Positions 1-64,000 of a stretch of 64,000 nucleotides of DNA are shown here, piece after piece. Source of the DNA: Antarcticibacterium sp. 1MA-6-2 (GTDB lineage Bacteria > Bacteroidota > Bacteroidia > Flavobacteriales > Flavobacteriaceae); NCBI RefSeq assembly GCF_021535135.1, contig NZ_CP091036.1:2666001-2730000 (forward strand), given 5' to 3'. The notes under the pieces were generated by a model, which ran no database searches, was not told where the DNA came from, and was given only the letters and a program-made list of their open reading frames with translations. Numbering within the stretch: the stretch's first letter is position 1; every line of letters begins with the position of its first letter. A program made the translations under genes and the position numbers.

Positions 1-813
1 GTGAATTTCTCTACCGGAAATGAATCAGCGCTTATGCTACAACCACGGAATTTGATCGTAGTTGAGGAGAATGCACAGGTACAGATCATTGAACGCCACC
101 AGAGTCTTACAGATCATCCCGTACTCACAAATTCTGTTACAGAAATTTACGCAGGAAAGAATGCTATTGTTGATTATTATAAAATACAGAATGACAGGGC
201 TTCAGCTTCATTAATAGACAATACTTTTATTGAGCAGAAGGATAACTCTAATTGTTCAATCCACACTTTTTCTTTTGGAGGAAAATTGACGAGAAATAAC
301 CTCAATTTTTATCAGCGTGGAGAACATTGCGATTCTACCTTAAAAGGAATAACCATAATTGAGGATAAGCAACTAGTAGATCATAATACGCTGGTGCATC
401 ATATATTCCCTAACTGCGAAAGCCATCAGGATTACAAAGGTATTTTTGCTGATACTTCTTACTGTGTCTTTAATGGAAAAGTAGTTGTAGATAAGGAAGC
501 ACAGAAAATTAATGCTTTCCAGGCCAACAATAATATATTATTGGATGACAAAGCGACAATCAACTCCAAACCACAATTGGAAATCTTTGCCGATGACGTA
601 AAATGTAGTCACGGCTGTACAATTGGGCAGCTGGATAAGGATTCACTTTTCTACCTCCGCTCAAGAGGGATTCCTCAAAAAGAGGCAAAAGCACTATTGA
701 TGTATGCTTTTGCAAATAATGTTTTGGAAAGTGTTAGAATTCCTGAAATAAAGAAGAGAATAACAAAACAAATAGCTTTAAAATTGGGTGTAAATCTGGG
801 ATTTGACCTTTAA
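1..813 (+). CDS. sufD: SufD, Fe-S cluster assembly scaffold subunit (5' truncated by window edge)
   Basis: This is the C-terminal 270 residues of SufD, the partner of SufB and SufC in the SUF iron-sulfur scaffold complex; the family is usually about 430 residues, so the start lies left of the window. The visible part contains the beta-helix core and the conserved C-terminal block with SRGIPQKEAKALL and a following AFANNVL helix. A conserved VDHNTLVHH / NCESHQDYKG region is present near the middle. It is followed 24 bases later by sufS on the same strand, which supports the SUF assignment. Position 1 is within the gene and is not a real start. Confidence 0.93.
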   Translation: MNFSTGNESALMLQPRNLIVVEENAQVQIIERHQSLTDHPVLTNSVTEIYAGKNAIVDYYKIQNDRASASLIDNTFIEQKDNSNCSIHTFSFGGKLTRNNLNFYQRGEHCDSTLKGITIIEDKQLVDHNTLVHHIFPNCESHQDYKGIFADTSYCVFNGKVVVDKEAQKINAFQANNNILLDDKATINSKPQLEIFADDVKCSHGCTIGQLDKDSLFYLRSRGIPQKEAKALLMYAFANNVLESVRIPEIKKRITKQIALKLGVNLGFDL

Positions 814-837
814 TAAATTAGCAGGAAAAAACGGTGT

Positions 838-2077
838 ATGAGTGTATTGGCCAAACAATCTTCTTTTGATGTAGAAATGATAAGGAAAGACTTTCCTATT
901 CTAAAAAGGGAAGTTAACGGCCATCCTTTGGTCTATTTTGATAATGCCGCTACTTCACAAACGCCTGTACAGGTAATGGATGCTATTGTAGATTACTATT
1001 CTAACTATAATTCTAATATCCACCGGGGAGTTCATTCCCTTTCGCAGGAAGCTACAGACAAATACGAGGAAGCCAGGAAAAAGGTGCAGGCACATTTTAA
1101 CGCTGCTCATTCATACGAGATTATCCTTACATCCGGCACCACACACGGGATTAATCTTGTGGCCAGCGGATTTTCAGCCCTACTGGAAGAAGGAGATGAG
1201 ATAATGGTCTCTGCTTTGGAACATCACTCGAACATTGTTCCGTGGCAAATGCTAACCGAAAAAACAGGAGCTGTTCTCAAAGTTATCCCCATGGATGAAA
1301 GTGGAGAATTAATTCTTTCAGAATTTGAAAAGCTTCTTTCACGAAAAACAAAAGTTGTTTTCATAAACCACGTATCCAACGCACTCGGTACTATTAATCC
1401 TATAGAGGAGATTATTGCCGGGGCACATAAGGTGGGTGCTGCGGTATTGGTTGACGGTGCACAGGCCGCTCCCCATATTAAAGCAGATGTACAGGCTTTA
1501 GATGTAGATTTCTATGTAGCCTCTGCACATAAAATGTGTGGCCCAACGGGAGTTGGGATCCTTTATGGAAAAGAAAAATGGTTAAAAAAACTACCTCCTT
1601 ACCAGGGAGGCGGAGAAATGATAGCCACTGTTACTTTTGAAAAAACCACTTACGCAGATCTACCTCACAAATTCGAAGCAGGAACTCCAAATATTTGTGG
1701 GGGAATAGCCTTTGGTGCAGCACTGGATTACATGAATAATATTGGTTTTGAAACCATTGCCGCTTACGAACAGGAGCTACTGCATTACGCAACTCAAAAG
1801 CTTCTTGAGATCGAGAAAGTTAAGATCTACGGCATTTCCAAAAAGAAAACTGCAGTAATTTCCTTTAACATTGAAGGAATTCACCCTTATGACATAGGAA
1901 CCATTGTCGACAAATTGGGAATAGCAGTTCGCACTTAGCCATCATTGTGCTCAACCCATTATGGATTACTACAAGATCCCGGGAACAGTGAGGGCATCTT
2001 TTTCTTTTTACAACACCAAAGAAGAAATTGATACCTTTATAGATGCGATAAAACGTGCAAAATCAATGTTGGAATAA
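838..2077 (+). CDS. sufS: SufS cysteine desulfurase (frame broken at 1933-1939)
   Basis: PLP-dependent cysteine desulfurase that supplies persulfide sulfur to the SUF scaffold through SufE. The PLP lysine is K232 in SAHKMCGPTG and the persulfide cysteine is expected at about residue 370 in the HHCAQP motif. The frame runs to a TAG at 1936-1938, then HHCAQP and the rest continue one base out of phase to the stop at 2075-2077. At the break the family demands VRT-G-HHCAQP, that is ACCGGC, but the sequence shows ACTTAGC. With that one-base excess removed the protein is 412 residues, normal for SufS. I treat the break as probably artefactual. It sits between sufD and sufE in the operon. Confidence 0.93.
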
Positions 2078-2090
2078 AAATCCTTCAGCT

Positions 2091-2534
2091 ATGAAAAATC
2101 TTCTGGTTCTATTTCTGATTATTTTGGTATCCTGCGGTGAAAAAAAGACAGCAAAGCCGATCCAATGAAACCGCAGACTTAGTCTTGCTGAAGATCCTGA
2201 ACTTTCAGGAAGTTATTTCATAACGCAATTAGGAAACGAAGATGTTTCTTCAGAAGAAATTGATCTCACCTTTGATGAAAAGCGGAAGGAATTGCGCGGA
2301 AACGCAGGATGTAACCCTAGGTTTAGTTCAGGATTTGAAAGAGATGGAAGAAAAATTACCTTCAGTGAACCTGTAAGTACCAGAATGTTTTGCGACGGAA
2401 AAATGGAAAGGGAAAATCAGGTAATGGAAATCCTTCCGAAGATTACTGAAATGAGAAAAAACGAGGATAATGTGATCTTTCTTTCAAACGAGGGAGAGCA
2501 GTTATTAATGGTTCAAAAAAACGGAAATGAGTAA
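2091..2534 (+). CDS. META/HslJ-domain lipoprotein (two frame breaks)
   Basis: Small lipoprotein with a hydrophobic start and a lipobox ending at VSCG, then a META (HslJ-like) domain recognisable by GNAGCN and a later TRMFCDG motif. Two breaks are needed to read it through. One lies in the A-run near 2141-2147, where one A seems missing. The other is at 2177-2183, ACTTAGT where ACCGGT would restore the frame (T-G-L-A-E-D). Reconstructed length is about 147 residues. It overlaps the sufE start by 8 bases and is co-oriented with the suf genes. Its role is unknown; META proteins are often linked to stress or outer-membrane functions in other bacteria. Confidence 0.75.
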
Positions 2535-2952
2535 TATAAAAGAGAAGCAGGAAGAGGTTGTAGAGGAGTTTTCTATGTTTGATGACTGGATGCAGCGTTA
2601 TGAATATATGATAGATCTTGGAAAATCCCTGCCCCTTATTGATGAAAAATATAAAGTAGAGGAAAACATTATAAAAGGCTGCCAAAGCAAGGTTTGGGTA
2701 CACGCAGAGTTAGAGGGAGATAAACTTGTTTTTACGGCAGATAGTGACGCTATAATAACAAAAGGAATTGTGGCGATTCTAATAAGGGTATTTTCAAATC
2801 AACATCCTGCAGATATACTGGAAGCCGATACACAGTTTATTGATGAAATCGGGCTAAAAGAGCACCTCTCTCCCACCCGTGCAAACGGATTGGTGAGTAT
2901 GATTAAACAATTGAAAATGTATGCTATAGCGTATCAAACACAACTAGATTAA
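2527..2952 (+). CDS. sufE: SufE sulfur acceptor protein
   Basis: SufE accepts persulfide sulfur from SufS and stimulates its activity. The 141-residue protein has the family pattern: an N-terminal helix, the IKGCQSKVW motif carrying the sulfur-accepting cysteine at about residue 50, and a C-terminal TRANGLVSMIKQLK segment. The start ATG at 2527 overlaps the upstream lipoprotein stop, consistent with translational coupling in the suf operon. The next gene begins two bases after its stop. Intact, with no frame problem. Confidence 0.95.
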   Translation: MSNIKEKQEEVVEEFSMFDDWMQRYEYMIDLGKSLPLIDEKYKVEENIIKGCQSKVWVHAELEGDKLVFTADSDAIITKGIVAILIRVFSNQHPADILEADTQFIDEIGLKEHLSPTRANGLVSMIKQLKMYAIAYQTQLD

Positions 2953-2953
2953 A

Positions 2954-3277
2954 ATGGAACAGGAAATAGATACCCAGGAACTGGGAGAAAAAATAGTAAG
3001 GGTACTAAAAACCATTTATGACCCCGAAATTCCCGTTGATATATATGAATTAGGGCTAATTTATGACGTCATGGTAAATACTGATTATGATGTCAAGATC
3101 CTGATGACGCTTACAACTCCTAACTGTCCGGTTGCTGAAAGCTTACCGCAGGAGGTTGAAGAAAGGGTAAAATCCCTTGATATGGTTAAGGATTGTGAAG
3201 TTGAAATAACTTTTGATCCCCCATGGACTCAGGATCTTATGAGCGAAGAAGCTAAACTGGAACTCGGGATGCTTTAG
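2954..3277 (+). CDS. DUF59 / MIP18-family Fe-S assembly factor (SufT-like)
   Basis: A 107-residue DUF59-family protein with the characteristic YDPEIPVDIYELGLIYD motif near residue 20 and TTPNCPVAESLP around residue 55, which carries the conserved cysteine. Family members (SufT, PaaD, yeast Cia2/human MIP18) act in maturation or delivery of Fe-S clusters. It starts two bases after sufE, so it belongs to the suf operon. It is shorter than SufT proteins that carry extra N-terminal domains, so I leave the symbol blank. Confidence 0.9.
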   Translation: MEQEIDTQELGEKIVRVLKTIYDPEIPVDIYELGLIYDVMVNTDYDVKILMTLTTPNCPVAESLPQEVEERVKSLDMVKDCEVEITFDPPWTQDLMSEEAKLELGML

Positions 3278-3329
3278 GCACCTTATCCCCCGAAGGGGAA
3301 AGGATACAAAAGATGCAATTAAATTTACT

Positions 3330-3842
3330 ATGTCTACAGAAATTATAAATCGGGTTGCAAATAGCAAATTAGTCACTTTTGACCTTGAGGATTTCTATCC
3401 TAAAGGCGAAAGAGTTTTATTTGATATTAAGGATTGGTTACTGGAAGGATTAGTGTTGAGGGAAGGTGTATTTAGAGAAAAGGCCGCTGCCTGGGACTGG
3501 AGCCAATATGATGGCTCTTACGTCGCCTTAACCTGTTCTACAGATGCCATTATTCCGGCCTGGGCCTATATGCTCCTCGCCACTTACCTGCAGCCTTACG
3601 CGAAAAAAGTAGTTGTGGGAAATCTGGATAATTTGGAAACGGTACTTTACACAGAAATCATACAAAATCTGGATGTCACAGCTCTTGCAGACAAACCTGT
3701 AATTGTTAAAGGCTGCTCTCACAAACCTGTACCTCAAAACGCTTACATATTACTAATCTCAAAACTACAATCTGTAGTAAAAAGCCTTATGTACGGGGAA
3801 GCCTGTTCCTCAGTACCGCTTTATAAGAAATCCAAAAACTAA
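3330..3842 (+). CDS. DUF2480 family protein
   Basis: A 170-residue protein matching the Bacteroidota-restricted DUF2480 family, which regularly follows the suf genes in Flavobacteriaceae. Visible features are an N-terminal LVTFDLEDFYPKGERV block, a central ALTCSTDAIIPAWAYMLL stretch and a conserved KGCSHKPVP segment with one cysteine. There is no signal peptide and no membrane segment, so it should be cytosolic. The position in a SUF operon suggests a link with Fe-S metabolism, but no activity is established to my knowledge. It is followed after four bases by the DUF3078 gene. Confidence 0.85.
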   Translation: MSTEIINRVANSKLVTFDLEDFYPKGERVLFDIKDWLLEGLVLREGVFREKAAAWDWSQYDGSYVALTCSTDAIIPAWAYMLLATYLQPYAKKVVVGNLDNLETVLYTEIIQNLDVTALADKPVIVKGCSHKPVPQNAYILLISKLQSVVKSLMYGEACSSVPLYKKSKN

Positions 3843-3846
3843 ATAA

Positions 3847-4749
3847 ATGAAACATTTTTTTCCTGTCTTTCTACTGCTGGTCTCTACCCTCACAGTATCT
3901 GCACAAGACAAAGGAAAAGAGGTTCCGCCCAATGGCTGGACTTCTGAAGGTACAATTCAACTTTTGTTCAATCAATCTGCTTTTAATCACGAATGGACAG
4001 GAGGAGGAACATCCAGTATTGCAGGAAACCTCAACTTTAATTATGAGGAGAATTACAGGATGGACAACTTTTCCTGGACCAACAGGATTCATGCGAATTA
4101 TGGATTGACAAAGGTAAAAACCGATAAGTTTGCGCGTAAAACCAGTGACAGATTTGAACTTAATTCTGTTGCAGGTTATCAATTGGAGAATTCCAATTGG
4201 TACTACTCCTATTTTTTAAATTTCAGGACTCAATTTGACAAAGGGTACAACTTCAGCAAAGATCCTGAAACAGGACAAACTATAAGAACAGAATATACTC
4301 ATTTTCTCTCTCCTGCTTACCTGCAAACAGGACCGGGATTTATGTGGAAAAAGGATGAAAACTTTATTGTAAATATTGCCCCTGCCACTGCCAGGTTTAT
4401 TTTTGTAGATGATAAATTCACCACTACCCCGGGCTATGCAGATGGTCGCTATTTTGGTGTAAACGAAGGAAAAAGCAGCCGCTTCGAATTTGGTGCTGCT
4501 CTTAATGCATACCTTCAATTTAAAGTAATGAGTGATGTGGTGATGGAAAATAGTATAAACCTCTACTCTAATTATCTAGACAAACCTGGAAATGTAGATA
4601 TTGATTACCTGATGAACCTTGAAATGGGCATCAATAAATATCTTTCTGCAAATTTGCTTTTCCAGGCCATTTATGATGATAATGCAGTTGCTGCCTTTCA
4701 AATTAGAGAAGTATTTGGACTTGGCATTAACTACAATTTCGGATTCTAA
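3847..4749 (+). CDS. DUF3078 outer-membrane-type protein
   Basis: A 300-residue secreted protein with an N-terminal signal peptide (hydrophobic stretch ending TVSAQ). The remainder is rich in alternating aromatic/polar segments typical of an outer-membrane beta-barrel and ends in NYNFGF with a terminal phenylalanine. DUF3078 proteins are common in Bacteroidota and of unknown function. It is the last gene of the suf cluster; a strong terminator follows at about 4772-4803. Confidence 0.85.
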   Translation: MKHFFPVFLLLVSTLTVSAQDKGKEVPPNGWTSEGTIQLLFNQSAFNHEWTGGGTSSIAGNLNFNYEENYRMDNFSWTNRIHANYGLTKVKTDKFARKTSDRFELNSVAGYQLENSNWYYSYFLNFRTQFDKGYNFSKDPETGQTIRTEYTHFLSPAYLQTGPGFMWKKDENFIVNIAPATARFIFVDDKFTTTPGYADGRYFGVNEGKSSRFEFGAALNAYLQFKVMSDVVMENSINLYSNYLDKPGNVDIDYLMNLEMGINKYLSANLLFQAIYDDNAVAAFQIREVFGLGINYNFGF

Positions 4750-4769
4750 AAATATCCCTTTATAGATTT

Positions 4770-4803
4770 TAATCCCGAAGCAGCTGCTTCGGGATTTTTG
4801 TTT
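4770..4803 (+). terminator. Rho-independent terminator after the suf operon
   Basis: A near-perfect palindrome CCCGAAGCAGCTGCTTCGGG is followed by ATTTTTG. It lies 20 bases after the DUF3078 stop and closes the suf operon. Confidence 0.85.
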
Positions 4804-4869
4804 TCACTAATTTCTAGTTAAATTTTTGCTGAATTAGATTCGCTGAAATTGCTTTTAGAATCAATTGTG

Positions 4870-4877
4870 TAACTTTG
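4870..4877 (+). promoter_or_regulatory. Bacteroidota -7 promoter element TAACTTTG before hflX
   Basis: TAACTTTG matches the TAnnTTTG -7 consensus used by the Bacteroidota primary sigma factor. The hflX ATG at 4883 begins only five bases after it, so the transcript would be leaderless or nearly so. A possible -33 TTG lies near 4848. The same element overlaps a TTG codon at 4865, which argues against that codon as the start. Confidence 0.6.
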
Positions 4878-4882
4878 AATCT

Positions 4883-6103
4883 ATGATAGAAAAGACAGAT
4901 TTAAATTATGAAAAAGCGGTGCTTATTGGGATTGTCACCCGGGAGCAGGATGCTGATAAACTGAATGAATACCTGGACGAACTGGAATTTCTCACCTATA
5001 CAGCAGGTGGCGAAGTTGTAAAAAGGTTTACCCAAAAAATGGATCGGCCCGATCCCAAGACTTTTATAGGATCAGGAAAAATTAACGATGTTAAACAGTT
5101 CATTGATGAAAATGAAGTTGGAACTGCAATTTTTGATGACGAACTTTCTCCTGCTCAACAAAAAAATATAGAACGGGTCCTGCAGTGCAAAGTGCTGGAC
5201 AGGACTAACCTTATTTTGGACATTTTTGCGCAACGTGCACAAACAAGTTATGCGCGAACGCAGGTAGAACTGGCGCAATATCAATATTTGCTCCCAAGGC
5301 TTGCGGGAATGTGGACTCACCTGGAGAGACAACGTGGTGGTATAGGAATGCGTGGTCCCGGGGAAACAGAAATCGAGACTGACCGTAGGATCGTTAGAGA
5401 TAAAATTGCCCTGCTCAAGAAAAAGATTGAAACCATTGACAAACAAATGGAAGTTCAAAGGGGAAACCGCGGGCAGCTGGTGCGGGTGGCCTTGGTGGGC
5501 TACACCAACGTAGGAAAATCTACCCTGATGAATGTCATAAGCAAAAGTGAAGTATTTGCTGAAAATAAATTATTTGCTACGCTGGACACTACAGTTAGAA
5601 AGGTTGTAATAAGAAATCTTCCATTCCTGCTTACCGACACTGTTGGTTTTATTAGGAAGCTACCCACCCAATTAATAGAATCTTTTAAATCTACTCTGGA
5701 TGAAGTAAGGGAGGCAGATCTTCTCCTGCACGTTGTTGATATTTCTCATCCAAATTTTGATGATCACATTGAATCGGTGAATCAAACTCTTGCCGACATA
5801 AAGAGTGCAGATAAACCTACCATAATGGTATTTAATAAAATAGATGCCTACCAACCTGAAGAGATCGAAAGCGATGACCTGGTAACAGAAAAGACAACAG
5901 CTCATAATACACTGGAGGAGTGGAGGCAAACCTGGATGAACAGGCTGGGGAACAATGTTCTTTTTATTTCAGCACTTAATAAGGAGAATATGGAAGATTT
6001 CAGAAAAAAGGTTTATGATACAGTAAGAGATATTCACGTTACCAGATTTCCATACAACAATTTCTTATACCCGGAATATGATGCTTATGGTGAGGAAGAA
6101 TAA
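4883..6103 (+). CDS. hflX: HflX ribosome-splitting GTPase
   Basis: HflX is a ribosome-associated GTPase that splits stalled ribosomes under stress. Domains in order: an N-terminal HflX domain (roughly residues 1-190) with the conserved GRGEMQ-like region represented by QRGGIGMRGPGETEIETDRR, then the G domain with G1 ALVGYTNVGKST, G3 DTVGF and G4 NKID. The C-terminal part is short, as usual in flavobacteria. I choose ATG 4883 over the in-frame TTG at 4865 because the -7 promoter element overlaps the latter. Length is about 406 residues. It is a stand-alone gene. Confidence 0.92.
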   Translation: MIEKTDLNYEKAVLIGIVTREQDADKLNEYLDELEFLTYTAGGEVVKRFTQKMDRPDPKTFIGSGKINDVKQFIDENEVGTAIFDDELSPAQQKNIERVLQCKVLDRTNLILDIFAQRAQTSYARTQVELAQYQYLLPRLAGMWTHLERQRGGIGMRGPGETEIETDRRIVRDKIALLKKKIETIDKQMEVQRGNRGQLVRVALVGYTNVGKSTLMNVISKSEVFAENKLFATLDTTVRKVVIRNLPFLLTDTVGFIRKLPTQLIESFKSTLDEVREADLLLHVVDISHPNFDDHIESVNQTLADIKSADKPTIMVFNKIDAYQPEEIESDDLVTEKTTAHNTLEEWRQTWMNRLGNNVLFISALNKENMEDFRKKVYDTVRDIHVTRFPYNNFLYPEYDAYGEEE

Positions 6104-6136
6104 TCTTTTTCTTAAATTAGTATAAACCAAAGTCTT

Positions 6137-6868
6137 ATGAAAAAATTCTTGTTTTTACCTGTGGTTCTTTTCTGCGGAATTTTATACGCGCAGGATTTGA
6201 GTGGTTCCTGGAAACTAACCGAAAGAAATGGAACCGAAGTGAAAGATATGGAAGTGGTACAGATCATTCAGGATGGCTATTTTTCTATAGGTGCAAAGCT
6301 GAAGGAGGGAAATAAATTTCATAGTGCCAAAGGCGGAGAATTTGAAGTAACAGGAGATAAATTCAAAATTGTTCAGGATTACAATACCGAAAATCCGGAG
6401 CTCATAGGCAAAGAAATAAATTACACCTTCAGTAAAGAAGGAGATAAATTCACATTATCTGATCCTATTAATAATGAAGTCTGGCAAAGGATCTCTAACA
6501 AAGAAAACGATCTCACACGTAATTGGGTAATTACGGGAAGGGAACGTAACGGGGAAATGGGAACAATGACGCCCGGAGACAGAAGAACCGTCAAGATCCT
6601 TAGTGGCGACCGTTTTCAATGGATTGCCTTCAATAGTGCTACAGGAGAATTTAGTGGCACTGGCGGGGGAACCTACACTGCCAAAGATGGAAAATATACA
6701 GAAATTATAGAATTTTTCTCCAGAGACGACAGCCGCGTAGGCGCCAGCTTAGAATTTGATTACGAAGTTAAGGATGGAAAATGGCATCATAACGGAAAAA
6801 GCTCTAAAGGAGATCCAATTTATGAAATCTGGTCCCCTTATGAAGAAGCTTATCAAAAAAGTAATTAA
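6137..6868 (+). CDS. Secreted protein of unknown function with duplicated lipocalin-like repeats
   Basis: A 243-residue protein with a signal peptide (MKKFLFLPVVLFCGILYAQ). The mature part begins DLSGSWKL and seems to hold two related halves, each opening with a W-containing strand (GSWKLTERNG near residue 22 and RNWVITGRERNG near residue 130) and containing E-V-W or E-I-W endings. This looks like the small lipocalin-like or DUF4488-type folds common in Bacteroidota, but I do not recognise the exact family. It is followed by a shared terminator with the convergent gene at 6933. Confidence 0.7.
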   Translation: MKKFLFLPVVLFCGILYAQDLSGSWKLTERNGTEVKDMEVVQIIQDGYFSIGAKLKEGNKFHSAKGGEFEVTGDKFKIVQDYNTENPELIGKEINYTFSKEGDKFTLSDPINNEVWQRISNKENDLTRNWVITGRERNGEMGTMTPGDRRTVKILSGDRFQWIAFNSATGEFSGTGGGTYTAKDGKYTEIIEFFSRDDSRVGASLEFDYEVKDGKWHHNGKSSKGDPIYEIWSPYEEAYQKSN

Positions 6869-6870
6869 AC

Positions 6871-6900
6871 AGAAAATCAGCCCTCGGGCTGATTTTCTGC
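6871..6900. terminator. Bidirectional terminator between convergent genes
   Basis: AAAATCAGCC and GGCTGATTTT form a 10-bp stem with a CTCG loop. A/T-runs on both sides let it serve the gene ending at 6868 and the reverse-strand gene ending at 6933. Confidence 0.8.
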
Positions 6901-6932
6901 GTTAATATATCTCTTTAATATATCTATAGACA

Positions 6933-7340
6933 CTAATTCCTCACCAGTACTCCTTCTACAGGAATGTAATATTCTCCTTTAGGGTTAGTTTTTAAACTGA
7001 AGAGGATTCTGTTCTCTACTGGCTGGTATTGCAGTTGCACATTACCCACAGCATAGCTGAGTCCGCTTCTTATACTTCCCTGGAAAATATTTTCGGCCTT
7101 TCTAATAAGAACTATAGAAAACTCATCCTTATTGTCGTTGCAATCTATTCTTTCTCCATGAAGGTAAACACTGCAGTGGTTTCCCCTGTAATTATTTTCT
7201 GAAATTTCTATAAGGTCAATTGTAAACATGTTTCCTCCATCGACTGAATTCCAGCTCCAGGAACCGGAAATATCCTGGGCAAAAGAGGAAAACGTAAGGA
7301 ACAATAAAAAGAATGGGTAGAGGAGTAATTTTTTTACCAT
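6933..7340 (-). CDS. Small secreted protein, unknown function
   Basis: A 135-residue protein with a clear signal peptide (about 21 residues ending SSFAQ). The mature region begins DISGSWSWNSVDGG, resembling the opening of the protein at 6137-6868, and contains two cysteines (HCSVYL and IDCNDN) that could pair. It is probably a small extracytoplasmic beta-barrel of the lipocalin-like type. No catalytic motif is visible and I do not recognise the family. Confidence 0.65.
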   Translation of the reverse strand: MVKKLLLYPFFLLFLTFSSFAQDISGSWSWNSVDGGNMFTIDLIEISENNYRGNHCSVYLHGERIDCNDNKDEFSIVLIRKAENIFQGSIRSGLSYAVGNVQLQYQPVENRILFSLKTNPKGEYYIPVEGVLVRN

Positions 7341-7523
7341 AAATAAAAGTTAAATCGAAAAATAAAAGGTGATTTTAAGCTACGCAAAATTACAACAGAA
7401 ATTTCGTAAAATTCTGTTACTCTTACGTTATAAAAGTCCCAACATACTTTTTTCGGTTTTGTACGCAACCTTTTAATGTTATCAAGGTCATTTATATATG
7501 GAACCTTCAAAACTTTGTAGCTC

Positions 7524-7910
7524 ATGAAAATTTCCTTTCTTCTATCTGTCTTCTTTTTCTCCTTTTTTACAACATCCTGTGATAAGGAAGAGCCGGATCC
7601 GGTTGCTGCGATTGATATTTCCAACATAACTCTTGCCGAGTCCTTTTCTATAGGGCAAATGGCCGAAGTAAACGTGACAATCACCAAGCCTACTCCCTGC
7701 CATATTATAGAGGAGAAAGCACTAACTATTTCGGGCAGGATCTATTCTTACAATTTCCGCCTTATAGATAAAGCTGAAATTTGCATTCAAGTGACGCAGG
7801 AGGAAACCGTAACTGTAGATTTTGAACCTGCTGAAGCCGGGGAACACACTCTTAACTTTTTCATCAACGGGGATCTATTGGAAACCCGAACTGTAACAGT
7901 GACGGAATAA
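7524..7910 (+). CDS. Tandem lipoprotein paralogue 1
   Basis: A 128-residue lipoprotein with a signal sequence and lipobox ending TTSC followed by DKEEPDP. It is the first of three adjacent paralogues. Shared features are a block ISNITLAESFSIGQ, the motif KPTPCHIIEE, a second cysteine in AEICIQV, and a C-terminal AGEHTLNFFINGDLLETRTV. The two conserved cysteines could form a disulfide. The fold is probably an Ig-like beta-sandwich, which is an inference. The family is not one I can name. Confidence 0.75.
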   Translation: MKISFLLSVFFFSFFTTSCDKEEPDPVAAIDISNITLAESFSIGQMAEVNVTITKPTPCHIIEEKALTISGRIYSYNFRLIDKAEICIQVTQEETVTVDFEPAEAGEHTLNFFINGDLLETRTVTVTE

Positions 7911-8113
7911 TATAAAGTAATTAAAAATCACCCTATTTCTCCAAAGGCCAGATCTTCTGAGTATAGAAGAACCTAGCTTTTTTCTTTTTCCGGAAAAATA
8001 TATTCTCGGTTATTCATAATGAAATCTGTAATTGCTCTGACTCACAGATTCATACGCAACTTTTTTTACTTTTTAAGTCATTAATGTATATAACCTTCTC
8101 ACGATTGTAAAAT

Positions 8114-8503
8114 ATGAAAGTTTTTACTTTAATAACTCTCCTCTTCCTCTCTTCTCTTATAGTTTCCTGTGATAAGGAAGATGAAGAGCCTACTCCTGAA
8201 ATTAGTATTTCAAACATTACCCTGGCAGAAACCTATACTGTTGGACAGGCAGAGGAAATTAACGTGACTATCATCAAGCCCACTCCCTGCCATGAAATAG
8301 AAGAGGAATCAGCTACTGTCTCAGCAAGTACTTACTCGTATTACTTTCGCCTGTTAAACAATAGGGAATTTTGCATACAGGTTTTAGCGAGAGATGAAAC
8401 TATGAGTGTAAATTTTGAACCTACTGAAGCCGGAGAACATCTTCTTAATTTTTACATAGACGGGGAACTGCTGGAAACCCGAACAGTATTAGTTACAGAA
8501 TAA
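8114..8503 (+). CDS. Tandem lipoprotein paralogue 2
   Basis: A 129-residue lipoprotein, clearly paralogous to its left neighbour over its whole length: lipobox ending IVSC then DKEDEEP, the block ISNITLAETYTVGQ, motif KPTPCHEIEE, second cysteine in EFCIQV, and the tail AGEHLLNFYIDGELLETRTV. The upstream 60 bases also resemble those of paralogue 1 (GCAACTTTTT and a GTCATT...ATA-AACCTTC segment), so the duplication unit included the leader. Function unknown. Confidence 0.75.
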   Translation: MKVFTLITLLFLSSLIVSCDKEDEEPTPEISISNITLAETYTVGQAEEINVTIIKPTPCHEIEEESATVSASTYSYYFRLLNNREFCIQVLARDETMSVNFEPTEAGEHLLNFYIDGELLETRTVLVTE

Positions 8504-8605
8504 AATTTAAAATTCGCGCACCTTATTGCCCTAAAACCCTGGACCGACCTGATAATTGTTATGCACCCATATAATTTTTGAAAGCATTAAATACTTCCTA
8601 CACTT

Positions 8606-8992
8606 ATGAAGAATCTTAATCTTTTGTTCCTTCTGGCATTGTGTGCTCTCTCCATTAGTTGTCATAAAGAACAAATTTCTCCGGAACCGGAAACAGCAAT
8701 TGCAGATATTAATCTTTTTCCTGAATATCCATTTGTCCAGGCACAGAAGATAAATGTAACAGTATTGAAGCCCACCGCCTGCCACAAAATAGAAAAAGTC
8801 AAGGTTTCGGTTGTAGACAAAAATTTTTACTACGACTTTTTAGTTGGAAGTGAAACTGACGCCTGCATCCACGTACTAAGGGAGGAAGTAAAAAGCGTCT
8901 ATTTCTTACCTTCAGGAGGCGGAGAATATACCCTTAACTTTTACATCAACGGAAATTTTTACGAAACAAGGACTGTGGCCATATCAGGCTGA
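8606..8992 (+). CDS. Tandem lipoprotein paralogue 3 (divergent)
   Basis: A 128-residue lipoprotein with a lipobox ending SISC then HKEQ. It is the most divergent of the three tandem copies but keeps the two cysteine motifs (KPTACHKIEK and TDACIHV) and the tail GEYTLNFYINGNFYETRTV. The start ATG at 8606 gives a normal signal sequence. A terminator-like hairpin follows at about 9025-9066. Function unknown. Confidence 0.72.
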   Translation: MKNLNLLFLLALCALSISCHKEQISPEPETAIADINLFPEYPFVQAQKINVTVLKPTACHKIEKVKVSVVDKNFYYDFLVGSETDACIHVLREEVKSVYFLPSGGGEYTLNFYINGNFYETRTVAISG

Positions 8993-9024
8993 AAATAAAT
9001 AAAGATTAAACCTGATTCTGTTAG

Positions 9025-9066
9025 TAAGCCGGGGTTCCAGTCATGAGTCCCGGCTTTACATTTTTC
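9025..9066. terminator. Terminator hairpin between convergent genes
   Basis: AAGCCGGG(G) and (T)CCCGGCTT pair around a central TTCCAGTCATGAG loop, followed by TACATTTTT. It lies between the third lipoprotein and the reverse-strand DUF5689 gene. Confidence 0.65.
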
Positions 9067-9090
9067 GGCAGGATGTAATTCAAAAAAATC

Positions 9091-10470
9091 TTAATCACTA
9101 GTTACCCTCACATTGTCGATATCATAGGTTGTGGATTTTTCTGAAGCCGAACCCAGATAATGGAAAGCCACATGAATAGTTCCTTCAAGGCAGGAGATAT
9201 CGATATGAGATCGGGTAAAAGTCACTGCATTTTGATTGGTGGGTCCTACCGGAATATTTGCCTCCAGAAGCTGCCAATTAGTTGTGAGGGGATTTCCTGT
9301 AAATTCATTAGTTACCAGAACTCGGAGAATGGTAGCATTATCAAAAGAAGCTCTAAGATCAAAAGACAAAACTCTATTAGAAATGGCATTTACATCTATT
9401 GGAGGAGTAATAAGCCATGCTTCGAGAGGATTTTCCTGTGTATTATAGGCAGAAATCCTAACATGTCTGTTTCCCTGCAAAGTTCCAGGTTTAAATTTCT
9501 CACTCCCGCCACTGGTATTGATATTCATCCAGCCACGGGTTTCCAGCATTCTTTGAGTAGTAATGGTTTCAAAACTTTCCTCAAAAACTGTCTCAATCCC
9601 CGGAGTTGAGTTAGAACCACAATTCAGGAATTGAGGATCACATCTTGCTCCATCATTAAAGTCTAAAGCTTCAGGAGAGGTTATAATAACAACGTAAAAG
9701 TCGTCGTAAAAATCTCTTGCCAGTACTCCCTCAACACTTCCAGAAGATGTAGGAAGCAATAAAGACCGGAAGTTTGAAAATGTACTGGTACTTAAATTGG
9801 TTGTAGCCCCGCTTTCGCAACTTTCCACCTGTCGTACCCCGTCATATTGATCGAAGTTTTCAGCAGCAAAAGTGTACCTGTCATTCTCCTTTATTAGGTT
9901 TCGGTTGAATTGCACATTATCAATTCGGATATAAAGATTTTTAAATTGCTCGTTGAACTGGGTGATTTTAAGATCCAAAGGAACAATAGTAGCAGTGTCG
10001 TTTGTTCTTATTATATGATCATCAATAAGAGCCTGAGAAATAGCTACAACATCGCCTCTATTTTGTTTCCCCAATTGCATAACTCCATTGTTGTACCAAA
10101 GGCTAAGACCGTCCAGTTTTATATAAACTTTTCTTCCAAAATTGTAGGTATCAAATAAAGAGTTATCATCAATTAAAACCTGGATACCAGATGTGGGATT
10201 CTCCGGCTTATCCTGAAGGATCAGCTTTTTATAAAAATTTCCTCCTTCATCACTAGATATTACAAATCCCTCAAAATAGGTATTGGTATCTCTGAAGGTG
10301 TAAATCTCATTTGTATTAAAGTTGTAATGCCCTTTAACAGCATCAATGGTAGTAATGTTTCCGACAGCCGGGACAGGTGGCGTAGTCATTTCCGGCAGCT
10401 GAAAATCATCTGTTTTTACACAAGAGCTTAATGAAATTATTATCAATATCAGAATTCTTATTTTTCCCAT
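9091..10470 (-). CDS. DUF5689 domain lipoprotein with C-terminal adhesion-like jelly-roll domain
   Basis: A 459-residue lipoprotein with a lipobox ending SSC near residue 17. The N-terminal two-thirds match DUF5689, an OB-like domain recurrent in Bacteroidota (motifs FEGFVISSDEGGNFYKKLILQD and LIDDNSLFDTYNFGRKVYIKLDGL). The last 160 residues (FEESFETITT ... SFDLRASFDNATILRVLVTNE ... YDIDNVRV) look like a choice-of-anchor type jelly-roll. It starts 10 bases after the stop of the TonB receptor gene, so the two are co-transcribed. The conserved partnership suggests a surface-exposed binding subunit for the receptor. Confidence 0.85.
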   Translation of the reverse strand: MGKIRILILIIISLSSCVKTDDFQLPEMTTPPVPAVGNITTIDAVKGHYNFNTNEIYTFRDTNTYFEGFVISSDEGGNFYKKLILQDKPENPTSGIQVLIDDNSLFDTYNFGRKVYIKLDGLSLWYNNGVMQLGKQNRGDVVAISQALIDDHIIRTNDTATIVPLDLKITQFNEQFKNLYIRIDNVQFNRNLIKENDRYTFAAENFDQYDGVRQVESCESGATTNLSTSTFSNFRSLLLPTSSGSVEGVLARDFYDDFYVVIITSPEALDFNDGARCDPQFLNCGSNSTPGIETVFEESFETITTQRMLETRGWMNINTSGGSEKFKPGTLQGNRHVRISAYNTQENPLEAWLITPPIDVNAISNRVLSFDLRASFDNATILRVLVTNEFTGNPLTTNWQLLEANIPVGPTNQNAVTFTRSHIDISCLEGTIHVAFHYLGSASEKSTTYDIDNVRVTSD

Positions 10471-10480
10471 AACCCTTTAA

Positions 10481-13313
10481 TTAAAACCTAACATAGATAT
10501 TTGCGTAATAAGTCGCACCTGTGCCATACCAGTACTTGTTTCCAAAAATGGGCTGATCCCGATTCTTATCTTGTTTAAGAGTTCTAAAATTGGCATTTCT
10601 TGCCTGCTCAAAGCCTCCTGTTTTATACACAACGTCAAAGACATTGTTCAGGCTCACGAAAAAACCAAGATAATAGCTGTCAATCCTCCAGGATTTCCCT
10701 CCAATGATGTTGACAACGAAGTAGTCGTCAAATTGCTCCTGTCTTAGTAAATGCCTTGCCTCCTCTTCATTATAATCGACTAAAGGAAGCCCATCTGCAT
10801 CTGTTAAAAAATTAGAAGTGCGGGTTAAAGGACTAATATCACTAAAAGCATGTGAGAAATAATTTCCTGTAGTTCCAAACCACCAGTAATCCGGATCTCT
10901 ATACTCAAATCCTATCTGGGCAGCACGTTGAGGTCCTCCAGCCAGGAAATAATTTTTCAAACTTGATGTACCATAATCCACGGCAGCGTCAAAACTGTCG
11001 GAAGTTAGATATAAATTAGGATCATTGCTGTAGGTATGTTGTCCAATGGCGGCTGCAGATTTTATTTTGATTGTAGATGTTACCTGAAAATCCAATCCCA
11101 GTTCCAATCCAAAATGTCGTCTGTCTATCCCTGTCAAAACCTCCTGCACAAAGGCTGTGGTACTGTTTCTGCCAAGTCCGCTTAAACCATCAGCATAGTA
11201 AAAAGAAATTTCTGTTGCATCTTGAATTTCAGAAAAATATCCGGTGATCCTCGTCCTAAACTGCGGAGTTCTAAAAATATAGCTTGCATCTACTGAGGAA
11301 AGATTTTCACTGTCTAAATTCTGTACTACGCTATTGTTCATTCGGGAATTAGAGAAGCTGTTCCTTAAATTTGGAGCACGGGTATAATAAGCGGAATTAA
11401 AGTTTAAAAGATTTCTGCTAATAATTTTATATGTGCCTCCTAATTTCACTCCATAGTTGCTAAACTTCAGCTTTTCACTTTCCCCTAAAGAATTATTAGG
11501 ATAGCTGCCATTCTGAAATAGACCCACCCTTTGATACTGCGTGTGAGATAACTGACTTAGCTGCATAGAGATCAACTCTTCTGCCTTTATACTGCAACTG
11601 CGAATAGCCTTCAAAAACATCGGCATGGAGTTCAAAATTGTATTTAAATTTTTCTCCTTCAGTAACTACTCTGTTCCTGTTTCGAAGATCACTTTGTGCC
11701 CTGTCTCCAACTGATGTTGTTGCATCTCCTTCAGCAAAAGCATCTATATCAAGATAACCTGCTCCTCCCAATAGATCCTTAATAGCGGCAAAATTATGAC
11801 TAGTGAGTCTGGTAAATTTTACTTTCGAATTAATTTTTAGGGAAGGACTTAATACTGAAGTTAAAATAGAATTAACCGTGATCTGTTGATCGTCATTCCT
11901 GTCTTCGGCAATCACATAAACCGAATTGCCTCCTGTTTCTGAGGAAATAATATTAGCAGTGTATAAACTTTCCCAGTTTACTTGCCCGTCCTTAACAAAA
12001 GTGTTCCGGGCACGGTAAGCAGCTTCAAAATTCTGATTATCCTCAAATCGTAAAAAATAGCTCGGGAGGTTCTGGTAGTAAGAAGGATCTGGGTTTCCAC
12101 CTCCCCCGATAAAACTTTCCTGCCCATCCTGCTGAACTATAAGCCGGGTACCTCCGTAATCAATTCTGCTATTTCCGGTACTCCCAAATTGGTAAGCGAG
12201 GTTTGTATTGAGATCAGTTTTCCCTGAAATCTTCCAAAAATGATTTAGCATAAAAACAGGTTCCTTTATTTCTCTTATTCTTGAATTTCTTATCTCCCCA
12301 TTTTGATATCCCCAGAAGGAATTGTAACGCTGACCCCTAAGATCATAAACTTCTTGTGTATTTGCTGATGATTTTCCTCTGGTGTTGGGGGTATAGAAGG
12401 AGGTAAAGTTTATGCTATGGGAAGGAGAAATCAATTTTTCTACTGCCAGAAATAGCGCATTGGCTGAATATAGAGTTCCCTCAACGTATGCCTCTTCTGC
12501 AAACCTTCTGGATATAGAAACCGAATAAGCCCAACCCCCGGGAGTTTCCCCGGAATTATAGGTCGCCATGACTCTTCCTGTGTAGCTCCTGTTTGCCGCA
12601 GCGTATGAAATTCTTCCTCCATTACTGTATTTAGCCGCTCTCATTACAATATTTGTACTCCCTGCCAAACCACCAAATCCCACTTCTGCAGGAAGGCTTC
12701 CCATATTGAAAATCTGATTTCTTTGTACATCATTTAAGCCTCCCCAATTACTCCACTGAGGTCTGCCGTTGAATAGTTTGTTCATTTCAACTCCATTAAT
12801 ATAAACTTTCCCAAACTCGCTATCCAATCCCCTCGGTCGAAAGAACGTCTGGCTAAAATCAAAAGCAGCAGCATTAAGAAAAACATCCCGGGATGCCTGT
12901 AACAGGCCCGCGACATTATCAACATTTCCTTCTTCTTCACTTAATTGATCATCTCCCAGACTTATAGTACCTAATAACATTTGCTCCCTAAACATATCTC
13001 TTTCAATTGGAATTAAATCAAGGTCCTTTGCTGCTCCCTCTGTAATTGACACTGGTAAACGCAACACCGCATAACGCGGTGCTGAAAAAATAAGAATTGT
13101 ATTTCCTGAAGTAAGTTCCTCTTGAGAAAACTTAAAATTTCCCTGCAAGTCTGTTGTAGTGGATGTAGTAGTATTTTCAATAGCAACAGTAACATTTTCT
13201 ACAGGTTCAAAAGTGGCTGCATCAACAACTTTTCCTCTCAAAAATATTTCTTGTGCAGAAATTTGCGAGTATAGTATTAGCCCCAGTATTAATAGATATT
13301 TGCCCCTACGCAT
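10481..13313 (-). CDS. TonB-dependent receptor with carboxypeptidase-like regulatory domain (frame broken at 11555-11561)
   Basis: Outer-membrane TonB-dependent receptor of about 943 residues once one extra base is removed. Order of features: signal peptide (ending SQISAQE), a carboxypeptidase-D-like beta-sandwich (residues 25-100, GKVVDAATFEPVENVTVAI), a plug domain (residues 130-240) and a long beta-barrel ending with an aromatic residue (YVRF). The frame breaks where the protein needs YAA-G-QLSHTQ, that is GCCGGT on the reverse strand, but the DNA shows GCTAAGT. It lies between the DUF5689 gene and, divergently, a secreted endonuclease-family gene, a set seen together in Flavobacteriia. 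The substrate is unknown. Confidence 0.88.
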
Positions 13314-13430
13314 CTATAAAAACTTCATTTTCAACATATAAGTTAATTATAATATTTAATAGACCCTTTAAAATTTGTATATTAAATATCAGTTTTCTCA
13401 TAATTTTAAGAAATCTATAGGTACCTAATA

Positions 13431-14513
13431 ATGATTGGAAAAAATTTTCTGTCTACGATTTTATACATAATTATATCTTATTTATCCATTCCTCAGGTTG
13501 CGGGGCAGGAGAATAATTTATACCAGATAAGAACTGTAGCATTTTATAATGTTGAGAATATTTTTGACACCGTAGATGATCCTTTGACCTTTGATGAAGA
13601 TCGCACTCCGGAAGGAAAAGACGTTTGGACGGAAGAAAAGTACAGAGACAAATTGAAGAATATTTCCCGGGTGCTTTCTGAAATTGGAGCAGACAAGGCA
13701 GAAATTCCTCCCGCCATTATAGGAGTTTGCGAAATCGAAAATTATAAAGTTTTAGAGGATTTAGTAAATCAACCTCTTTTGCTATCCCATAATTATGATA
13801 TAGTGCATTATGATTCTCCTGATAACCGTGGTGTGGATGTGGCTTTGCTTTATCAAAAAAGCCTCTTTGAACCCTTACATTCCCGATCTCACAGGCTTCT
13901 GATTTTCGATCGCGACGATCAGTCAAAAAGAGTATATACGCGAGATCAATTAGTTGTAAGTGGCTTATTAGATGGAGAATTGCTACACGTAATCGTAAAC
14001 CACTGGCCCTCCAGAAGTGGCGGTGAAGCGCGTAGTAGCTACAGGAGAGAAAAAGCAGGGGAACTCAATAAACGAATTATAGACTCTCTCTACCGATTAG
14101 ACGGCAATGCAAAGATAATAACGATGGGAGATTTTAATGATGACCCCACCAACAAAAGCATTAAGAAAATCCTGGGAACAAAGGCCAGTATGGAAAATCT
14201 TAATCAAGGAGATCTATATAATCCTATGGAGAATATGCTGAAAAGGGGAATGGGTACTTTAGCTTTTAGAGATGGCTGGAATTTATTTGACCAGATCATC
14301 ATTTCCTCACCTTTTCTTGCTAATGACTATTCTTCTTACCAATTTTACCGAGCAGGGATCTTTAATCCAGATTACCTTCTCACCCCCTCCGGTCAGTTTA
14401 AAGGATATCCGTTCAGAAGCTATGATTACGGTGGTTACACAGGGGGATATAGCGATCACTTTCCAGTTTACATTTACCTCATCCAGAAAGTAACTTCTAA
14501 AGAAAAGAACTAA
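13431..14513 (+). CDS. Secreted endonuclease/exonuclease/phosphatase family protein
   Basis: A 360-residue EEP-superfamily enzyme with an N-terminal signal peptide (first 25 residues). Family motifs visible: FYNVENIFD near residue 39, ICEIENY (GVCEIEN) with the metal-binding Glu, NHWPSRSGG, a GDFNDDP motif near residue 223, and SDHFPVY at the C-terminus with the catalytic His. The enzyme should cleave phosphodiester or phosphomonoester bonds outside the cytoplasm. Divergent from the TonB receptor and DUF5689 genes, it may supply the substrate that they import. Its stop overlaps the end of the convergent radical SAM gene by four bases. Confidence 0.88.
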   Translation: MIGKNFLSTILYIIISYLSIPQVAGQENNLYQIRTVAFYNVENIFDTVDDPLTFDEDRTPEGKDVWTEEKYRDKLKNISRVLSEIGADKAEIPPAIIGVCEIENYKVLEDLVNQPLLLSHNYDIVHYDSPDNRGVDVALLYQKSLFEPLHSRSHRLLIFDRDDQSKRVYTRDQLVVSGLLDGELLHVIVNHWPSRSGGEARSSYRREKAGELNKRIIDSLYRLDGNAKIITMGDFNDDPTNKSIKKILGTKASMENLNQGDLYNPMENMLKRGMGTLAFRDGWNLFDQIIISSPFLANDYSSYQFYRAGIFNPDYLLTPSGQFKGYPFRSYDYGGYTGGYSDHFPVYIYLIQKVTSKEKN

Positions 14514-15585
14514 AACAACCTCATCTGCCCGTCTTTATATTCCCGGTGCAGGTCACAATTGAGGGGCGCAATGCTTCTGCCAGATAAATATTTCTTTCTG
14601 GCAATTACAAACTGCTGCTCCACCTGCTCAGCTATATTAAGCCGCCTTTCATTCTTCGACCAAACTGGCTGTCATTTAAACTTCCGCCGTGGCACTCCTG
14701 GATCTGGTGCAGCACTTTATCTGCCCTATGCGGCATTGTCTTCCTTATCCAGTCGGTGAAAATTCCTCCTATTGCTCCATTAAGTCGCACCATAGTATAG
14801 CCCACACCCCTTGCACCGTTTTCAGCAATGGCTTTTACCAACGGCAGGATCTCGTGACTATTAATGCCGGGAATAATAGGTGCCATCATTACGCTCACCG
14901 GGATTCCGGCTTCAGTTAGCTTTCTCACGGTTTCCAGCCGCTTCTTCACACTGGCAGTCCGGGGTTCCAGCAGTCGGCGGGTATTTTCTTCGAGGGAGGT
15001 GATCGATAGATTTACCTGTACCAGGTGATCTTTCGCCAGGTCCTGCAAAACATCAATGTCTCTTTGAATTAATGCATTCTTGGTAATAATTCCTACGGGG
15101 TGTTTAAACTTAAGGAAGGTCTGTAGCAGGTTTCGGGTGATTTCCAGTTTCTTTTCGATTGGCTGGTAGCAATCTGTATTTCCTGATAAAATTATGGGCT
15201 CTGCTTCCCAGCTTTTGCTTCTTAATTTCTTTTCCAGTAACTCCACCGCATTCCGCTTTACCAGGATCTTTTGTTCAAAATCAAGTCCTGCACTATATCC
15301 CCAATATTCGTGTGAATTCCGGGCATAGCAGTACACGCAGCCGTGTTCACAGCCCTGGTAAGGATTAAGGGAATAACCCATTCTTACATCAGGACTGTTC
15401 ACTTTATTTACAATTGTTTTGGGAAAAGTGTCTATTAAAACCGTCCTGTTATCCAACGCCTCTTCTCCTTCTACAGCACAAAAATTCAGAAAATCATCCC
15501 GAAATTCGTGACTGTTCGCGTCAAACCTGTTGGCAACATTTAGTTGTGCTCCCCTACCTTTAATATATTCTTCAGCATCACCCAT
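14510..15585 (-). CDS. PA0069-family radical SAM protein (frame broken near 14634-14646)
   Basis: Radical SAM enzyme of the PA0069 / SplB-like group. The SAM-binding cluster motif is GCVYCYARN (CxxxCxYC arrangement) near residue 83. The open frame stops after RRMKGG, but the typical tail continues in another phase as NIAEQVEQQF ... DGQMRLF down to a stop at 14510-14512, giving about 358 residues. The break is where the family has RM-K/R-G-x-G-NIAEQ; GCCGGT would fit, while the DNA reads GGCTT. This one is a less certain member of the RCCGGY scar set. Substrate unknown. Confidence 0.83.
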
Positions 15586-15595
15586 AAAAACAAAA

Positions 15596-15633
15596 ATATG
15601 GAAATTTTCCTTTTGGTAGGAAATTTTCCATAT
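15596..15633. terminator. Perfect 15-bp inverted repeat, likely terminator
   Basis: ATATGGAAATTTTCC is repeated in inverse orientation after an 8-base spacer. It lies between the enoyl-CoA hydratase stop and the radical SAM start, both on the reverse strand. The stem is AT-rich, so it may be a weak terminator or a processing/binding site. Confidence 0.5.
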
Positions 15634-15656
15634 TAAATTCTCAGGAGATTGATTAT

Positions 15657-16440
15657 TTATCTTCCAGGGAAATCTGCTTTCCGTTTATTGAGAAAGGCTG
15701 TTGTACCCTCTTTAAAGTCGGCAGTACTAAAGCAATGTCCAAATTCCTCAATTTCTGTTTCAAAACCATTAACTCCGTCCTTATAATTAGCGTTCACAGC
15801 TTTAATCGCAGATCTTATTGCGACAAGGGAATTTTTAGCAATTTTAGTAGCAATGTTTTCAGTAAATTCCAGTAGTTCCTCCTGGGTTGTGACGTGATTC
15901 ACGAGATTGTATTGTAGCGCCTGGCTGGCATCTATCATTCCGGCTGTCATTATCATCTCCATTGCCCTGCCTTTACCTACCAGCTGCGGCAACCGTTGGG
16001 TTCCGCCGTACCCCGGGATTACTCCCAAAGAAACTTCGGGTAATCCCATTTTTGCATTTTCACTTGCTATTCTAAAATGTGCTGCCAGCGCAAGTTCAAG
16101 GCCTCCACCTAAAGCAAAACCGTTAATGGCCGCTATTACCAAGCTTAGAAAATTCTGCAACCAGATCAAATAATTTAGCCTGACCTTTTGCTGCCAATTC
16201 TTTACCTTCTTCTGGAGAGAAATCTGCAAATTCGCTAATGTCAGCTCCTGCAACAAAAGCTTTTTCCCCACTCCCGGTAATTATTATAACTTTTACCTCA
16301 TCATTTAATTCGGCATCATTAAAAGCGTGATGAAGTTCTTTTATAGTTTTGCGATTTAAGGCGTTAAGCTTTGAAGGACGATTAATGGTTATTGTGAGAA
16401 TGCCATTACTATTTTCTTCCAGAATATTCTCAAAATTCAT
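15657..16440 (-). CDS. Enoyl-CoA hydratase/isomerase family protein (frame broken at 16138-16144)
   Basis: Crotonase-fold protein of about 260 residues after correction. Hallmarks: NRPSKLNALN near residue 20, GSGEKAFVAGADISEF with the oxyanion-hole AGAD near residue 65, and INGFALGGGLELALA near residue 105, with the catalytic Glu region at LPEVSLGVIPGYGGTQRLP. Likely reaction is hydration of short-chain enoyl-CoA in fatty-acid or butyrate metabolism. The frame breaks at FSK-P-VIAAING: GCCGGT is expected on the coding strand, but the DNA has GCTTGGT. Start ATG at 16440 is typical for the family. Confidence 0.9.
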
Positions 16441-16491
16441 ATCGATTAGTTTTTATAATTATCAGAACCAGGTAAGAATCAAAATGACCCT

Positions 16492-17946
16492 TTATTTTGG
16501 GAACTTAACTGTAAAGATAGTGCCTTTATTTCTTTTTGAAGTAAAGCTTATGCTCCCGCCATAGGTCTCTACAAGGTTTTTCACCATTGCCAGTCCAAGG
16601 CCCATCCCGCTGGATTTTGTGGTAAACTTAGGTTCAAAAACCTTTTCTTTATTTTCTTCAGAAATTCCAACTCCGTTGTCGGACACCGTAATGCTCACCA
16701 TCTCCCCCTGATCTTCTACTCTCACTAAAATTTTTGGATCAGGTACATCCTGTAGAGCCTGCGTAGCATTTTTCACCAGGTTTGTCACGACCCGAATAAG
16801 TTGAGTACGGTCAAACTTGGCCAGAATTTCCTCTTTTTCAGAAGAAAATACAATGTAGTTTTCATTAAAAATATCAAGGGCCAACTTTACAATTTTAGGT
16901 ACATTAAGAGTTTCATTTTGCTGGGCAGGCATTTTAGCAAAATTAGAAAAAGCAGAAGCAATGGCACTCATCGTGTCAATTTGTTGAATAAGCGTATTAC
17001 TGTATTCTTCAACCTTCAGCATAATCTTTGGATCATTTGGATCAAAGTTTCGCTGGAAACTTTGTACACTTAATCTCATAGGAGTTAGCGGATTTTTGAT
17101 CTCGTGTGCCACCTGTTTTGCCATCTCCCTCCAGGCTTGCTCCCTCTCACTTGTAGCCAGTTTCACAGCACTCTCTTCCAGTTCATCGATCATACTGTTA
17201 TAAGCCGCCACCAAAGTATAAATCTCTTCGGAAGCGTTTTGAACTTCAATTTTTTGATTTCTTTTATCGAGCCTGGTCTCCACAATCTTTTCTGAAACCA
17301 ACTTTAGTGATTTGGTTATATATTTAGAAAGGAAATAGGAAAGCAAAATCGCCAGAATGAGCATAAAAAGGTATACCTCCCCCATTTTCATTAAGAAGTC
17401 ATTAAGGTCCTTCTGAAGTAATTCGTCATCCTGTAGATAGGGCAGATAAAGAATTGCCAAAGGTTTTAATTGGGTATCGTTTATATAAGTATAGGAAGAC
17501 TGAAACTTCTGTCCATTTATTTCTGACTTCTTTAAATACCTCTTTTTGGGAGAATTCTCAAGCGCCTGAAGAATGGGCTTGTCTATCTGAATGTTACTGG
17601 TGTCTCTAAAGAAGGATTCATTAGACTGAATAAGCAATCTCCCATTGAGATCGTAAATTGTGATTTGCATATCATGCACCTGGGAAATCTCATAGATCTT
17701 GTTTCGCTCTCTTAGGATTACAGGCATGTTTTGAGTTGAGACTACGTGCGTGGTACTTTGAAGCACATACTTAATATTTTCACGAATCGCCTGCTCTTTC
17801 CTCTCAAGCCGTTCCTTGTGGTAAGCTTCGGACTCCTGTTTGTACTGATAAACTGTAACCCCCACAATCAAAATAGAAGCACCCAACACCAGGAGTATCA
17901 TTGAGATAAAAATTCTGTTTCTAAGGGAAAGTTTAATAAGCTTCAT
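16492..17946 (-). CDS. Sensor histidine kinase (NtrY-like)
   Basis: A 484-residue membrane histidine kinase. A TM helix at residues 12-32, an extracytoplasmic sensor region, a second TM at about 190-212, a HAMP-like linker, then the phospho-acceptor box [16 protein letters not shown] near residue 270. The ATPase domain follows with N box [11 protein letters not shown]1 VSDNGVGIS and G2 [11 protein letters not shown]. The [10 protein letters not shown] variant is typical of NtrY-type kinases. No response regulator is adjacent. It is followed on the same strand by the crotonase gene. Confidence 0.9.
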
Positions 17947-17994
17947 TTATGTAGTACCATTATTTGCCTGCATTGATCAATTTTCACACCATTG

Positions 17995-18546
17995 TTAGGC
18001 TTCCGGATTTTTATCCCGGATTCTTTTGTACATCTTAAATCCTAACATAAGGATAACAGAGAGCAGAATAATACCTATGACACCATAGATCCAGTCTACC
18101 GCATTTCGAAGGATCACCAGGAAAATAACAGCAAACAGAATTATGGTGGAACCTTCATTGAATAGCCTCATCCCATTGGAGGTCCAGTTTATCCTGTCTT
18201 CCTGAAAAGCTTTAAATATTAGATGACATTTGTAATGATAGATATAAAGCAGCAATACAAAACCGAGTTTTACGAGCATCCAGTCCTGTCCAAGAAATGA
18301 CGGAATTATTGCTAGAAGTGCAAAAGCAAAGAGGCTGGCGAGAATTGCAGAGGGCCAGGTGATAATATACCACAACCTCCGGGTCATTAATTTTAACTGC
18401 TTTGTAAGAATAGAAGCTTCAGGCTCTGGTTTTTCGGCGGCCTCAATATGATAAACAAATAACCTGGGAATATAAAAAAGCCCGGCAAACCAGGTTACAA
18501 CAAAGATGAGGTGTAAAGCTTTTAAATATAAATAGTATTCCTGCAC
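17995..18546 (-). CDS. hemJ: HemJ/CopD-family membrane protein, probable protoporphyrinogen IX oxidase
   Basis: A 183-residue integral membrane protein of the HemJ (UPF0093) family, with four or five TM helices. The N-terminal YLYLKALHLIFVVTWFAGLFYIPRLFVYH contains the conserved His of the family, and MTRRLWYIITWPSA and VKLGFVLLLYIYH are further family blocks. HemJ oxidises protoporphyrinogen IX to protoporphyrin IX. The rest of the haem pathway lies 3-13 kb away and I see no hemG or hemY in the window, which supports this role. Confidence 0.82.
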   Translation of the reverse strand: MQEYYLYLKALHLIFVVTWFAGLFYIPRLFVYHIEAAEKPEPEASILTKQLKLMTRRLWYIITWPSAILASLFAFALLAIIPSFLGQDWMLVKLGFVLLLYIYHYKCHLIFKAFQEDRINWTSNGMRLFNEGSTIILFAVIFLVILRNAVDWIYGVIGIILLSVILMLGFKMYKRIRDKNPEA

Positions 18547-18549
18547 AGT

Positions 18550-18838
18550 TTAAAGTTTATTGAAAGGATTTTGGTAGGTGTTAAAGACAGAAAAAATAAC
18601 AATTTTATCTTTTTCTATTCTATAAATTATAAGAAAAGGGAATTTTCTGATGACCGCTTCCCTGAAGGAGGAGTCGAGCTTAGCGAAAATATTCAGGATT
18701 TTCTTTTATGTAAATTAGGGTATTTCTGAACTCGGAAACAAAGGTTTTCCCTAGCCCCACTTGCTTTTTTTCATACCACTCTATGGCTTCTTGTACATCT
18801 AGACGGGCTGTAACTCTTATCTCAAGATTAAAACCCAT
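18550..18838 (-). CDS. ParE/RelE-type toxin (frame broken at 18678-18684)
   Basis: Toxin of the RelE/ParE superfamily, about 95 residues when one extra base is removed. It opens MGFNLEIRVTARLDVQEAI and EWYEKKQVGLGKTFV, then NPEYF-R-R-LDSSFREAVIRKFPFLIIY and ends YQNPFNKL. The frame stops at TAA within GCTAAGC, where GCCGGC (R-R-L) restores the phase. Its start overlaps the end of the antitoxin-like gene at 18828 by 11 bases, the usual arrangement for a toxin-antitoxin pair. Likely target is gyrase or the ribosome; the sequence does not decide which. Confidence 0.78.
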
Positions 18839-19115
18839 ATCTTTCAAAGATCTTCTGGTTAAAAGCTTCCAAAGATTCCGATTCTCCTTTTCCCTCCAGA
18901 TATTCCTGATACCTCCTGTTAAGTTCCTCCCACTGCTCCGGCGAGAGGCTGGAGTTCTTTCCTTCGGTTTTGTATTCCTCCCCTACTTCCGAAACTGTAT
19001 TTTCTGCAGACAAAAATTCATTCAGTTTATCTAAAGTTCGAATATCATTAGAGGCTAAAATTTTTTTCAGCAGCTCTATTTTCAACTCATTTATCTCCAT
19101 AACCTCCACTTTCAA
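18828..19115 (-). CDS. Antitoxin-like small protein preceding ParE-type toxin
   Basis: A 95-residue acidic, helix-rich protein with IKxELLKKI-type helices and the segment SLSPEQWEELNRRYQEYLEGKGES. It directly precedes and overlaps the ParE/RelE-like toxin gene, as expected for an antitoxin. The N-terminal methionine could be the second one (MEINELKIELL). The low-complexity addiction-module antitoxins of Bacteroidota often look like this; the assignment rests mostly on position. Confidence 0.68.
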   Translation of the reverse strand: MKVEVMEINELKIELLKKILASNDIRTLDKLNEFLSAENTVSEVGEEYKTEGKNSSLSPEQWEELNRRYQEYLEGKGESESLEAFNQKIFERYGF

Positions 19116-20387
19116 TCAAAGATAAGGAATAAGATTTTTTCTTCAGGGTAAATTCTCTGCTGTTGCGGGCTTTAACTTCAGCCTGATCTCACGGTTCAGG
19201 AAATAACCCGTTATTATTGTCGAAAGAACATCAGCAATAGGAAATGCAATCCAGACCCCAATTTCACCAAAATAATGCGGCAGGATCAAAACAAGCGGAA
19301 TAAAAATGAAGCCCTGCCTTGAAAGCGTTAGCAATAGTGCGGGAACCGCTTTTCCTATAGACTGAAAATATGCCGATCCTATTAATTGTAGTGCCACAAT
19401 GGGTGTTGCAGCAAACACCCATCTCATAGCTTCGGGAGTGGCTGAGTTTACCACAGGATTATCAGTAAAAACTGCTACAATTTCTTCAGAAAAGATCATG
19501 ATTAACACAAAAACTACAAAACCAAGAATACTTGCATAAAGGACTGCCGTATTTATGCTTTTCCTTACTCGCTGCCAATTCTCTGCACCGTAATTATATC
19601 CCGCAATAGGTAAAAAACCTTGTGTGACGCCCAATACAGGGAAAAGCGCAAACATTAACATTCGTCCAATAATTGCATAAACTGTAACAGAATCTTCACC
19701 TCCCAGATCATATAGAATATTGTTCATTAGTAAGTAGGTAATACTTACTACAGCCTGCCTTGCAAGAGTAACAAATCCAAGGGAGGAAGTCTCTTTTAGA
19801 ATGGGCCAATTGAAGCCAAGGTGGGACCAGTTTATCTTTAATTCAGAATTTTCAGAATAAAAGAACCAGATGACATACACCAGGCAAAGAAAATAGGATA
19901 TTGTAGTCGCCCATGCCGCACCATACATTCCCATATCTAAATGATTAATAAGAATATAATCCAGCACAAGATTACCTACAGAAGGAATAATCATCGCGGT
20001 CATGGCGAATTTTGGCTTTCCTTCTGCCCTTATTACACTATTACCCATCATGCAAAGAGCGAGTAGGGGAACTCCATAGAGAACTATAGTGTAATAAACT
20101 TTAGCAGGTTCAAAGATATCTCCTTTTCCCCCGAAGGTCGGGATTAACGAATCCACGAAAAGCAGACCCAGGAATACCATCGTAAAAGTGAAAAGAAGTG
20201 TAAGGGAAATTTGATTACCGAAAGTCTTAAGAGCCTTTTTCTTATCTCCGCCTCCCAGGGCACGGGAAATAATTGATGATCCACCAATGCCAATTGCCAT
20301 ACCCAGTGCGGCAATAAAAAAAGGTACTGCGATAAAAAACAATCTTTTTTTTGTTTTTTTACATGGAGTACGTGGCATTGTTGAAAT

Positions 20388-20415
20388 GGAACAACTCTTA
20401 AAAAGGAGTTGTTTC
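20388..20415. repeat. Inverted repeat in the IS110 3' non-coding end
   Basis: GGAACAACTC and GAGTTGTTTCC flank a TTAAAAAG spacer and form a hairpin just downstream of the transposase stop. It could be a terminator protecting the element or part of the recombination end. Confidence 0.5.
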
Positions 20416-20449
20416 CAATCCAACAAGCACAACACCAAAATCATTATTT

Positions 20450-21457
20450 CTAATCTGAAAATAAATAATCTGGATTATACTCTGATCCATTTTTCCAAAT
20501 CGTATAGATAAGCACTAGTAGTTTTCTTGCCACTGCAGTCACTGCAATCTTTTTTATGGATTTCTTCTCTGACAAGCGATTATAGAATATTTTCAGGTTT
20601 GGATTATGTTGTAGGGAAGATAATGCGGGCATATAGAGTGCAGATCTTATAAAACTGTTCCCCTTTTTACTTATGGTCGTCTTTCCAGCGTAAAGACCTG
20701 ACTGCCGATGCTGTATGTCAAATCCACAATAGCTTACCAATTGTTTGGAATTGCGTACGAGCGCAAAAGCATTCGTCTCGCCCAAAATACAAGCGATGGT
20801 CATGAACCCTACTCCTGGTATGGTCTCCATCTTTCTGATCCGTTCGTCCAGAATGCTATCTTTTCTAACAACTAGCTTGATCTCAGATTCCACCTGTGAA
20901 ATCTGCTTTTCCAGTAATTGGATTTGTTGTTTAAGTCTCTTACCAACTGTGGGGGGACATTTATGAGAATTGTCCTTTGCATGCAGTTGATTTTTGGTCA
21001 TAGTAAGTTTGGCCTTAAGGCTACGGTAATCCCTTGTTAGGATCTTTAAAGTTCTCATTTGAAGGGAGGGAATTTCCCAATGATCCAATTTCCTTTCCAA
21101 GCCCATCCTGCACAAAAGCTTAGCATCCACACTATCGGTCTTTGTCTTTATGTTATGGCTCTTGGCAAAGTAGTTTACTTTGTTGGGAAGTACTACCGAT
21201 AAGTAAAAATCCCTCTCTTGAAGCCAATAAGCCAAATTTTCATAATAGACACCAGTGGCTTCCATCACAAAAAAAATTTCTGCAGGATCTTTTTTCTTCT
21301 TCAACCATTCCAGTAGTTTTTTAAAACCTTTAAGGTCATTTGTAAACTTCTGCACCTTAGAAAATTGTAATTCACCGAATTCGGAATACAAACCATAGGA
21401 GCATTCAAGGGAATCTTTTGATACATCAATTCCCACACAAAATTGTACTGTATTCAT
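20450..21457 (-). CDS. IS110-family DEDD transposase (RNA-guided recombinase type)
   Basis: A 335-residue transposase. The N-terminal RuvC-like DEDD domain shows GIDVSKDSLE (D10), VMEATGVYYE, and TKTDSVDAKLL with paired aspartates near residue 110. The C-terminal Tnp-IS116/IS110 domain shows IPGVGFMTIACILGE, LVSYCGFDIQHRQSG and the serine-containing KKGNSFIRSALY. IS110 recombinases use a structured bridge RNA to pair donor and target DNA. The frame is intact, so the element may still be active. Confidence 0.93.
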   Translation of the reverse strand: MNTVQFCVGIDVSKDSLECSYGLYSEFGELQFSKVQKFTNDLKGFKKLLEWLKKKKDPAEIFFVMEATGVYYENLAYWLQERDFYLSVVLPNKVNYFAKSHNIKTKTDSVDAKLLCRMGLERKLDHWEIPSLQMRTLKILTRDYRSLKAKLTMTKNQLHAKDNSHKCPPTVGKRLKQQIQLLEKQISQVESEIKLVVRKDSILDERIRKMETIPGVGFMTIACILGETNAFALVRNSKQLVSYCGFDIQHRQSGLYAGKTTISKKGNSFIRSALYMPALSSLQHNPNLKIFYNRLSEKKSIKKIAVTAVARKLLVLIYTIWKNGSEYNPDYLFSD

Positions 21458-21687
21458 AATACTAGGATTTAATGAGGCAGGAAGCTTCTTATGATCTATT
21501 CTCGTCTTTACGCGGGATGCATAAAAGCTCCCTAAGTACTGCCCAGATTCTGAGAAACGAATGGGAACAGGGTATGTGTCTTTTTTACGGTATATCTCAC
21601 GGACTACCTGGTAACAGCTATATCTCCTATTCCCACTGCCTTTTTCTCCAAAGAAACTAAAAGAACCTTAATGAATTACAAACGTAC
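21458..21687 (-). ncRNA. Candidate bridge-RNA region in the IS110 5' non-coding end
   Basis: About 230 bases between the element end and the transposase start hold no gene but contain several short complementary segments. In IS110-group elements this left end is transcribed into the bridge RNA that carries target- and donor-binding loops. I infer the function from position and length only and have not folded it. The alternative, as in IS1111-type elements, is the 3' end, which is only about 125 bases here and holds a hairpin at 20388-20415. Confidence 0.45.
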
Positions 21688-21873
21688 GAGAAACAGGTAA
21701 TACTACGTTTATTGCTGCAATTGCAATAGAACCGATCCAGTTTCCAACAAAAATTGTATCAATTAAAATGTTCAGCGACATTACCAGGATACCAATAGAA
21801 GCAGGTACTGCCTGGTTTATAAGTAATTTACCTATGGGTTCCTTACCTAATGCTGCCGCATCCCGATTAGCCA

Positions 21874-22908
21874 TTATGCCTCTACGGGATTGGAGAAAGC
21901 CCATTCATCAATCCATCGAGCAAGAACTTTAGACCAGTCATCCCTGTCATTCAAACACGGCACGACCGTAAATTTCTCACCTCCCACTTCGTGGAAAATC
22001 TCCTCTCCTTCCATAGCAATTTCTTCAAGAGTCTCAAGGCAATCACTTACAAATGCAGGGGTAACTATGGCCAGCTTTTTCATGCCCTGTTTTCCAAAAC
22101 GTTCTATAGTCCTGTCTGTATAAGGTTGTAACCATGGATCAAATCCTAATCTTGATTGAAAGGAAACGCTGTAAGAATTCTGCTTTAATTCCAGATATTC
22201 GGCTACCAGGCGTGTAGTTTCATAACATTGATGCCTGTAGCAAAATTGATGTGCGGCCGAAGGTGTCTTACAGCAGTTGCCATCAATTTGACAATGAGAT
22301 TTAGTGATATCGCTTTTCCTTATGTGTCTCTCCGGGACGCCGTGGTAAGAGAATAGCAAATGCTGAAAATCGACTCCTTTCAATTTCTCTTCAATACTGT
22401 TCGCCAGTACCCTGATGTAGTCGGGATGATTGTAAAAAGCCGGAACAGAAGTAAAGCTCATTTGAGGAAAAAATTCCTTTCGTAGTTTTTCTGCAAGTAC
22501 AAGTATAGTTTCGGTTGTTGCCATTGCAAACTGCGGATAAAGCGGAAAAATAAGAACTTTATCTACTCCCTTATCGTGCAACTCCTGAAGACCGGATTTT
22601 ATATTTGGTTTTCCATACCGCATAGCCAGCGAAACAGGAATAGAGGTGAATTTGTCTATTTTCTCCCGAAGCCTTTTTGATAAAACTATCAACGGAGATC
22701 CTTCATCCCACCAGATCTTTTGGTAAGCTTCAGCAGATTTTTTAGGACGGGTGTTTAGGATTATGCCTCTCACCAATAAATTTCTCGCCCATAACGGCAC
22801 ATCTATTACCCTCTCATCCATCAAAAATTCGTCGAGGTATTTTTTCACATCCTTAGGATCTGTACTATCGGGAGATCCAAGGTTAACCAACAACACACCT
22901 TTACTCAT
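21874..22908 (-). CDS. hemH: Ferrochelatase
   Basis: Inserts Fe2+ into protoporphyrin IX to give protohaem. The 344-residue protein shows the N-terminal GVLLVNLGSPDST, the WWDEGSPL motif near residue 68, the catalytic-His region LLFSYHGVPERHIRK near residue 190 and the C-terminal VTPAFVSDCLETLEE motif with the conserved Glu residues. Extra cysteines (CQIDGNCCKT) are present in the middle. It is on the reverse strand, opposite to the hemA-hemB run, with the ThuA gene upstream. Its 3' end overlaps the MATE gene start. Confidence 0.95.
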   Translation of the reverse strand: MSKGVLLVNLGSPDSTDPKDVKKYLDEFLMDERVIDVPLWARNLLVRGIILNTRPKKSAEAYQKIWWDEGSPLIVLSKRLREKIDKFTSIPVSLAMRYGKPNIKSGLQELHDKGVDKVLIFPLYPQFAMATTETILVLAEKLRKEFFPQMSFTSVPAFYNHPDYIRVLANSIEEKLKGVDFQHLLFSYHGVPERHIRKSDITKSHCQIDGNCCKTPSAAHQFCYRHQCYETTRLVAEYLELKQNSYSVSFQSRLGFDPWLQPYTDRTIERFGKQGMKKLAIVTPAFVSDCLETLEEIAMEGEEIFHEVGGEKFTVVPCLNDRDDWSKVLARWIDEWAFSNPVEA

Positions 22909-23000
22909 AATTTTTCTTTTTCAACTCAAAAATAGCAATATTACCTGCGGCGGAGGGAAAGCAGGTATTATTCTTTCTTATTACAGAATAGAACAAAAGT

Positions 23001-23728
23001 TTATTCTGGCTTTTCCAAAGCGAATAAAATACATTGAAGTATGTGCTCCACAAAAAGCGGTTCTCCGTAAGATTGTATAGTGTGGCCGCCACTTAGGTAT
23101 AGATGGTTTTTCCCCCTCCTTCAAGTTCTTTATACCACGCTATAGGATGGTCATCACCATTCGTGCCTCCTTTATAGGTAGACTCATCCAGCTTCATTAA
23201 AACCTGCATTTCAGGATTGATATTTTTGTAGTTATACCATTCATCATGCCTTCTCCAGGTGTGTGGCAGGTGTTTTACAGTAGGATGCTCCGACATTACC
23301 ACATTTACCTCTGCCCATTGATTTTCGGGATGGCCATTAAAATAGGCCCCAACCAGCTGTCCATACCATTCCCAATCATACTCAGTATCAGCGGCAGCGT
23401 GTATTCCAAAGAAATTACCTCCTTCATTTATGTAATTCTTAAACGCCTCTTGCTGTTTTTCATCCAATACATTCCCCGTAGTATTTAGAAAAATAACCAG
23501 GTCAAAAGTCTCCAGTTCCTCTTCATTGAAAGTGTCGGCTTTATCTGTAACAACAACGGCGAATCCATTGTCTTCTCCAAGATCCTGTATAGCCTGGTAG
23601 CCTGCAGGAATGGATTCGTGCCAGAAACCAACTGTTTTATGAAAAACGAGAACTTGTTGATCCTGAGCCTGTATTGGGAGAATTGCAAAAAGAAAGCAAC
23701 ACATCAGGAAATTTAGAATTGTCTTCAT
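23001..23728 (-). CDS. ThuA-domain secreted protein (frame broken at 23091-23098)
   Basis: A trehalose-utilisation (ThuA) type glutamine-amidotransferase-like fold with a signal peptide ending IQAQ. Motifs: VLVFHKTVGFWHESIPAG near residue 27, FLNTTGNVL, GIHAAADTEYDWEWYGQLVGAYFNGHP, and HDEWYNYKN. The frame stops after GGGKTIYT; the typical tail GGGHT...YGEPLFVEHILQCILFAL resumes two bases out of phase. ACCGGT at this point restores it. The corrected length is about 241 residues. ThuA proteins are thought to act on sugars; why one sits between hemH and the regulator is unclear. Confidence 0.83.
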
Positions 23729-23737
23729 ATGAATACT

Positions 23738-24637
23738 TTAAGTTGTGGGATGTAATGACATTATATATTTTTTGGGAGTAGTCCCGAATTTTTTTCTGAA
23801 GGAAGCAATAAAGTGGCTGGAAGTGCTGTATCCTACTTTAAGCCCAACTTCATTTACATTATACTCCCCACTATCCAGAAGCTGTCTTGCATATTCCATT
23901 TTATAGTCAAATAAAAAGCTGTAAACCGAGTCGCCATATATTTGCTTAAAACCTTCTTTTAGTTTTTTAAGGCTTAATCCAATTTCCTCTGATAGCTCCT
24001 GAAGTCCAGGTGGTTCAGCCATCCGGTTGATGACAATATCTTTTGCTTTCCTTATTTTCAGAATATTTTCCTCATCACTCAGGAAAGGACATTGTTCAAC
24101 ATCGGCATCACCTGTCCTGTTGAACTGTAAACTCAAAAGCTCATATGCTTTTGCTTTAAAATATAAAGATTTAATAGTAGGCATGAGGTTGAAGTTCATC
24201 AACTGATTAAGAACAATAGCCATCGAGGGTGAAATATTCCCATCCTGATAATACTTTTTGTCCTTGCTCTCCAGACTTAAGAATGGAATATATTTCGCTT
24301 CCTGTGAAAAAAGAGAATGAAACTTTTCTATGGAAACGACAAGAGAGATAAGCCAGGAAGCTAGTTTTAGCTCCACATTAAGTGGAAGATCCTGTTTGGG
24401 ATTATATAAAAGCAATGAGCGATCCTCCTCCAATGGTACGCTATAGCTACCGTTATTATAAAGAAATTTACTTCGCCCCTTTACACTAAAATGAAATTGA
24501 ATGTAAGAACTATCTATTGCGCGGGAGCTAAATTGAGGGTCCTGAGTGTCGTTTTGAAATTTGAGAATGTAAAAACCATCTTCAATTTTTGTTTCATCAA
24601 CAAACCTTCCAGCGATATTTTCTTCTTTCGTTTTCAT
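23738..24637 (-). CDS. AraC-family transcriptional regulator divergent from hemA
   Basis: A 299-residue regulator with an N-terminal ligand or interaction domain and a C-terminal AraC/XylS double helix-turn-helix (about residues 200-295: LQELSEEIGLSLKKLKEGFK and VNEVGLKVGYSTSSHFIASF, then KKFGTTPKKY). It is transcribed away from hemA, from a -7 element at 24702-24709, with a 197-bp shared intergenic region. Position suggests control of the haem genes or of the ThuA/hemH side; no direct evidence. An AraC gene next to hemA recurs in Flavobacteriaceae, as I recall. Confidence 0.88.
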   Translation of the reverse strand: MKTKEENIAGRFVDETKIEDGFYILKFQNDTQDPQFSSRAIDSSYIQFHFSVKGRSKFLYNNGSYSVPLEEDRSLLLYNPKQDLPLNVELKLASWLISLVVSIEKFHSLFSQEAKYIPFLSLESKDKKYYQDGNISPSMAIVLNQLMNFNLMPTIKSLYFKAKAYELLSLQFNRTGDADVEQCPFLSDEENILKIRKAKDIVINRMAEPPGLQELSEEIGLSLKKLKEGFKQIYGDSVYSFLFDYKMEYARQLLDSGEYNVNEVGLKVGYSTSSHFIASFRKKFGTTPKKYIMSLHPTT

Positions 24638-24701
24638 GGGAGATTTTTCATTCTATTTAGAATAAATCTAAACAAGCCTCTGTGAGGCATAGTCAATACT
24701 A

Positions 24702-24709
24702 CAAAAGTA
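24702..24709 (-). promoter_or_regulatory. -7 promoter element for the AraC-family gene
   Basis: TACTTTTG on the reverse strand matches TAnnTTTG and lies about 65 bases upstream of the AraC-family start, facing away from hemA. Confidence 0.5.
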
Positions 24710-24803
24710 GCGATTTTAGGGAAAACGCAGGAGGAAATATGATAATTATCAGGAAACGACACATTTAGTACTTACAGCGTTGTTTTTTAATTTATCAATG
24801 TCT

Positions 24804-24811
24804 TACTTTTG
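24804..24811 (+). promoter_or_regulatory. -7 promoter element for hemA
   Basis: TACTTTTG matches TAnnTTTG, with a -33-like TTG near 24779 and the hemA ATG 24 bases downstream. It should drive the hemA-to-hemB transcription unit. Confidence 0.6.
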
Positions 24812-24834
24812 CCAAAGAATTCCTAAATCTGTTC

Positions 24835-26087
24835 ATGGAAAATCATATTTCAAGAGGAAAACATTTTTACAGCATTGGCCTAAGCTATAAGAAAGCCGAT
24901 GCAGTTACACGTGGACATTTCTCGCTTACAGAAGAAGCAAAGACAAATGTACTGGAACAGGCAAAAGCTGAAGGTATTGAAGGTTTGCTGGTAACGTCTA
25001 CCTGTAATCGTACCGAATTATACGGATTTGCACAACACCCATTTCAGCTTATAAAATTACTTTGTGAGCACACCCATGGCACTGTAGAAGAATTTGAAAA
25101 GGTAGCCTACGTATATAAGAATAAAGAAGCTATATCTCATCTGTTCCGCGTTGGTACGGGTTTAGATAGCCAGATCCTTGGAGATTTTGAAATAATTAGC
25201 CAATTAAAGAACGGCTTTCAAAAATCAAAAGCTCACGATATCGCTAATCCTTTTCTTGAAAGACTTGTAAATGCAGTGATCCAGGCAAGTAAACGTATAA
25301 AGAACGAGACTCAAATTTCTTCAGGAGCAACCTCAGTAAGTTTTGCTTCTGTTCAGTATATATTAAAGGAAGTAGAAAATGTTTCAGCAAAGAACATTTT
25401 GCTTTTTGGTACTAGTAAGATTGGCCGCAATACCTGTGAAAATCTTGTGAAGCACACAAAAAACACTCACATTACCCTTATAAACAGGACCAAGGATAAA
25501 GCTGAAAAGATTGCTTAGTAAGTTTAATTTAAGAGTAAAGGATTATACCGATTTGCAGGAAGAAATCCGACAGGCCGATATTCTCATCGTTGCCACTAAG
25601 CGCTCAAAATCCCACAATTACAAAAGAATTGATCTACGCAAAAAAAGATCTTCTAATTCTGGATCTTTCTATACCCAAGAACGTTGCAGATGATGTAACT
25701 GAGCTTAAAAATGTTAAGCTATTGCATTTAGATCATCTTGCCCAAATGACAGATGAAACTCTTGAACGCAGGAAGCAATCCATCCCACAAGCACAGGAGA
25801 TCATTGCAGAAGTAGAAGGTGAATTTACCAAGTGGCTTGAAACCAGAAAATTTGCTCCTACTATAAAAGCTTTAAAAAAGAAGCTAAAGACGATGAAGGA
25901 TGCCGAGCTGGATTTTCAAAGAAAGAAAATCGCGAACTTTAATGATGAGCAGGCAGAGATCGTGAGCAACAGGATCATTCAAAAAATCATGAATCATTTT
26001 GCCAACCACCTTAAAGATGATTCTAATACAACAGATGAAAGCCTGGAACTTATCCAGAAGGTTTTTCAGCTGGAAGAAACTCATTAA
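24835..26087 (+). CDS. hemA: Glutamyl-tRNA reductase (two frame breaks)
   Basis: Catalyses the first committed step of C5-pathway haem synthesis, reducing Glu-tRNA to glutamate-1-semialdehyde. The catalytic Cys is C57 in VTSTCNRTELYG; RVGTGLDSQILGDFEI and the Rossmann motif LLFGTSKIGRNTCENL follow. Two frame breaks occur: 25513-25519 (GCTTAGT, where IA-G-KFNL needs GCCGGT) and 25595-25601 (ACTAAGC, where VAT-G-AQNPT needs ACCGGC). Removing one base at each gives 416 residues, normal for the family. The stop overlaps the hemC start by one base. Confidence 0.94.
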
Positions 26088-27004
26088 TGAACAGGGTAAT
26101 AAAAATTGGTACACGGGATAGCGAGCTTGCTCTTTGGCAGGCAAATACTGTTAAAACCGCCCTTGAAAAATTAGGCCACCAGGCTGAGCTCGTGCTTAGT
26201 AAAATCTGAAGGTGATCTTAACCTGGACCAACCGCTGTATGAAATGGGAATAACGGGTATTTTTACCAAAACCCTTGATATTGCCATGCTCACTTAAGCA
26301 ATATTGATATTGCCGTGCATTCCATGAAAGATGTACCTACTTCTCTTCCTAAAGGTATTGTAGAAGCAGCGGTAATTAAAAGAGCAAATACCACGGATAT
26401 ATTACTTCATAAAGGTCTTGATTTCTTAGATTCTGAAGAGGGAATCATTGCTACAGGAAGTCTGCGCCGTAAAGCTCAGTGGTTAAATAGATACCCGGGG
26501 CATAGCGTTGTGGATCTCCGCGGAAATGTAAACACCAGGATGAAAAAGCTGAAAGACAGTAATTGGAACGGTGCTATTTTTGCCGCGGCAGGACTGGAGC
26601 GTTTAAACCTAAAACCTGAAGATAATTTACCCTTAGGCTGGATGTTGCTTGCTGCTGCACAGGGCGCGATGCTGGTTGTCGCAAAAGAAGAAGATGAATA
26701 CTGCCGGGAAACGCTTGCAGCTTTAAATCATAAAGAAACCGGGATCTGCGTTCATATAGAGCGGGAATTTCTTAAGTTTCTCGAAGGTGGTTGTACTGCA
26801 CCAATTGGTGCTTTAGCCACCATTGAAGACCAAACCGTACATTTTTCCGGAGCCTTATTCAGCCTGGACGGAAAGCAGAAAATTGAAGTGCAGAAAAATA
26901 TTGAGGTGAAATACCTTGATTCCTTTGGTAAAAAATGTGCCGAGGAAGTCCTGAAAAATGGTGGTGTGGATCTAATGAAGGATTTCCGAAAAGTGACAAA
27001 ATAA
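26087..27004 (+). CDS. hemC: Hydroxymethylbilane synthase (two frame breaks)
   Basis: Polymerises four porphobilinogen molecules into hydroxymethylbilane. Motifs: KIGTRDSELALWQA at the N-terminus, IDIAVHSMKDVPT, GSLRRKAQWL, DLRGNVNTRM and the dipyrromethane cofactor Cys at about residue 235 in EGGCTAPIGA. Breaks at 26194-26200 (GCTTAGT; ELV-P-VKSEGD needs GCCGGT) and 26292-26299 (ACTTAAGC; MLT-G-NID needs ACCGGC). Corrected length is 304 residues. Start ATG at 26087 overlaps the hemA stop (TAATG). Confidence 0.94.
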
Positions 27005-27008
27005 AATT

Positions 27009-27701
27009 ATGTCTACTGTACTTTCTACAAAGAAATTAACTCCTTCCCAAAAGCAACTTTTGCTAAACAGCGGTCTGGGATTTGTAGAATATGATGCTAT
27101 AATAATAGATATTTTGAATTTTACTGCAGAAATAAATCCCGGAGATAACCTCATCATTACCAGTAAAAATGCAGTCAAGGCTCTTCTAAAGAAAAAATCT
27201 CCTGATGAGCTTACCGACGTGAAATTCTTTTGCGTGGGAGAAAAAACGTCAGAATTGTTAGAAAGCAGAGGGTTTGGAATTTCTGAAATGGCTAACTACG
27301 GGGTAGATCTTGCCCACATTATTATCTCTAATTACAGCAAAAGCTCTTTTACCTATCTCTGCGGAAGTATAAGAAGGGATGAACTTCCTCTCATCCTGAA
27401 GGATCATCAGGTGGATCTTAAGGAAGTAGAAGTATATTCAACTTCTCTAAATCTGCAGAAATTTCAGCAGAAATTTGAGGCCGTACTATTTTTCAGCCCC
27501 AGCGGAGTTGAAAGTTTTTGTTTTTCAAGTGAACTTAAAAATACTACCGCAATCTGTATAGGAAACACCACAGCTTCAGAAGCAGAAAAACACACAAAAA
27601 GTATTTTAATAGCTACCAAACCTACCGTTGAAAACGTAATTGTTCAGGCCGCAAAATTCTTCGGAAAAACTGCTTTAGGCGGTAAGGTTGAAAATATATG
27701 A
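27009..27701 (+). CDS. hemD: Uroporphyrinogen-III synthase
   Basis: Closes hydroxymethylbilane to uroporphyrinogen III with inversion of ring D. The 230-residue protein is weakly conserved, as is usual for HemD, but shows [13 protein letters not shown] near residue 53, [13 protein letters not shown], and a C-terminal [10 protein letters not shown] and [13 protein letters not shown], the typical two-lobe pattern. It lies 4 bases after hemC and its stop precedes the hemE ATG by one base, which confirms the role. Confidence 0.88.
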
Positions 27702-27702
27702 T

Positions 27703-28806
27703 ATGATAAAAAATGATCTATTCCTAAAAGCATTAAAAGGAGAAACTGTAGAACGTCCACTAGTTTGGATGATGCGCCAGGCCGGAAGATATTTGCCGGA
27801 TTTCATGAAATTGAAGGATAAATACGACTTCTTCACCCGTTGTCGCACTCCTGAACTGGCAACCGAAATTACCGTAATGCCAATTCACCAGGTAGGACCT
27901 GATGCAGCTATTTTATTCAGCGATATTCTGGTAGTGCCACAGGCAATGAATATTGAAGTTTTAATGAAGCCGGGACTGGGCCCTTTTCTTCCTAATCCTG
28001 TACGTACCTCAAATGATGTAGAAAAAGTTATTGTTCCCAATGTTGATGAAACATTAGGTTATGTTCTGGAAGCAATTAAAATGACGAAGAAAGAACTTAA
28101 TGATGAGGTTCCTTTAATTGGCTTTGCGGGATCTCCGTGGACAATTTTATGTTACGCTGTACAGGGACAGGGTTCTAAAAATTTTGACATCGCTAAGAAA
28201 TTCTGTTTTACAAATCCTAAAGCAGCTCACGAACTTCTTCAGAAAATAACAGATACCACTATAGCATATTTAAAAGCAAAAGTAGCTGCCGGAGTAGACG
28301 CTGTACAGGTTTTTGATTCCTGGGGCGGAATGCTTTCCCCTACAGATTATCACATATTCTCGTGGCAATATATTCAGCAGATCATTGATGCATTAAAAGA
28401 TGACATTCCTGTAATTGCTTTTGGGAAAGGCTGCTGGTTTGCCTACCGGGAAATGGCACAATCTGGAGCTTCGGCATTAGGAGTAGACTGGACTTGTTCT
28501 GCAAGAAATGCACGATACTTAACTGGAGGGGACATTACTCTACAGGGGAATTTTGATCCTGCCAGGTTGTATTCTCCACCTTCAGAAATAAGAAAAATGG
28601 TGCATCAAATGATAGATGAGTTTGGTAAGGATCGTTACATAGTAAACCTTGGCCACGGAATTTTACCCGACATTCCTGTAGAAAACGCCAGAGCCTTTGT
28701 TGACGCAGTGAAGGAATACTCAAGCCCCGATAAATGGCGATCGGGTCCGGGCTTAGAAGCCTTAGTTTTCGGCAATTGTTCAGGCTGTCGGGAATTTTTC
28801 TTCTAA
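27703..28806 (+). CDS. hemE: Uroporphyrinogen decarboxylase (3' end uncertain)
   Basis: Decarboxylates uroporphyrinogen III to coproporphyrinogen III. Motifs: [17 protein letters not shown] near residue 17, FSDILV with the catalytic Asp, GFAGSPWTI and [15 protein letters not shown] at the C-terminus. I start at ATG 27703, since the in-frame TTG at 27688 lies inside hemD. The open frame runs to 28806, about 25 residues longer than the usual 341-343, and overlaps the next gene. A scar GCCCCGAT at 28724-28731 in place of GCCGGT would give a normal end ...EYSSR, with TAA immediately before the next ATG at 28734. Confidence 0.93.
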
Positions 28807-29219
28807 AACCTCGTTACCTTATTCCCTCCTATAAAACCACAAAGGAAACAATTGTTCTTTGTAATAACCTTTTCGGTTATCAACATCATAGCAACAACAG
28901 GACTAACGCATTTCGCCACGCGCTCTGGAATTTTAAATTATGCCAGAGATGTTTAAAAACCGCAGGTTCTTCTGAAAAATCAGCTGTCTGGGCAAAAACT
29001 ATAACCGATTTACACGAAGAACTTTTGCCGAATGACGAGCTTTGTAATCAAATGGATCTTCACAATAATAGAATAGGTCGGGATCTGTTCAGAAAATTTT
29101 CGGAAATTAATTTTGACGTTATTTCCCATCTCATGCAAATGATGGAAACTGCAGAAAAGGTCGAAAATATAAAACAAGTAAAAGAAGCTGGTTCTAAACT
29201 AATATTCACCGAAAACTGA
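28734..29219 (+). CDS. DUF6973-like protein in the haem operon
   Basis: A 161-residue protein with an N-terminal helix ([20 protein letters not shown]) and a domain with [16 protein letters not shown] near residue 57, TDLHEELLP, and [13 protein letters not shown] near residue 113. The three His-containing motifs resemble DUF6973, a putative metal-binding or hydrolase domain. It is located between hemE and hemF and may start at ATG 28734 overlapping the long hemE reading. Function in haem synthesis is not established. The family name is from memory and should be taken as likely. Confidence 0.7.
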
Positions 29220-29246
29220 AATTTTTGAACGCTAAAATTTTATACG

Positions 29247-29621
29247 ATGCTAAGTAAAGGTTTAAGAGACGAAGAGAAAGAAAAGGTGAGCGAAGTTTTT
29301 AACAGACTTTTAGAAATGCCTTTTGTACCCGAGCTTTGGGAAAGTCAGCAGAAACAACAGGTAAGTAAAAAATTGAAAGAAATTTTAGATCTGGCTCTTG
29401 GTGAGATAGAAACAATTTCTAATGAAGAATTTTGCCTTCGAATAAAAGAGGCAAACCTGGAGTTTAATCAATATGAACAGTTTGGGGATCTTCTACTTAA
29501 AACAGCAGAGGTTGAAGAGGAAGAAAATATATCTTTTCTGGCAGAGCGTGCAGGAGCAGTTTATCAATTAGCACAGCAGGAGAGCAAAAATCTTCTCATT
29601 TATTTTAATGCAGAAAATTAA
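29247..29621 (+). CDS. Hypothetical protein between hemE and hemF
   Basis: A 124-residue acidic, all-helical protein with no signal peptide, no cysteine motif beyond one Cys, and no family I can name. It is co-oriented within the haem operon. The start is uncertain: ATG 29247 is followed immediately by GCTAAGT (29249-29255). If this is a corrupted GCCGGT, the frame would extend upstream as ...ILYDAGKGLRDEE from a TTG near 29227. Confidence 0.6.
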   Translation: MLSKGLRDEEKEKVSEVFNRLLEMPFVPELWESQQKQQVSKKLKEILDLALGEIETISNEEFCLRIKEANLEFNQYEQFGDLLLKTAEVEEEENISFLAERAGAVYQLAQQESKNLLIYFNAEN

Positions 29622-29643
29622 AATGGCTAAAGATCTTGAATAA

Positions 29644-30546
29644 ATGAAAGAGAAATTTTACAAGTATATCGAAAATTTACAAGATAAAATCACATCCACT
29701 TTAGAAGCAATAGATGGAAAAGCCATTTTTAAAGAAGATCTATGGGAACGACATGATGGCGGTGGTGGAAGAACCCGTGTGATAGAAAATGGTGATGTCT
29801 TTGAAAAAGGCGGCGTAAATATATCTGCTGTTCATGGAGAACTGGCCCCTGCTATGCAAAAATACTTTAATGTAGGGGATGTAGATTTCTTTGCCTGTGG
29901 TTTAAGCTTGGTTTTACATCCTAAAAATCCTATGGTGCCAACAGTACATGCCAACTGGAGATATTTCGAAATGTATGACAAAAATGGAAATACCATTGAT
30001 CAATGGTTTGGCGGCGGGCAGGATCTAACTCCGTACTATCTTTTTGAACAGGATGCCATACACTTCCATAGTATATGTCAAAGAGCCTGTAATAACCATA
30101 ATGCAGAATTTTATCAGAAATATAAAAAGCAATGTGACGAATATTTTTGGAACACGCACCGAAATGAGGCGCGAGGGATTGGGGGATTATTTTTTGATTA
30201 TTGTAAGCCTACAGAAGAAACAACTATAGAAAACTGGTACAACTTTGTGACTGAAGTTGGAGATAGTTTTTTGGAAGCCTACGTTCCAATAGTAGAAAAG
30301 AGAAAAAATCTGGAATACTCCAGGGAACAGCGTGACTGGCAGGAAATAAGGCGTGGCCGATATGTAGAATTTAACCTGGTTCACGACAAAGGCACCCTTT
30401 TCGGATTAAAAACAAATGGAAGAATAGAAAGTATTTTGATGAGCCTTCCCCCGCATGTGCAATGGGTTTACGATCATCACCCGCAGCCGGGCAGCGAAGA
30501 AATAAAATTATTAAAGGTTTTGGAAAATCCAAGAGATTGGGTTTAA
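29644..30546 (+). CDS. hemF: Oxygen-dependent coproporphyrinogen III oxidase
   Basis: Converts coproporphyrinogen III to protoporphyrinogen IX using O2. The 300-residue protein has GGGRTRVIENGDVFEKGGVN near residue 40, PTVHANWRYFEMY, WFGGGQDLTPYY near residue 122, the FFDYC motif and the C-terminal RRGRYVEFNLVHDKGTLFGL and SLPPHVQWVYDH. This implies aerobic haem synthesis. It lies between two unknown small genes and hemB on the same strand. No disruption. Confidence 0.96.
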   Translation: MKEKFYKYIENLQDKITSTLEAIDGKAIFKEDLWERHDGGGGRTRVIENGDVFEKGGVNISAVHGELAPAMQKYFNVGDVDFFACGLSLVLHPKNPMVPTVHANWRYFEMYDKNGNTIDQWFGGGQDLTPYYLFEQDAIHFHSICQRACNNHNAEFYQKYKKQCDEYFWNTHRNEARGIGGLFFDYCKPTEETTIENWYNFVTEVGDSFLEAYVPIVEKRKNLEYSREQRDWQEIRRGRYVEFNLVHDKGTLFGLKTNGRIESILMSLPPHVQWVYDHHPQPGSEEIKLLKVLENPRDWV

Positions 30547-30585
30547 AGCAGAGGAATCTAAAACCTAAATTTTTAAAATAAGATT

Positions 30586-31560
30586 ATGTACCCATTAAGA
30601 AGAAACAGAAGATTAAGAACAGGAGAAGCAATACGTTCGCTGGTGAGGGAAACAGCTGTTACTCCAAATGATTTCCTGGTACCAATATTTGTGGTAGAAG
30701 GAAAAAATGTAAAGGAAGAGATTTCTTCAATGCCAAATTATTTTCGTTACAGCCTTGACTTACTGGAGAAAGAAGTAAAGGAACTTTGGAACCTTGGATT
30801 AAAATCGGTTCTTCTGTTTGTGAAGGTTCCAAATGAATTAAAGGATAATGCAGGAACTGAGGCTATAAATCCGGAAGGATTAATGCAAAGAGCTGTGAAA
30901 ACTGTAAAAAATGCAGTTCCGGAAATGCTGGTAATGACAGACGTTGCCCTGGATCCATATTCTTCCTATGGACACGACGGAGTTGTTGCAGATGGAAAGA
31001 TCCTCAATGACGACACTACAGCAATACTGGCTGAAATGTCTTTATCTCATGCCAAAGCGGGAGCCGATTTTGTAGCTCCCAGCGATATGATGGATGGTAG
31101 GATCTTTGAAATCCGCAGCCTATTGGAAGATGAAGGTTTCTATGACACCGGGATAATGAGCTACAGTGCGAAATATGCATCTGCCTTTTACGGACCTTTT
31201 CGTGATGCTTTGGATTCTGCTCCGGGTTTTGGAGATAAGAAGACTTATCAAATGGATCCTGCCAATCGTGATGAAGCGATAAAGGAAACACTTATGGATA
31301 TTGAAGAAGGAGCAGATATTGTTATGGTAAAACCGGGACTTTGCTACCTGGACATCGTGAGGGATATTAAGAATACGGTAAATGTGCCTGTTGCTGTTTA
31401 CCAGGTAAGCGGGGAATATGCAATGATAAAAGCAGCTGCTGAAAAAGGATGGTTAAATCATGATGCCGTTGTACTTGAACAGCTTATGGCAATAAAACGC
31501 GCCGGAGCAAATATGATCGCGAGTTACTTTGCAAAAGATGCCGTAAAATTAATTTCTTAG
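30586..31560 (+). CDS. hemB: Porphobilinogen synthase (delta-aminolevulinate dehydratase)
   Basis: Condenses two delta-aminolevulinate molecules to porphobilinogen. The 324-residue protein has the two Schiff-base lysines in SYSAKYAS (about 196) and VMVKPG (about 249). The segment that holds three zinc-binding cysteines in E. coli and yeast reads MTDVALDPYSSYGHDG here, with Asp, Ala and Tyr instead, so it belongs to the non-zinc, Mg-type group. It is the last gene of the haem run; a terminator follows. Confidence 0.96.
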   Translation: MYPLRRNRRLRTGEAIRSLVRETAVTPNDFLVPIFVVEGKNVKEEISSMPNYFRYSLDLLEKEVKELWNLGLKSVLLFVKVPNELKDNAGTEAINPEGLMQRAVKTVKNAVPEMLVMTDVALDPYSSYGHDGVVADGKILNDDTTAILAEMSLSHAKAGADFVAPSDMMDGRIFEIRSLLEDEGFYDTGIMSYSAKYASAFYGPFRDALDSAPGFGDKKTYQMDPANRDEAIKETLMDIEEGADIVMVKPGLCYLDIVRDIKNTVNVPVAVYQVSGEYAMIKAAAEKGWLNHDAVVLEQLMAIKRAGANMIASYFAKDAVKLIS

Positions 31561-31587
31561 AAGCAACTTAAATAATTTTAAAGCCCT

Positions 31588-31626
31588 AGAAAGGCCGCTG
31601 AAGTTAATATTTCTGCGGCTTTCTTC
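31588..31626 (+). terminator. Terminator after hemB
   Basis: AAAGGCCGC and GCGGCTTT form a stem around GAAGTTAATATTTCT, followed by CTTCAT. It lies about 28 bases after the hemB stop. Confidence 0.65.
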
Positions 31627-31699
31627 ATAAAGGCTTTACCACTTCTTTGGGATTATTTCCATTTATATTACTTAATTTAGTGTTCCACAAAATATTTTC

Positions 31700-32794
31700 A
31701 TGGGACTACTAATTTTATACGCCTTTCTCTCCATCTTTTTCTCATTCCTGTGTTCAATTCTGGAAGCTGCATTTTTAAGCTTTACTCCCACTTTTATAAA
31801 AATGAAAATCAGGGAGGGAAAACCTTATGCGGAGACGTTGTCTCAATTAAAACAGGATGTGGACAAACCTCTAATTGCTATTTTGACCGTCAACACAATA
31901 GCTCACACTGTAGGTGCTATAATGGTGGGTGTTCAGGCTGAAAAAGCTTTTGGCGACAGTGGAAATCAGGTGGGAATAGTTTCCGCAGTTATGACCCTGG
32001 CCATCCTTGTTCTTTCAGAAATAATTCCGAAAACAATTGGTGCCACTTATTGGCAGTCCCTGGGTAACTTTACAGCTAAAACTCTTAGAATCCTCATATT
32101 TCCATTAAAGTATACTGGAATTCTCTGGCTTATGTTACTTACCACAAAAGCTATAGGAAAATCTGCTCACGTGGGAACAATGAGTAAAGAAGAATTCCTG
32201 GCACTTACTCATACCGCTGAAGAGGAAGGAGTTTTCGAAGAAAGCGAAACTACTGTTATTAAAAATTTACTGGTGTTTAAATCTGTAGAGGCAAAGGATA
32301 TTATGACCCCTTTTTCTGTTGCAGTTACTGAAGATGAAAATACATCTATTGAAGAATTTCACCAAACACATAAGAACCTGAAATTTTCAAGGATCCCGGT
32401 GTACACAAAAAATTCTAATGACATTACAGGATTTATCTTAAAAGATGAAGTGCTGGAGGAAATGATAGAGAATAAAGGACCGCAACCCCTTAGTACTCTC
32501 CGCCGGGATATTCTAATTATAGATTCGAATAAACCCATTCCTGAACTATTTGAAACCTTTGTACAAAAGCGAGCTCATATAGCTATTGTGGTTGACCAAT
32601 ATGGAAATACTGTAGGGCTTGTGACTATGGAAGATATAATTGAAACCTTACTTGGTCTTGAGATCATGGATGAAAGCGATAACGTGGAAGATATGCAGGT
32701 ATTAGCACGGCAAAACTGGGAAAAGCGTGCAAAACGGCTGGGTTTATTAAAAGATGAAAAAGATTGTAAGCAATCTTCTGAAAACCAGCTTTAA
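31700..32794 (+). CDS. CNNM-domain (DUF21) protein with CBS pair, putative ion transporter
   Basis: A 364-residue membrane protein of the CorC/HlyC-related CNNM family. The N-terminal 150 residues hold about four TM helices (start MGLLILYAFLSIFFSFLCS, later ILVLSEIIPKTIGATYW). A pair of CBS domains follows (about 190-330), with VFKSVEAKDIMTPFS and IVVDQYGNTVGLVTMEDIIETLLG. CNNM relatives export Mg2+; the substrate here is inferred. It lacks the C-terminal CorC_HlyC domain. The 3' end overlaps the ogt start by 41 bases. Confidence 0.85.
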   Translation: MGLLILYAFLSIFFSFLCSILEAAFLSFTPTFIKMKIREGKPYAETLSQLKQDVDKPLIAILTVNTIAHTVGAIMVGVQAEKAFGDSGNQVGIVSAVMTLAILVLSEIIPKTIGATYWQSLGNFTAKTLRILIFPLKYTGILWLMLLTTKAIGKSAHVGTMSKEEFLALTHTAEEEGVFEESETTVIKNLLVFKSVEAKDIMTPFSVAVTEDENTSIEEFHQTHKNLKFSRIPVYTKNSNDITGFILKDEVLEEMIENKGPQPLSTLRRDILIIDSNKPIPELFETFVQKRAHIAIVVDQYGNTVGLVTMEDIIETLLGLEIMDESDNVEDMQVLARQNWEKRAKRLGLLKDEKDCKQSSENQL

Positions 32795-33281
32795 TTCGCC
32801 CCTGGGTTTAGTAGAAATTGAGGGAGATTCCTTCGGAATTTCAAAAATTCAGGTGCGGGAAGGTGAAGTTGTTTCCGAAAATCAAGAAACTCCTGTAGAA
32901 CTGGAGCAAGCTGTTCTCCAATTCAAAGAATATTTTGCCGGGGAACGGAAACATTTTTCACTAAAGCTTAATCCTTCAGGCACTGATTTTCAAAAGAAAA
33001 TATGGCTCGCTCTACAGGAAATTCCTTTTGGAACTACCTGCTCCTACCTTCAGCTTTCAAAAAAAATTGGTGACATAAAAGCAATTAGAGCTGTTGCCGC
33101 TGCCAATGGGAAAAATCCTCTTTGGATCGTAGTTCCCTGCCACCGGGTTATTGGTACTGATGGCTCTCTTCTAGGCTATGCCGGAGGGTTGTGGCGAAAA
33201 AAATGGCTTTTGGAACATAGAAAATCCTACAACACAACAGACTCTTTTTTAAACCCTTTCGAATATAAAATAAAGATTTGA
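32754..33281 (+). CDS. ogt: Methylated-DNA-protein cysteine methyltransferase
   Basis: Repairs O6-alkylguanine by transferring the alkyl group to its own cysteine. The active site is VVPCHRVIG near residue 127, with the following GxxGYAGGLWRKKWLLEHE region and the helix-turn-helix segment FGTTCSYLQLSKKIG and IRAVAAANGKNP. N-terminal MKKIVSNLLKTSFNSPLG overlaps the CNNM gene by 41 bases. Length is 175 residues, usual for Ogt. Confidence 0.93.
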   Translation: MKKIVSNLLKTSFNSPLGLVEIEGDSFGISKIQVREGEVVSENQETPVELEQAVLQFKEYFAGERKHFSLKLNPSGTDFQKKIWLALQEIPFGTTCSYLQLSKKIGDIKAIRAVAAANGKNPLWIVVPCHRVIGTDGSLLGYAGGLWRKKWLLEHRKSYNTTDSFLNPFEYKIKI

Positions 33282-33294
33282 AGATTCTATTTCT

Positions 33295-34468
33295 ATGAGA
33301 AAAGTCGCGAAATTCCTAAGTATAGTTCTCTCCATCTTTATTCTATTCGTGATTTTCCTGTTTGCTTTTGATTACGATTACATTCTTCGGGGACTACAGG
33401 TTGTATACCTTAAAGGCCACACTACTGCTTATATAGATGATTATCCTGAATTTGACAACAGAAAAATAGAAGCAGGAGAAAAGCATCAAGCATGGCCACT
33501 TCACTCCGAATACAATACTGCTACGGCCACAGAAGATTTAAAGAGCATTAACAACGAATTAGGTACTGTAGCCTTTCTCATCATAAAAAATGACAGTATC
33601 TGGTATGAAAATTATGCAGAAGGTTACGGAAAAAACAGCCTTACCAATTCGTTTTCCATGGCGAAATCTATTACAACTGCACTTCTTGGAAAAGCAATCC
33701 AGGATGGTTATGTAAAAAGCCTGGAGCAGCTAGGTTTCCGATTTCCTTCCCCAGTTTCGGTCCTCTTATGAATCACCCTTAACTGTAGGAGATCTAAGTT
33801 CAATGTCCTCGGGTCTTAACTGGAATGAAGATTATTACAATCCCTTTGCTCAAACTGCCAGGGCCTATTTTGATGATGATATACGAGAAGTGGTATTAGA
33901 TTTGGAAATTACCCGGGAGCCCGGACAGGAATTTAAATACCTAAGCGGTAATACTTTAATGTTGGGAATGATCCTGGAAAAAGCAACAGGAAAAACGCTT
34001 TCTCAATACCTCAGTGAAAGTTTCTGGAAACCTATGGGTATGAGAAATGATGCGCTGTGGCAATTGGACAGTGAGGAAAGCGGACTCGAAAAAGCTTATT
34101 GTTGTATTGCTTCCAATGCCCGTGATTTTGCCCGCTTAGGAAAACTTTTTAAACATAACGGAAACTGGGATGGGAAGCAGTTACTTGATTCTGCTTTTGT
34201 ACAAAAGGCAATCCATCCACGCTTTGAAGATTCCCCGGAATATGGATATGGTTTCTGGTTGAGTAATTACAGAGATAAAGAGATTTTTTATATGCGGGGA
34301 GTATTGGGCCAATACGTAATTGTTATTCCTGAAGATGATCTTATAATTGTGCGCCTTGGACATAATTTGAAAAAGAGAAAACCCGAAGAGGACCATTCCC
34401 CGGACTTTTTTAATTATATTGATGAAACCTATAAAATGCTGAAAGATGCTGAGCAAGATCAATCTTGA
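33295..34468 (+). CDS. Beta-lactamase-fold serine hydrolase (frame broken at 33729-33735)
   Basis: Class-C beta-lactamase/penicillin-binding-protein-like hydrolase of about 390 residues after correction, with an N-terminal TM or signal anchor (residues 8-28). The catalytic SxxK is SMAKS near residue 122 and the second motif is YLSGN near residue 220. The frame breaks at LEQ-P-VSDFLPQF: GCCGGT expected, GCTAGGT observed. The downstream part (SSMSSGLNWNED ... YGYGFWLSN) is fully in one frame. Likely periplasmic esterase, amidase or peptidase; the substrate cannot be told. Confidence 0.87.
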
Positions 34469-35159
34469 ACATATACTATTTCTGGACATAGAAACAGTCC
34501 CGGAAGAAAAGCATTTTCAAAATTTACCTGAAGAGAAGAAGAAGCTTTGGGAGGAGAAAACCCACTACCAGCGCAAAGAAGATTTTACTGCCGAAGAATT
34601 TTATGACAAGGCTGGCATCTGGGCAGAATTTGGAAAGATCATCTGCATCTCTGTAGGATATTTTAAAAAGAAAGATGACAAAAGAACTTTTAGAGTTACT
34701 ACCTTCCAGGGAACCGAAGAAAAACTTCTCAGGGATTTTTCTCATTTGGTAGAAGCTCATTTTTACAAACCTCATCACTTATTGTGCGCCCACAATGGAA
34801 AAGAATTTGATTTCCCGTACATAGCAAGAAGGCTGTTAATCCACAATCTCCCTCTTCCCGTAAAACTAGATATGTTTGGACGAAAACCCTGGGAAGTCCC
34901 TCATCTGGATACTATGGAGCTATGGAAATTTGGAGATTATAAACACTACACCTCCCTTAAATTATTAACTAATGTCCTTAATATTCCTTCTCCTAAAGAA
35001 GATATTGATGGAACTGACGTGAGAAATGTATATTACATCGACAGGCAGTTGGGCAGGATTGTAAGTTATTGCGAACGGGATGTCGTGGCTATAGCTCAGG
35101 TAGTTCTGAGAATGAGACAGGAAGATCTTTTAACTGATGCTGAAATTATTACTGTCTAA
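34446..35159 (+). CDS. Predicted 3'-5' exonuclease (PolB-type DnaQ-like domain)
   Basis: A 237-residue protein with an RNase H-fold exonuclease domain. The exonuclease motifs are FLDIETVPE near residue 12 (motif I, Asp and Glu), CAHNGKEFDFPYIARR near residue 115 (motif II) and YCERDVVAIAQV near residue 215 (motif III). It is the 'predicted 3'-5' exonuclease related to DNA polymerase B exonuclease' type common in Bacteroidota. Its start overlaps the serine hydrolase end by 23 bases, suggesting co-transcription. Confidence 0.87.
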   Translation: MLSKINLEHILFLDIETVPEEKHFQNLPEEKKKLWEEKTHYQRKEDFTAEEFYDKAGIWAEFGKIICISVGYFKKKDDKRTFRVTTFQGTEEKLLRDFSHLVEAHFYKPHHLLCAHNGKEFDFPYIARRLLIHNLPLPVKLDMFGRKPWEVPHLDTMELWKFGDYKHYTSLKLLTNVLNIPSPKEDIDGTDVRNVYYIDRQLGRIVSYCERDVVAIAQVVLRMRQEDLLTDAEIITV

Positions 35160-35229
35160 AATTAAGCTGTCTAAAAGCTGCTCCATTGTCATGCCAATTT
35201 TGTTTAGAATTTATCGGATGACTATAGAA

Positions 35230-35279
35230 CAAAAAAACCTAAACAAGTCTGCTTAAGTAAATCTATGCCTGTTTAGGTT
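35230..35279 (-). terminator. Terminator of the aldehyde dehydrogenase operon (reverse strand)
   Basis: AACCTAAACA (35236-35245) pairs with TGTTTAGGTT (35270-35279), followed on the reverse strand by a T-run at 35230-35238. It lies 60 bases past the aldehyde dehydrogenase stop. The loop contains GCTTAAGT, which has the form of a corrupted GCCGGT. Confidence 0.65.
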
Positions 35280-35339
35280 GATGTAAATATAAGAAGTATT
35301 CATCACCTCCCCTTTAGGATGGGCGAAGGGAAACTTCTC

Positions 35340-36894
35340 CTATAAATCAAATTTTATCCCTTGTGCCAGGGGCAACTCGGTAGTATAATTAATTGTGTTT
35401 GTTTGTCTTCTCATATAGACTTTCCACGCATCGGACCCTGATTCACGTCCTCCACCTGTTTCTTTCTCACCCCCAAAGGCGCCACCAATCTCAGCTCCAC
35501 TTGTTCCTATATTCACATTGGCAATACCACAATCTGATCCTGCTACAGATAAGAATCTCTCTGCTTCCCGGAGATTATTGGTCATTATAGCCGAAGATAA
35601 TCCCTGTTTCACTCCATTCTGAAGTTCCAGAGCATTTTCGAGGTCACCCGAATATTTCAGCAGGTAAAGAACTAAGTGCAAAAGTTTCGTGCTGTACAAT
35701 TTCAAAATGATTTTCAGCTTCAGCAATTGCCAGTTTTACATAGCAACCGCTTTCAAAGCCTTCACCTTCTAAGACTCCACCTTCTACTATTACTTTTCCT
35801 CCCTCTTCTACTACCTTCTTCAGGGCATTTTGATAATTTTTTACTGCATCTTTATCAATTAATGGACCTACATGATTTTTTTCATCAAGAGGATTGCCGA
35901 TTCTCAGTTGCTTGTAAGCTGTAACCACGGCCTCTTTTACCTTATCATAAATTGATTCGTGGATAATTAATCTACGGGTAGAAGTACATCTTTGTCCTGC
36001 AGTACCAACTGCCCCAAACACAGCCCCAATTACAGTCATTTTTATATCTGCATCGGGAGTCACAATAATTGCATTATTACCTCCTAATTCCAGTAAGGAT
36101 TTCCCAAGTCTTTCACCCACTTTTCCTGCCACTATCTTTCCCATTCTGGTAGAACTAGTAGCCGATATAAGTGGAATACGCGTATCTGTTGTCATCATTT
36201 CGCCAACCTTATAATCTCCGGTTATGAGACAGGAAATTCCTTCCGGCACATTATTTTCAGCAAACACCCGGGCGGCTATTTTTTGACAGGCAACAGAAGT
36301 TACAGGGGTTTTTTCAGATCCTTTCCAAACACAGGCATCTCCACACACCCATGCAAGAGCCGTGTTCCAGGACCAGACTGCTACAGGAAAATTAAATGCA
36401 GAAATAATTCCTACTACTCCCAGCGGGTGGTACTGTTCATACATCCTGTGACCAGGTCTTTCCGAATGCATTGTAAGGCCATGTAATTGTCTTGATAACC
36501 CAACTGCAAAATCACAGATATCTATCATTTCCTGTACTTCCCCCAAACCTTCCTGGTAAGACTTGCCCATTTCATATGAAACAAGTTTCCCCAACGGCTC
36601 TTTCAGCCTTCGCAGTTCATCATTAAATTTTCTTACTATTTCTCCTCTTTGGGGAGAAGGCATTTGTCTCCAGGTTTTAAAACCTTCAGTAGCTGCCTGC
36701 ATCACCTTTTCAAAATCCTCAGCTGTAGTCGCACGAACTTTTCCAACTAATGCTCCGTCTACAGGAGAATAAGATTCTATTATTTCTCCACTGCTAAAAA
36801 AGCTATTTCCGGTAGAGGTTCCATCATTAATTTCTTCAATACCAAGATCTTTTAACGCTTGTTTTATGCCAAATTTTTCTGCAATATCACTCAT
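35340..36894 (-). CDS. ALDH7-type aldehyde dehydrogenase (frame broken at 35671-35677)
   Basis: NAD-dependent aldehyde dehydrogenase of about 517 residues resembling ALDH7/AmaB (alpha-aminoadipate-semialdehyde or piperideine-6-carboxylate dehydrogenase). Motifs: [14 protein letters not shown] near residue 162, [10 protein letters not shown] with the general-base Glu near residue 268, and [11 protein letters not shown] with the nucleophilic Cys near residue 302. The frame breaks at HETFA-P-VLYLLKY: ACCGGT expected on the coding strand, ACTTAGT observed. The tail has [24 protein letters not shown]. It is downstream of a 3-hydroxyanthranilate dioxygenase gene, so it may serve tryptophan or lysine breakdown. 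Confidence 0.88.
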
Positions 36895-36932
36895 TAATTT
36901 TTTCTTTATTTTAAATGTTTTTTCAATTTTGA

Positions 36933-37499
36933 TTAAGATTCACGGCTTGTATTTACGCCGGGGACAGGAGCAACGAATTTTTCATCTGCCTCCATTAATT
37001 TTCCACACTTATCGCAAGTCCTTAGCTCCTTGCTCTGGTAAAAATGCTTGAAGTGTTTCAAAAAATCCTCTTCAATATTGTTTAAAGGGAAATAGACCTC
37101 ATATAATTTGTTGTTACAATTATCACAAAACCACAACAGGCCATCCTCTCCCTGTTCTCCAACTCTTTTTCGTTCTACTACTATCCCTATGGAACCTTCA
37201 CCTCTTACAGGAGAATGGGGTACTTTACCCGGGTGTAGATACATATCTCCCGGTCCCAGCTCCATGGTTTTCTTCTCCCCGTTTTCCTGGACGTGGACCT
37301 TTATATGGCCTTCGAGCTGATAGAATAATTCTTCAGTTTCATTATAGTGGTAATCTTTTCTAGCATTGGGTCCTCCCACTACCATGATTATATAATCTTC
37401 AGACTCTTTATAGACGTTTTTATTTCCAACAGGAGGTTTTAAAAGATCCCTGTTCTGCTCAATCCACTTATTTAAATTAAAGGGTTTATTAATAGCCAT
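36933..37499 (-). CDS. 3-hydroxyanthranilate 3,4-dioxygenase
   Basis: Opens the ring of 3-hydroxyanthranilate in the kynurenine pathway (tryptophan degradation or quinolinate/NAD synthesis). The 188-residue cupin has the iron ligands in DYHYNETEELFYQLEGH (His and Glu) and PGKVPHSPVRG (His). The C-terminal rubredoxin-like metal site with two CxxC pairs (CDNCNNK and CDKCGKL) is typical of bacterial forms. It lies upstream of the aldehyde dehydrogenase gene on the same strand, with a 38-base gap. Confidence 0.93.
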   Translation of the reverse strand: MAINKPFNLNKWIEQNRDLLKPPVGNKNVYKESEDYIIMVVGGPNARKDYHYNETEELFYQLEGHIKVHVQENGEKKTMELGPGDMYLHPGKVPHSPVRGEGSIGIVVERKRVGEQGEDGLLWFCDNCNNKLYEVYFPLNNIEEDFLKHFKHFYQSKELRTCDKCGKLMEADEKFVAPVPGVNTSRES

Positions 37500-37751
37500 A
37501 CATGTTTATTTTTCTGCTGCTTAAAATTAAGCATTCTCATCCAGAAACTGGGCGGGATCTTACAATGATTTGGGGATGAGATCTGGCATCATCCTGTTAT
37601 TCCCTGGAAGTTTTCGCATCGCATCTGTGGAACTGTCGGCTTTCTGCTGCTCTTGCTCACATCAGGATATCATTATTCCTCCCAAATAATACTTTCCCTG
37701 CTATTCTTTATTTTCTTATTTTTAAATCTTCAATTCAAGTTGAACTTACCT

Positions 37752-38863
37752 ATGAAAAAAATTCTTCTTCTCCTCTCTATGGGAGTGGCCATTTCCTGCA
37801 ATCAGGCATCTGTTGACAAAAAGCCAATTGGTGAAACTCCAAAAGAACCGATCTCAGATCAGGTACAGGGGGACAACTTTGGAATTGTTATTCACGGTGG
37901 TGCTTAAGTACCATTCTAAAAGAAAATATGACCGACTCACTTGAGCTGGCTTATAAAGAGGTGCTGGAGCAGGCGATAAGAACAGGTCACGAAATTTTGG
38001 CAAACGGGGGTACAGCTATAGAAGCTGTTCAAAGAACTATTAATATCATGGAAGATTCGCCGCTCTTCAATGCAGGAAAGGGTGCAGTTTTTACTAATGA
38101 AGAAACTAACGAACTCGATGCAGCGATAATGGATGGAGAAACTCTAAATGCGGGTGCCATAGCAGGAGTCACCACGGTAAAAAATCCTATTAATCTCGCT
38201 TATGAAGTAATGGAAAATTCCCCTCACGTTTTACTTTCGGGTAAGGGAGCAGAAAAATTTGCCGGGGAAAGAGGCTTAGAAATTGTTGAACCATCATACT
38301 TCTATGATGAAAGCAGATTTCAATCCCTGCAACGAATAAAAGAATCAGAAGAAAGTGAGTCAGAAATTGATACTACAACAACTGCATTTTATGATCCTTT
38401 AATTAAAGATTCGAAATTTGGAACTGTGGGTGCGGTAGCTCTGGACAAAAATGGCAATGTTGCTGCAGGTACTTCAACAGGTGGAATGACAAATAAAAAA
38501 TGGAACCGTATAGGCGATGTTCCAATCATAGGAGCGGGAACTTATGCCAATAACGCCACATGTGCAGTTTCTGCTACGGGGTGGGGTGAATACTTTATTC
38601 GCGGGGTCGTGGCGTATGATATTTCAGCTATGATGGAATACCGAAAGATGAGCCTGGAAAAAGCAGCAGCCAGGGTGATTCAGGAAAAACTAACCCAACT
38701 GGGTGGAGAAGGAGGTATAATTGCCATTGACGGAAAAGGGAATATTGCGATGGAATTTAATTCCGCAGGAATGTATCGGGCGGCGATGAACAGAAAAGGA
38801 GAGTTAACTTTAGGAATATATAAGGAAAATGAAGGTGTAGAGGAAGTTCCGGCAGCAGAATAA
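37752..38863 (+). CDS. Isoaspartyl peptidase / plant-type L-asparaginase lipoprotein (frame broken at 37902-37909)
   Basis: Ntn-hydrolase of the IaaA / plant asparaginase family, about 369 residues after correction, exported as a lipoprotein (lipobox VAISC near residue 16). The conserved opening IHGG-A-G-TILKENM is cut by the break: GCCGGT is expected, GCTTAAGT is seen (two bases extra). The autoprocessing nucleophile Thr lies in KFGTVGAVALDKNGNVAAGTSTGG, and GAGTYANNATCAVSATGWGE is the substrate-binding block. Cleaves isoaspartyl dipeptides and possibly asparagine. The natural terminator now lies 1.4 kb away because of an IS3 insertion. Confidence 0.9.
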
Positions 38864-38924
38864 AATTCAGAACTGTCTAGTCCTAAATGAGCGATACAGA
38901 TTATTAAGGATTAAAATTAATTAT

Positions 38925-39850
38925 TTAAAGCTGAACGATGATCTCATTGTTCAGCTTTTTTGATTTGTACTGTTTTCTTTTTAGGACTAATTGTTGATGC
39001 ATTTGATGTGGAGTTAGCATATGGTTTGACAGGTGTGGCCTTAAATGGTTGTAAATTTTTATTGCTTCATCTATTAGCTTTTTTCTTGTTGTGAGGTCAG
39101 TATCGTATTTTGCAATATGGAATTCCTGCTTTAATATTCCATTTATCCGCTCGGCAATGGCATTTTCATAGGGATCATACTTCTCAGTCATACTTGGTTT
39201 AATATTGTTTTTATCCAGTACCTTTTGATAGTCGTTGGAACAGTATTGGAGGCCCCTGTCGGAGTGGTGTATCAAAGGTTGGTCGCTATAGCATCTGTTT
39301 TTGACTGCCATCTCCATAGCTCTTATTGATCCTGACACATCCAAACTATTCGATACGTCGTGCCCCATTACAACTTTCGAGTAAGCATCTGTGACCAGTG
39401 CCAGGTATGCAGGATTCCTCCTATTGCCCACATAAGTAATATCACTTACCAAAACCTGTTCTGGCCTATTTATTTCTGTGGCACACAATAGGTTTTTGTG
39501 CTTTCTAAATCTATGGTGCGAGTCTGTGGTGATGTGATAGCTTCTCCTGGATTTTATCAGCATATGGTTTGCCCTAAGAATTCTAAAAAGTTTGTCACGT
39601 CCTACTTTCAAAGGAACAAGTTCTTCTTTAAGGATATGGTACAGCTTCTTGCTACCTAGCCTGGGCATCAGTATTCTTACGGGCCGCACCAAGGCAATTA
39701 CCTTTTGTGCCACTTCCTGTTTTTCAATGGTAGATCTAATGGATCTGTAATATACCTGTCTACTTACCCCGAGTAAATCACAGGAAGAAACTATTGTTTC
39801 TTTGTGTTCTTCTTTGAAGTGGTCGATAACCCGGGCGTGTAATTTTTTCT
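38925..39850 (-). CDS. IS3-family transposase OrfB (DDE integrase domain)
   Basis: The catalytic half of the IS3 transposase. The rve/DDE core shows D in VLVSDITYVGN, D in IHHSDRGLQYCS and E in ENAIAERINGILKQEFH. It has no convincing start of its own; the frame continues upstream through HARVIDHFKEEHKETIVSSCDLLGVSRQVYYR and overlaps orfA. Production is expected by -1 ribosomal frameshifting from orfA at the A6 run 39843-39848. The frame is intact. Confidence 0.92.
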
Positions 39851-40225
39851 GATCTGGATGTCATATTCTTTCTCGGCCATATCTACCAGCATATCGAAGA
39901 TAATGACTTTCTTATCTGCTCGCTCGGCAAGATGCTCCGCCCTTGCCTTCTGTTTCTCCAGCAGTTTGACTTTGGCCTCTAGCTCAAGGATTCTTTGTTC
40001 AGGTGTTTTTGCCACAATAGTTCCAGATTGATTCTCCCAATCAAAGTTACCATATTTTCTGAGCCATTCCCTAATTGTTGATTTAGCTTGAATCCCATAT
40101 TTATGACAAGCTTCTGTCCTGCCTAGTTGACCAAATTCAATTTCCTGGACAACTTGTAACTTAAAAGAAACAGAGTAATCTTTTTGGGTACGCTTGATAT
40201 ACCCTTTGCTCGCTGATGTTTTCAT
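39791..40225 (-). CDS. IS3-family transposase OrfA (helix-turn-helix)
   Basis: A 144-residue DNA-binding protein: HTH_Tnp_1-type domain (YSVSFKLQVVQEIEFGQL, CHKYGIQAKSTIREWLRKYG) followed by a leucine-zipper-like coiled coil (RILELEAKVKLLEKQKARAEHLAE). It ends inside the OrfB region; a slippery A-AAA-AAT sequence near 39843-39849 allows the -1 shift that makes the OrfAB fusion. Confidence 0.9.
   Translation of the reverse strand: MKTSASKGYIKRTQKDYSVSFKLQVVQEIEFGQLGRTEACHKYGIQAKSTIREWLRKYGNFDWENQSGTIVAKTPEQRILELEAKVKLLEKQKARAEHLAERADKKVIIFDMLVDMAEKEYDIQIRKNYTPGLSTTSKKNTKKQ
39842..39849 (-). other. Programmed -1 frameshift slippery site of the IS3 element
   Basis: On the coding strand the sequence reads AGA AAA AAT in the orfA frame, a classical A-AAA-AAT heptamer. 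Slipping back one base continues into orfB. This is the one frame change in the window that I consider genuinely programmed. Confidence 0.65.
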
Positions 40226-40274
40226 TACACTAGATTTTTAGTGTATCGCTATTTCAGGACAGGACAAACTAAAT

Positions 40275-40312
40275 AAAAAAACCCTTCCGAAGACTTCGGA
40301 AGGGTTTTTTTA
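40275..40312. terminator. Strong terminator, displaced from the asparaginase gene by the IS3 element
   Basis: AAAAAACCCTTCCGAAG and CTTCGGAAGGGTTTTTT form a long stem with A-run and T-run, so it can act in both directions. With the IS removed it would lie about 30 bases after the asparaginase stop. Confidence 0.85.
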
Positions 40313-40361
40313 TTTAACAATAAATTAAGTTTGTTTAGTTCGGTAAAATAAGAACTAGAAC

Positions 40362-40369
40362 TATTTTTG
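40362..40369 (+). promoter_or_regulatory. -7 promoter element before the GbsR/MarR-type regulator
   Basis: TATTTTTG matches TAnnTTTG and lies 18 bases before the ATG at 40388. The preceding A/T-rich stretch with AGTTTGTTTAGTTC may hold the operator. Confidence 0.5.
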
Positions 40370-40387
40370 CGCCTTCAAATAATACAG

Positions 40388-40883
40388 ATGACGGAAGGGC
40401 TGGAAAAGCAGAAAATGGAACTAATTGAACAGTTGGGGGTTCAGCTGGAAAACGATAACCTGGCACCTTTGGCTGCGAGAGTGATGGCGACCCTTATTTT
40501 AAATGGGAAACAGGGAGTAACTTTTGAGAAGCTTGTAAACGAGCTTAATGCCAGTAAAAGCACTATCTCAACTCACCTGGAGCAACTGCAGGTGACGAAT
40601 AAAATTAAGTATTTCACCAAACCTAAGCGAAAGAAAGAGATATTTTATAATTAATCCCGATCTAATGCTGAATGTCATTGATGAAATGATTGCAAAATGG
40701 GAAACCGAAACTAAGATCCACAAGAAAATTCTCAGTTATAAAAAAAAGCACAACGATGTATGTCAACGAAGGGAGGAATTCAAGTTTGATCTTGAATTTC
40801 AGGAAGATTTCCTCACCTTTTTAAAAGAAGCGACAACAGCAATTAAAAAATTAAAGACTAAGATCAACCAAAGAAACAGCTAA
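40388..40883 (+). CDS. GbsR/MarR-type transcriptional regulator (frame broken near 40625)
   Basis: Winged-helix regulator of about 164 residues. The N-terminal HTH (residues 30-75: ARVMATLILNGKQGVTFEKLV and ASKSTISTHLEQLQ) is followed by a wing YFTKP. There the frame is lost; it resumes as RYFIINPDLMLNVIDEM and a C-terminal dimerisation helix. The family wing usually reads TKPGERKRYF. The scar is CCTAAGC; the fitting original (P-G codons) would not be RCCGGY, so this is an exception in the scar set. It sits directly before an RND operon and probably represses it. ATG 40388 is preferred to TTG 40367, which overlaps the promoter. Confidence 0.82.
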
Positions 40884-40891
40884 CACCCAGA

Positions 40892-42020
40892 ATGATTAAT
40901 AAGATGAGAACATTAAGTTATGTAGGTTTTATAATAAGTTCATTCCTTTTCCTGTCTTGCCAGGAAGGGAATCAACAACAACAAGCTCAGGGTCCTGCGC
41001 CCTATCCGGTAATTGAAGTTCCTGTAAGAACAGTGACTAAGCTACACCAGTTACCCTGTCACTCTGGAAGGAACAGTAAGTAGTGCTGTTCGTGCAAAAA
41101 CATCAGGTTATATTACAGATGTTTTAGTAGATGAGGGAGAAAAAGTACGCAAAGGACAAACTCTTTTTAAGCTGGAAACTCAATCTCTTTCTCAGGAAGT
41201 CGGTGCAGCGCGTGCAAACGTAAACGCCGCACAGGTAGAGGTTGATAAATTAAAACCTTTAGTTGAAAAGGGTATTATTAGCTCTGTTCAGCTTCAAACT
41301 GCAGAGGCACGTCTCGCTCAGGCCAAGGCTGGTTTAAGTGGTATCAATGCTAACATTGGGTATGCAACAATTAAAAGTCCTGTAGATGGTTACGTGGGGG
41401 CCATAAATTTTAGAGAAGGAGCCCTTATTAGCCCTGCGGATCCTTCCCCCTTGACCACAGTTTCAGATATAGATGAAGTTTATGCTTTCTTTTCTTTAAA
41501 TGAACGGGATTACCTCAATTTCATTCAGAATGCTGAAGGGGAAAATATACAGGAGAAGATTGAAAACTTCCCTCCTGTTCAACTTGAGCTTGTGAACGGG
41601 GAAAATTATTCAGAAGAAGGAGAAATTCAAACCGTCACGGGTATTGTTGACCGCTCCACGGGTACAGTAGGTTTTCGCGCAATGTTCCCGAACCCAAACG
41701 GCATCCTGGCAAGTGGAAACAGCGGAACCATAAAAATTCCACAGACGTTTGAGAATGTTCCTGTAGTGCCGGAAGCATCCACATTTGAACAGCAGGGGAA
41801 AGTACACGTTTATGTGGTACAGGGAGATACTGTGGCAATTTCCAGGGTTATTACTGTAAGGGACAGGATTGAGAATATTATCGTAGTAGCTTCAGGAATA
41901 GAAGAAGGAGAAAAGATCGTCGCCAAAGGAGTTGGTCTCGTAAGAAGTGGAATGGCCATTCAACCTCAACCAGCTTCTTTTGACAGTATCGCTAACACTT
42001 TGCAACCAGTATTTAAATAA
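40892..42020 (+). CDS. RND efflux periplasmic adaptor lipoprotein, AcrA-type (frame broken at 41036-41042)
   Basis: Membrane-fusion protein linking the RND pump with the outer-membrane channel. About 375 residues after correction, with a lipobox ending LSC near residue 22. Order: VRTVT-G-YTSYPVTLEGTVSSAVRAKTSGYI (first barrel-sandwich half), VDEGEKVRKGQTLFKLE, an alpha-hairpin (QEVGAARANVNAAQVEVDKL), second lipoyl half (ATIKSPVDGYVG) and the beta-barrel and membrane-proximal domains. The break falls where ACCGGC is expected and ACTAAGC is seen. First gene of the efflux operon after the regulator. Confidence 0.9.
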
Positions 42021-42028
42021 ATCTAAAG

Positions 42029-45000
42029 ATGCTAAAGAAATTTATTGAGAGACCTGTATTATCCACAGTTGTTTCTATAGTTATATTAATCCTGGGAATA
42101 TTAGGAATTACAACTTTACCTGTTACTCAATATCCCGATATTGCTCCTCCTACTGTACAGGTTAGAGCGAATTTCCCGGGAGCAAATGCACAAACGGTAC
42201 TGGAAAGTGTGATTATTCCTATTGAGGAACAAATCAATGGGGTGGAAGGAATGACTTATATCACTTCTACTGCAAGTAACAATGGAAGTGCCAGTATTCA
42301 AGTATTTTTTGACCAGGGAATAGATCCTGATATTGCTGCAGTGAATGTGCAGAACAGGGTGTCCCGGGCAACTCCCTTACTTCCGCGGGAAGTTACACAG
42401 TCTGGAGTAACAACTCAAAAGCAGCAAACCAGTGCGTTAATGTTCCTTACCATGGTTTCTGAAAATGAAGATTATGATGCGACTTTTATTCAGAATTATC
42501 TAAACATCAATGTACTTCCAGAACTAAAAAGGATCAACGGGGTTGGAGATGTATCTGTCTTTGGTGCAAAGACCTACGCCATGAGAATCTGGTTACAACC
42601 AGAAAAACTTGCTGCCTATAATCTAATTCCTTCTGATGTTACTGCGGCAATTAATGAGCAGAGTCTTGAGGCGGCGGCTGGTTCTTTAGGACAAAATAAT
42701 GCTGAAGCTTTTGAATATGTAATAAGATACGGCGGTCGCTATAATACTGAAGAAGAATATCAAAATATCATTATTAAGGCTCTGGATAACGGCCAATTCC
42801 TGAGACTAAAGGATGTAGCGAAGGTTGAGTTAGATGCCGAAGGTTATAACGTGGTTTCTTTTACTAATGGTCTTCCAGGGGTAAGTATGGCAGTATATCA
42901 AACTCCCGGATCTAACGCCCAGGAAATAATTGAAGAAATTCACGAAAAACTGGCAGAACTGGAGCCAAATTTTCCTGCAGGTTTATCTACCTTAATCAAC
43001 TTTGACAGTAATGAGTTTTTAAATGCGTCTATTGACAAGGTGGTGATGACACTTTTAGAAGCATTTCTCCTGGTGTTTCTCGTGGTTTTTATATTCCTTC
43101 AGGACTTTAAGTCTACTTTAATTCCTGCTATTGCTGTACGGTTTCTATCATTGGTACCTTCTTCTTCCTTAATCTATTTGGGTATTCCATTAACCTGCTT
43201 ACTTTATTTGCACTTGTGCTGGCAATTGGGATTGTGGTAGACGACGCTATAGTTGTGGTTGAGGCTGTGCACGCCAAACTTGAAGAAGGTGCAAAAAATG
43301 CAAAAGAAGCGACTATTACTGCGATGAATGAAATAGCAGGAGCTATTATCTCTATTACCCTGGTTATGGGTGCAGTATTCATTCCCGTAACTTTTATCCA
43401 GGGTCCAACAGGTGTATTCTACGAACAGTTTGGAGTCACTTTAATAGTTGCAATTGCAATTTCGGCAGTAAACGCCTTAACCTTAAGCCCTGCTCTCGCT
43501 GCCCTGTTCCTCAAACCTCACGATGAAAAATCGGAGAAAAAAGGATTCTTGAAGAGGTTCTTTGCAGGATTTAACCGGGGCTTTGAAGCCACAACCAAAA
43601 AATATGTGGGTTCACTTGGTTTTCTATACTTAAGCATAAATGGGTTACAGGTTTTATACTTCTTGCCGCTATAGTAGGTATTTTTTGGGCATCGTCTACA
43701 ACACCTACAGGTTTTGTACCCGATGAAGATCGCGGAATGGTAATGGTAAATGTTTCCTTACCTGCCGGGGCTTCTCTTGACAGGACCGTAGAAATTACTT
43801 CAGAATTAAGTGAGAAAGCCAGAAACATTCCCGGTGTTGAAGTAGCTACAATGGTTAATGGCTTCAGCTTAATAGGTGGTGCTAGTAGTAACTATGGCCT
43901 TGGTTTTATAAAACTGGCTCCATGGGATGAACGTACAGATGACTCTACATCTATTGATGCCATTATCGGGCAACTTTTCGGGATAGGAGCTGGTATTACC
44001 GATGCCGATATCCTGTTCTTCCAGCCCCCGAGCGTTCCGGGATTTGGGGTCTCTTCAGGATTTGAAATGCAAATTTTGGACAAATCTGGAGGCTCTTTTA
44101 ACGACCTTGATGCCGCCGCACAGAATTACCTGATGGAATTAATGGCACGCCCAGAGATCTTGTATGCATCCACCTCTTTTAATACTAATTATCCACAGTA
44201 TGAAATTGATCTTAATGTACCTAAGGCAAAGGAGGCAGGAGTTTCTATAAGCAGTATCTTCTCAACTTTACAAGGATATATTGGGAGTGTATATGCTGCC
44301 GATTTCGCGAGATTTGGGAAACAGTACCGGGTATTCGTACAGGCAATGCCGGAAGATCGGGCCACTGTAGGGGATCTTAATGCACTCTTTGTACGAAACG
44401 CACAGGGTGAAATGGCTCCTATTACAGAATTTGTTGAGTTAAAAAGAGTTTATGGTCCACAGTCTGTAACCCGATTTAACCTGTTTAATGCTGCGGCAGT
44501 TAATGGCGCTCCGGCTCCTGGATATTCTTCAGGGGATGCTATTGCGGCCGTACAGGAGGTAGGTACAGGCTCCTTACCTGCAAACTTTGACATTGATTTC
44601 TCAGGTCTTACAAGAGAAGAAATTTCCGCAGGAAACCAAACTACTTATATTTTCTTTTTAAGTATCCTCTTTGTTTACTTCATCCTGGCAGCACAATATG
44701 AGAGTTATTTACTTCCATTTACAGTACTCTTCTCTCTTCCTGTAGGAGTTATGGGTGCCTATGTCACCACTTCTTTAACAGGATTGCAAAACAATATTTA
44801 TTTCCAGATTGCATTAATTATGCTACTGGGGCTTCTGGCTAAAAATGCCATTCTTATTGTGGAATTTGCTATTCAACGAAGACGTGCGGGAGTTCCAATT
44901 GTAGAGGCTGCTTTCGATGCAGCAAAAGTGAGATTAAGGCCTATTTTAATGACCTCCTTTGCTTTTATTGTTGGTCTATTACCCCTGGTTTTCGCATCGG

Positions 45001-45176
45001 GTACAGGAGCAGCAGGAAACAGATCTATTGGTACAGGTGCTGTGGGAGGCTTGCTTATTGGAACTATCCTTGGGATATTTATAATCCCAATTCTATACAT
45101 CCTGTTCCAGTGGCTTCAGGAGAAGATAAGTGGAGAGCCAGAAGCTGCTGTTGTCCGAAGAAATGATCATTTATAA
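42029..45176 (+). CDS. RND efflux inner-membrane transporter, AcrB/HAE1-type (two frame breaks)
   Basis: Proton-driven multidrug exporter of about 1048 residues after correction. Opens MLKKFIERPVLSTVVSIVILILG, with VTQYPDIAPPTVQVRANFPGA, and the TM4 proton-relay motif GIVVDDAIVVVEAV near residue 405. The second half starts FVPDEDRGMVMVNVSLPAGAS and ends with GLLAKNAILIVEFA and the last TM helices. Breaks: 43138-43142 (ACGGT where AVPV needs ACCGGT) and 43628-43635 (ACTTAAGC where FLY-R-HKW needs ACCGGC). It lies between the adaptor and the TolC-type channel genes, 8 and 9 bases apart. Confidence 0.93.
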
Positions 45177-45185
45177 AATTCGAAA

Positions 45186-46586
45186 ATGAAGAAAATTCAG
45201 ATATATAAATTTTTACTTGTGCCGGGGCTACTGCTGTCATTGCAATCCTGTTTTGTTGCCAAAGAATACGTAAGACCAGAAGCTGTTAACGAGGAATTTT
45301 TCATGACCGATCGCCTGCCACAGGACAGCCTGAATATAGCAGAAGTATCGTGGAGGGAAATGTTCAAGGATCCTTTACTTGAAAAGTATATTGAGCAGGG
45401 TTTAAACAACAACCTTGATATAAGAAAAGCTCTTCAGCAAATAACAGCAGCTGAAGCTTATGTGAAACAAGGCAAAGCAGGATATCTGCCTACGCTAAAC
45501 CTCAATGGAGGTGTAAATCACCAGATACTTTCGCAGAATAGCCAATTTGGTTCTTTCTTCAGTGGAAATATCACTCAGTATGAAGCCACCGCAAATCTTT
45601 CCTGGGAGGCAGACATCTGGGGAAAAATACGCAGTACCAGTAGAGCATTCCAGGCTTCTTATTTACAATCTGTAGCCGCACATCAGGCAGTAAAAACTGA
45701 ACTTATTGCTGCCATAGCTTCTACTTACTACCAGCTGGTCACTCTGGATGAGCAGGTAGAAATTACTCGTGTAACAATTGAGAACCGGGAACGCAGCCTT
45801 GAAACTATAAAAGCTCTAAAAGAAGCGGGTAATGTGACTGAAGTAGGAGTAAAACAAACTGAGGCACAATTATATCGGGCCCAGGCTGTCCTGATAGATC
45901 TGGAAACAAATGTGAAACTACTGGAAAACACTTTCTCTATCCTGCTGGGCACTGCTCCACAACATATTGAAAGGACCACTCTGGACCAACAACGAATTGA
46001 AACAGAATTGCGAACAGGAGTGGCCGCAGATCTTTTAAGGAACAGGCCAGATGTTATTGCGGCAGAATATAATCTTATTAACGTCTTTGAACTAACAAAT
46101 GTGGCACGCAGTAGCTTTTATCCATCCCTGAGATTAACCGCCGGAGGAGGTTTTCAAAGTTTGGATCTTGCTGAGCTTTTTAATGCTAATTCCTTATTTG
46201 CTAACCTGGCAGGATCTATTGCCCAACCTGTTTTAAACAGAAGGCAAATTAGAACAGAATTTGAAGTTTCCCAGGCCCAACAGGAAATTGCGTTGCTGGA
46301 TTTTCAGCAATCACTGTTAACCGCCTCGCGAGAAGTTTCAGACGCGTTATACAATTTTGGAGCTGCTGAAGAAACTATCGAGGTAAAAATTCTTGAATTT
46401 GACGCGTATGAACTGGCGACTTCTTATTCAGAAGAGTTACTTAACAATGGCCTCATTAATTACCTTGAAGTTCTTACTGCAAGAGAAAATACTTTAAACG
46501 CACAACTTGAGCTGGCAAACGCGCGATTCAACAGGTTGAATGCGATTGTTGAACTTTACCAGGCTTTAGGAGGCGGTTGGCAATAA
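45186..46586 (+). CDS. TolC-type outer-membrane efflux lipoprotein (NodT family)
   Basis: A 466-residue outer-membrane factor with a lipobox ending LQSC near residue 22. It contains two OEP repeats: LEKYIEQGLNNNLDIRKALQQI near residue 65, and VAADLLRNRPDVIAAEYNLI, the NodT/OprM hallmark, near residue 280. The C-terminus YLEVLTARENTLNAQLELANARFNRLNAIVELYQALGGGW is typical. It completes the tripartite pump of this operon and is followed by a terminator. Confidence 0.94.
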   Translation: MKKIQIYKFLLVPGLLLSLQSCFVAKEYVRPEAVNEEFFMTDRLPQDSLNIAEVSWREMFKDPLLEKYIEQGLNNNLDIRKALQQITAAEAYVKQGKAGYLPTLNLNGGVNHQILSQNSQFGSFFSGNITQYEATANLSWEADIWGKIRSTSRAFQASYLQSVAAHQAVKTELIAAIASTYYQLVTLDEQVEITRVTIENRERSLETIKALKEAGNVTEVGVKQTEAQLYRAQAVLIDLETNVKLLENTFSILLGTAPQHIERTTLDQQRIETELRTGVAADLLRNRPDVIAAEYNLINVFELTNVARSSFYPSLRLTAGGGFQSLDLAELFNANSLFANLAGSIAQPVLNRRQIRTEFEVSQAQQEIALLDFQQSLLTASREVSDALYNFGAAEETIEVKILEFDAYELATSYSEELLNNGLINYLEVLTARENTLNAQLELANARFNRLNAIVELYQALGGGWQ

Positions 46587-46606
46587 AAAAATTGATAAGC
46601 TTTATT

Positions 46607-46640
46607 ATAACCCCGGAAAAACATTTCCGGGGTTTTTTAT
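46607..46640 (+). terminator. Terminator after the RND efflux operon
   Basis: AACCCCGGAAA and TTTCCGGGGTT pair around AACA, followed by TTTTAT. Confidence 0.85.
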
Positions 46641-46667
46641 TTCCTAATTTTATAAGAAAGAATAGAT

Positions 46668-47461
46668 ATGGCTGCACTTTCCGGTCTTTTAAAACGATCA
46701 CTGTCTTGCCTTGCGATGGGTTTATTGGCAAGGGCTATTTTATTTAAAAAGAAAAATGGAAGAAGTAATTCTTACAGAGATACTTTAAAAAAAGATTTCC
46801 AAAATACATTTGGCGCCATTAAAGAAACCTATATATCTCCCCTACAGTGGAAAGAAAAGCAATTTCTCACCGCAGGAGCAGTAACATCTGGCATAGTTAT
46901 TCTATTTTTATTTGATGAGGAAATAAGCAGGTGGTTTCGAACAAGGGGAGAAAATGTTATTCCAACTTTCAAAGATTTTGGCTGGTACTATGGGAGTCCT
47001 GAAAATCACTATGCAATAAATGGCGGTTTCTACCTCTATGGACTCATATTCAAAAACGAAGAAGTTAGAAATACCGGAGTGTTATTAATTTCGGCTTCCT
47101 CTGCAGCTGGTCTTTTTCAAACTATAGCTAAAATTGTTATAGGTCGGGCAAGGCCATTAAGAAACGAGGGAACAGCAAGCTTCTCCCCCTTCAGCAAAAA
47201 AAATTCATACTATTCTTTTCCTTCAGGACATTCCATCCTGGCTTTTACCACTTCTTATGCATAGGTAGCAGAATCAAAGATCCATTCTTAAAGGGAGTAA
47301 TTTATTTATTCGGTTCTATTGCACCACTTTCAAGGCTTTGGGCAGGGGCGCATTGGATGACCGATGCTGCCGCAAGCTTGTGTATATGTATACCTTTGGT
47401 AAATTCTATTAACAAATACCTCCTGGAAAAGGAACAGAATATATACCAAAAAAGAGGGTAA
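46668..47461 (+). CDS. PAP2-family phosphatase (frame broken at 47259-47266)
   Basis: Membrane PAP2 (phosphatidic-acid phosphatase type 2) protein of about 264 residues after correction. The phosphatase triad motifs are KIVIGRARP, SFPSGHS and SRLWAGAHWMTD (SRxxxxxHxxxD). Several TM segments surround them. The frame stops just after FTTSYA; GCCGGT (A-G or T-G) fits before SRIKDPF, but the DNA shows GCATAGGT (net minus one). It ends two bases before the convergent GNAT gene. Substrate might be a lipid phosphate such as undecaprenyl pyrophosphate. Confidence 0.85.
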
Positions 47462-47463
47462 TT

Positions 47464-47745
47464 CTAAGCCAGAACATCCTCATATTCGGGGGATCTTTGA
47501 AGAACCTTTTTTGCATAGGAACATTCGGGAACTATCTTCAAATTATTTTGTCTTGAATACCCGACTGCCTCCTGCACCAATTTTTTGCCCACTCCCTGGC
47601 CCTGAAATTCTGGTTCTACCTGGGTGTGCTCGATTATAATTTTACTATCGTTAGTACGGGAGTAGGTCATTTCCCCTGCATCTTTGCCACCATCCTTAGC
47701 TTTAAAGATGCCTCTGCCGTCACTATTGTTGTGTTCAATTTTCAT
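47464..47745 (-). CDS. Small GNAT-type N-acetyltransferase (YidJ/NATD1-like)
   Basis: A 93-residue protein of the short GNAT group. The acetyl-CoA binding segment is VEPEFQGQGVGKKLVQEAV (Q/RxxGxG/A), preceded by the beta-strand IIIEHTQV and followed by KIVPECSYAKKVLQRSPEY. I choose the ATG giving MKIEHNNSDGRG, as the upstream 14 codons have no conserved content. Substrate unknown. Convergent with the PAP2 gene. Confidence 0.85.
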   Translation of the reverse strand: MKIEHNNSDGRGIFKAKDGGKDAGEMTYSRTNDSKIIIEHTQVEPEFQGQGVGKKLVQEAVGYSRQNNLKIVPECSYAKKVLQRSPEYEDVLA

Positions 47746-47796
47746 AATTTTTATTTTTAAAGAACAACAATTTAATTCTTCGGGCAAGAAATTAAC

Positions 47797-48290
47797 TTAG
47801 TTTAACTTACCTCCTTTTGCTGCCCACCAGGGATGAACCTCTACCTCCAGTCTTCCCGCTTTAACCATGGGGTCCAATCTGGCTAAACTATCTGCTTGCT
47901 GTTGAGTTGCAGTATTATAGATAACTACTCCCCGAATCTCACCATCATCCCCAAAGGTCCCGGCAAGACTGCTTTAACCTTCCATGTACATTCGGGTTAG
48001 ATGTGCCATATGCTGCTCCTGAAGCTTCGCGGCTTCAAGGGAATCCTGTCTGTAAGTTAGCCCCCTTTTTCAGAAAAACAATATAATACTGCTGCATCAG
48101 GTAAGTAGAATCTCCTTCCTTGTAAGTGAAAGTTTGATATCCTTTTCTCTTTAGCTCTTCGGCCTCTGCTTCTTTACTGGGAGCTTCAACTTCTATTCTG
48201 GATTCCGAAGGAATTCCCCTCACTTTTTCTACGCTGTTCACAGGCGCCTACTAAGGCAGCAAGACATACCAAGATGAACGCTTTTTGCAT
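47797..48290 (-). pseudogene. YCII-related lipoprotein with several reading-frame breaks
   Basis: Reconstructed from fragments: signal peptide and lipobox ending VGAC (start ATG 48290), a central EAEELKRKGYQTFTYKEGDSTYLMQQYYIVFLKKG, then QDSLEAAKLQEQHMAHLTRMYMEG, and a tail TFGDDGEIRGVVIYNTATQQ ... HPWWAAKGG. The C-terminal half is a YCII domain. Breaks: near 48240 (unexplained), 48055-48061 (GCTAACT, where GCCGGT fits K-G-A-G-YRQ), and about 47970-47985, where a T is extra and a G is missing relative to KAVLAG. The stop lies inside ACTTAGT at 47795-47801, which may itself be a scar. Real pseudogene or several read errors; I cannot decide. Confidence 0.6.
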
Positions 48291-48291
48291 A

Positions 48292-48768
48292 TTATAAATT
48301 TTTCCAGTTACAATAAGGATCAAGACAGAGTTGAGAATTGTAATATCGAATATCTCCTGTTACTTCCTCACCCAACCAGGCAGGTTTTTCAAAAGCTGAA
48401 TCTTCGGTTCCAAGTTCAATCTCAGCTATCGTAAGTCCGGAATTGTCGCCTGTAAATTCGTCCACTTCATAGGTGAACTCCCCAGCTTTTATTAAGTACC
48501 TGGTCTTCTCTATTTTTCCCGGCTCACAAAGCAACAATAAATTTTCTGCCTCTTCCACACTAATTTCCTTTTCCCATTCAAAGCGACTTAAACCACTTTT
48601 TGAAGATTTACCCTTTACTGTTAAGTATGCATTGTCCCCTCTTAGTCTCACCCTCACAGTTCTTTCAGGATTTGAAGATAAATAGCCTTGTGAAATCTTT
48701 TCCTTCTTAAAAGCCTGTTGCTTGTAATCTTCAGATCGTATTAAAAATTTTCGCTCAATCTCTACCAT
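48292..48768 (-). CDS. CYTH-domain protein (triphosphate tunnel metalloenzyme)
   Basis: A 158-residue CYTH protein. The signature ExExK is EIERKFLI at residues 3-10. Following strands hold RTVRVRLRGDNAYLTVKGKS, FEWEKEISVEEAENLL, KIEKTRYLI, YEVDEFTGDNSGLTIAEIELG, giving the eight-strand tunnel lined with Arg, Lys and Glu. Short bacterial forms are usually inorganic triphosphatases rather than adenylate cyclases. It begins 12 bases after the SDR gene's stop on the same strand. Confidence 0.9.
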   Translation of the reverse strand: MVEIERKFLIRSEDYKQQAFKKEKISQGYLSSNPERTVRVRLRGDNAYLTVKGKSSKSGLSRFEWEKEISVEEAENLLLLCEPGKIEKTRYLIKAGEFTYEVDEFTGDNSGLTIAEIELGTEDSAFEKPAWLGEEVTGDIRYYNSQLCLDPYCNWKNL

Positions 48769-48780
48769 ACAAAAATTATT

Positions 48781-49437
48781 TTATGAAGCTGCAATTTCCT
48801 GGATCTCATTTGATGGAATAACTTTATTCACATAACCATTGTTAGCCACTTTAATCATAGCTTCGGCAATAGTTTCAGGATCAATTGAGCGGTATTTTTT
48901 TAGGGGACCTATGAGCGCGTAGTTTAATACTTTCATCGCATAAATTGCCAAATTTTCAAAGGTTCGTGTTTCCTCCCGGTCCCCGGCGATCAGGGAAGGT
49001 TCAAAAATATAAGTTTCAGGGATTCTTTGTGCCAGCACCTCTTGCTCCATTTCACCTTTAGTTTTATTATAAAACATTTTACTTTTTGGATCGGCACCAA
49101 GAGCGGAGATTACCAAAAACTTTTCAATGCCGTTTTCCCTGGCCAGTTTGGCAGCAGCTACAGGAATCCCATAATCTATTTTTTTATAAACTTCTTCATT
49201 AGGAGTTTTACTTTTCGTAGTACCTATACAGCAGTAAACCACATCTGCTTTAAATAAATCTTTTTGATTCTCAAGCTTAAATAGATCAACAAGATGTTCT
49301 TCAACTTTCCTGTTCTTAACGGCAGCACTGCTTCGGGAGAATAAAATTATCTTCTCATACCTCGCATCATTTAATAATTTCTGAAGTAAGATTCCTCCGG
49401 TTAATCCTGTAGCTCCAAGGAGAATTGCTGTTTTCAT
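48781..49437 (-). CDS. NAD(P)H-binding atypical SDR (HTATIP2-like)
   Basis: A 218-residue Rossmann-fold oxidoreductase-like protein. The nucleotide-binding motif is LLGATGLTGGILLQKLL at the N-terminus, followed by VVYCCIGTTKSK near residue 69 and YNKTKGEMEQEVL, with the YxxxK-like pair. It belongs to atypical SDRs near HTATIP2/YwnB. The substrate is unknown. It is co-oriented with the CYTH gene. Confidence 0.85.
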   Translation of the reverse strand: MKTAILLGATGLTGGILLQKLLNDARYEKIILFSRSSAAVKNRKVEEHLVDLFKLENQKDLFKADVVYCCIGTTKSKTPNEEVYKKIDYGIPVAAAKLARENGIEKFLVISALGADPKSKMFYNKTKGEMEQEVLAQRIPETYIFEPSLIAGDREETRTFENLAIYAMKVLNYALIGPLKKYRSIDPETIAEAMIKVANNGYVNKVIPSNEIQEIAAS

Positions 49438-49601
49438 ACAAAATCATTTTGCTTCCTAATCACCCGATCAGGATTCTTAAAGATAACACATTGACAGAAA
49501 ATTTATATGCAAAGTGAAAGTTAGGCTTCTTCAACAGTAATTTCCCGGGCAGGATAGAAATTCAGAAGAAAATTAAAGAAGAAGAGCGGCCTTACTTTCA
49601 C

Positions 49602-49609
49602 TAAATTTG
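49602..49609 (+). promoter_or_regulatory. -7 promoter element before dinB
   Basis: TAAATTTG matches TAnnTTTG and ends four bases before the GTG codon at 49614, so the dinB transcript would be leaderless or the true start is slightly downstream. Confidence 0.5.
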
Positions 49610-49613
49610 TAAG

Positions 49614-50706
49614 GTGAAAGAAGGGCATCTTTTAAGGAAAATTATTCATATTGATATGGATGCTTTTTACGCATCGGTGGAGCAACTGGATAATCCTGAA
49701 CTGCAGGGGAAACCTATTGCGGTGGGTGGTAGCGAAGAAAGAGGAGTGGTAGCAGCGGCAAGTTATGAGGCACGAAAATTCGGCGTTAAAAGTGCTATGA
49801 GCAGCATCATCGCCAAACGCAATTGCCCTCACCTTATTTTTGTAAGGCCCAGATTTGATCGATATAAAGAAATCTCCACCCGCATAAGGGAAATATTTTA
49901 TGAGTACACAGATTTGGTGGAGCCTCTTTCCCTGGATGAAGCTTACCTGGATGTCACCGAAAACAAAAAAGGACACCCCAGCGCGACACTAATAGCACGT
50001 GAAATTCGCCAAATTATTAAGGAAAGAACTGGTCTTAATGCCTCTGCTTAGTATCTCAATCAACAAATTTATAGCAAAAGTTGCCAGTGATATTAATAAA
50101 CCTAACGGGCAAAAAACAGTAAATCCCGAAGAGGTCGAGGAATTCCTCGAAAAATTACAGATAAGGAAGTTCTACGGGGTGGGAAAGGTCACTGCCGAAA
50201 AAATGTACCAGCTGGGCATATTTAAGGGAGTCGATCTAAAGAAAAAAACTGAAGAATTTCTTACGGAACAATTTGGCAAAAGTGGAAGTTACTACTACAA
50301 AGTGGTGAGGGGAATTCATAACAGCGAAGTTAAACCTAACCGAATAAGAAAGTCTCTTGGTGCCGAAAGAACTTTTGATGAAAATATATCTTCAGAAATT
50401 TTTATGCTCGAGAGATTGAAAAATATTTCTGAAGAGATAGAAAGAAGATTACAAAGAGGTGGGGTTGCAGGCAAAACTATAACCCTTAAGATTAAGTACA
50501 GTGACTTTAGCCTGCATACCCGAAGCAAAACTCTCCCTTTCTACATTTCCAGTAAAGATCTGATTTTAGAAAACGCCAAGGAGTTACTCTATCAGGAAAG
50601 GATGAAAGAATCGGTGAGATTGCTGGGGATTTCGCTCTCTAATCTCAATACAGAGAAACCGGAAAAAAAACTGGAAATAGTAGTTCAACTAAAGTTCGAT
50701 TTCTAG
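49614..50706 (+). CDS. dinB: DNA polymerase IV (frame broken at 50046-50052)
   Basis: Y-family translesion polymerase, about 363 residues after correction. Catalytic motifs are [15 protein letters not shown] (Asp, near residue 14) and [13 protein letters not shown] (Asp-Glu, near residue 105); the [19 protein letters not shown] motif, the helix-hairpin-helix [16 protein letters not shown] and the little-finger domain follow. The break is at NASA-G-ISINKF: GCCGGT expected, GCTTAGT observed. GTG 49614 is the first start in frame; an internal ATG at residue 15 would remove the first catalytic Asp strand. Followed by a terminator. Confidence 0.93.
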
Positions 50707-50715
50707 AGTAGAAAC

Positions 50716-50750
50716 AAAAAACCTCCCAAATTGCTCCGGGAGGTTTTTTT
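50716..50750. terminator. Terminator shared by dinB and pyk
   Basis: AAAAACCTCCC and GGGAGGTTTTT pair around AAATTGCTCC; A- and T-runs flank it, so it can stop both convergent genes. Confidence 0.85.
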
Positions 50751-50774
50751 CATTGGTGGTATTAGCCTGACTTC

Positions 50775-52208
50775 TTATGAAGAAATTTCTGAAACTCTTA
50801 AAGTATTTACCATACCTCTATCTGTAATAGGCATAGCGGCCAGATTAATCACGAAATCCCCGTTTTCAACATATCCGTTTTCACAGGCAATACGATTAAT
50901 ATCTTCTATGGTTTCATCTGTACTTGCATACTTATCGTAATAGAAAGCTCTCACTCCCCAAAGCAAACTAAGTTGATACAAAATTCGTTCGTTTGAAGTG
51001 AATACCAGTATATTGGATTCAGGTCTCCAGGCAGAAATCTGGAATGCTGTATAACCACTATTGGTAAGAGTACAAATTGCTTTTGCTTTAATCTCATTTG
51101 CCATGGTAGCAGCATGATAGCAAATAGCCTTTGTAATATATCTTCTTGTTCTAATGTGTGGTGGATCGTGAGGAACTTTAATAAGAGGAGAATTCTCTAC
51201 ACTCTTAATAATTTGAGTCATTTTTTGGATCACCTGTACAGGATAATTTCCAACAGATGTTTCTCCACTTAACATTACAGCATCTGCACCATCCATAACT
51301 GAATTGGCAACGTCATTAACTTCTGCCCTTGTAGGAGTAAGACTGGTAATCATCGTCTCCATCATTTGAGTGGCAATAATTACGGGTATTCGGGCCTTTT
51401 TTGCTGTGAGTACCAGTTGCTTTTGAATAAGTGGTACCTCCTGGGCAGGAATTTCAACTCCAAGATCTCCACGTGCAACCATTAATCCGTCACAGTAGGC
51501 TACAATTTTGTCAATATTCTTAACCCCTTCAGGTTTTTCAATTTTAGAAATAATTGGAATTTTATAATCACTGTGCTCTTTAATAATATTCTGCAATCCT
51601 ATAAGGTCTTGCTCGTGTCTTACAAACGAAAGAGCTATCCAATCCACCTTAAGCTCACACGCAAAAATTGCATCTTTTACATCTTTCTCAGTTAATGCTG
51701 GAAGAGAAATATTTGTATTAGGAAGATTCACACCTTTCTTGGATTTTAAAGGCCCACCCTGGATCACTTTTGTGACAACTTCATCTTTTTTGTTAGTACT
51801 AACTATTTCAAAGATCAATTTTCCATCGTCTAACAGAATTCTTTCACCTTTTTCCACGTCCTGCGGAAACTTATCATAATTCATATAAACTCTGGAGGCA
51901 GTTCCTTCAAATTTTTCCCCGGTAGCAAAGACTATTTCATCTCCAGGATTCACTACAACCTCCTCTTTCATCACCCCAACCCTAAGCTTGGGACCTTGTA
52001 AATCGGCCAGAATAGCAGTGCTGTAGCCAAATTCCTGATTAAGATCTCGTATCATTTGAACCCTCTCCTTTACATCATCATAATTTGCGTGAGAGAAATT
52101 GACCCTAAACACATTTACACCCTCTTCCATCATATCTTTCAATACCGATCTTGTGCTTGTGGCTGGGCCTAAAGTGGCTACTATTTTGGTTCTTTTATTT
52201 ACTGGCAT
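50775..52208 (-). CDS. pyk: Pyruvate kinase
   Basis: Converts phosphoenolpyruvate and ADP to pyruvate and ATP. The 477-residue protein shows KIVATLGPATST at the N-terminus, VFRVNFSHANYDD, a B-domain, the active-site stretch IISKIEKPEGVKN, LMVARGDLGVEIPAQEVP and the SGETSVGNYP motif, with a C-terminal regulatory domain. Its start is directly next to the IPExxxVDY gene stop (one base overlap), an arrangement conserved in Bacteroidota. Frame intact. Confidence 0.97.
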   Translation of the reverse strand: MPVNKRTKIVATLGPATSTRSVLKDMMEEGVNVFRVNFSHANYDDVKERVQMIRDLNQEFGYSTAILADLQGPKLRVGVMKEEVVVNPGDEIVFATGEKFEGTASRVYMNYDKFPQDVEKGERILLDDGKLIFEIVSTNKKDEVVTKVIQGGPLKSKKGVNLPNTNISLPALTEKDVKDAIFACELKVDWIALSFVRHEQDLIGLQNIIKEHSDYKIPIISKIEKPEGVKNIDKIVAYCDGLMVARGDLGVEIPAQEVPLIQKQLVLTAKKARIPVIIATQMMETMITSLTPTRAEVNDVANSVMDGADAVMLSGETSVGNYPVQVIQKMTQIIKSVENSPLIKVPHDPPHIRTRRYITKAICYHAATMANEIKAKAICTLTNSGYTAFQISAWRPESNILVFTSNERILYQLSLLWGVRAFYYDKYASTDETIEDINRIACENGYVENGDFVINLAAMPITDRGMVNTLRVSEISS

Positions 52209-52690
52209 TATTCTAATATTAAATTACTTTTTGATTTTAGTTGATTTGGATCAACTTCATAAGTGGTTTGTACGTTAGGAATAGAGGCTAATTTAGCTAC
52301 CATTATTTGGATATCCTCTCCATTTTCATCATCTATCTTTAAAAAGTAGTCTACCTCCTTATATTCAGGAATTAAATAGGTAACCTGTGGAGAGACTTCT
52401 TCCTCAACAAAAAGTGATCCTGAACTCACAACTTTCTTTACCGGACCTTTAAATTTGTTTTTGATTAGATTATATGTGCGGTATTTCTCCGGTTCCTTAA
52501 AAGTATATAATGGATAGAGCGCCTGTATGTTTCCGTGGTTAAAGTCAACATCAATGCGAGCTCTTTTAAGGCAAATTTGTAATTGCCTGTTTAGATAAAA
52601 AGCTAATTTATATTCTTCCAAAGAACTGTGAATGGCCAGTAAATGATAATCTTCCTCCACATCATCTATTACCAATTTGTGGGATAACAT
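52208..52690 (-). CDS. IPExxxVDY family protein
   Basis: A 160-residue member of the Bacteroidota-specific IPExxxVDY family; the name-giving motif is IPEYKEVDYF near residue 116. It has no signal peptide, no cysteine cluster and no known catalytic motif. The location between rnc and pyk is the standard one in Flavobacteriia. Function is not known. Confidence 0.9.
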   Translation of the reverse strand: MLSHKLVIDDVEEDYHLLAIHSSLEEYKLAFYLNRQLQICLKRARIDVDFNHGNIQALYPLYTFKEPEKYRTYNLIKNKFKGPVKKVVSSGSLFVEEEVSPQVTYLIPEYKEVDYFLKIDDENGEDIQIMVAKLASIPNVQTTYEVDPNQLKSKSNLILE

Positions 52691-52797
52691 ACTTCTAAAC
52701 TTTAGTGATAAAGATAAAATAAGATTGCCAAATTATGATATTTTGACCGACATTTTTAGGATATAACTACGAAAACGTTATAGTGTTAGCCAAAATC

Positions 52798-53535
52798 TTA
52801 TTCTCCTTCTATTCTATTTTGGAGGGCATAGAAGGCTCTCTTTGAGGCCTTTTCTTCAGCTTTCTTTTTGGAGGTGGCACGGGCTTTTGCGACTACTCTC
52901 TCGTCAATTCTCAGTTTAACTGCAAAATGCTTAATCTCGTCATTCCCTGTATCATCATAAACCTCAAAATTGAAATTCTTTTTGGTTTTTTGGCACCACT
53001 CTATAAGAAGACTCTTGTAACTAATGACTCTTCCCTCGAGTTGTTCAATATCCACATAGGGATTGATCACCCTTTCATAAATAAATCTTTTGCAGTATTT
53101 ATAACCTCTATCCCAGTAAATAGCTCCTATTAATGCTTCAAACAGGTTGCCATGAATATTAGCACCAAATTGAGATTTTGGAATGTTGGTTTGCACAAAG
53201 TCTATTAAGTTAAGGTCTTTTCCCAGCTCATTTAAATGTTTCCGGCTAACTATCTTTGATCGCATTTTGGTAAGATAACCCTCATTTCCGCCGGGTACTG
53301 TTTTAAATAAGTATCCCGCAATAACCGCACTTAACATGGCATCTCCTAAAAATTCAAGTCTTTCAAAATTTACTGCGTTGCCTTGTTTATCCTTCTGGTT
53401 TAGCGATCTATGTGTAAAAGCCTTTTGATAATGAGCTACATCCTTTGGTTTAAACCCAAGGATCTTTTGCATAGCAATAAAAAAATTCCCGTCTTTAGAA
53501 GAACGGGAATTTAATATGTTACGAATAACACTCAT
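52798..53535 (-). CDS. rnc: Ribonuclease III
   Basis: Double-stranded-RNA endonuclease for rRNA and mRNA processing. The 245-residue protein has the signature NFERLEFLGDAMLSAVIA near residue 57 with the catalytic Glu and Asp, NLFEALIGAIYWDRGYK near residue 130, and a C-terminal dsRNA-binding domain (SYKSLLIEWCQKT ... KKKAEEKASKRAFYAL). Adjacent to fabF and acpP as in many bacteria; the gap to fabF is 5 bases. Confidence 0.95.
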   Translation of the reverse strand: MSVIRNILNSRSSKDGNFFIAMQKILGFKPKDVAHYQKAFTHRSLNQKDKQGNAVNFERLEFLGDAMLSAVIAGYLFKTVPGGNEGYLTKMRSKIVSRKHLNELGKDLNLIDFVQTNIPKSQFGANIHGNLFEALIGAIYWDRGYKYCKRFIYERVINPYVDIEQLEGRVISYKSLLIEWCQKTKKNFNFEVYDDTGNDEIKHFAVKLRIDERVVAKARATSKKKAEEKASKRAFYALQNRIEGE

Positions 53536-53540
53536 TGGTA

Positions 53541-54794
53541 TTACTCATTTAATTTTTTAAAAATTACACAGGCATTATGACCTCCAAATCCAAAGGTGTT
53601 ACTCATTACTACATCAACCTCTCTCTTTTGTGCTTTATTCAAAGTAAGATTTAACTCTGGATCGATATTTTCGTCCGGATGTTCATGGTTAATTGTAGGA
53701 GGTACAATCCCATATTTCATGGATAGAATTGTTGAAATTGCTTCAATCGCCCCTGCAGCGCCTAATAAATGCCCGGTCATGGATTTAGTGGAATTAATAC
53801 TAATGTTCTTTGCGTGCTCTCCAAAAACAATTTTTATCGCCTTTAGTTCAGCCACATCTCCCAAAGGAGTAGAGGTACCATGAGTATTAATCGCATCAAC
53901 CTCTTCAGGCTTTATTCCGGCATTGCGTAAACAATTCTTCATTACCGCAACCACACCTGTTCCTTCTGGATGAGGAGCTGTCATGTGATAGGCATCAGAA
54001 GATAATCCTCCTCCAATAAACTCAGCGTAAATTTTTGCTCCACGTGCTTTTGCGTGCTCATATTCCTCAAGTACAATTGCCCCTGCTCCCTCTCCCAGAA
54101 CAAATCCATCCCGGGTTGCATCAAAAGGCCTTGAAGCTGTTTCAGGACTCTCATTTCTGGTTGACAGTGCATGCATAGCATTAAAACCTCCCATTCCCGC
54201 CAGTGTTACCGCAGCCTCAGATCCTCCTGAAATTATAATATCACTGTAGCCCAGTCTTATATAATTTAAAGCATCTATCATTGCATTCGCTGCAGACGCA
54301 CAAGCAGAAACCGTAGTATAATTAGGCCCCATAAGACCATGGCGAATAGAGATATTACCGGGAGCAATATCTGCTATCATCTTAGGAATAAAAAATGGAT
54401 TAAATCGAGGGGTACCGTCACTAGTAGCGAAATTAGTAACTTCATCCTGGAAAGTCTCCAGTCCTCCTATCCCTGCACCCCAGATAACTCCCACACGGGT
54501 TTTATCTATAGCATCCATGTCTAAATCGGAGTCTTTAATTGCTTCGTCTGAAGCAACTATGGCATACTGTGCAAACCTGTCCAGCTTTCTTGCCTCTTTG
54601 CGATCAAAGAAATCGAGAACATTAAAATTTTTGAGTTCACAAGCGAATTTAGTTTTGAATTTATCGGCATCAAAATAGGTAATAGGAGCACTTCCGCTTT
54701 TTCCGGCCACCAATGCATTCCAATATTCTTCAACATTGTTTCCAATAGGTGTCAAGGCTCCCAGGCCCGTAATTACAACTCGCTTTAACTCCAT
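53541..54794 (-). CDS. fabF: Beta-ketoacyl-ACP synthase II
   Basis: Elongating condensing enzyme of type II fatty-acid synthesis. The 417-residue protein has the thiolase-fold catalytic triad: Cys in TVSACASAANAM near residue 164, His in NTHGTSTPLGD near residue 304 and His in KSMTGHLLGAAGA near residue 341. The N-terminus RVVITGLGALTPIGN is typical. It lies 18 bases downstream of acpP and is probably in one operon with acpP and rnc. Confidence 0.97.
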   Translation of the reverse strand: MELKRVVITGLGALTPIGNNVEEYWNALVAGKSGSAPITYFDADKFKTKFACELKNFNVLDFFDRKEARKLDRFAQYAIVASDEAIKDSDLDMDAIDKTRVGVIWGAGIGGLETFQDEVTNFATSDGTPRFNPFFIPKMIADIAPGNISIRHGLMGPNYTTVSACASAANAMIDALNYIRLGYSDIIISGGSEAAVTLAGMGGFNAMHALSTRNESPETASRPFDATRDGFVLGEGAGAIVLEEYEHAKARGAKIYAEFIGGGLSSDAYHMTAPHPEGTGVVAVMKNCLRNAGIKPEEVDAINTHGTSTPLGDVAELKAIKIVFGEHAKNISINSTKSMTGHLLGAAGAIEAISTILSMKYGIVPPTINHEHPDENIDPELNLTLNKAQKREVDVVMSNTFGFGGHNACVIFKKLNE

Positions 54795-54812
54795 AAAAGT
54801 ACTTTCCTGTTT

Positions 54813-55046
54813 TTATTTTGCGTTTTCAATATAAGAAATTGCCTGACCAACTGTGGCAATGTTTTCTGCCTGGTCGTCTGGAATTTGGATATCAAATTCC
54901 TTTTCGAATTCCATAATTAATTCCACAGTGTCTAATGAATCAGCGCCCAAGTCGTTAGTGAAGCTAGCTTCGTTTACAACTTCATTCTCGTCAACTCCTA
55001 ACTTGTCAACGATAATCGCTTTTACTCTTGATGCAATGTCTGACAT
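54813..55046 (-). CDS. acpP: Acyl carrier protein
   Basis: A 77-residue acidic four-helix protein. The 4'-phosphopantetheine serine is in [16 protein letters not shown] at residue 37. It carries growing acyl chains in fatty-acid synthesis and is the first gene of the acpP-fabF-rnc unit on the reverse strand. Confidence 0.97.
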
Positions 55047-55075
55047 AATATTCTATTTTAATTTTGATTAGGTGG

Positions 55076-55083
55076 CAAAAATA
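55076..55083 (-). promoter_or_regulatory. -7 promoter element before acpP
   Basis: TATTTTTG on the reverse strand matches TAnnTTTG and lies 30 bases upstream of the acpP start, between the divergent acpP and purN genes. Confidence 0.55.
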
Positions 55084-55192
55084 AAAAACTTTATTTTAAA
55101 ACCGGATTTTACTTGAAAAATGTGAATGTAATTTACGTAAATTTCATTTAAAGCCTTTAAATTTACCCTTAATTATTGTTAAGACTTTCCAA

Positions 55193-55795
55193 TTGAAGCC
55201 AACACAAAATACGTCCCCGGGCAAAATAGTAATCTTTGCATCGGGCTCGGGAACTAATGCAGAAAATATTATACGATACTTCCAAAATTCTGAAATCGCA
55301 AGAGTCTCGGCAGTTTTTTCCAATAACAGATCAGCAAAAGTTTTGAAAAGAGCTCATGATCTTAATGTTACAGCCCTACATTTTGACCGCGAAGCATTTT
55401 ATGAAACTAATGAGGTTCTCAATGTATTAAAAGATCTTAAGCCTGATCTTATTGTTCTTGCAGGTTTCCTTTGGCTTTTCCCTTCAAAGATCCTAAAGAA
55501 GTTTCCCAACCGGGTGATAAATATTCATCCTGCCCTCCTTCCTAAATATGGTGGAAAAGGCATGTTTGGAGATGCCGTACACAAGGCTGTTATTGAACAG
55601 AAAGAAATAGAAACAGGAATTACGATACACTACGTAAATGAAAATTATGATGAAGGGGCAGTTATTTTCCAGGCCACCACTCCTGTTACTCCAAATATGA
55701 CAGCTGCTGAAGTTGCTGAAAACATACACCAGTTAGAGTATCAACATTTCCCTCAGGTCATCGAAAATCTTCTGCAAAAAAGAAATAATGAGTAG
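55193..55795 (+). CDS. purN: Phosphoribosylglycinamide formyltransferase
   Basis: Transfers the formyl group from 10-formyl-THF to GAR in purine synthesis. The 200-residue protein has the N-terminal GKIVIFASGSGTNAENII, NIHPALLPKYGGKGMFG with the catalytic Asn-His, and TGITIHYVNENYDEGAVIFQ with the catalytic Asp. The apparent start is TTG 55193, with no ATG upstream. Its last codons overlap the rnhA start by 8 bases. Confidence 0.94.
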   Translation: MKPTQNTSPGKIVIFASGSGTNAENIIRYFQNSEIARVSAVFSNNRSAKVLKRAHDLNVTALHFDREAFYETNEVLNVLKDLKPDLIVLAGFLWLFPSKILKKFPNRVINIHPALLPKYGGKGMFGDAVHKAVIEQKEIETGITIHYVNENYDEGAVIFQATTPVTPNMTAAEVAENIHQLEYQHFPQVIENLLQKRNNE

Positions 55796-56255
55796 CGCCA
55801 ACGTACATATTTATACAGATGGAGCTGCAAGAGGAAATCCTGGCCCAGGTGGTTTTGGTATAGTGATGGAATGGGTAGGCAAGCCTTACAAAAAAGAATT
55901 CTCCCAGGGTTACAAACACACAACGAACAACAGAATGGAATTACTGGCTGTGATTGAAGCTTTACGGAAGCTGAAAAATCCAGGAACGCAGGTAATAGTC
56001 TTTACAGATTCCAAGTATGTTGTTGATGCAGTTATGAAAGGCTGGCTTTTTGGATGGGAAAAGAAAAATTTTAAAGGGAAAAAAAATGAAGACCTGTGGC
56101 GGGAATTTTTAAAAGAATTCCGAAAGCACCAGGTGGAGTTTAAATGGATTCGCGGGCATAACAATCATCCACAAAATGAGCGGTGCGATACCCTTGCAGT
56201 TGAGGCTTCCAAAAAAACAAGATTACTTATAGATTCGGGTTTTGTAGAAAATTAA
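55788..56255 (+). CDS. rnhA: Ribonuclease HI
   Basis: Cleaves the RNA strand of RNA-DNA hybrids. The 155-residue protein has all four acidic residues: Asp in IYTDGAARGNPG (residue 11), Glu in NNRMELLAVIEAL, Asp in VFTDSKYVVDAV and Asp in ERCDTLAVEA, plus the GHNNHP loop with the catalytic His. Overlaps purN by 8 bases. Confidence 0.95.
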   Translation: MSSANVHIYTDGAARGNPGPGGFGIVMEWVGKPYKKEFSQGYKHTTNNRMELLAVIEALRKLKNPGTQVIVFTDSKYVVDAVMKGWLFGWEKKNFKGKKNEDLWREFLKEFRKHQVEFKWIRGHNNHPQNERCDTLAVEASKKTRLLIDSGFVEN

Positions 56256-56380
56256 AAAGCTTAATTTCTATATTTTCATTCTCGCCAGCTCCCCATAGGG
56301 CATCTTTAATTTACTCAAAATTTATTTTATCTCTTCGACTTCTTCATCCCCTTATAATTTAATCCTTCTAAAACAAAACG

Positions 56381-56388
56381 TATATTTG
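56381..56388 (+). promoter_or_regulatory. -7 promoter element before the PfkB-family gene
   Basis: TATATTTG matches TAnnTTTG; the ATG at 56412 lies 24 bases downstream. The 130 bases between rnhA and this promoter hold no gene. Confidence 0.55.
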
Positions 56389-56411
56389 CACCTCAATTTT
56401 GAAAAGTCATT

Positions 56412-57352
56412 ATGAGTAAATTATTAATAGTAGGTACTGTCGCCTTTGATGCAATTGAAACTCCTTTTGGAAAAACAGATAAGATCTTAGGAGGTGCAGC
56501 CACTTATATTGGACTTTCTTCTGCTCAATTTGAGATAGATAATGCTATAGTTTCAGTGGTTGGAGAGGATTTTCCGCAGGAACATCTTGACCTTTTAACT
56601 GGAAACGGTATTAATATTGACGGAATAGAAATAGTAAAAGGGGGAAAAACCTTCTTCTGGAGTGGCAAATATCACAACGACCTTAATTCACGGGACACTT
56701 TAGAGACTCAACTCAATGTTTTGGCAGATTTTAATCCTGTTGTACCAAAGGAATATCAGGATTCAGAGTTCGTAATGCTCGGCAACCTTCACCCACTGGT
56801 TCAAATAAGTGTACTTGAGCAGGTAAAATCTCCCAGGCTTGTAGTACTGGACACCATGAACTTTTGGATGGATAACGCTCTGGAAGATCTTCTAAAAGTT
56901 ATTGCTAAAGTTGATGTTATCACGATTAATGATGAAGAGGCACGCCAGTTAACAGGAGAGCACTCTTTAGTAAAGGCTGCAAGAAAGATTGCAGAAATGG
57001 GACCCAAATATGTAGTAATCAAAAAAGGGGAAAATGGAGCTTTACTGTTCCACGAAGGAAAAATATTCTTTGCACCCGCATTACCATTAGAAGAAGTGTT
57101 TGATCCAACAGGTGCAGGTGATACCTTTGTTTAGGTGGCTTTACAGGATATCTTGCCCAAACAGGAGATATTTCATTTGAAAATATGAAGAATGCCGTAA
57201 TTTATGGCTCCACACTTGCCTCTTTTTCCGTAGAAAAATTTGGAACTGAAAGAATGGAAATGCTTTCCCGGGAGGAGATACAGTCCCGTATGAAAGAATT
57301 TAAGAATTTAACACAATTCAATATAGAATTAACCCCAAACAAGGCCCTGTAA
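56412..57352 (+). CDS. PfkB-family sugar/nucleoside kinase (frame broken at 57129-57136)
   Basis: Ribokinase-type carbohydrate kinase, about 312 residues after correction. N-terminal LLIVGTVAFDAIETPFGK and GGAATYIGLSSAQF, and the C-terminal anion-hole motif VFDPTGAGDTF-A-GGF with the catalytic Asp. The break falls exactly in that motif: GCCGGT (Ala-Gly) is expected, GTTTAGGT is present (two bases extra). The tail continues FTGYLAQTGDISFENMKNAV to a stop at 57350. Substrate may be a sugar or nucleoside. A terminator follows. Confidence 0.9.
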
Positions 57353-57369
57353 TTTCAGGGCTTTTTTTG
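57343..57369 (+). terminator. Terminator between the PfkB gene and purF
   Basis: GGCCCTG and CAGGGCT form a stem around TAATTT, followed by TTTTTT. The stem overlaps the last codons of the kinase gene. Confidence 0.7.
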
Positions 57370-57409
57370 TGACTAACAAACCTCAACACCTGAAGCTGAA
57401 TAACCAACT

Positions 57410-59308
57410 ATGAGTGACGCTTTAAAACATGAATGTGGAATAGCATTAATCCGGCTACTTAAACCACTGGAGTTCTACAAAGAAAAATATGGAACTGCTT
57501 TTTACGGGGTAAATAAAATGTACCTCCTAATGGAGAAACAGCACAACCGCGGACAGGATGGTGCTTAGTTTTGCCAGTATTAAACTTAATACGCAACCCG
57601 GTGAGAGATATATAAGCCGACTTAGATCTAACGCCGCACAGCCTATTCAGGATATTTTTAATCAAATAAATGAGCGAATTAATGAAGAGATAGCTCAAAA
57701 TCCTGAATATGCAGATGATGTCGCTCTTCAAAAAAAGCATGTGCCTTATATAGGTGAATTGTTTTTAGGGCATGTACGTTATGGCACCTTTGGAAAAAAC
57801 AGCATTGAAAGTGTACACCCTTTTCTTCGCCAAAATAATTGGATGCACAGGAACCTCATTGTGGCTGGTAATTTTAACATGACAAATGTCTTCCAGCTTT
57901 TCAATAATCTTGTAGAACTGGGGCAACATCCTAAAGAGCGGGCAGATACTGTTACCGTAATGGAAAAGATAGGCCATTTCCTGGATGATGAAGTTAGAAA
58001 GCTCTATAAAAAATTAAAGAAGGAAGGTTATAATAAAGTAAGTGCCTCTCCACAAATAGCTGAACGTTTAAACGTTGCAAAAATCCTCAGGAAATCTGCA
58101 AAAAACTGGGATGGAGGTTATGCTATGGCAGGGCTTCTTGGACATGGGGATTCTTTTGTTCTCAGGGATCCGGCAGGAATCCGCCCGGCGTATTATTACC
58201 AGGATGATGAAGTAGTAGTGGTAGCTTCTGAAAGGCGGTAATACAAACCGTTTTCAATGTAGATTTTAAGGATGTAAAAGAACTGGATCCCGGACATGCG
58301 ATCATAACCAAAAAGAACGGAGAAGTAAGAATTAAACAGATTTTAGAACCCCTTGAGCGTAAGGCCTGTTCTTTCGAAAGAATTTATTTCTCCCGTGGTA
58401 GTGATTCGGAAATTTATAAGGAGCGCAAAATGCTTGGCCGTTTATTAATGCCGGAAGTATTAAAGTCAATAGGACACGATACCATAAACACTGTTTTCTC
58501 CTATATTCCCAATACTGCGGAAACTTCTTTCTACGGAATGGTGGAAGCTGCACAGGACGAATTGAGTAAACAAAAGAATGAAGCAATTCTTGCTGAGAAA
58601 GATTCTCTTACAGATGAACGCCTGAAGCAGATATTGGATTACAGGTTAAGAACTGAAAAGATCGCCATCAAAGATGTAAAATTGAGGACCTTTATAACTG
58701 AAGATAGCAGCCGCGACGATCTTGTAGCTCACGTATATGATGTCACATACGGTGTCGTAAGACCCGAAGACAATCTCGTTATCATTGATGACAGTATAGT
58801 GAGAGGTACTACTTTAAAAAAGAGTATTATAAAAATGCTGGACCGTTTGAACCCTAAGCAGCTTGTAGTGGTATCCTCGGCTCCTCAAATAAGATATCCC
58901 GATTGTTATGGAATTGATATGGCGAGGCTTGAAGATCTTGTAGCTTTTAGGGCGGCTTTAGATCTATTAAAAGACACTAACCAGTACGACATAGTAGATG
59001 AGGTATATAGAAAGTGTAAACTCCAGGTTGAACTGGAAGATGCAGAGGTGCAGAATTTTGTGAAGGAGATCTATACTCCCTTCAACGATCAGCAAATCTC
59101 TGATAAAATTGCCGAGTTGTTAAGTGAGCCAGAGGTGAAAACAAAAGTGAAGATTATCTATCAAACGGTAGAGAATTTACATATGGCCTGTCCAAAAAAT
59201 TTGGGGGACTGGTATTTTACAGGAGATTATCCAACTTTTGGTGGTAACAGGGTGGTAAACCGCGCCTTCATTAACTTTTATGAAGGTAGTAAAGATCGTG
59301 CATACTAG
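57410..59308 (+). CDS. purF: Amidophosphoribosyltransferase (two frame breaks)
   Basis: First committed step of purine synthesis: PRPP plus glutamine to phosphoribosylamine. The long Bacteroidota form has about 632 residues. The N-terminal nucleophile is Cys near residue 9 in HECGIALIRL; the glutaminase domain has EKQHNRGQDG-A-G-FASIK and GHVRYGTFG, and the PRPP loop is LVIIDDSIVRGTTLKK near residue 465. Breaks: 57563-57569 (GCTTAGT where GCCGGT is required) and 58235-58239 (GCGGT where ASERPVIQT needs GCCGGT, one C lost). The two shifts cancel in length. Confidence 0.95.
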
Positions 59309-59452
59309 CATTTAATAGCCATAAAACGCCTCAAAAGTGCATTTCAACTAATATTCGGGCACTTCATCTAAAAATATTTGTGCGGCTGGAGTTATGATGT
59401 ATATTAGCAGAGCCATAGCATAAGTAGGTTAAGTTCATGGTAGATTTGGGGC

Positions 59453-59483
59453 AAAAAAAGGTGGATTCTCATCCGCCTTTTTT
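59453..59483 (+). terminator. Terminator-like hairpin downstream of purF
   Basis: AAAAAAAGGTGGAT and ATCCGCCTTTTTTT pair around TCTC. It lies about 145 bases past purF; the DNA between (59309-59450) holds no gene that I can support. Confidence 0.75.
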
Positions 59484-59513
59484 TATGTCTTGTCGCGAAA
59501 TAAAATTTCTGAA

Positions 59514-59547
59514 AAACAAAAAAGCCTGCCCGTTTCCAGGCAAGCTC
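59514..59547 (-). terminator. Terminator after sodA
   Basis: On the reverse strand GCCTGG and CGGGCAGGC pair around AAA, followed by TTTTTTG. Located just past the sodA stop at 59573. Confidence 0.75.
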
Positions 59548-59572
59548 TACACTTAAATCTAAATCTAATTTT

Positions 59573-60181
59573 CTATTTGTTCTGCGCGTATCGGCTGGAA
59601 ACTTCTTTCCAATTGATCACATTAAAAAATGCATCTATATATTCGGGACGCTTATTTTGATATTTAAGATAGTAAGCGTGTTCCCAAACATCAAGCCCAA
59701 GAATTGGTGTACCCTCACAATCTACGTGTGGCATAAGAGGGTTATCCTGGTTGGCTGTAGAACAAATTTCTACTTTTCCACCTTCCTGAACACATAGCCA
59801 TGCCCAACCCGATCCAAATTGCCCGGCAGCTGCACTCGCAAATTTATCTTTAAAAGCTTCAAATGAACCGAAAGCACTATTTATTGCCTGAGCCAGTTCC
59901 CCTTCCGGCTGTCCTCCACCATCAGGAGACATAATTTCCCAAAATAGGTTGTGGTTATAATATCCACCTCCATTGTTTCTTACAGCAGAATTTGATTTGT
60001 CCAAATTTCTAAGGATGTTCTCAATTGTCTTTCCTTCATTATCGGTTCCTTCAATAGCTGCATTCAATTTTGAGGTATATCCTGCGTGATGTTTGTCGTG
60101 GTGAACTTCCATTGTTTTTGCATCAATATGTGGTTCTAATGCATCAAATGAATATTTTAATTTTGGTAACTCAAAAGCCAT
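59573..60181 (-). CDS. sodA: Superoxide dismutase, Mn-type
   Basis: Dismutates superoxide to H2O2 and O2. The 202-residue protein shows the four metal ligands: His near residue 27 ([14 protein letters not shown]), His in YYNHNLFW near residue 78, Asp and His in [21 protein letters not shown] near residue 163. Gly-Gly-Gly before the second ligand and the Gln in TANQDNPL favour the Mn-specific form over the Fe form. Own transcription unit from the -7 element at 60219-60226. Confidence 0.95.
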
Positions 60182-60218
60182 ATTTCTTAATTTTTTAGTT
60201 ATAATATATTGATTGTTT

Positions 60219-60226
60219 CAAATTTA
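60219..60226 (-). promoter_or_regulatory. -7 promoter element before sodA
   Basis: TAAATTTG on the reverse strand matches TAnnTTTG and lies 38 bases upstream of the sodA ATG. Confidence 0.55.
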
Positions 60227-60343
60227 AGTATAAAGCCATTAGTTTGGAATAATAAACTGTTATAATAACCTTAAAGGTTACAGTTTCTTTCCCGAAATTT
60301 GGTAAATACTAAGCTGAAATTAATTCTCTAATTTAATTACCTA

Positions 60344-63300
60344 TTGGAAATCAAAAATTCCTATAAAATTTACAATGCTTCCGCAGGATCTGGTAAAACT
60401 TATACTCTTGTAAAAGATTACCTTATTTTATTATTGCAAAGCAATCAACCAGACGCTTATCGTAACATCCTCGCCATCACTTTTACAAATAAAGCCGTGG
60501 CAGAAATGAAAACCCGGGTAATTTCGGCACTTCATTCCCTGTCCCTGGAAGACGTGCCCGGGGATCTAAAAAATCTAATGGCCGATCTTGTTTTAGAAAC
60601 GGGTTATCCTGAGGAAAAAGTAAAAGAAAAATCCCGAATGGTCCTAAAGAGCATTCTGCACAATTATGCCTCTTTTGACATTTCAACTATTGACCGCTTT
60701 ACACATAAGGTTATTAGGACTTTTGCAAAGGATCTGGGACTTCCTGTGAATTTTGAAGTGGAGATGAATACCCTACAAATCCTCGAGGAGGCAGTGGACA
60801 GGTTGATTAATCGCGCAGGAGATGACAACCAACTTACAAAGATCCTGGTGAATTTTACTTTATCCAAGACCGATGATGACAAGAGCTGGGATATTGCAAA
60901 AGATCTTTTTAACTTTTCAAAGATCCTTTTACACGAGAACCACATCCCCTACGTTTCTCACCTAAAAAATAAAAGCCTTCAGGATTATAAGGATTTTTCT
61001 GAAAAAATTAAAACTGCCATTGCAGCTTCTGAAGAAGGAATAGCGAAGATTTCAGAAGATTTCTTCAGAATTGTAGAATCTGAAGCTCTTAAAAAGTCCA
61101 GTTTTAACAGAGGTTATGTTTATGAGTATTTCAGCAAGCTGGATCAAAAAAACTACAAAGTGACTTTTGGTTTAAAATGGCAGGAAACTTTGGAAGAGGA
61201 TAATTTATATTCTGCAAAGGTGCCGCAGATCGAAAAAGAGGCTCTGGATAGAAATCAGCAGGAAATTGCATTATTGTTTAAAACTTCAAAAGCTGCAGTA
61301 TTAAGAAGAGAATTTCTTAAGGAACTTAACGCTAATCTCATACCACTTTCACTACTGGGCGAAATAGCAAACGAAATGCAGGAAATTAAAAAAGAGCGGG
61401 CGCTCATCCTGATTTCAGATTTTAACCCGACCATTGCCGCTGAAGTAAAGGATCAGCTTAGCTCCGTTTATTTACGAAAGACTGGGAGAACGCTATCGCA
61501 ATTATTTTATTGATGAATTTCAGGATACTTCGGCGATGCAATGGAATAATATTATTCCTTTAATTGATCACGCCCTTTCTTCGGAAACCCAAAGAGACCA
61601 AACAGCAGGCCTTACTCTTGTAGGAGACGCTAAACAATCCATCTACAGGTTTAGAGGAGGAAAAGCAGAACAATTTATAGATCTGTATAACGGCCAATCT
61701 CCCTTCAGCATAAAAGAAAAAGTTACGAACCTGCCCTACAATTACAGGAGTGCAAAGGAAATTGTAGAATTTAATAATTCATTTTTTAGTTATATTTCAT
61801 CAAAGTTTAATAAACCTTCCTATCGCGAACTTTTTGAAAATAGCGGGCAACAGCCAAAAAAAGAAACTACAGGATATATTAATATTTCATTTCTGGAAAC
61901 TGAAAATGCAGAGCACGAGATGGAACTGCATCCTGCAAAGGTTTACGAGATCATTCAAAACCTGGAGGAACAGGGAACAAACAAGAGTGACATTTGTGTT
62001 CTTACCAGGACCAGAAAACAAAGTTTTGCTGTAGCTAATTATCTAAATGACCAGGGAATTTCTATTGTATCATCAGAGTCGTTGTTGGTTGCAAATTCGC
62101 CTCAAGTACTTTTTATTAATGACCTCCTGGAATTCTCTATTAATCCTGATGATCGAAACCTACGATGGAGTATCCTGAATTATTTAGTAAAAGAACTTAA
62201 AGTTAGTGAACCGCACCAATTAATTGTAGCCACCCTGGATCAAAAGGAGAAGTACTTTTTTGAATGGTTGAATAAGTTTGGTATTACCTTTAAACTACAG
62301 GAGATAAGAGAGCTGTCTCTCTATGAAGCTGCTGAATATATTATACGAAGTTTTTCCCTAATTAAAAGTTCTGATGCTTATCTCCAGGCTTACCTGGATT
62401 TTATATTTGAAAAATCAACAAAAGCTGCCATAAGTGTAACTACCTTTTTGGAATACTGGGATCAATACAGTGAAAAACTTAGCATTGTTGCACCTAAAAC
62501 AAATGATGCAGTACAAATAATGACTATTCACACCTCAAAGGGTCTTGAGTTTCCCGTAGTGATCTATCCTTTTGCAAATTCCAGGATAAAGGATATAAGT
62601 AAAGAATATTTGTGGTTGCCACTGCCAGAAGATCTTGCAGATATTCCTGTAAGTTACTTTAAGGCATCTAAAAAAATGTTGGATTGGGGGAATTATGCTG
62701 CTGAAGCCTATCAAAACCTCCTTGATCAAACCGAATTTGATGCGATTAACATTTTATATGTAGCCCTCACGAGAGCGTCTCAACAGTTATACATCCTCTC
62801 CTGTTATGAATTTAAGAATGGGCAGGAGTGTGAAGACAAGGTTTCAGGATTGCTAATTGGTTATTTAAAGTCACAAAATAAGTGGAGCGGGGAAAAAACA
62901 TATGAAATTGGTGAAAACCTTCCTGTTAAGGGAAGAGGTTTCTTCGGTAAAGCCTTACATCCGCAGGAATTTTACTCCTCTCCTACCCAAAATCAAATTG
63001 TGAAAATTGTAACTCTCTCCGGAAAGTTATGGGGGTCTACACAGGAAGAAGCCATCAATACCGTATTCTTGTACACGATATTCTTTCTGAAATTACTACT
63101 GCTGAAGATATTCCCGAAGCGATAAAAAAATACAGCAGAAAAAGTAAATTGGATATAACTGATAAACAGGAACTGGAACTGGAAATCTCCCGCATAATCT
63201 CGCATCCGGATCTTGCCGATTACTTTTCTGCTGATGCCGTGGTATACAGGGAACGGGATATAATTAGTCCTGAAGGCGAAATCTTAAGACCGGATAGGCT

Positions 63301-63472
63301 AAATTTTATAAACGACAGGGTTACCATCATTGATTATAAAACCGGAAAATTACAACCCGGTCATAAGCAACAAATGGAGGTCTATGCATCTATTCTTGAA
63401 AAGATGGATTTTATAGTAGAAAATAAAATACTCATTTATATTAATGACGATGTGAATATCATATTTGTTTAA
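60344..63472 (+). CDS. AddA-like UvrD/Rep helicase with C-terminal nuclease domain (two frame breaks)
   Basis: Superfamily-1 helicase-nuclease for double-strand-break repair, about 1042 residues after correction. Walker A is NASAGSGKTYTL near residue 12; ILAITFTNKAVAEMK is motif Ia, FIDEFQDTS motif II, LVGDAKQSIYRFRGG motif III, MTIHTSKGLEFPVVIYP motif V and ILYVALTRASQQLYIL motif VI. The C-terminal PD-(D/E)xK nuclease shows RPDRLNFI and VTIIDYKTGKLQPGHKQQMEVY. Breaks: 61456-61462 (GCTTAGC where KDQPAPFIYERLG needs GCCGGC) and 63060-63064 (ACCGT where EEAINTGILVHDIL needs ACCGGT). TTG 60344 is the apparent start. An AddB partner would be expected nearby but is not in this window. Confidence 0.9.
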
Positions 63473-63502
63473 AAGATACCTAATTTTGTAAAAAACCTAA
63501 TC

Positions 63503-64000
63503 ATGTACGGAGAAATAAAAGAACACTTACAAAAGGAAATTGAACAAATAAAAGAAAATGGTCTCTATAAAAAGGAGCGAATAATAACTTCTCCACAGGG
63601 AGCAGTTATAAAAATTTCCACGGGACAGGAAGTAATTAACTTTTGCGCCAATAATTATTTGGGACTGTCTTCACATCCGGAAGTTGTACAGGCAGCCAAA
63701 GACACTATGGACACGCACGGTTTTGGGATGTCCAGCGTAAGGTTCATTTGTGGTACCCAGGACATACATAAGGATCTGGAGAAAAAAATAGCAGAATTTT
63801 ACGGGACTGAAGACACCATTCTTTATGCCGCAGCTTTTGATGCAAATGGAGGTGTTTTTGAACCCCTGTTTTCTGCAGAAGACGCAATAATTTCTGATTC
63901 CCTCAATCACGCTTCAATTATAGATGGGGTAAGGCTTTGTAAAGCGGCCAGGTATCGTTTCGAAAACGGAAACATGGAAGACCTCGAGAATCAACTCAAA
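63503..64000 (+). CDS. kbl: Glycine C-acetyltransferase, 2-amino-3-ketobutyrate CoA ligase (3' truncated by window edge)
   Basis: PLP-dependent alpha-oxoamine synthase that cleaves 2-amino-3-ketobutyrate with CoA to glycine and acetyl-CoA in threonine degradation. The first 166 residues are visible: YGEIKEHLQKEIEQIKENGLYKKERIITSPQGA, INFCANNYLGLSSHPEV, HGFGMSSVRFICGTQDIH and SDSLNHASIIDGVRL with the PLP-stacking His. The full family length is about 397, so the PLP-lysine part lies to the right. ATG 63503 gives the typical N-terminus. Confidence 0.93.
   Translation, partial: MYGEIKEHLQKEIEQIKENGLYKKERIITSPQGAVIKISTGQEVINFCANNYLGLSSHPEVVQAAKDTMDTHGFGMSSVRFICGTQDIHKDLEKKIAEFYGTEDTILYAAAFDANGGVFEPLFSAEDAIISDSLNHASIIDGVRLCKAARYRFENGNMEDLENQLK

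Follow-up and report, generated by a model that had tools for sequence, protein, structure and literature searches.

Near-total loss of RCCGGY from a bacterial genome assembly is best read as an artefact pointing to a restriction-modification specificity

Why should 64,000 nucleotides of a bacterial chromosome that hold 157 CCGG tetramers contain not one RCCGGY? The question is raised by positions 2,666,001-2,730,000 (hereafter the window, meaning the whole stretch analysed) of a single-contig genome of 4,383,004 bases (4.38 Mb). By exact counting, the tetramers divide into 53 RCCGGR, 59 YCCGGR, 45 YCCGGY and 0 RCCGGY, with about 40 of the last class expected (53 x 45 / 59). The first-pass annotation, made by eye, had reported every RCCGGY site missing, with about 50 RCCGGR and 45 YCCGGY present; the claim is correct for the window, but not for the genome, where 62 sites remain. 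These represent about 2% of the roughly 3,400 expected (358 per 464 kb, scaled up), so that about 98% of the sites are lost, and the count over the whole assembly that the annotation had proposed does not reveal many intact ones.

Hexamer by hexamer, the genome contains one GCCGGC as against 199 copies of the reversed control, 14 + 5 ACCGGC on the two strands (19) as against 549 + 489, and 42 ACCGGT as against 904. The ratio of GCCGGC to its control, 1/199 here, lies between 1.5 and 3.5 in 15 of 15 relatives from the genus. A 464-kb sample of the genome, which includes the window and many stretches picked for holding residual sites, has 26 RCCGGY versus 358 expected from the relatives or 378 from the genome's own flank frequencies; in six stretches picked regardless of residual sites, RCCGGY makes up 3 of 336 CCGG. 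Both the window counts and the 26 seen versus 358 expected in the sample confine the loss to RCCGGY among the four CCGG classes. As to the position of the strain, relatives of hemE (URO-D) indicate Gillisia, of the Flavobacteriaceae: the best named matches to its protein include G. marina, G. mitskevichiae and G. limnaea, at 88-90% identity.

The residual sites have features of their own. A repetitive region (L151:9079-11505; G000:C1:2401079-2403505) carries four copies of one ACCGGC context with identical flanks, all of them intact, and survival of residual RCCGGY therefore seems to depend on context. Five of the 62 sites are clustered in L144:5518-16817 (G000:C1:875518-886817), near genes that resemble metal transporters, as named by reading their translations. 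The three bases that flank residual RCCGGY (loci L139-L158) are richer in A or T, with a share of 0.74, compared with 0.64 at RCCGGY of the relatives.

Frame breaks are the second peculiarity of the window. Alignment of relatives' proteins to its DNA, covering 56.5 kb, gives 24 frame-switch clusters, four of which rest on one alignment and two of which (11541 and 11580) may be a single break; the identical test applied to four relatives (G003, G005, G002 and G011) gives 2, 0, 1 and 1 breaks, respectively, in 51.5-55.3 kb each. With five signature strings and a limit of 20 bp, 11 of the 24 breaks lie near a signature, versus 1.7% of random places. When the set is extended by strings added after inspection of the breaks and of the rRNA genes (CTTAGG, CCTAAG, CTAAGG, TTTAGG and others) and the limit is set at 25 bp, 16 of 24 lie near an R-(TA-rich)-Y signature such as RCTTAGY, versus 2.8% of random places, the breaks at 11541 and 11580 sharing one signature within the 16. 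Five more have only a weak signature (RCGGY or RCCGY) nearby, a situation met at 15% of places by chance, and three have neither. In the best-scoring alignment for each of the 16 signature breaks all three codon phases are occupied, by 10, 1 and 5 breaks.

Along the window, ACTTAGC at 1933..1939 stands at the end of the Aminotran_5 (sufS-like) frame (2 alignments), and a second ACTTAGC, at 11555..11561, at a break supported by 5 alignments. The ThuA frame breaks at ACTTAGGT (23091..23098; 2 alignments). Two breaks, each with 10 alignments, interrupt hemA, one at GCTTAGT (25513..25519) in GlutR_N and one at ACTAAGC (25595..25601), beyond which GlutR_dimer follows; ACTTAAGC (26292..26299) accompanies a break at 26302 ahead of the hemC frame (3 alignments, antisense strand only). 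Further breaks are found at ACTAAGT in Aldedh (35671..35677; 11 alignments), at GCTTAAGT in Asparaginase_2 (37902..37909; 8 alignments), at ACCTAAGC (40621..40628; 6 alignments), a place absent from the first-pass list, at another ACTTAAGC in ACR_tran (43628..43635), at GCTTAGT in dinB (IMS; 50046..50052; 6 alignments) and at GTTTAGGT in PfkB (57129..57136), while GCTTAGC (61456..61462; 2 alignments) lies 25 bp from the break in the UvrD helicase, that is, at the limit used. Weak signatures include ACGGT in ACR_tran (43138..43142), GCGGT (58235..58239) and ACCGT (63060..63064; 1 alignment), each at a frame break.

The first-pass annotation had spoken of about 25 breaks and listed 24 coordinates. 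Of the latter, 20 fall within 35 bp of a break found here, but four offer the signature with no independent frame break: ACTTAGT at 2177..2183, GCTTAGC at 18678..18684, GCTTAGT at 26194..26200 and ACTAAGC at 41036..41042. Of the 24 coordinates, 18 have a signature of the TA type and three only RCGGY or RCCGY, and neither kind is seen at 16138, 47259 and 48055. The annotation had also maintained that the conserved protein needs codons spelling RCCGGY at nearly all breaks, which is demonstrable from the relatives' RCCGGY at three places only: near the ECH_1 break, where the window reads ACCAAGC (16138..16144) and is one base longer than three relatives with RCCGGY; at GCTAGGT (33729..33735), where six relatives have it; and at GCTTAGT in the purF-like gene (57563..57569), where two do. 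Pfam bears out several of the gene names (Aminotran_5, ECH_1, ThuA, GlutR, Porphobil_deam, Aldedh, Asparaginase_2, ACR_tran, PAP2, IMS, PfkB and UvrD), and in part the TonB receptor, called at 11555, where only CarbopepD_reg is detected in the piece, and purF, of which the GATase domain is recognized.

The three rRNA operons of the genome serve as an internal control. At about position 93 of the 16S gene, ACCGGC is present in all six aligned relatives, and the genome's own copies read ACTGAC, ACTAAGC and ACTAAGC (two readings); at about 1145, where two of the six relatives have GCCGGT, the three copies give three readings, GCAGGT, GCTAAGGT and GCTTAGGT. The only other differences among the 16S copies are at 1010-1011. 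The copies do vary, with 28 difference blocks between whole operons, 25 of them outside 16S, but length changes in conserved 16S at just two RCCGGY places are hard to credit as real DNA. Two 23S positions were left uncounted, the two closest relatives having RCCGGY at neither: 1532, with GCCGGC in four of six relatives and GCTGGC in all own copies, and 259, with ACCGGT in one relative within a diverged stretch. The disagreement between rRNA copies is the clearest evidence in the analysis; misreading of a modified base explains it, and real sequence hardly does.

What stands in place of the lost sites can be tallied only in part, and the outcome depends on the expectation used. Compared with the relatives, the excess of CTAAG, CCTAAG, CTAG and CCTAG in the 464-kb sample amounts to about 132 sites, with about 332 missing. 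When the expectation is taken from the genome's own flanks, CCTAAG alone shows a clear surplus: CTAAG was seen 145 times versus 140 expected, and CTAG and CCTAG fall below expectation. R-CCTAAG-Y was seen 45 times, with 11 expected from the relatives or 22 from the own flanks. The remaining missing sites may be one-base losses, changes of the RCTGAY type or, in part, real loss. A clean error table could not be drawn from the relatives' DNA, since the species are too distant (HSPs about 65-78% identical among the matches listed). At 24 places where the relatives agreed on RCCGGY, the genome has one extra base at three, CCGG with a changed flank at four and substitutions at 17. Of the control places (39 YR, 26 YY and 33 RR), CCGG is kept in 12, 8 and 6, respectively, and the substitutions at the RCCGGY places resemble those of these control classes.

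That a single degenerate palindrome has all but vanished, that breaks occur in three codon phases and that the rRNA copies disagree all support the modified-base misreading already proposed in the first pass. We consider it very probable that the cause is a misreading of modified RCCGGY, best understood as nanopore-type errors at sites methylated by a C5 system resembling NmeDI. The DNA of the strain most likely holds RCCGGY at about normal density, with a modified cytosine at nearly every site. A C5 methyltransferase would mark the motif and shield the chromosome from its partner restriction enzyme; the mark would shift the pore signal, and a basecaller untrained on it would misread the centre, calling the middle CG as TA, TTA, TAA or TTAA or dropping one base. 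In this way about 98% of the sites could have disappeared from the consensus, with spurious frame breaks arising in their place. The platform was most likely nanopore with no short-read polishing, to judge from the type of error alone. Since it is around the inner CG that the letters are misread, the inner cytosine may be the likelier marked base, a weak step because pore errors can sit displaced from the base that carries the mark.

The search for restriction-modification genes suggested in the first pass yields a candidate elsewhere in the genome. A C5-cytosine methyltransferase (G000:C1:3944957-3946141; profile match to PF00145, 164 bits), the only PF00145 match in the genome, has as its neighbour a type II restriction enzyme (G000:C1:3943900-3944979; REase_II in PADLOC) and stands beside a Vsr gene (G000:C1:3946515-3946934), all within an apparent mobile island. 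The GGPPCPDFS and FENVKG columns of the methyltransferase are invariant in 15 aligned sequences, and we take them to be the catalytic PC and ENV motifs of C5 methyltransferases. All 120 listed homologues of the restriction enzyme carry PF27126. Its structural model is of middling quality, and matches fall mainly on the C-terminal half, to cleavage domains of the nicking and FokI type. We infer that the mark is 5-methylcytosine laid at RCCGGY by this methyltransferase.

The closest known counterpart is NmeDI of Neisseria meningitidis, described in passages of PMC7973814, PMC4081073 and PMC6789123 as cutting 12/7 RCCGGY 7/12 and as comprising an m5C methyltransferase, a restriction enzyme and Vsr, the last credited with repair of deaminated m5C. 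The likeness is one of make-up: the same three components are found in both, and one of the 120 listed methyltransferase homologues bears the (transferred) name NmeDIP. The modelled C-terminal fold might suit an enzyme that, like NmeDI, cuts away from its site. Host and setting are different. VchM of Vibrio cholerae, likened by description, is an m5C methyltransferase given for RCCGGY in part of PMC4654547 and thus shares the motif and the chemistry proposed here; it is, however, an orphan, whereas the present candidate has a restriction partner. Cfr10I/Bse634I, NgoMIV, SgrAI and BsaWI, restriction enzymes of the CCGG family, are also to be named among the closest known systems. Nanopore errors at strain-specific modified motifs, other than RCCGGY, are reported in sections of PMC10687267, PMC6591954, PMC11610573 and PMC12506013; the present case shares the dependence on such a motif and differs in the motif itself, in the loss of about 98% of sites and in the many length changes. 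No paper listed in the literature searches appeared, by its listing, to describe an assembly that had lost RCCGGY.

Several points weigh against the preferred explanation: the incomplete tally of replacement strings, the extra base at only three of the 24 places where relatives agree on RCCGGY, the five breaks with a weak signature only and the three with none, and the normal ACCGGT of two other genomes with the enzyme (G183 and G716, below). The errors reported for meningococcal m5C are, according to the nanopore literature cited above (PMC10687267, PMC6591954, PMC11610573, PMC12506013), mostly C-to-T and G-to-A, that is, substitutions, whereas many of those in the present genome change the length. 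RCCGGY might be modified and misread through a different enzyme or kind of mark (methylation of adenine or of cytosine at N4, phosphorothioate or hypermodification), the more so as the specificity of the C5 enzyme is deduced from the error motif. This is unlikely, though it survives better than the other alternatives, given the NmeDI-like make-up with Vsr and a profile search of two methyltransferase families, which gave a single match to PF00145 and none to PF01555. In a narrower form, it is suggested by the failure of about 98% of sites, many of them with bases added or removed in a manner unlike meningococcal m5C errors, that the mark is bulkier than, or different from, plain 5-methylcytosine; we hold this to be rather improbable.

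It is far less credible that RCCGGY was truly lost under restriction pressure and that the broken frames are real pseudogenes. A restriction system is indeed present, and the signatures account for only part of the missing sites, but the breaks hit conserved genes, among them hemA, dinB and aldehyde dehydrogenase, and real avoidance would have to produce the length changes in 16S rRNA and the copies that differ at the same place. In two further genomes with the restriction enzyme (G183 and G716), ACCGGT occurs 492 and 607 times, with controls of 1088 and 568, values within the range of eight non-carriers, which argues against restriction avoidance and says nothing on the specificity of the enzyme. 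A programmed +1 frameshift, or recoding, at sites of the CTTAG type, brought to mind by some frames that end at a TAG within the signature (e.g., at 1938 and 25518), can be set aside almost entirely, as the signatures keep no fixed relation to the frame and occur also in 16S rRNA, where translation has no role.

If misreading at a methylated RCCGGY is the correct explanation, scaling up from the window puts the false frame breaks of the genome at well over a thousand, besides errors even in 16S rRNA, and claims of gene loss based on this assembly would be mistaken. The combined absence of a motif and presence of frame breaks can indicate the specificity of a methyltransferase from an assembly alone, with no raw reads, and the same combination could be looked for in other genomes built only from long reads.

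Phages too encode close relatives of the methyltransferase (noted at L190:2089-3210), two Vibrio phages at 57% and 55% identity and an Akkermansia phage at 47%; these enzymes possibly protect the phages' DNA from restriction at RCCGGY. A different C5 methyltransferase, 39% identical, is present in another genome of the genus (L192; G013:C171:11072-12130). Within the window, the hemE frame (27688-28806) runs about 27 codons beyond the part common to most relatives and overlaps the next frame; its over-long end is perhaps another misread.
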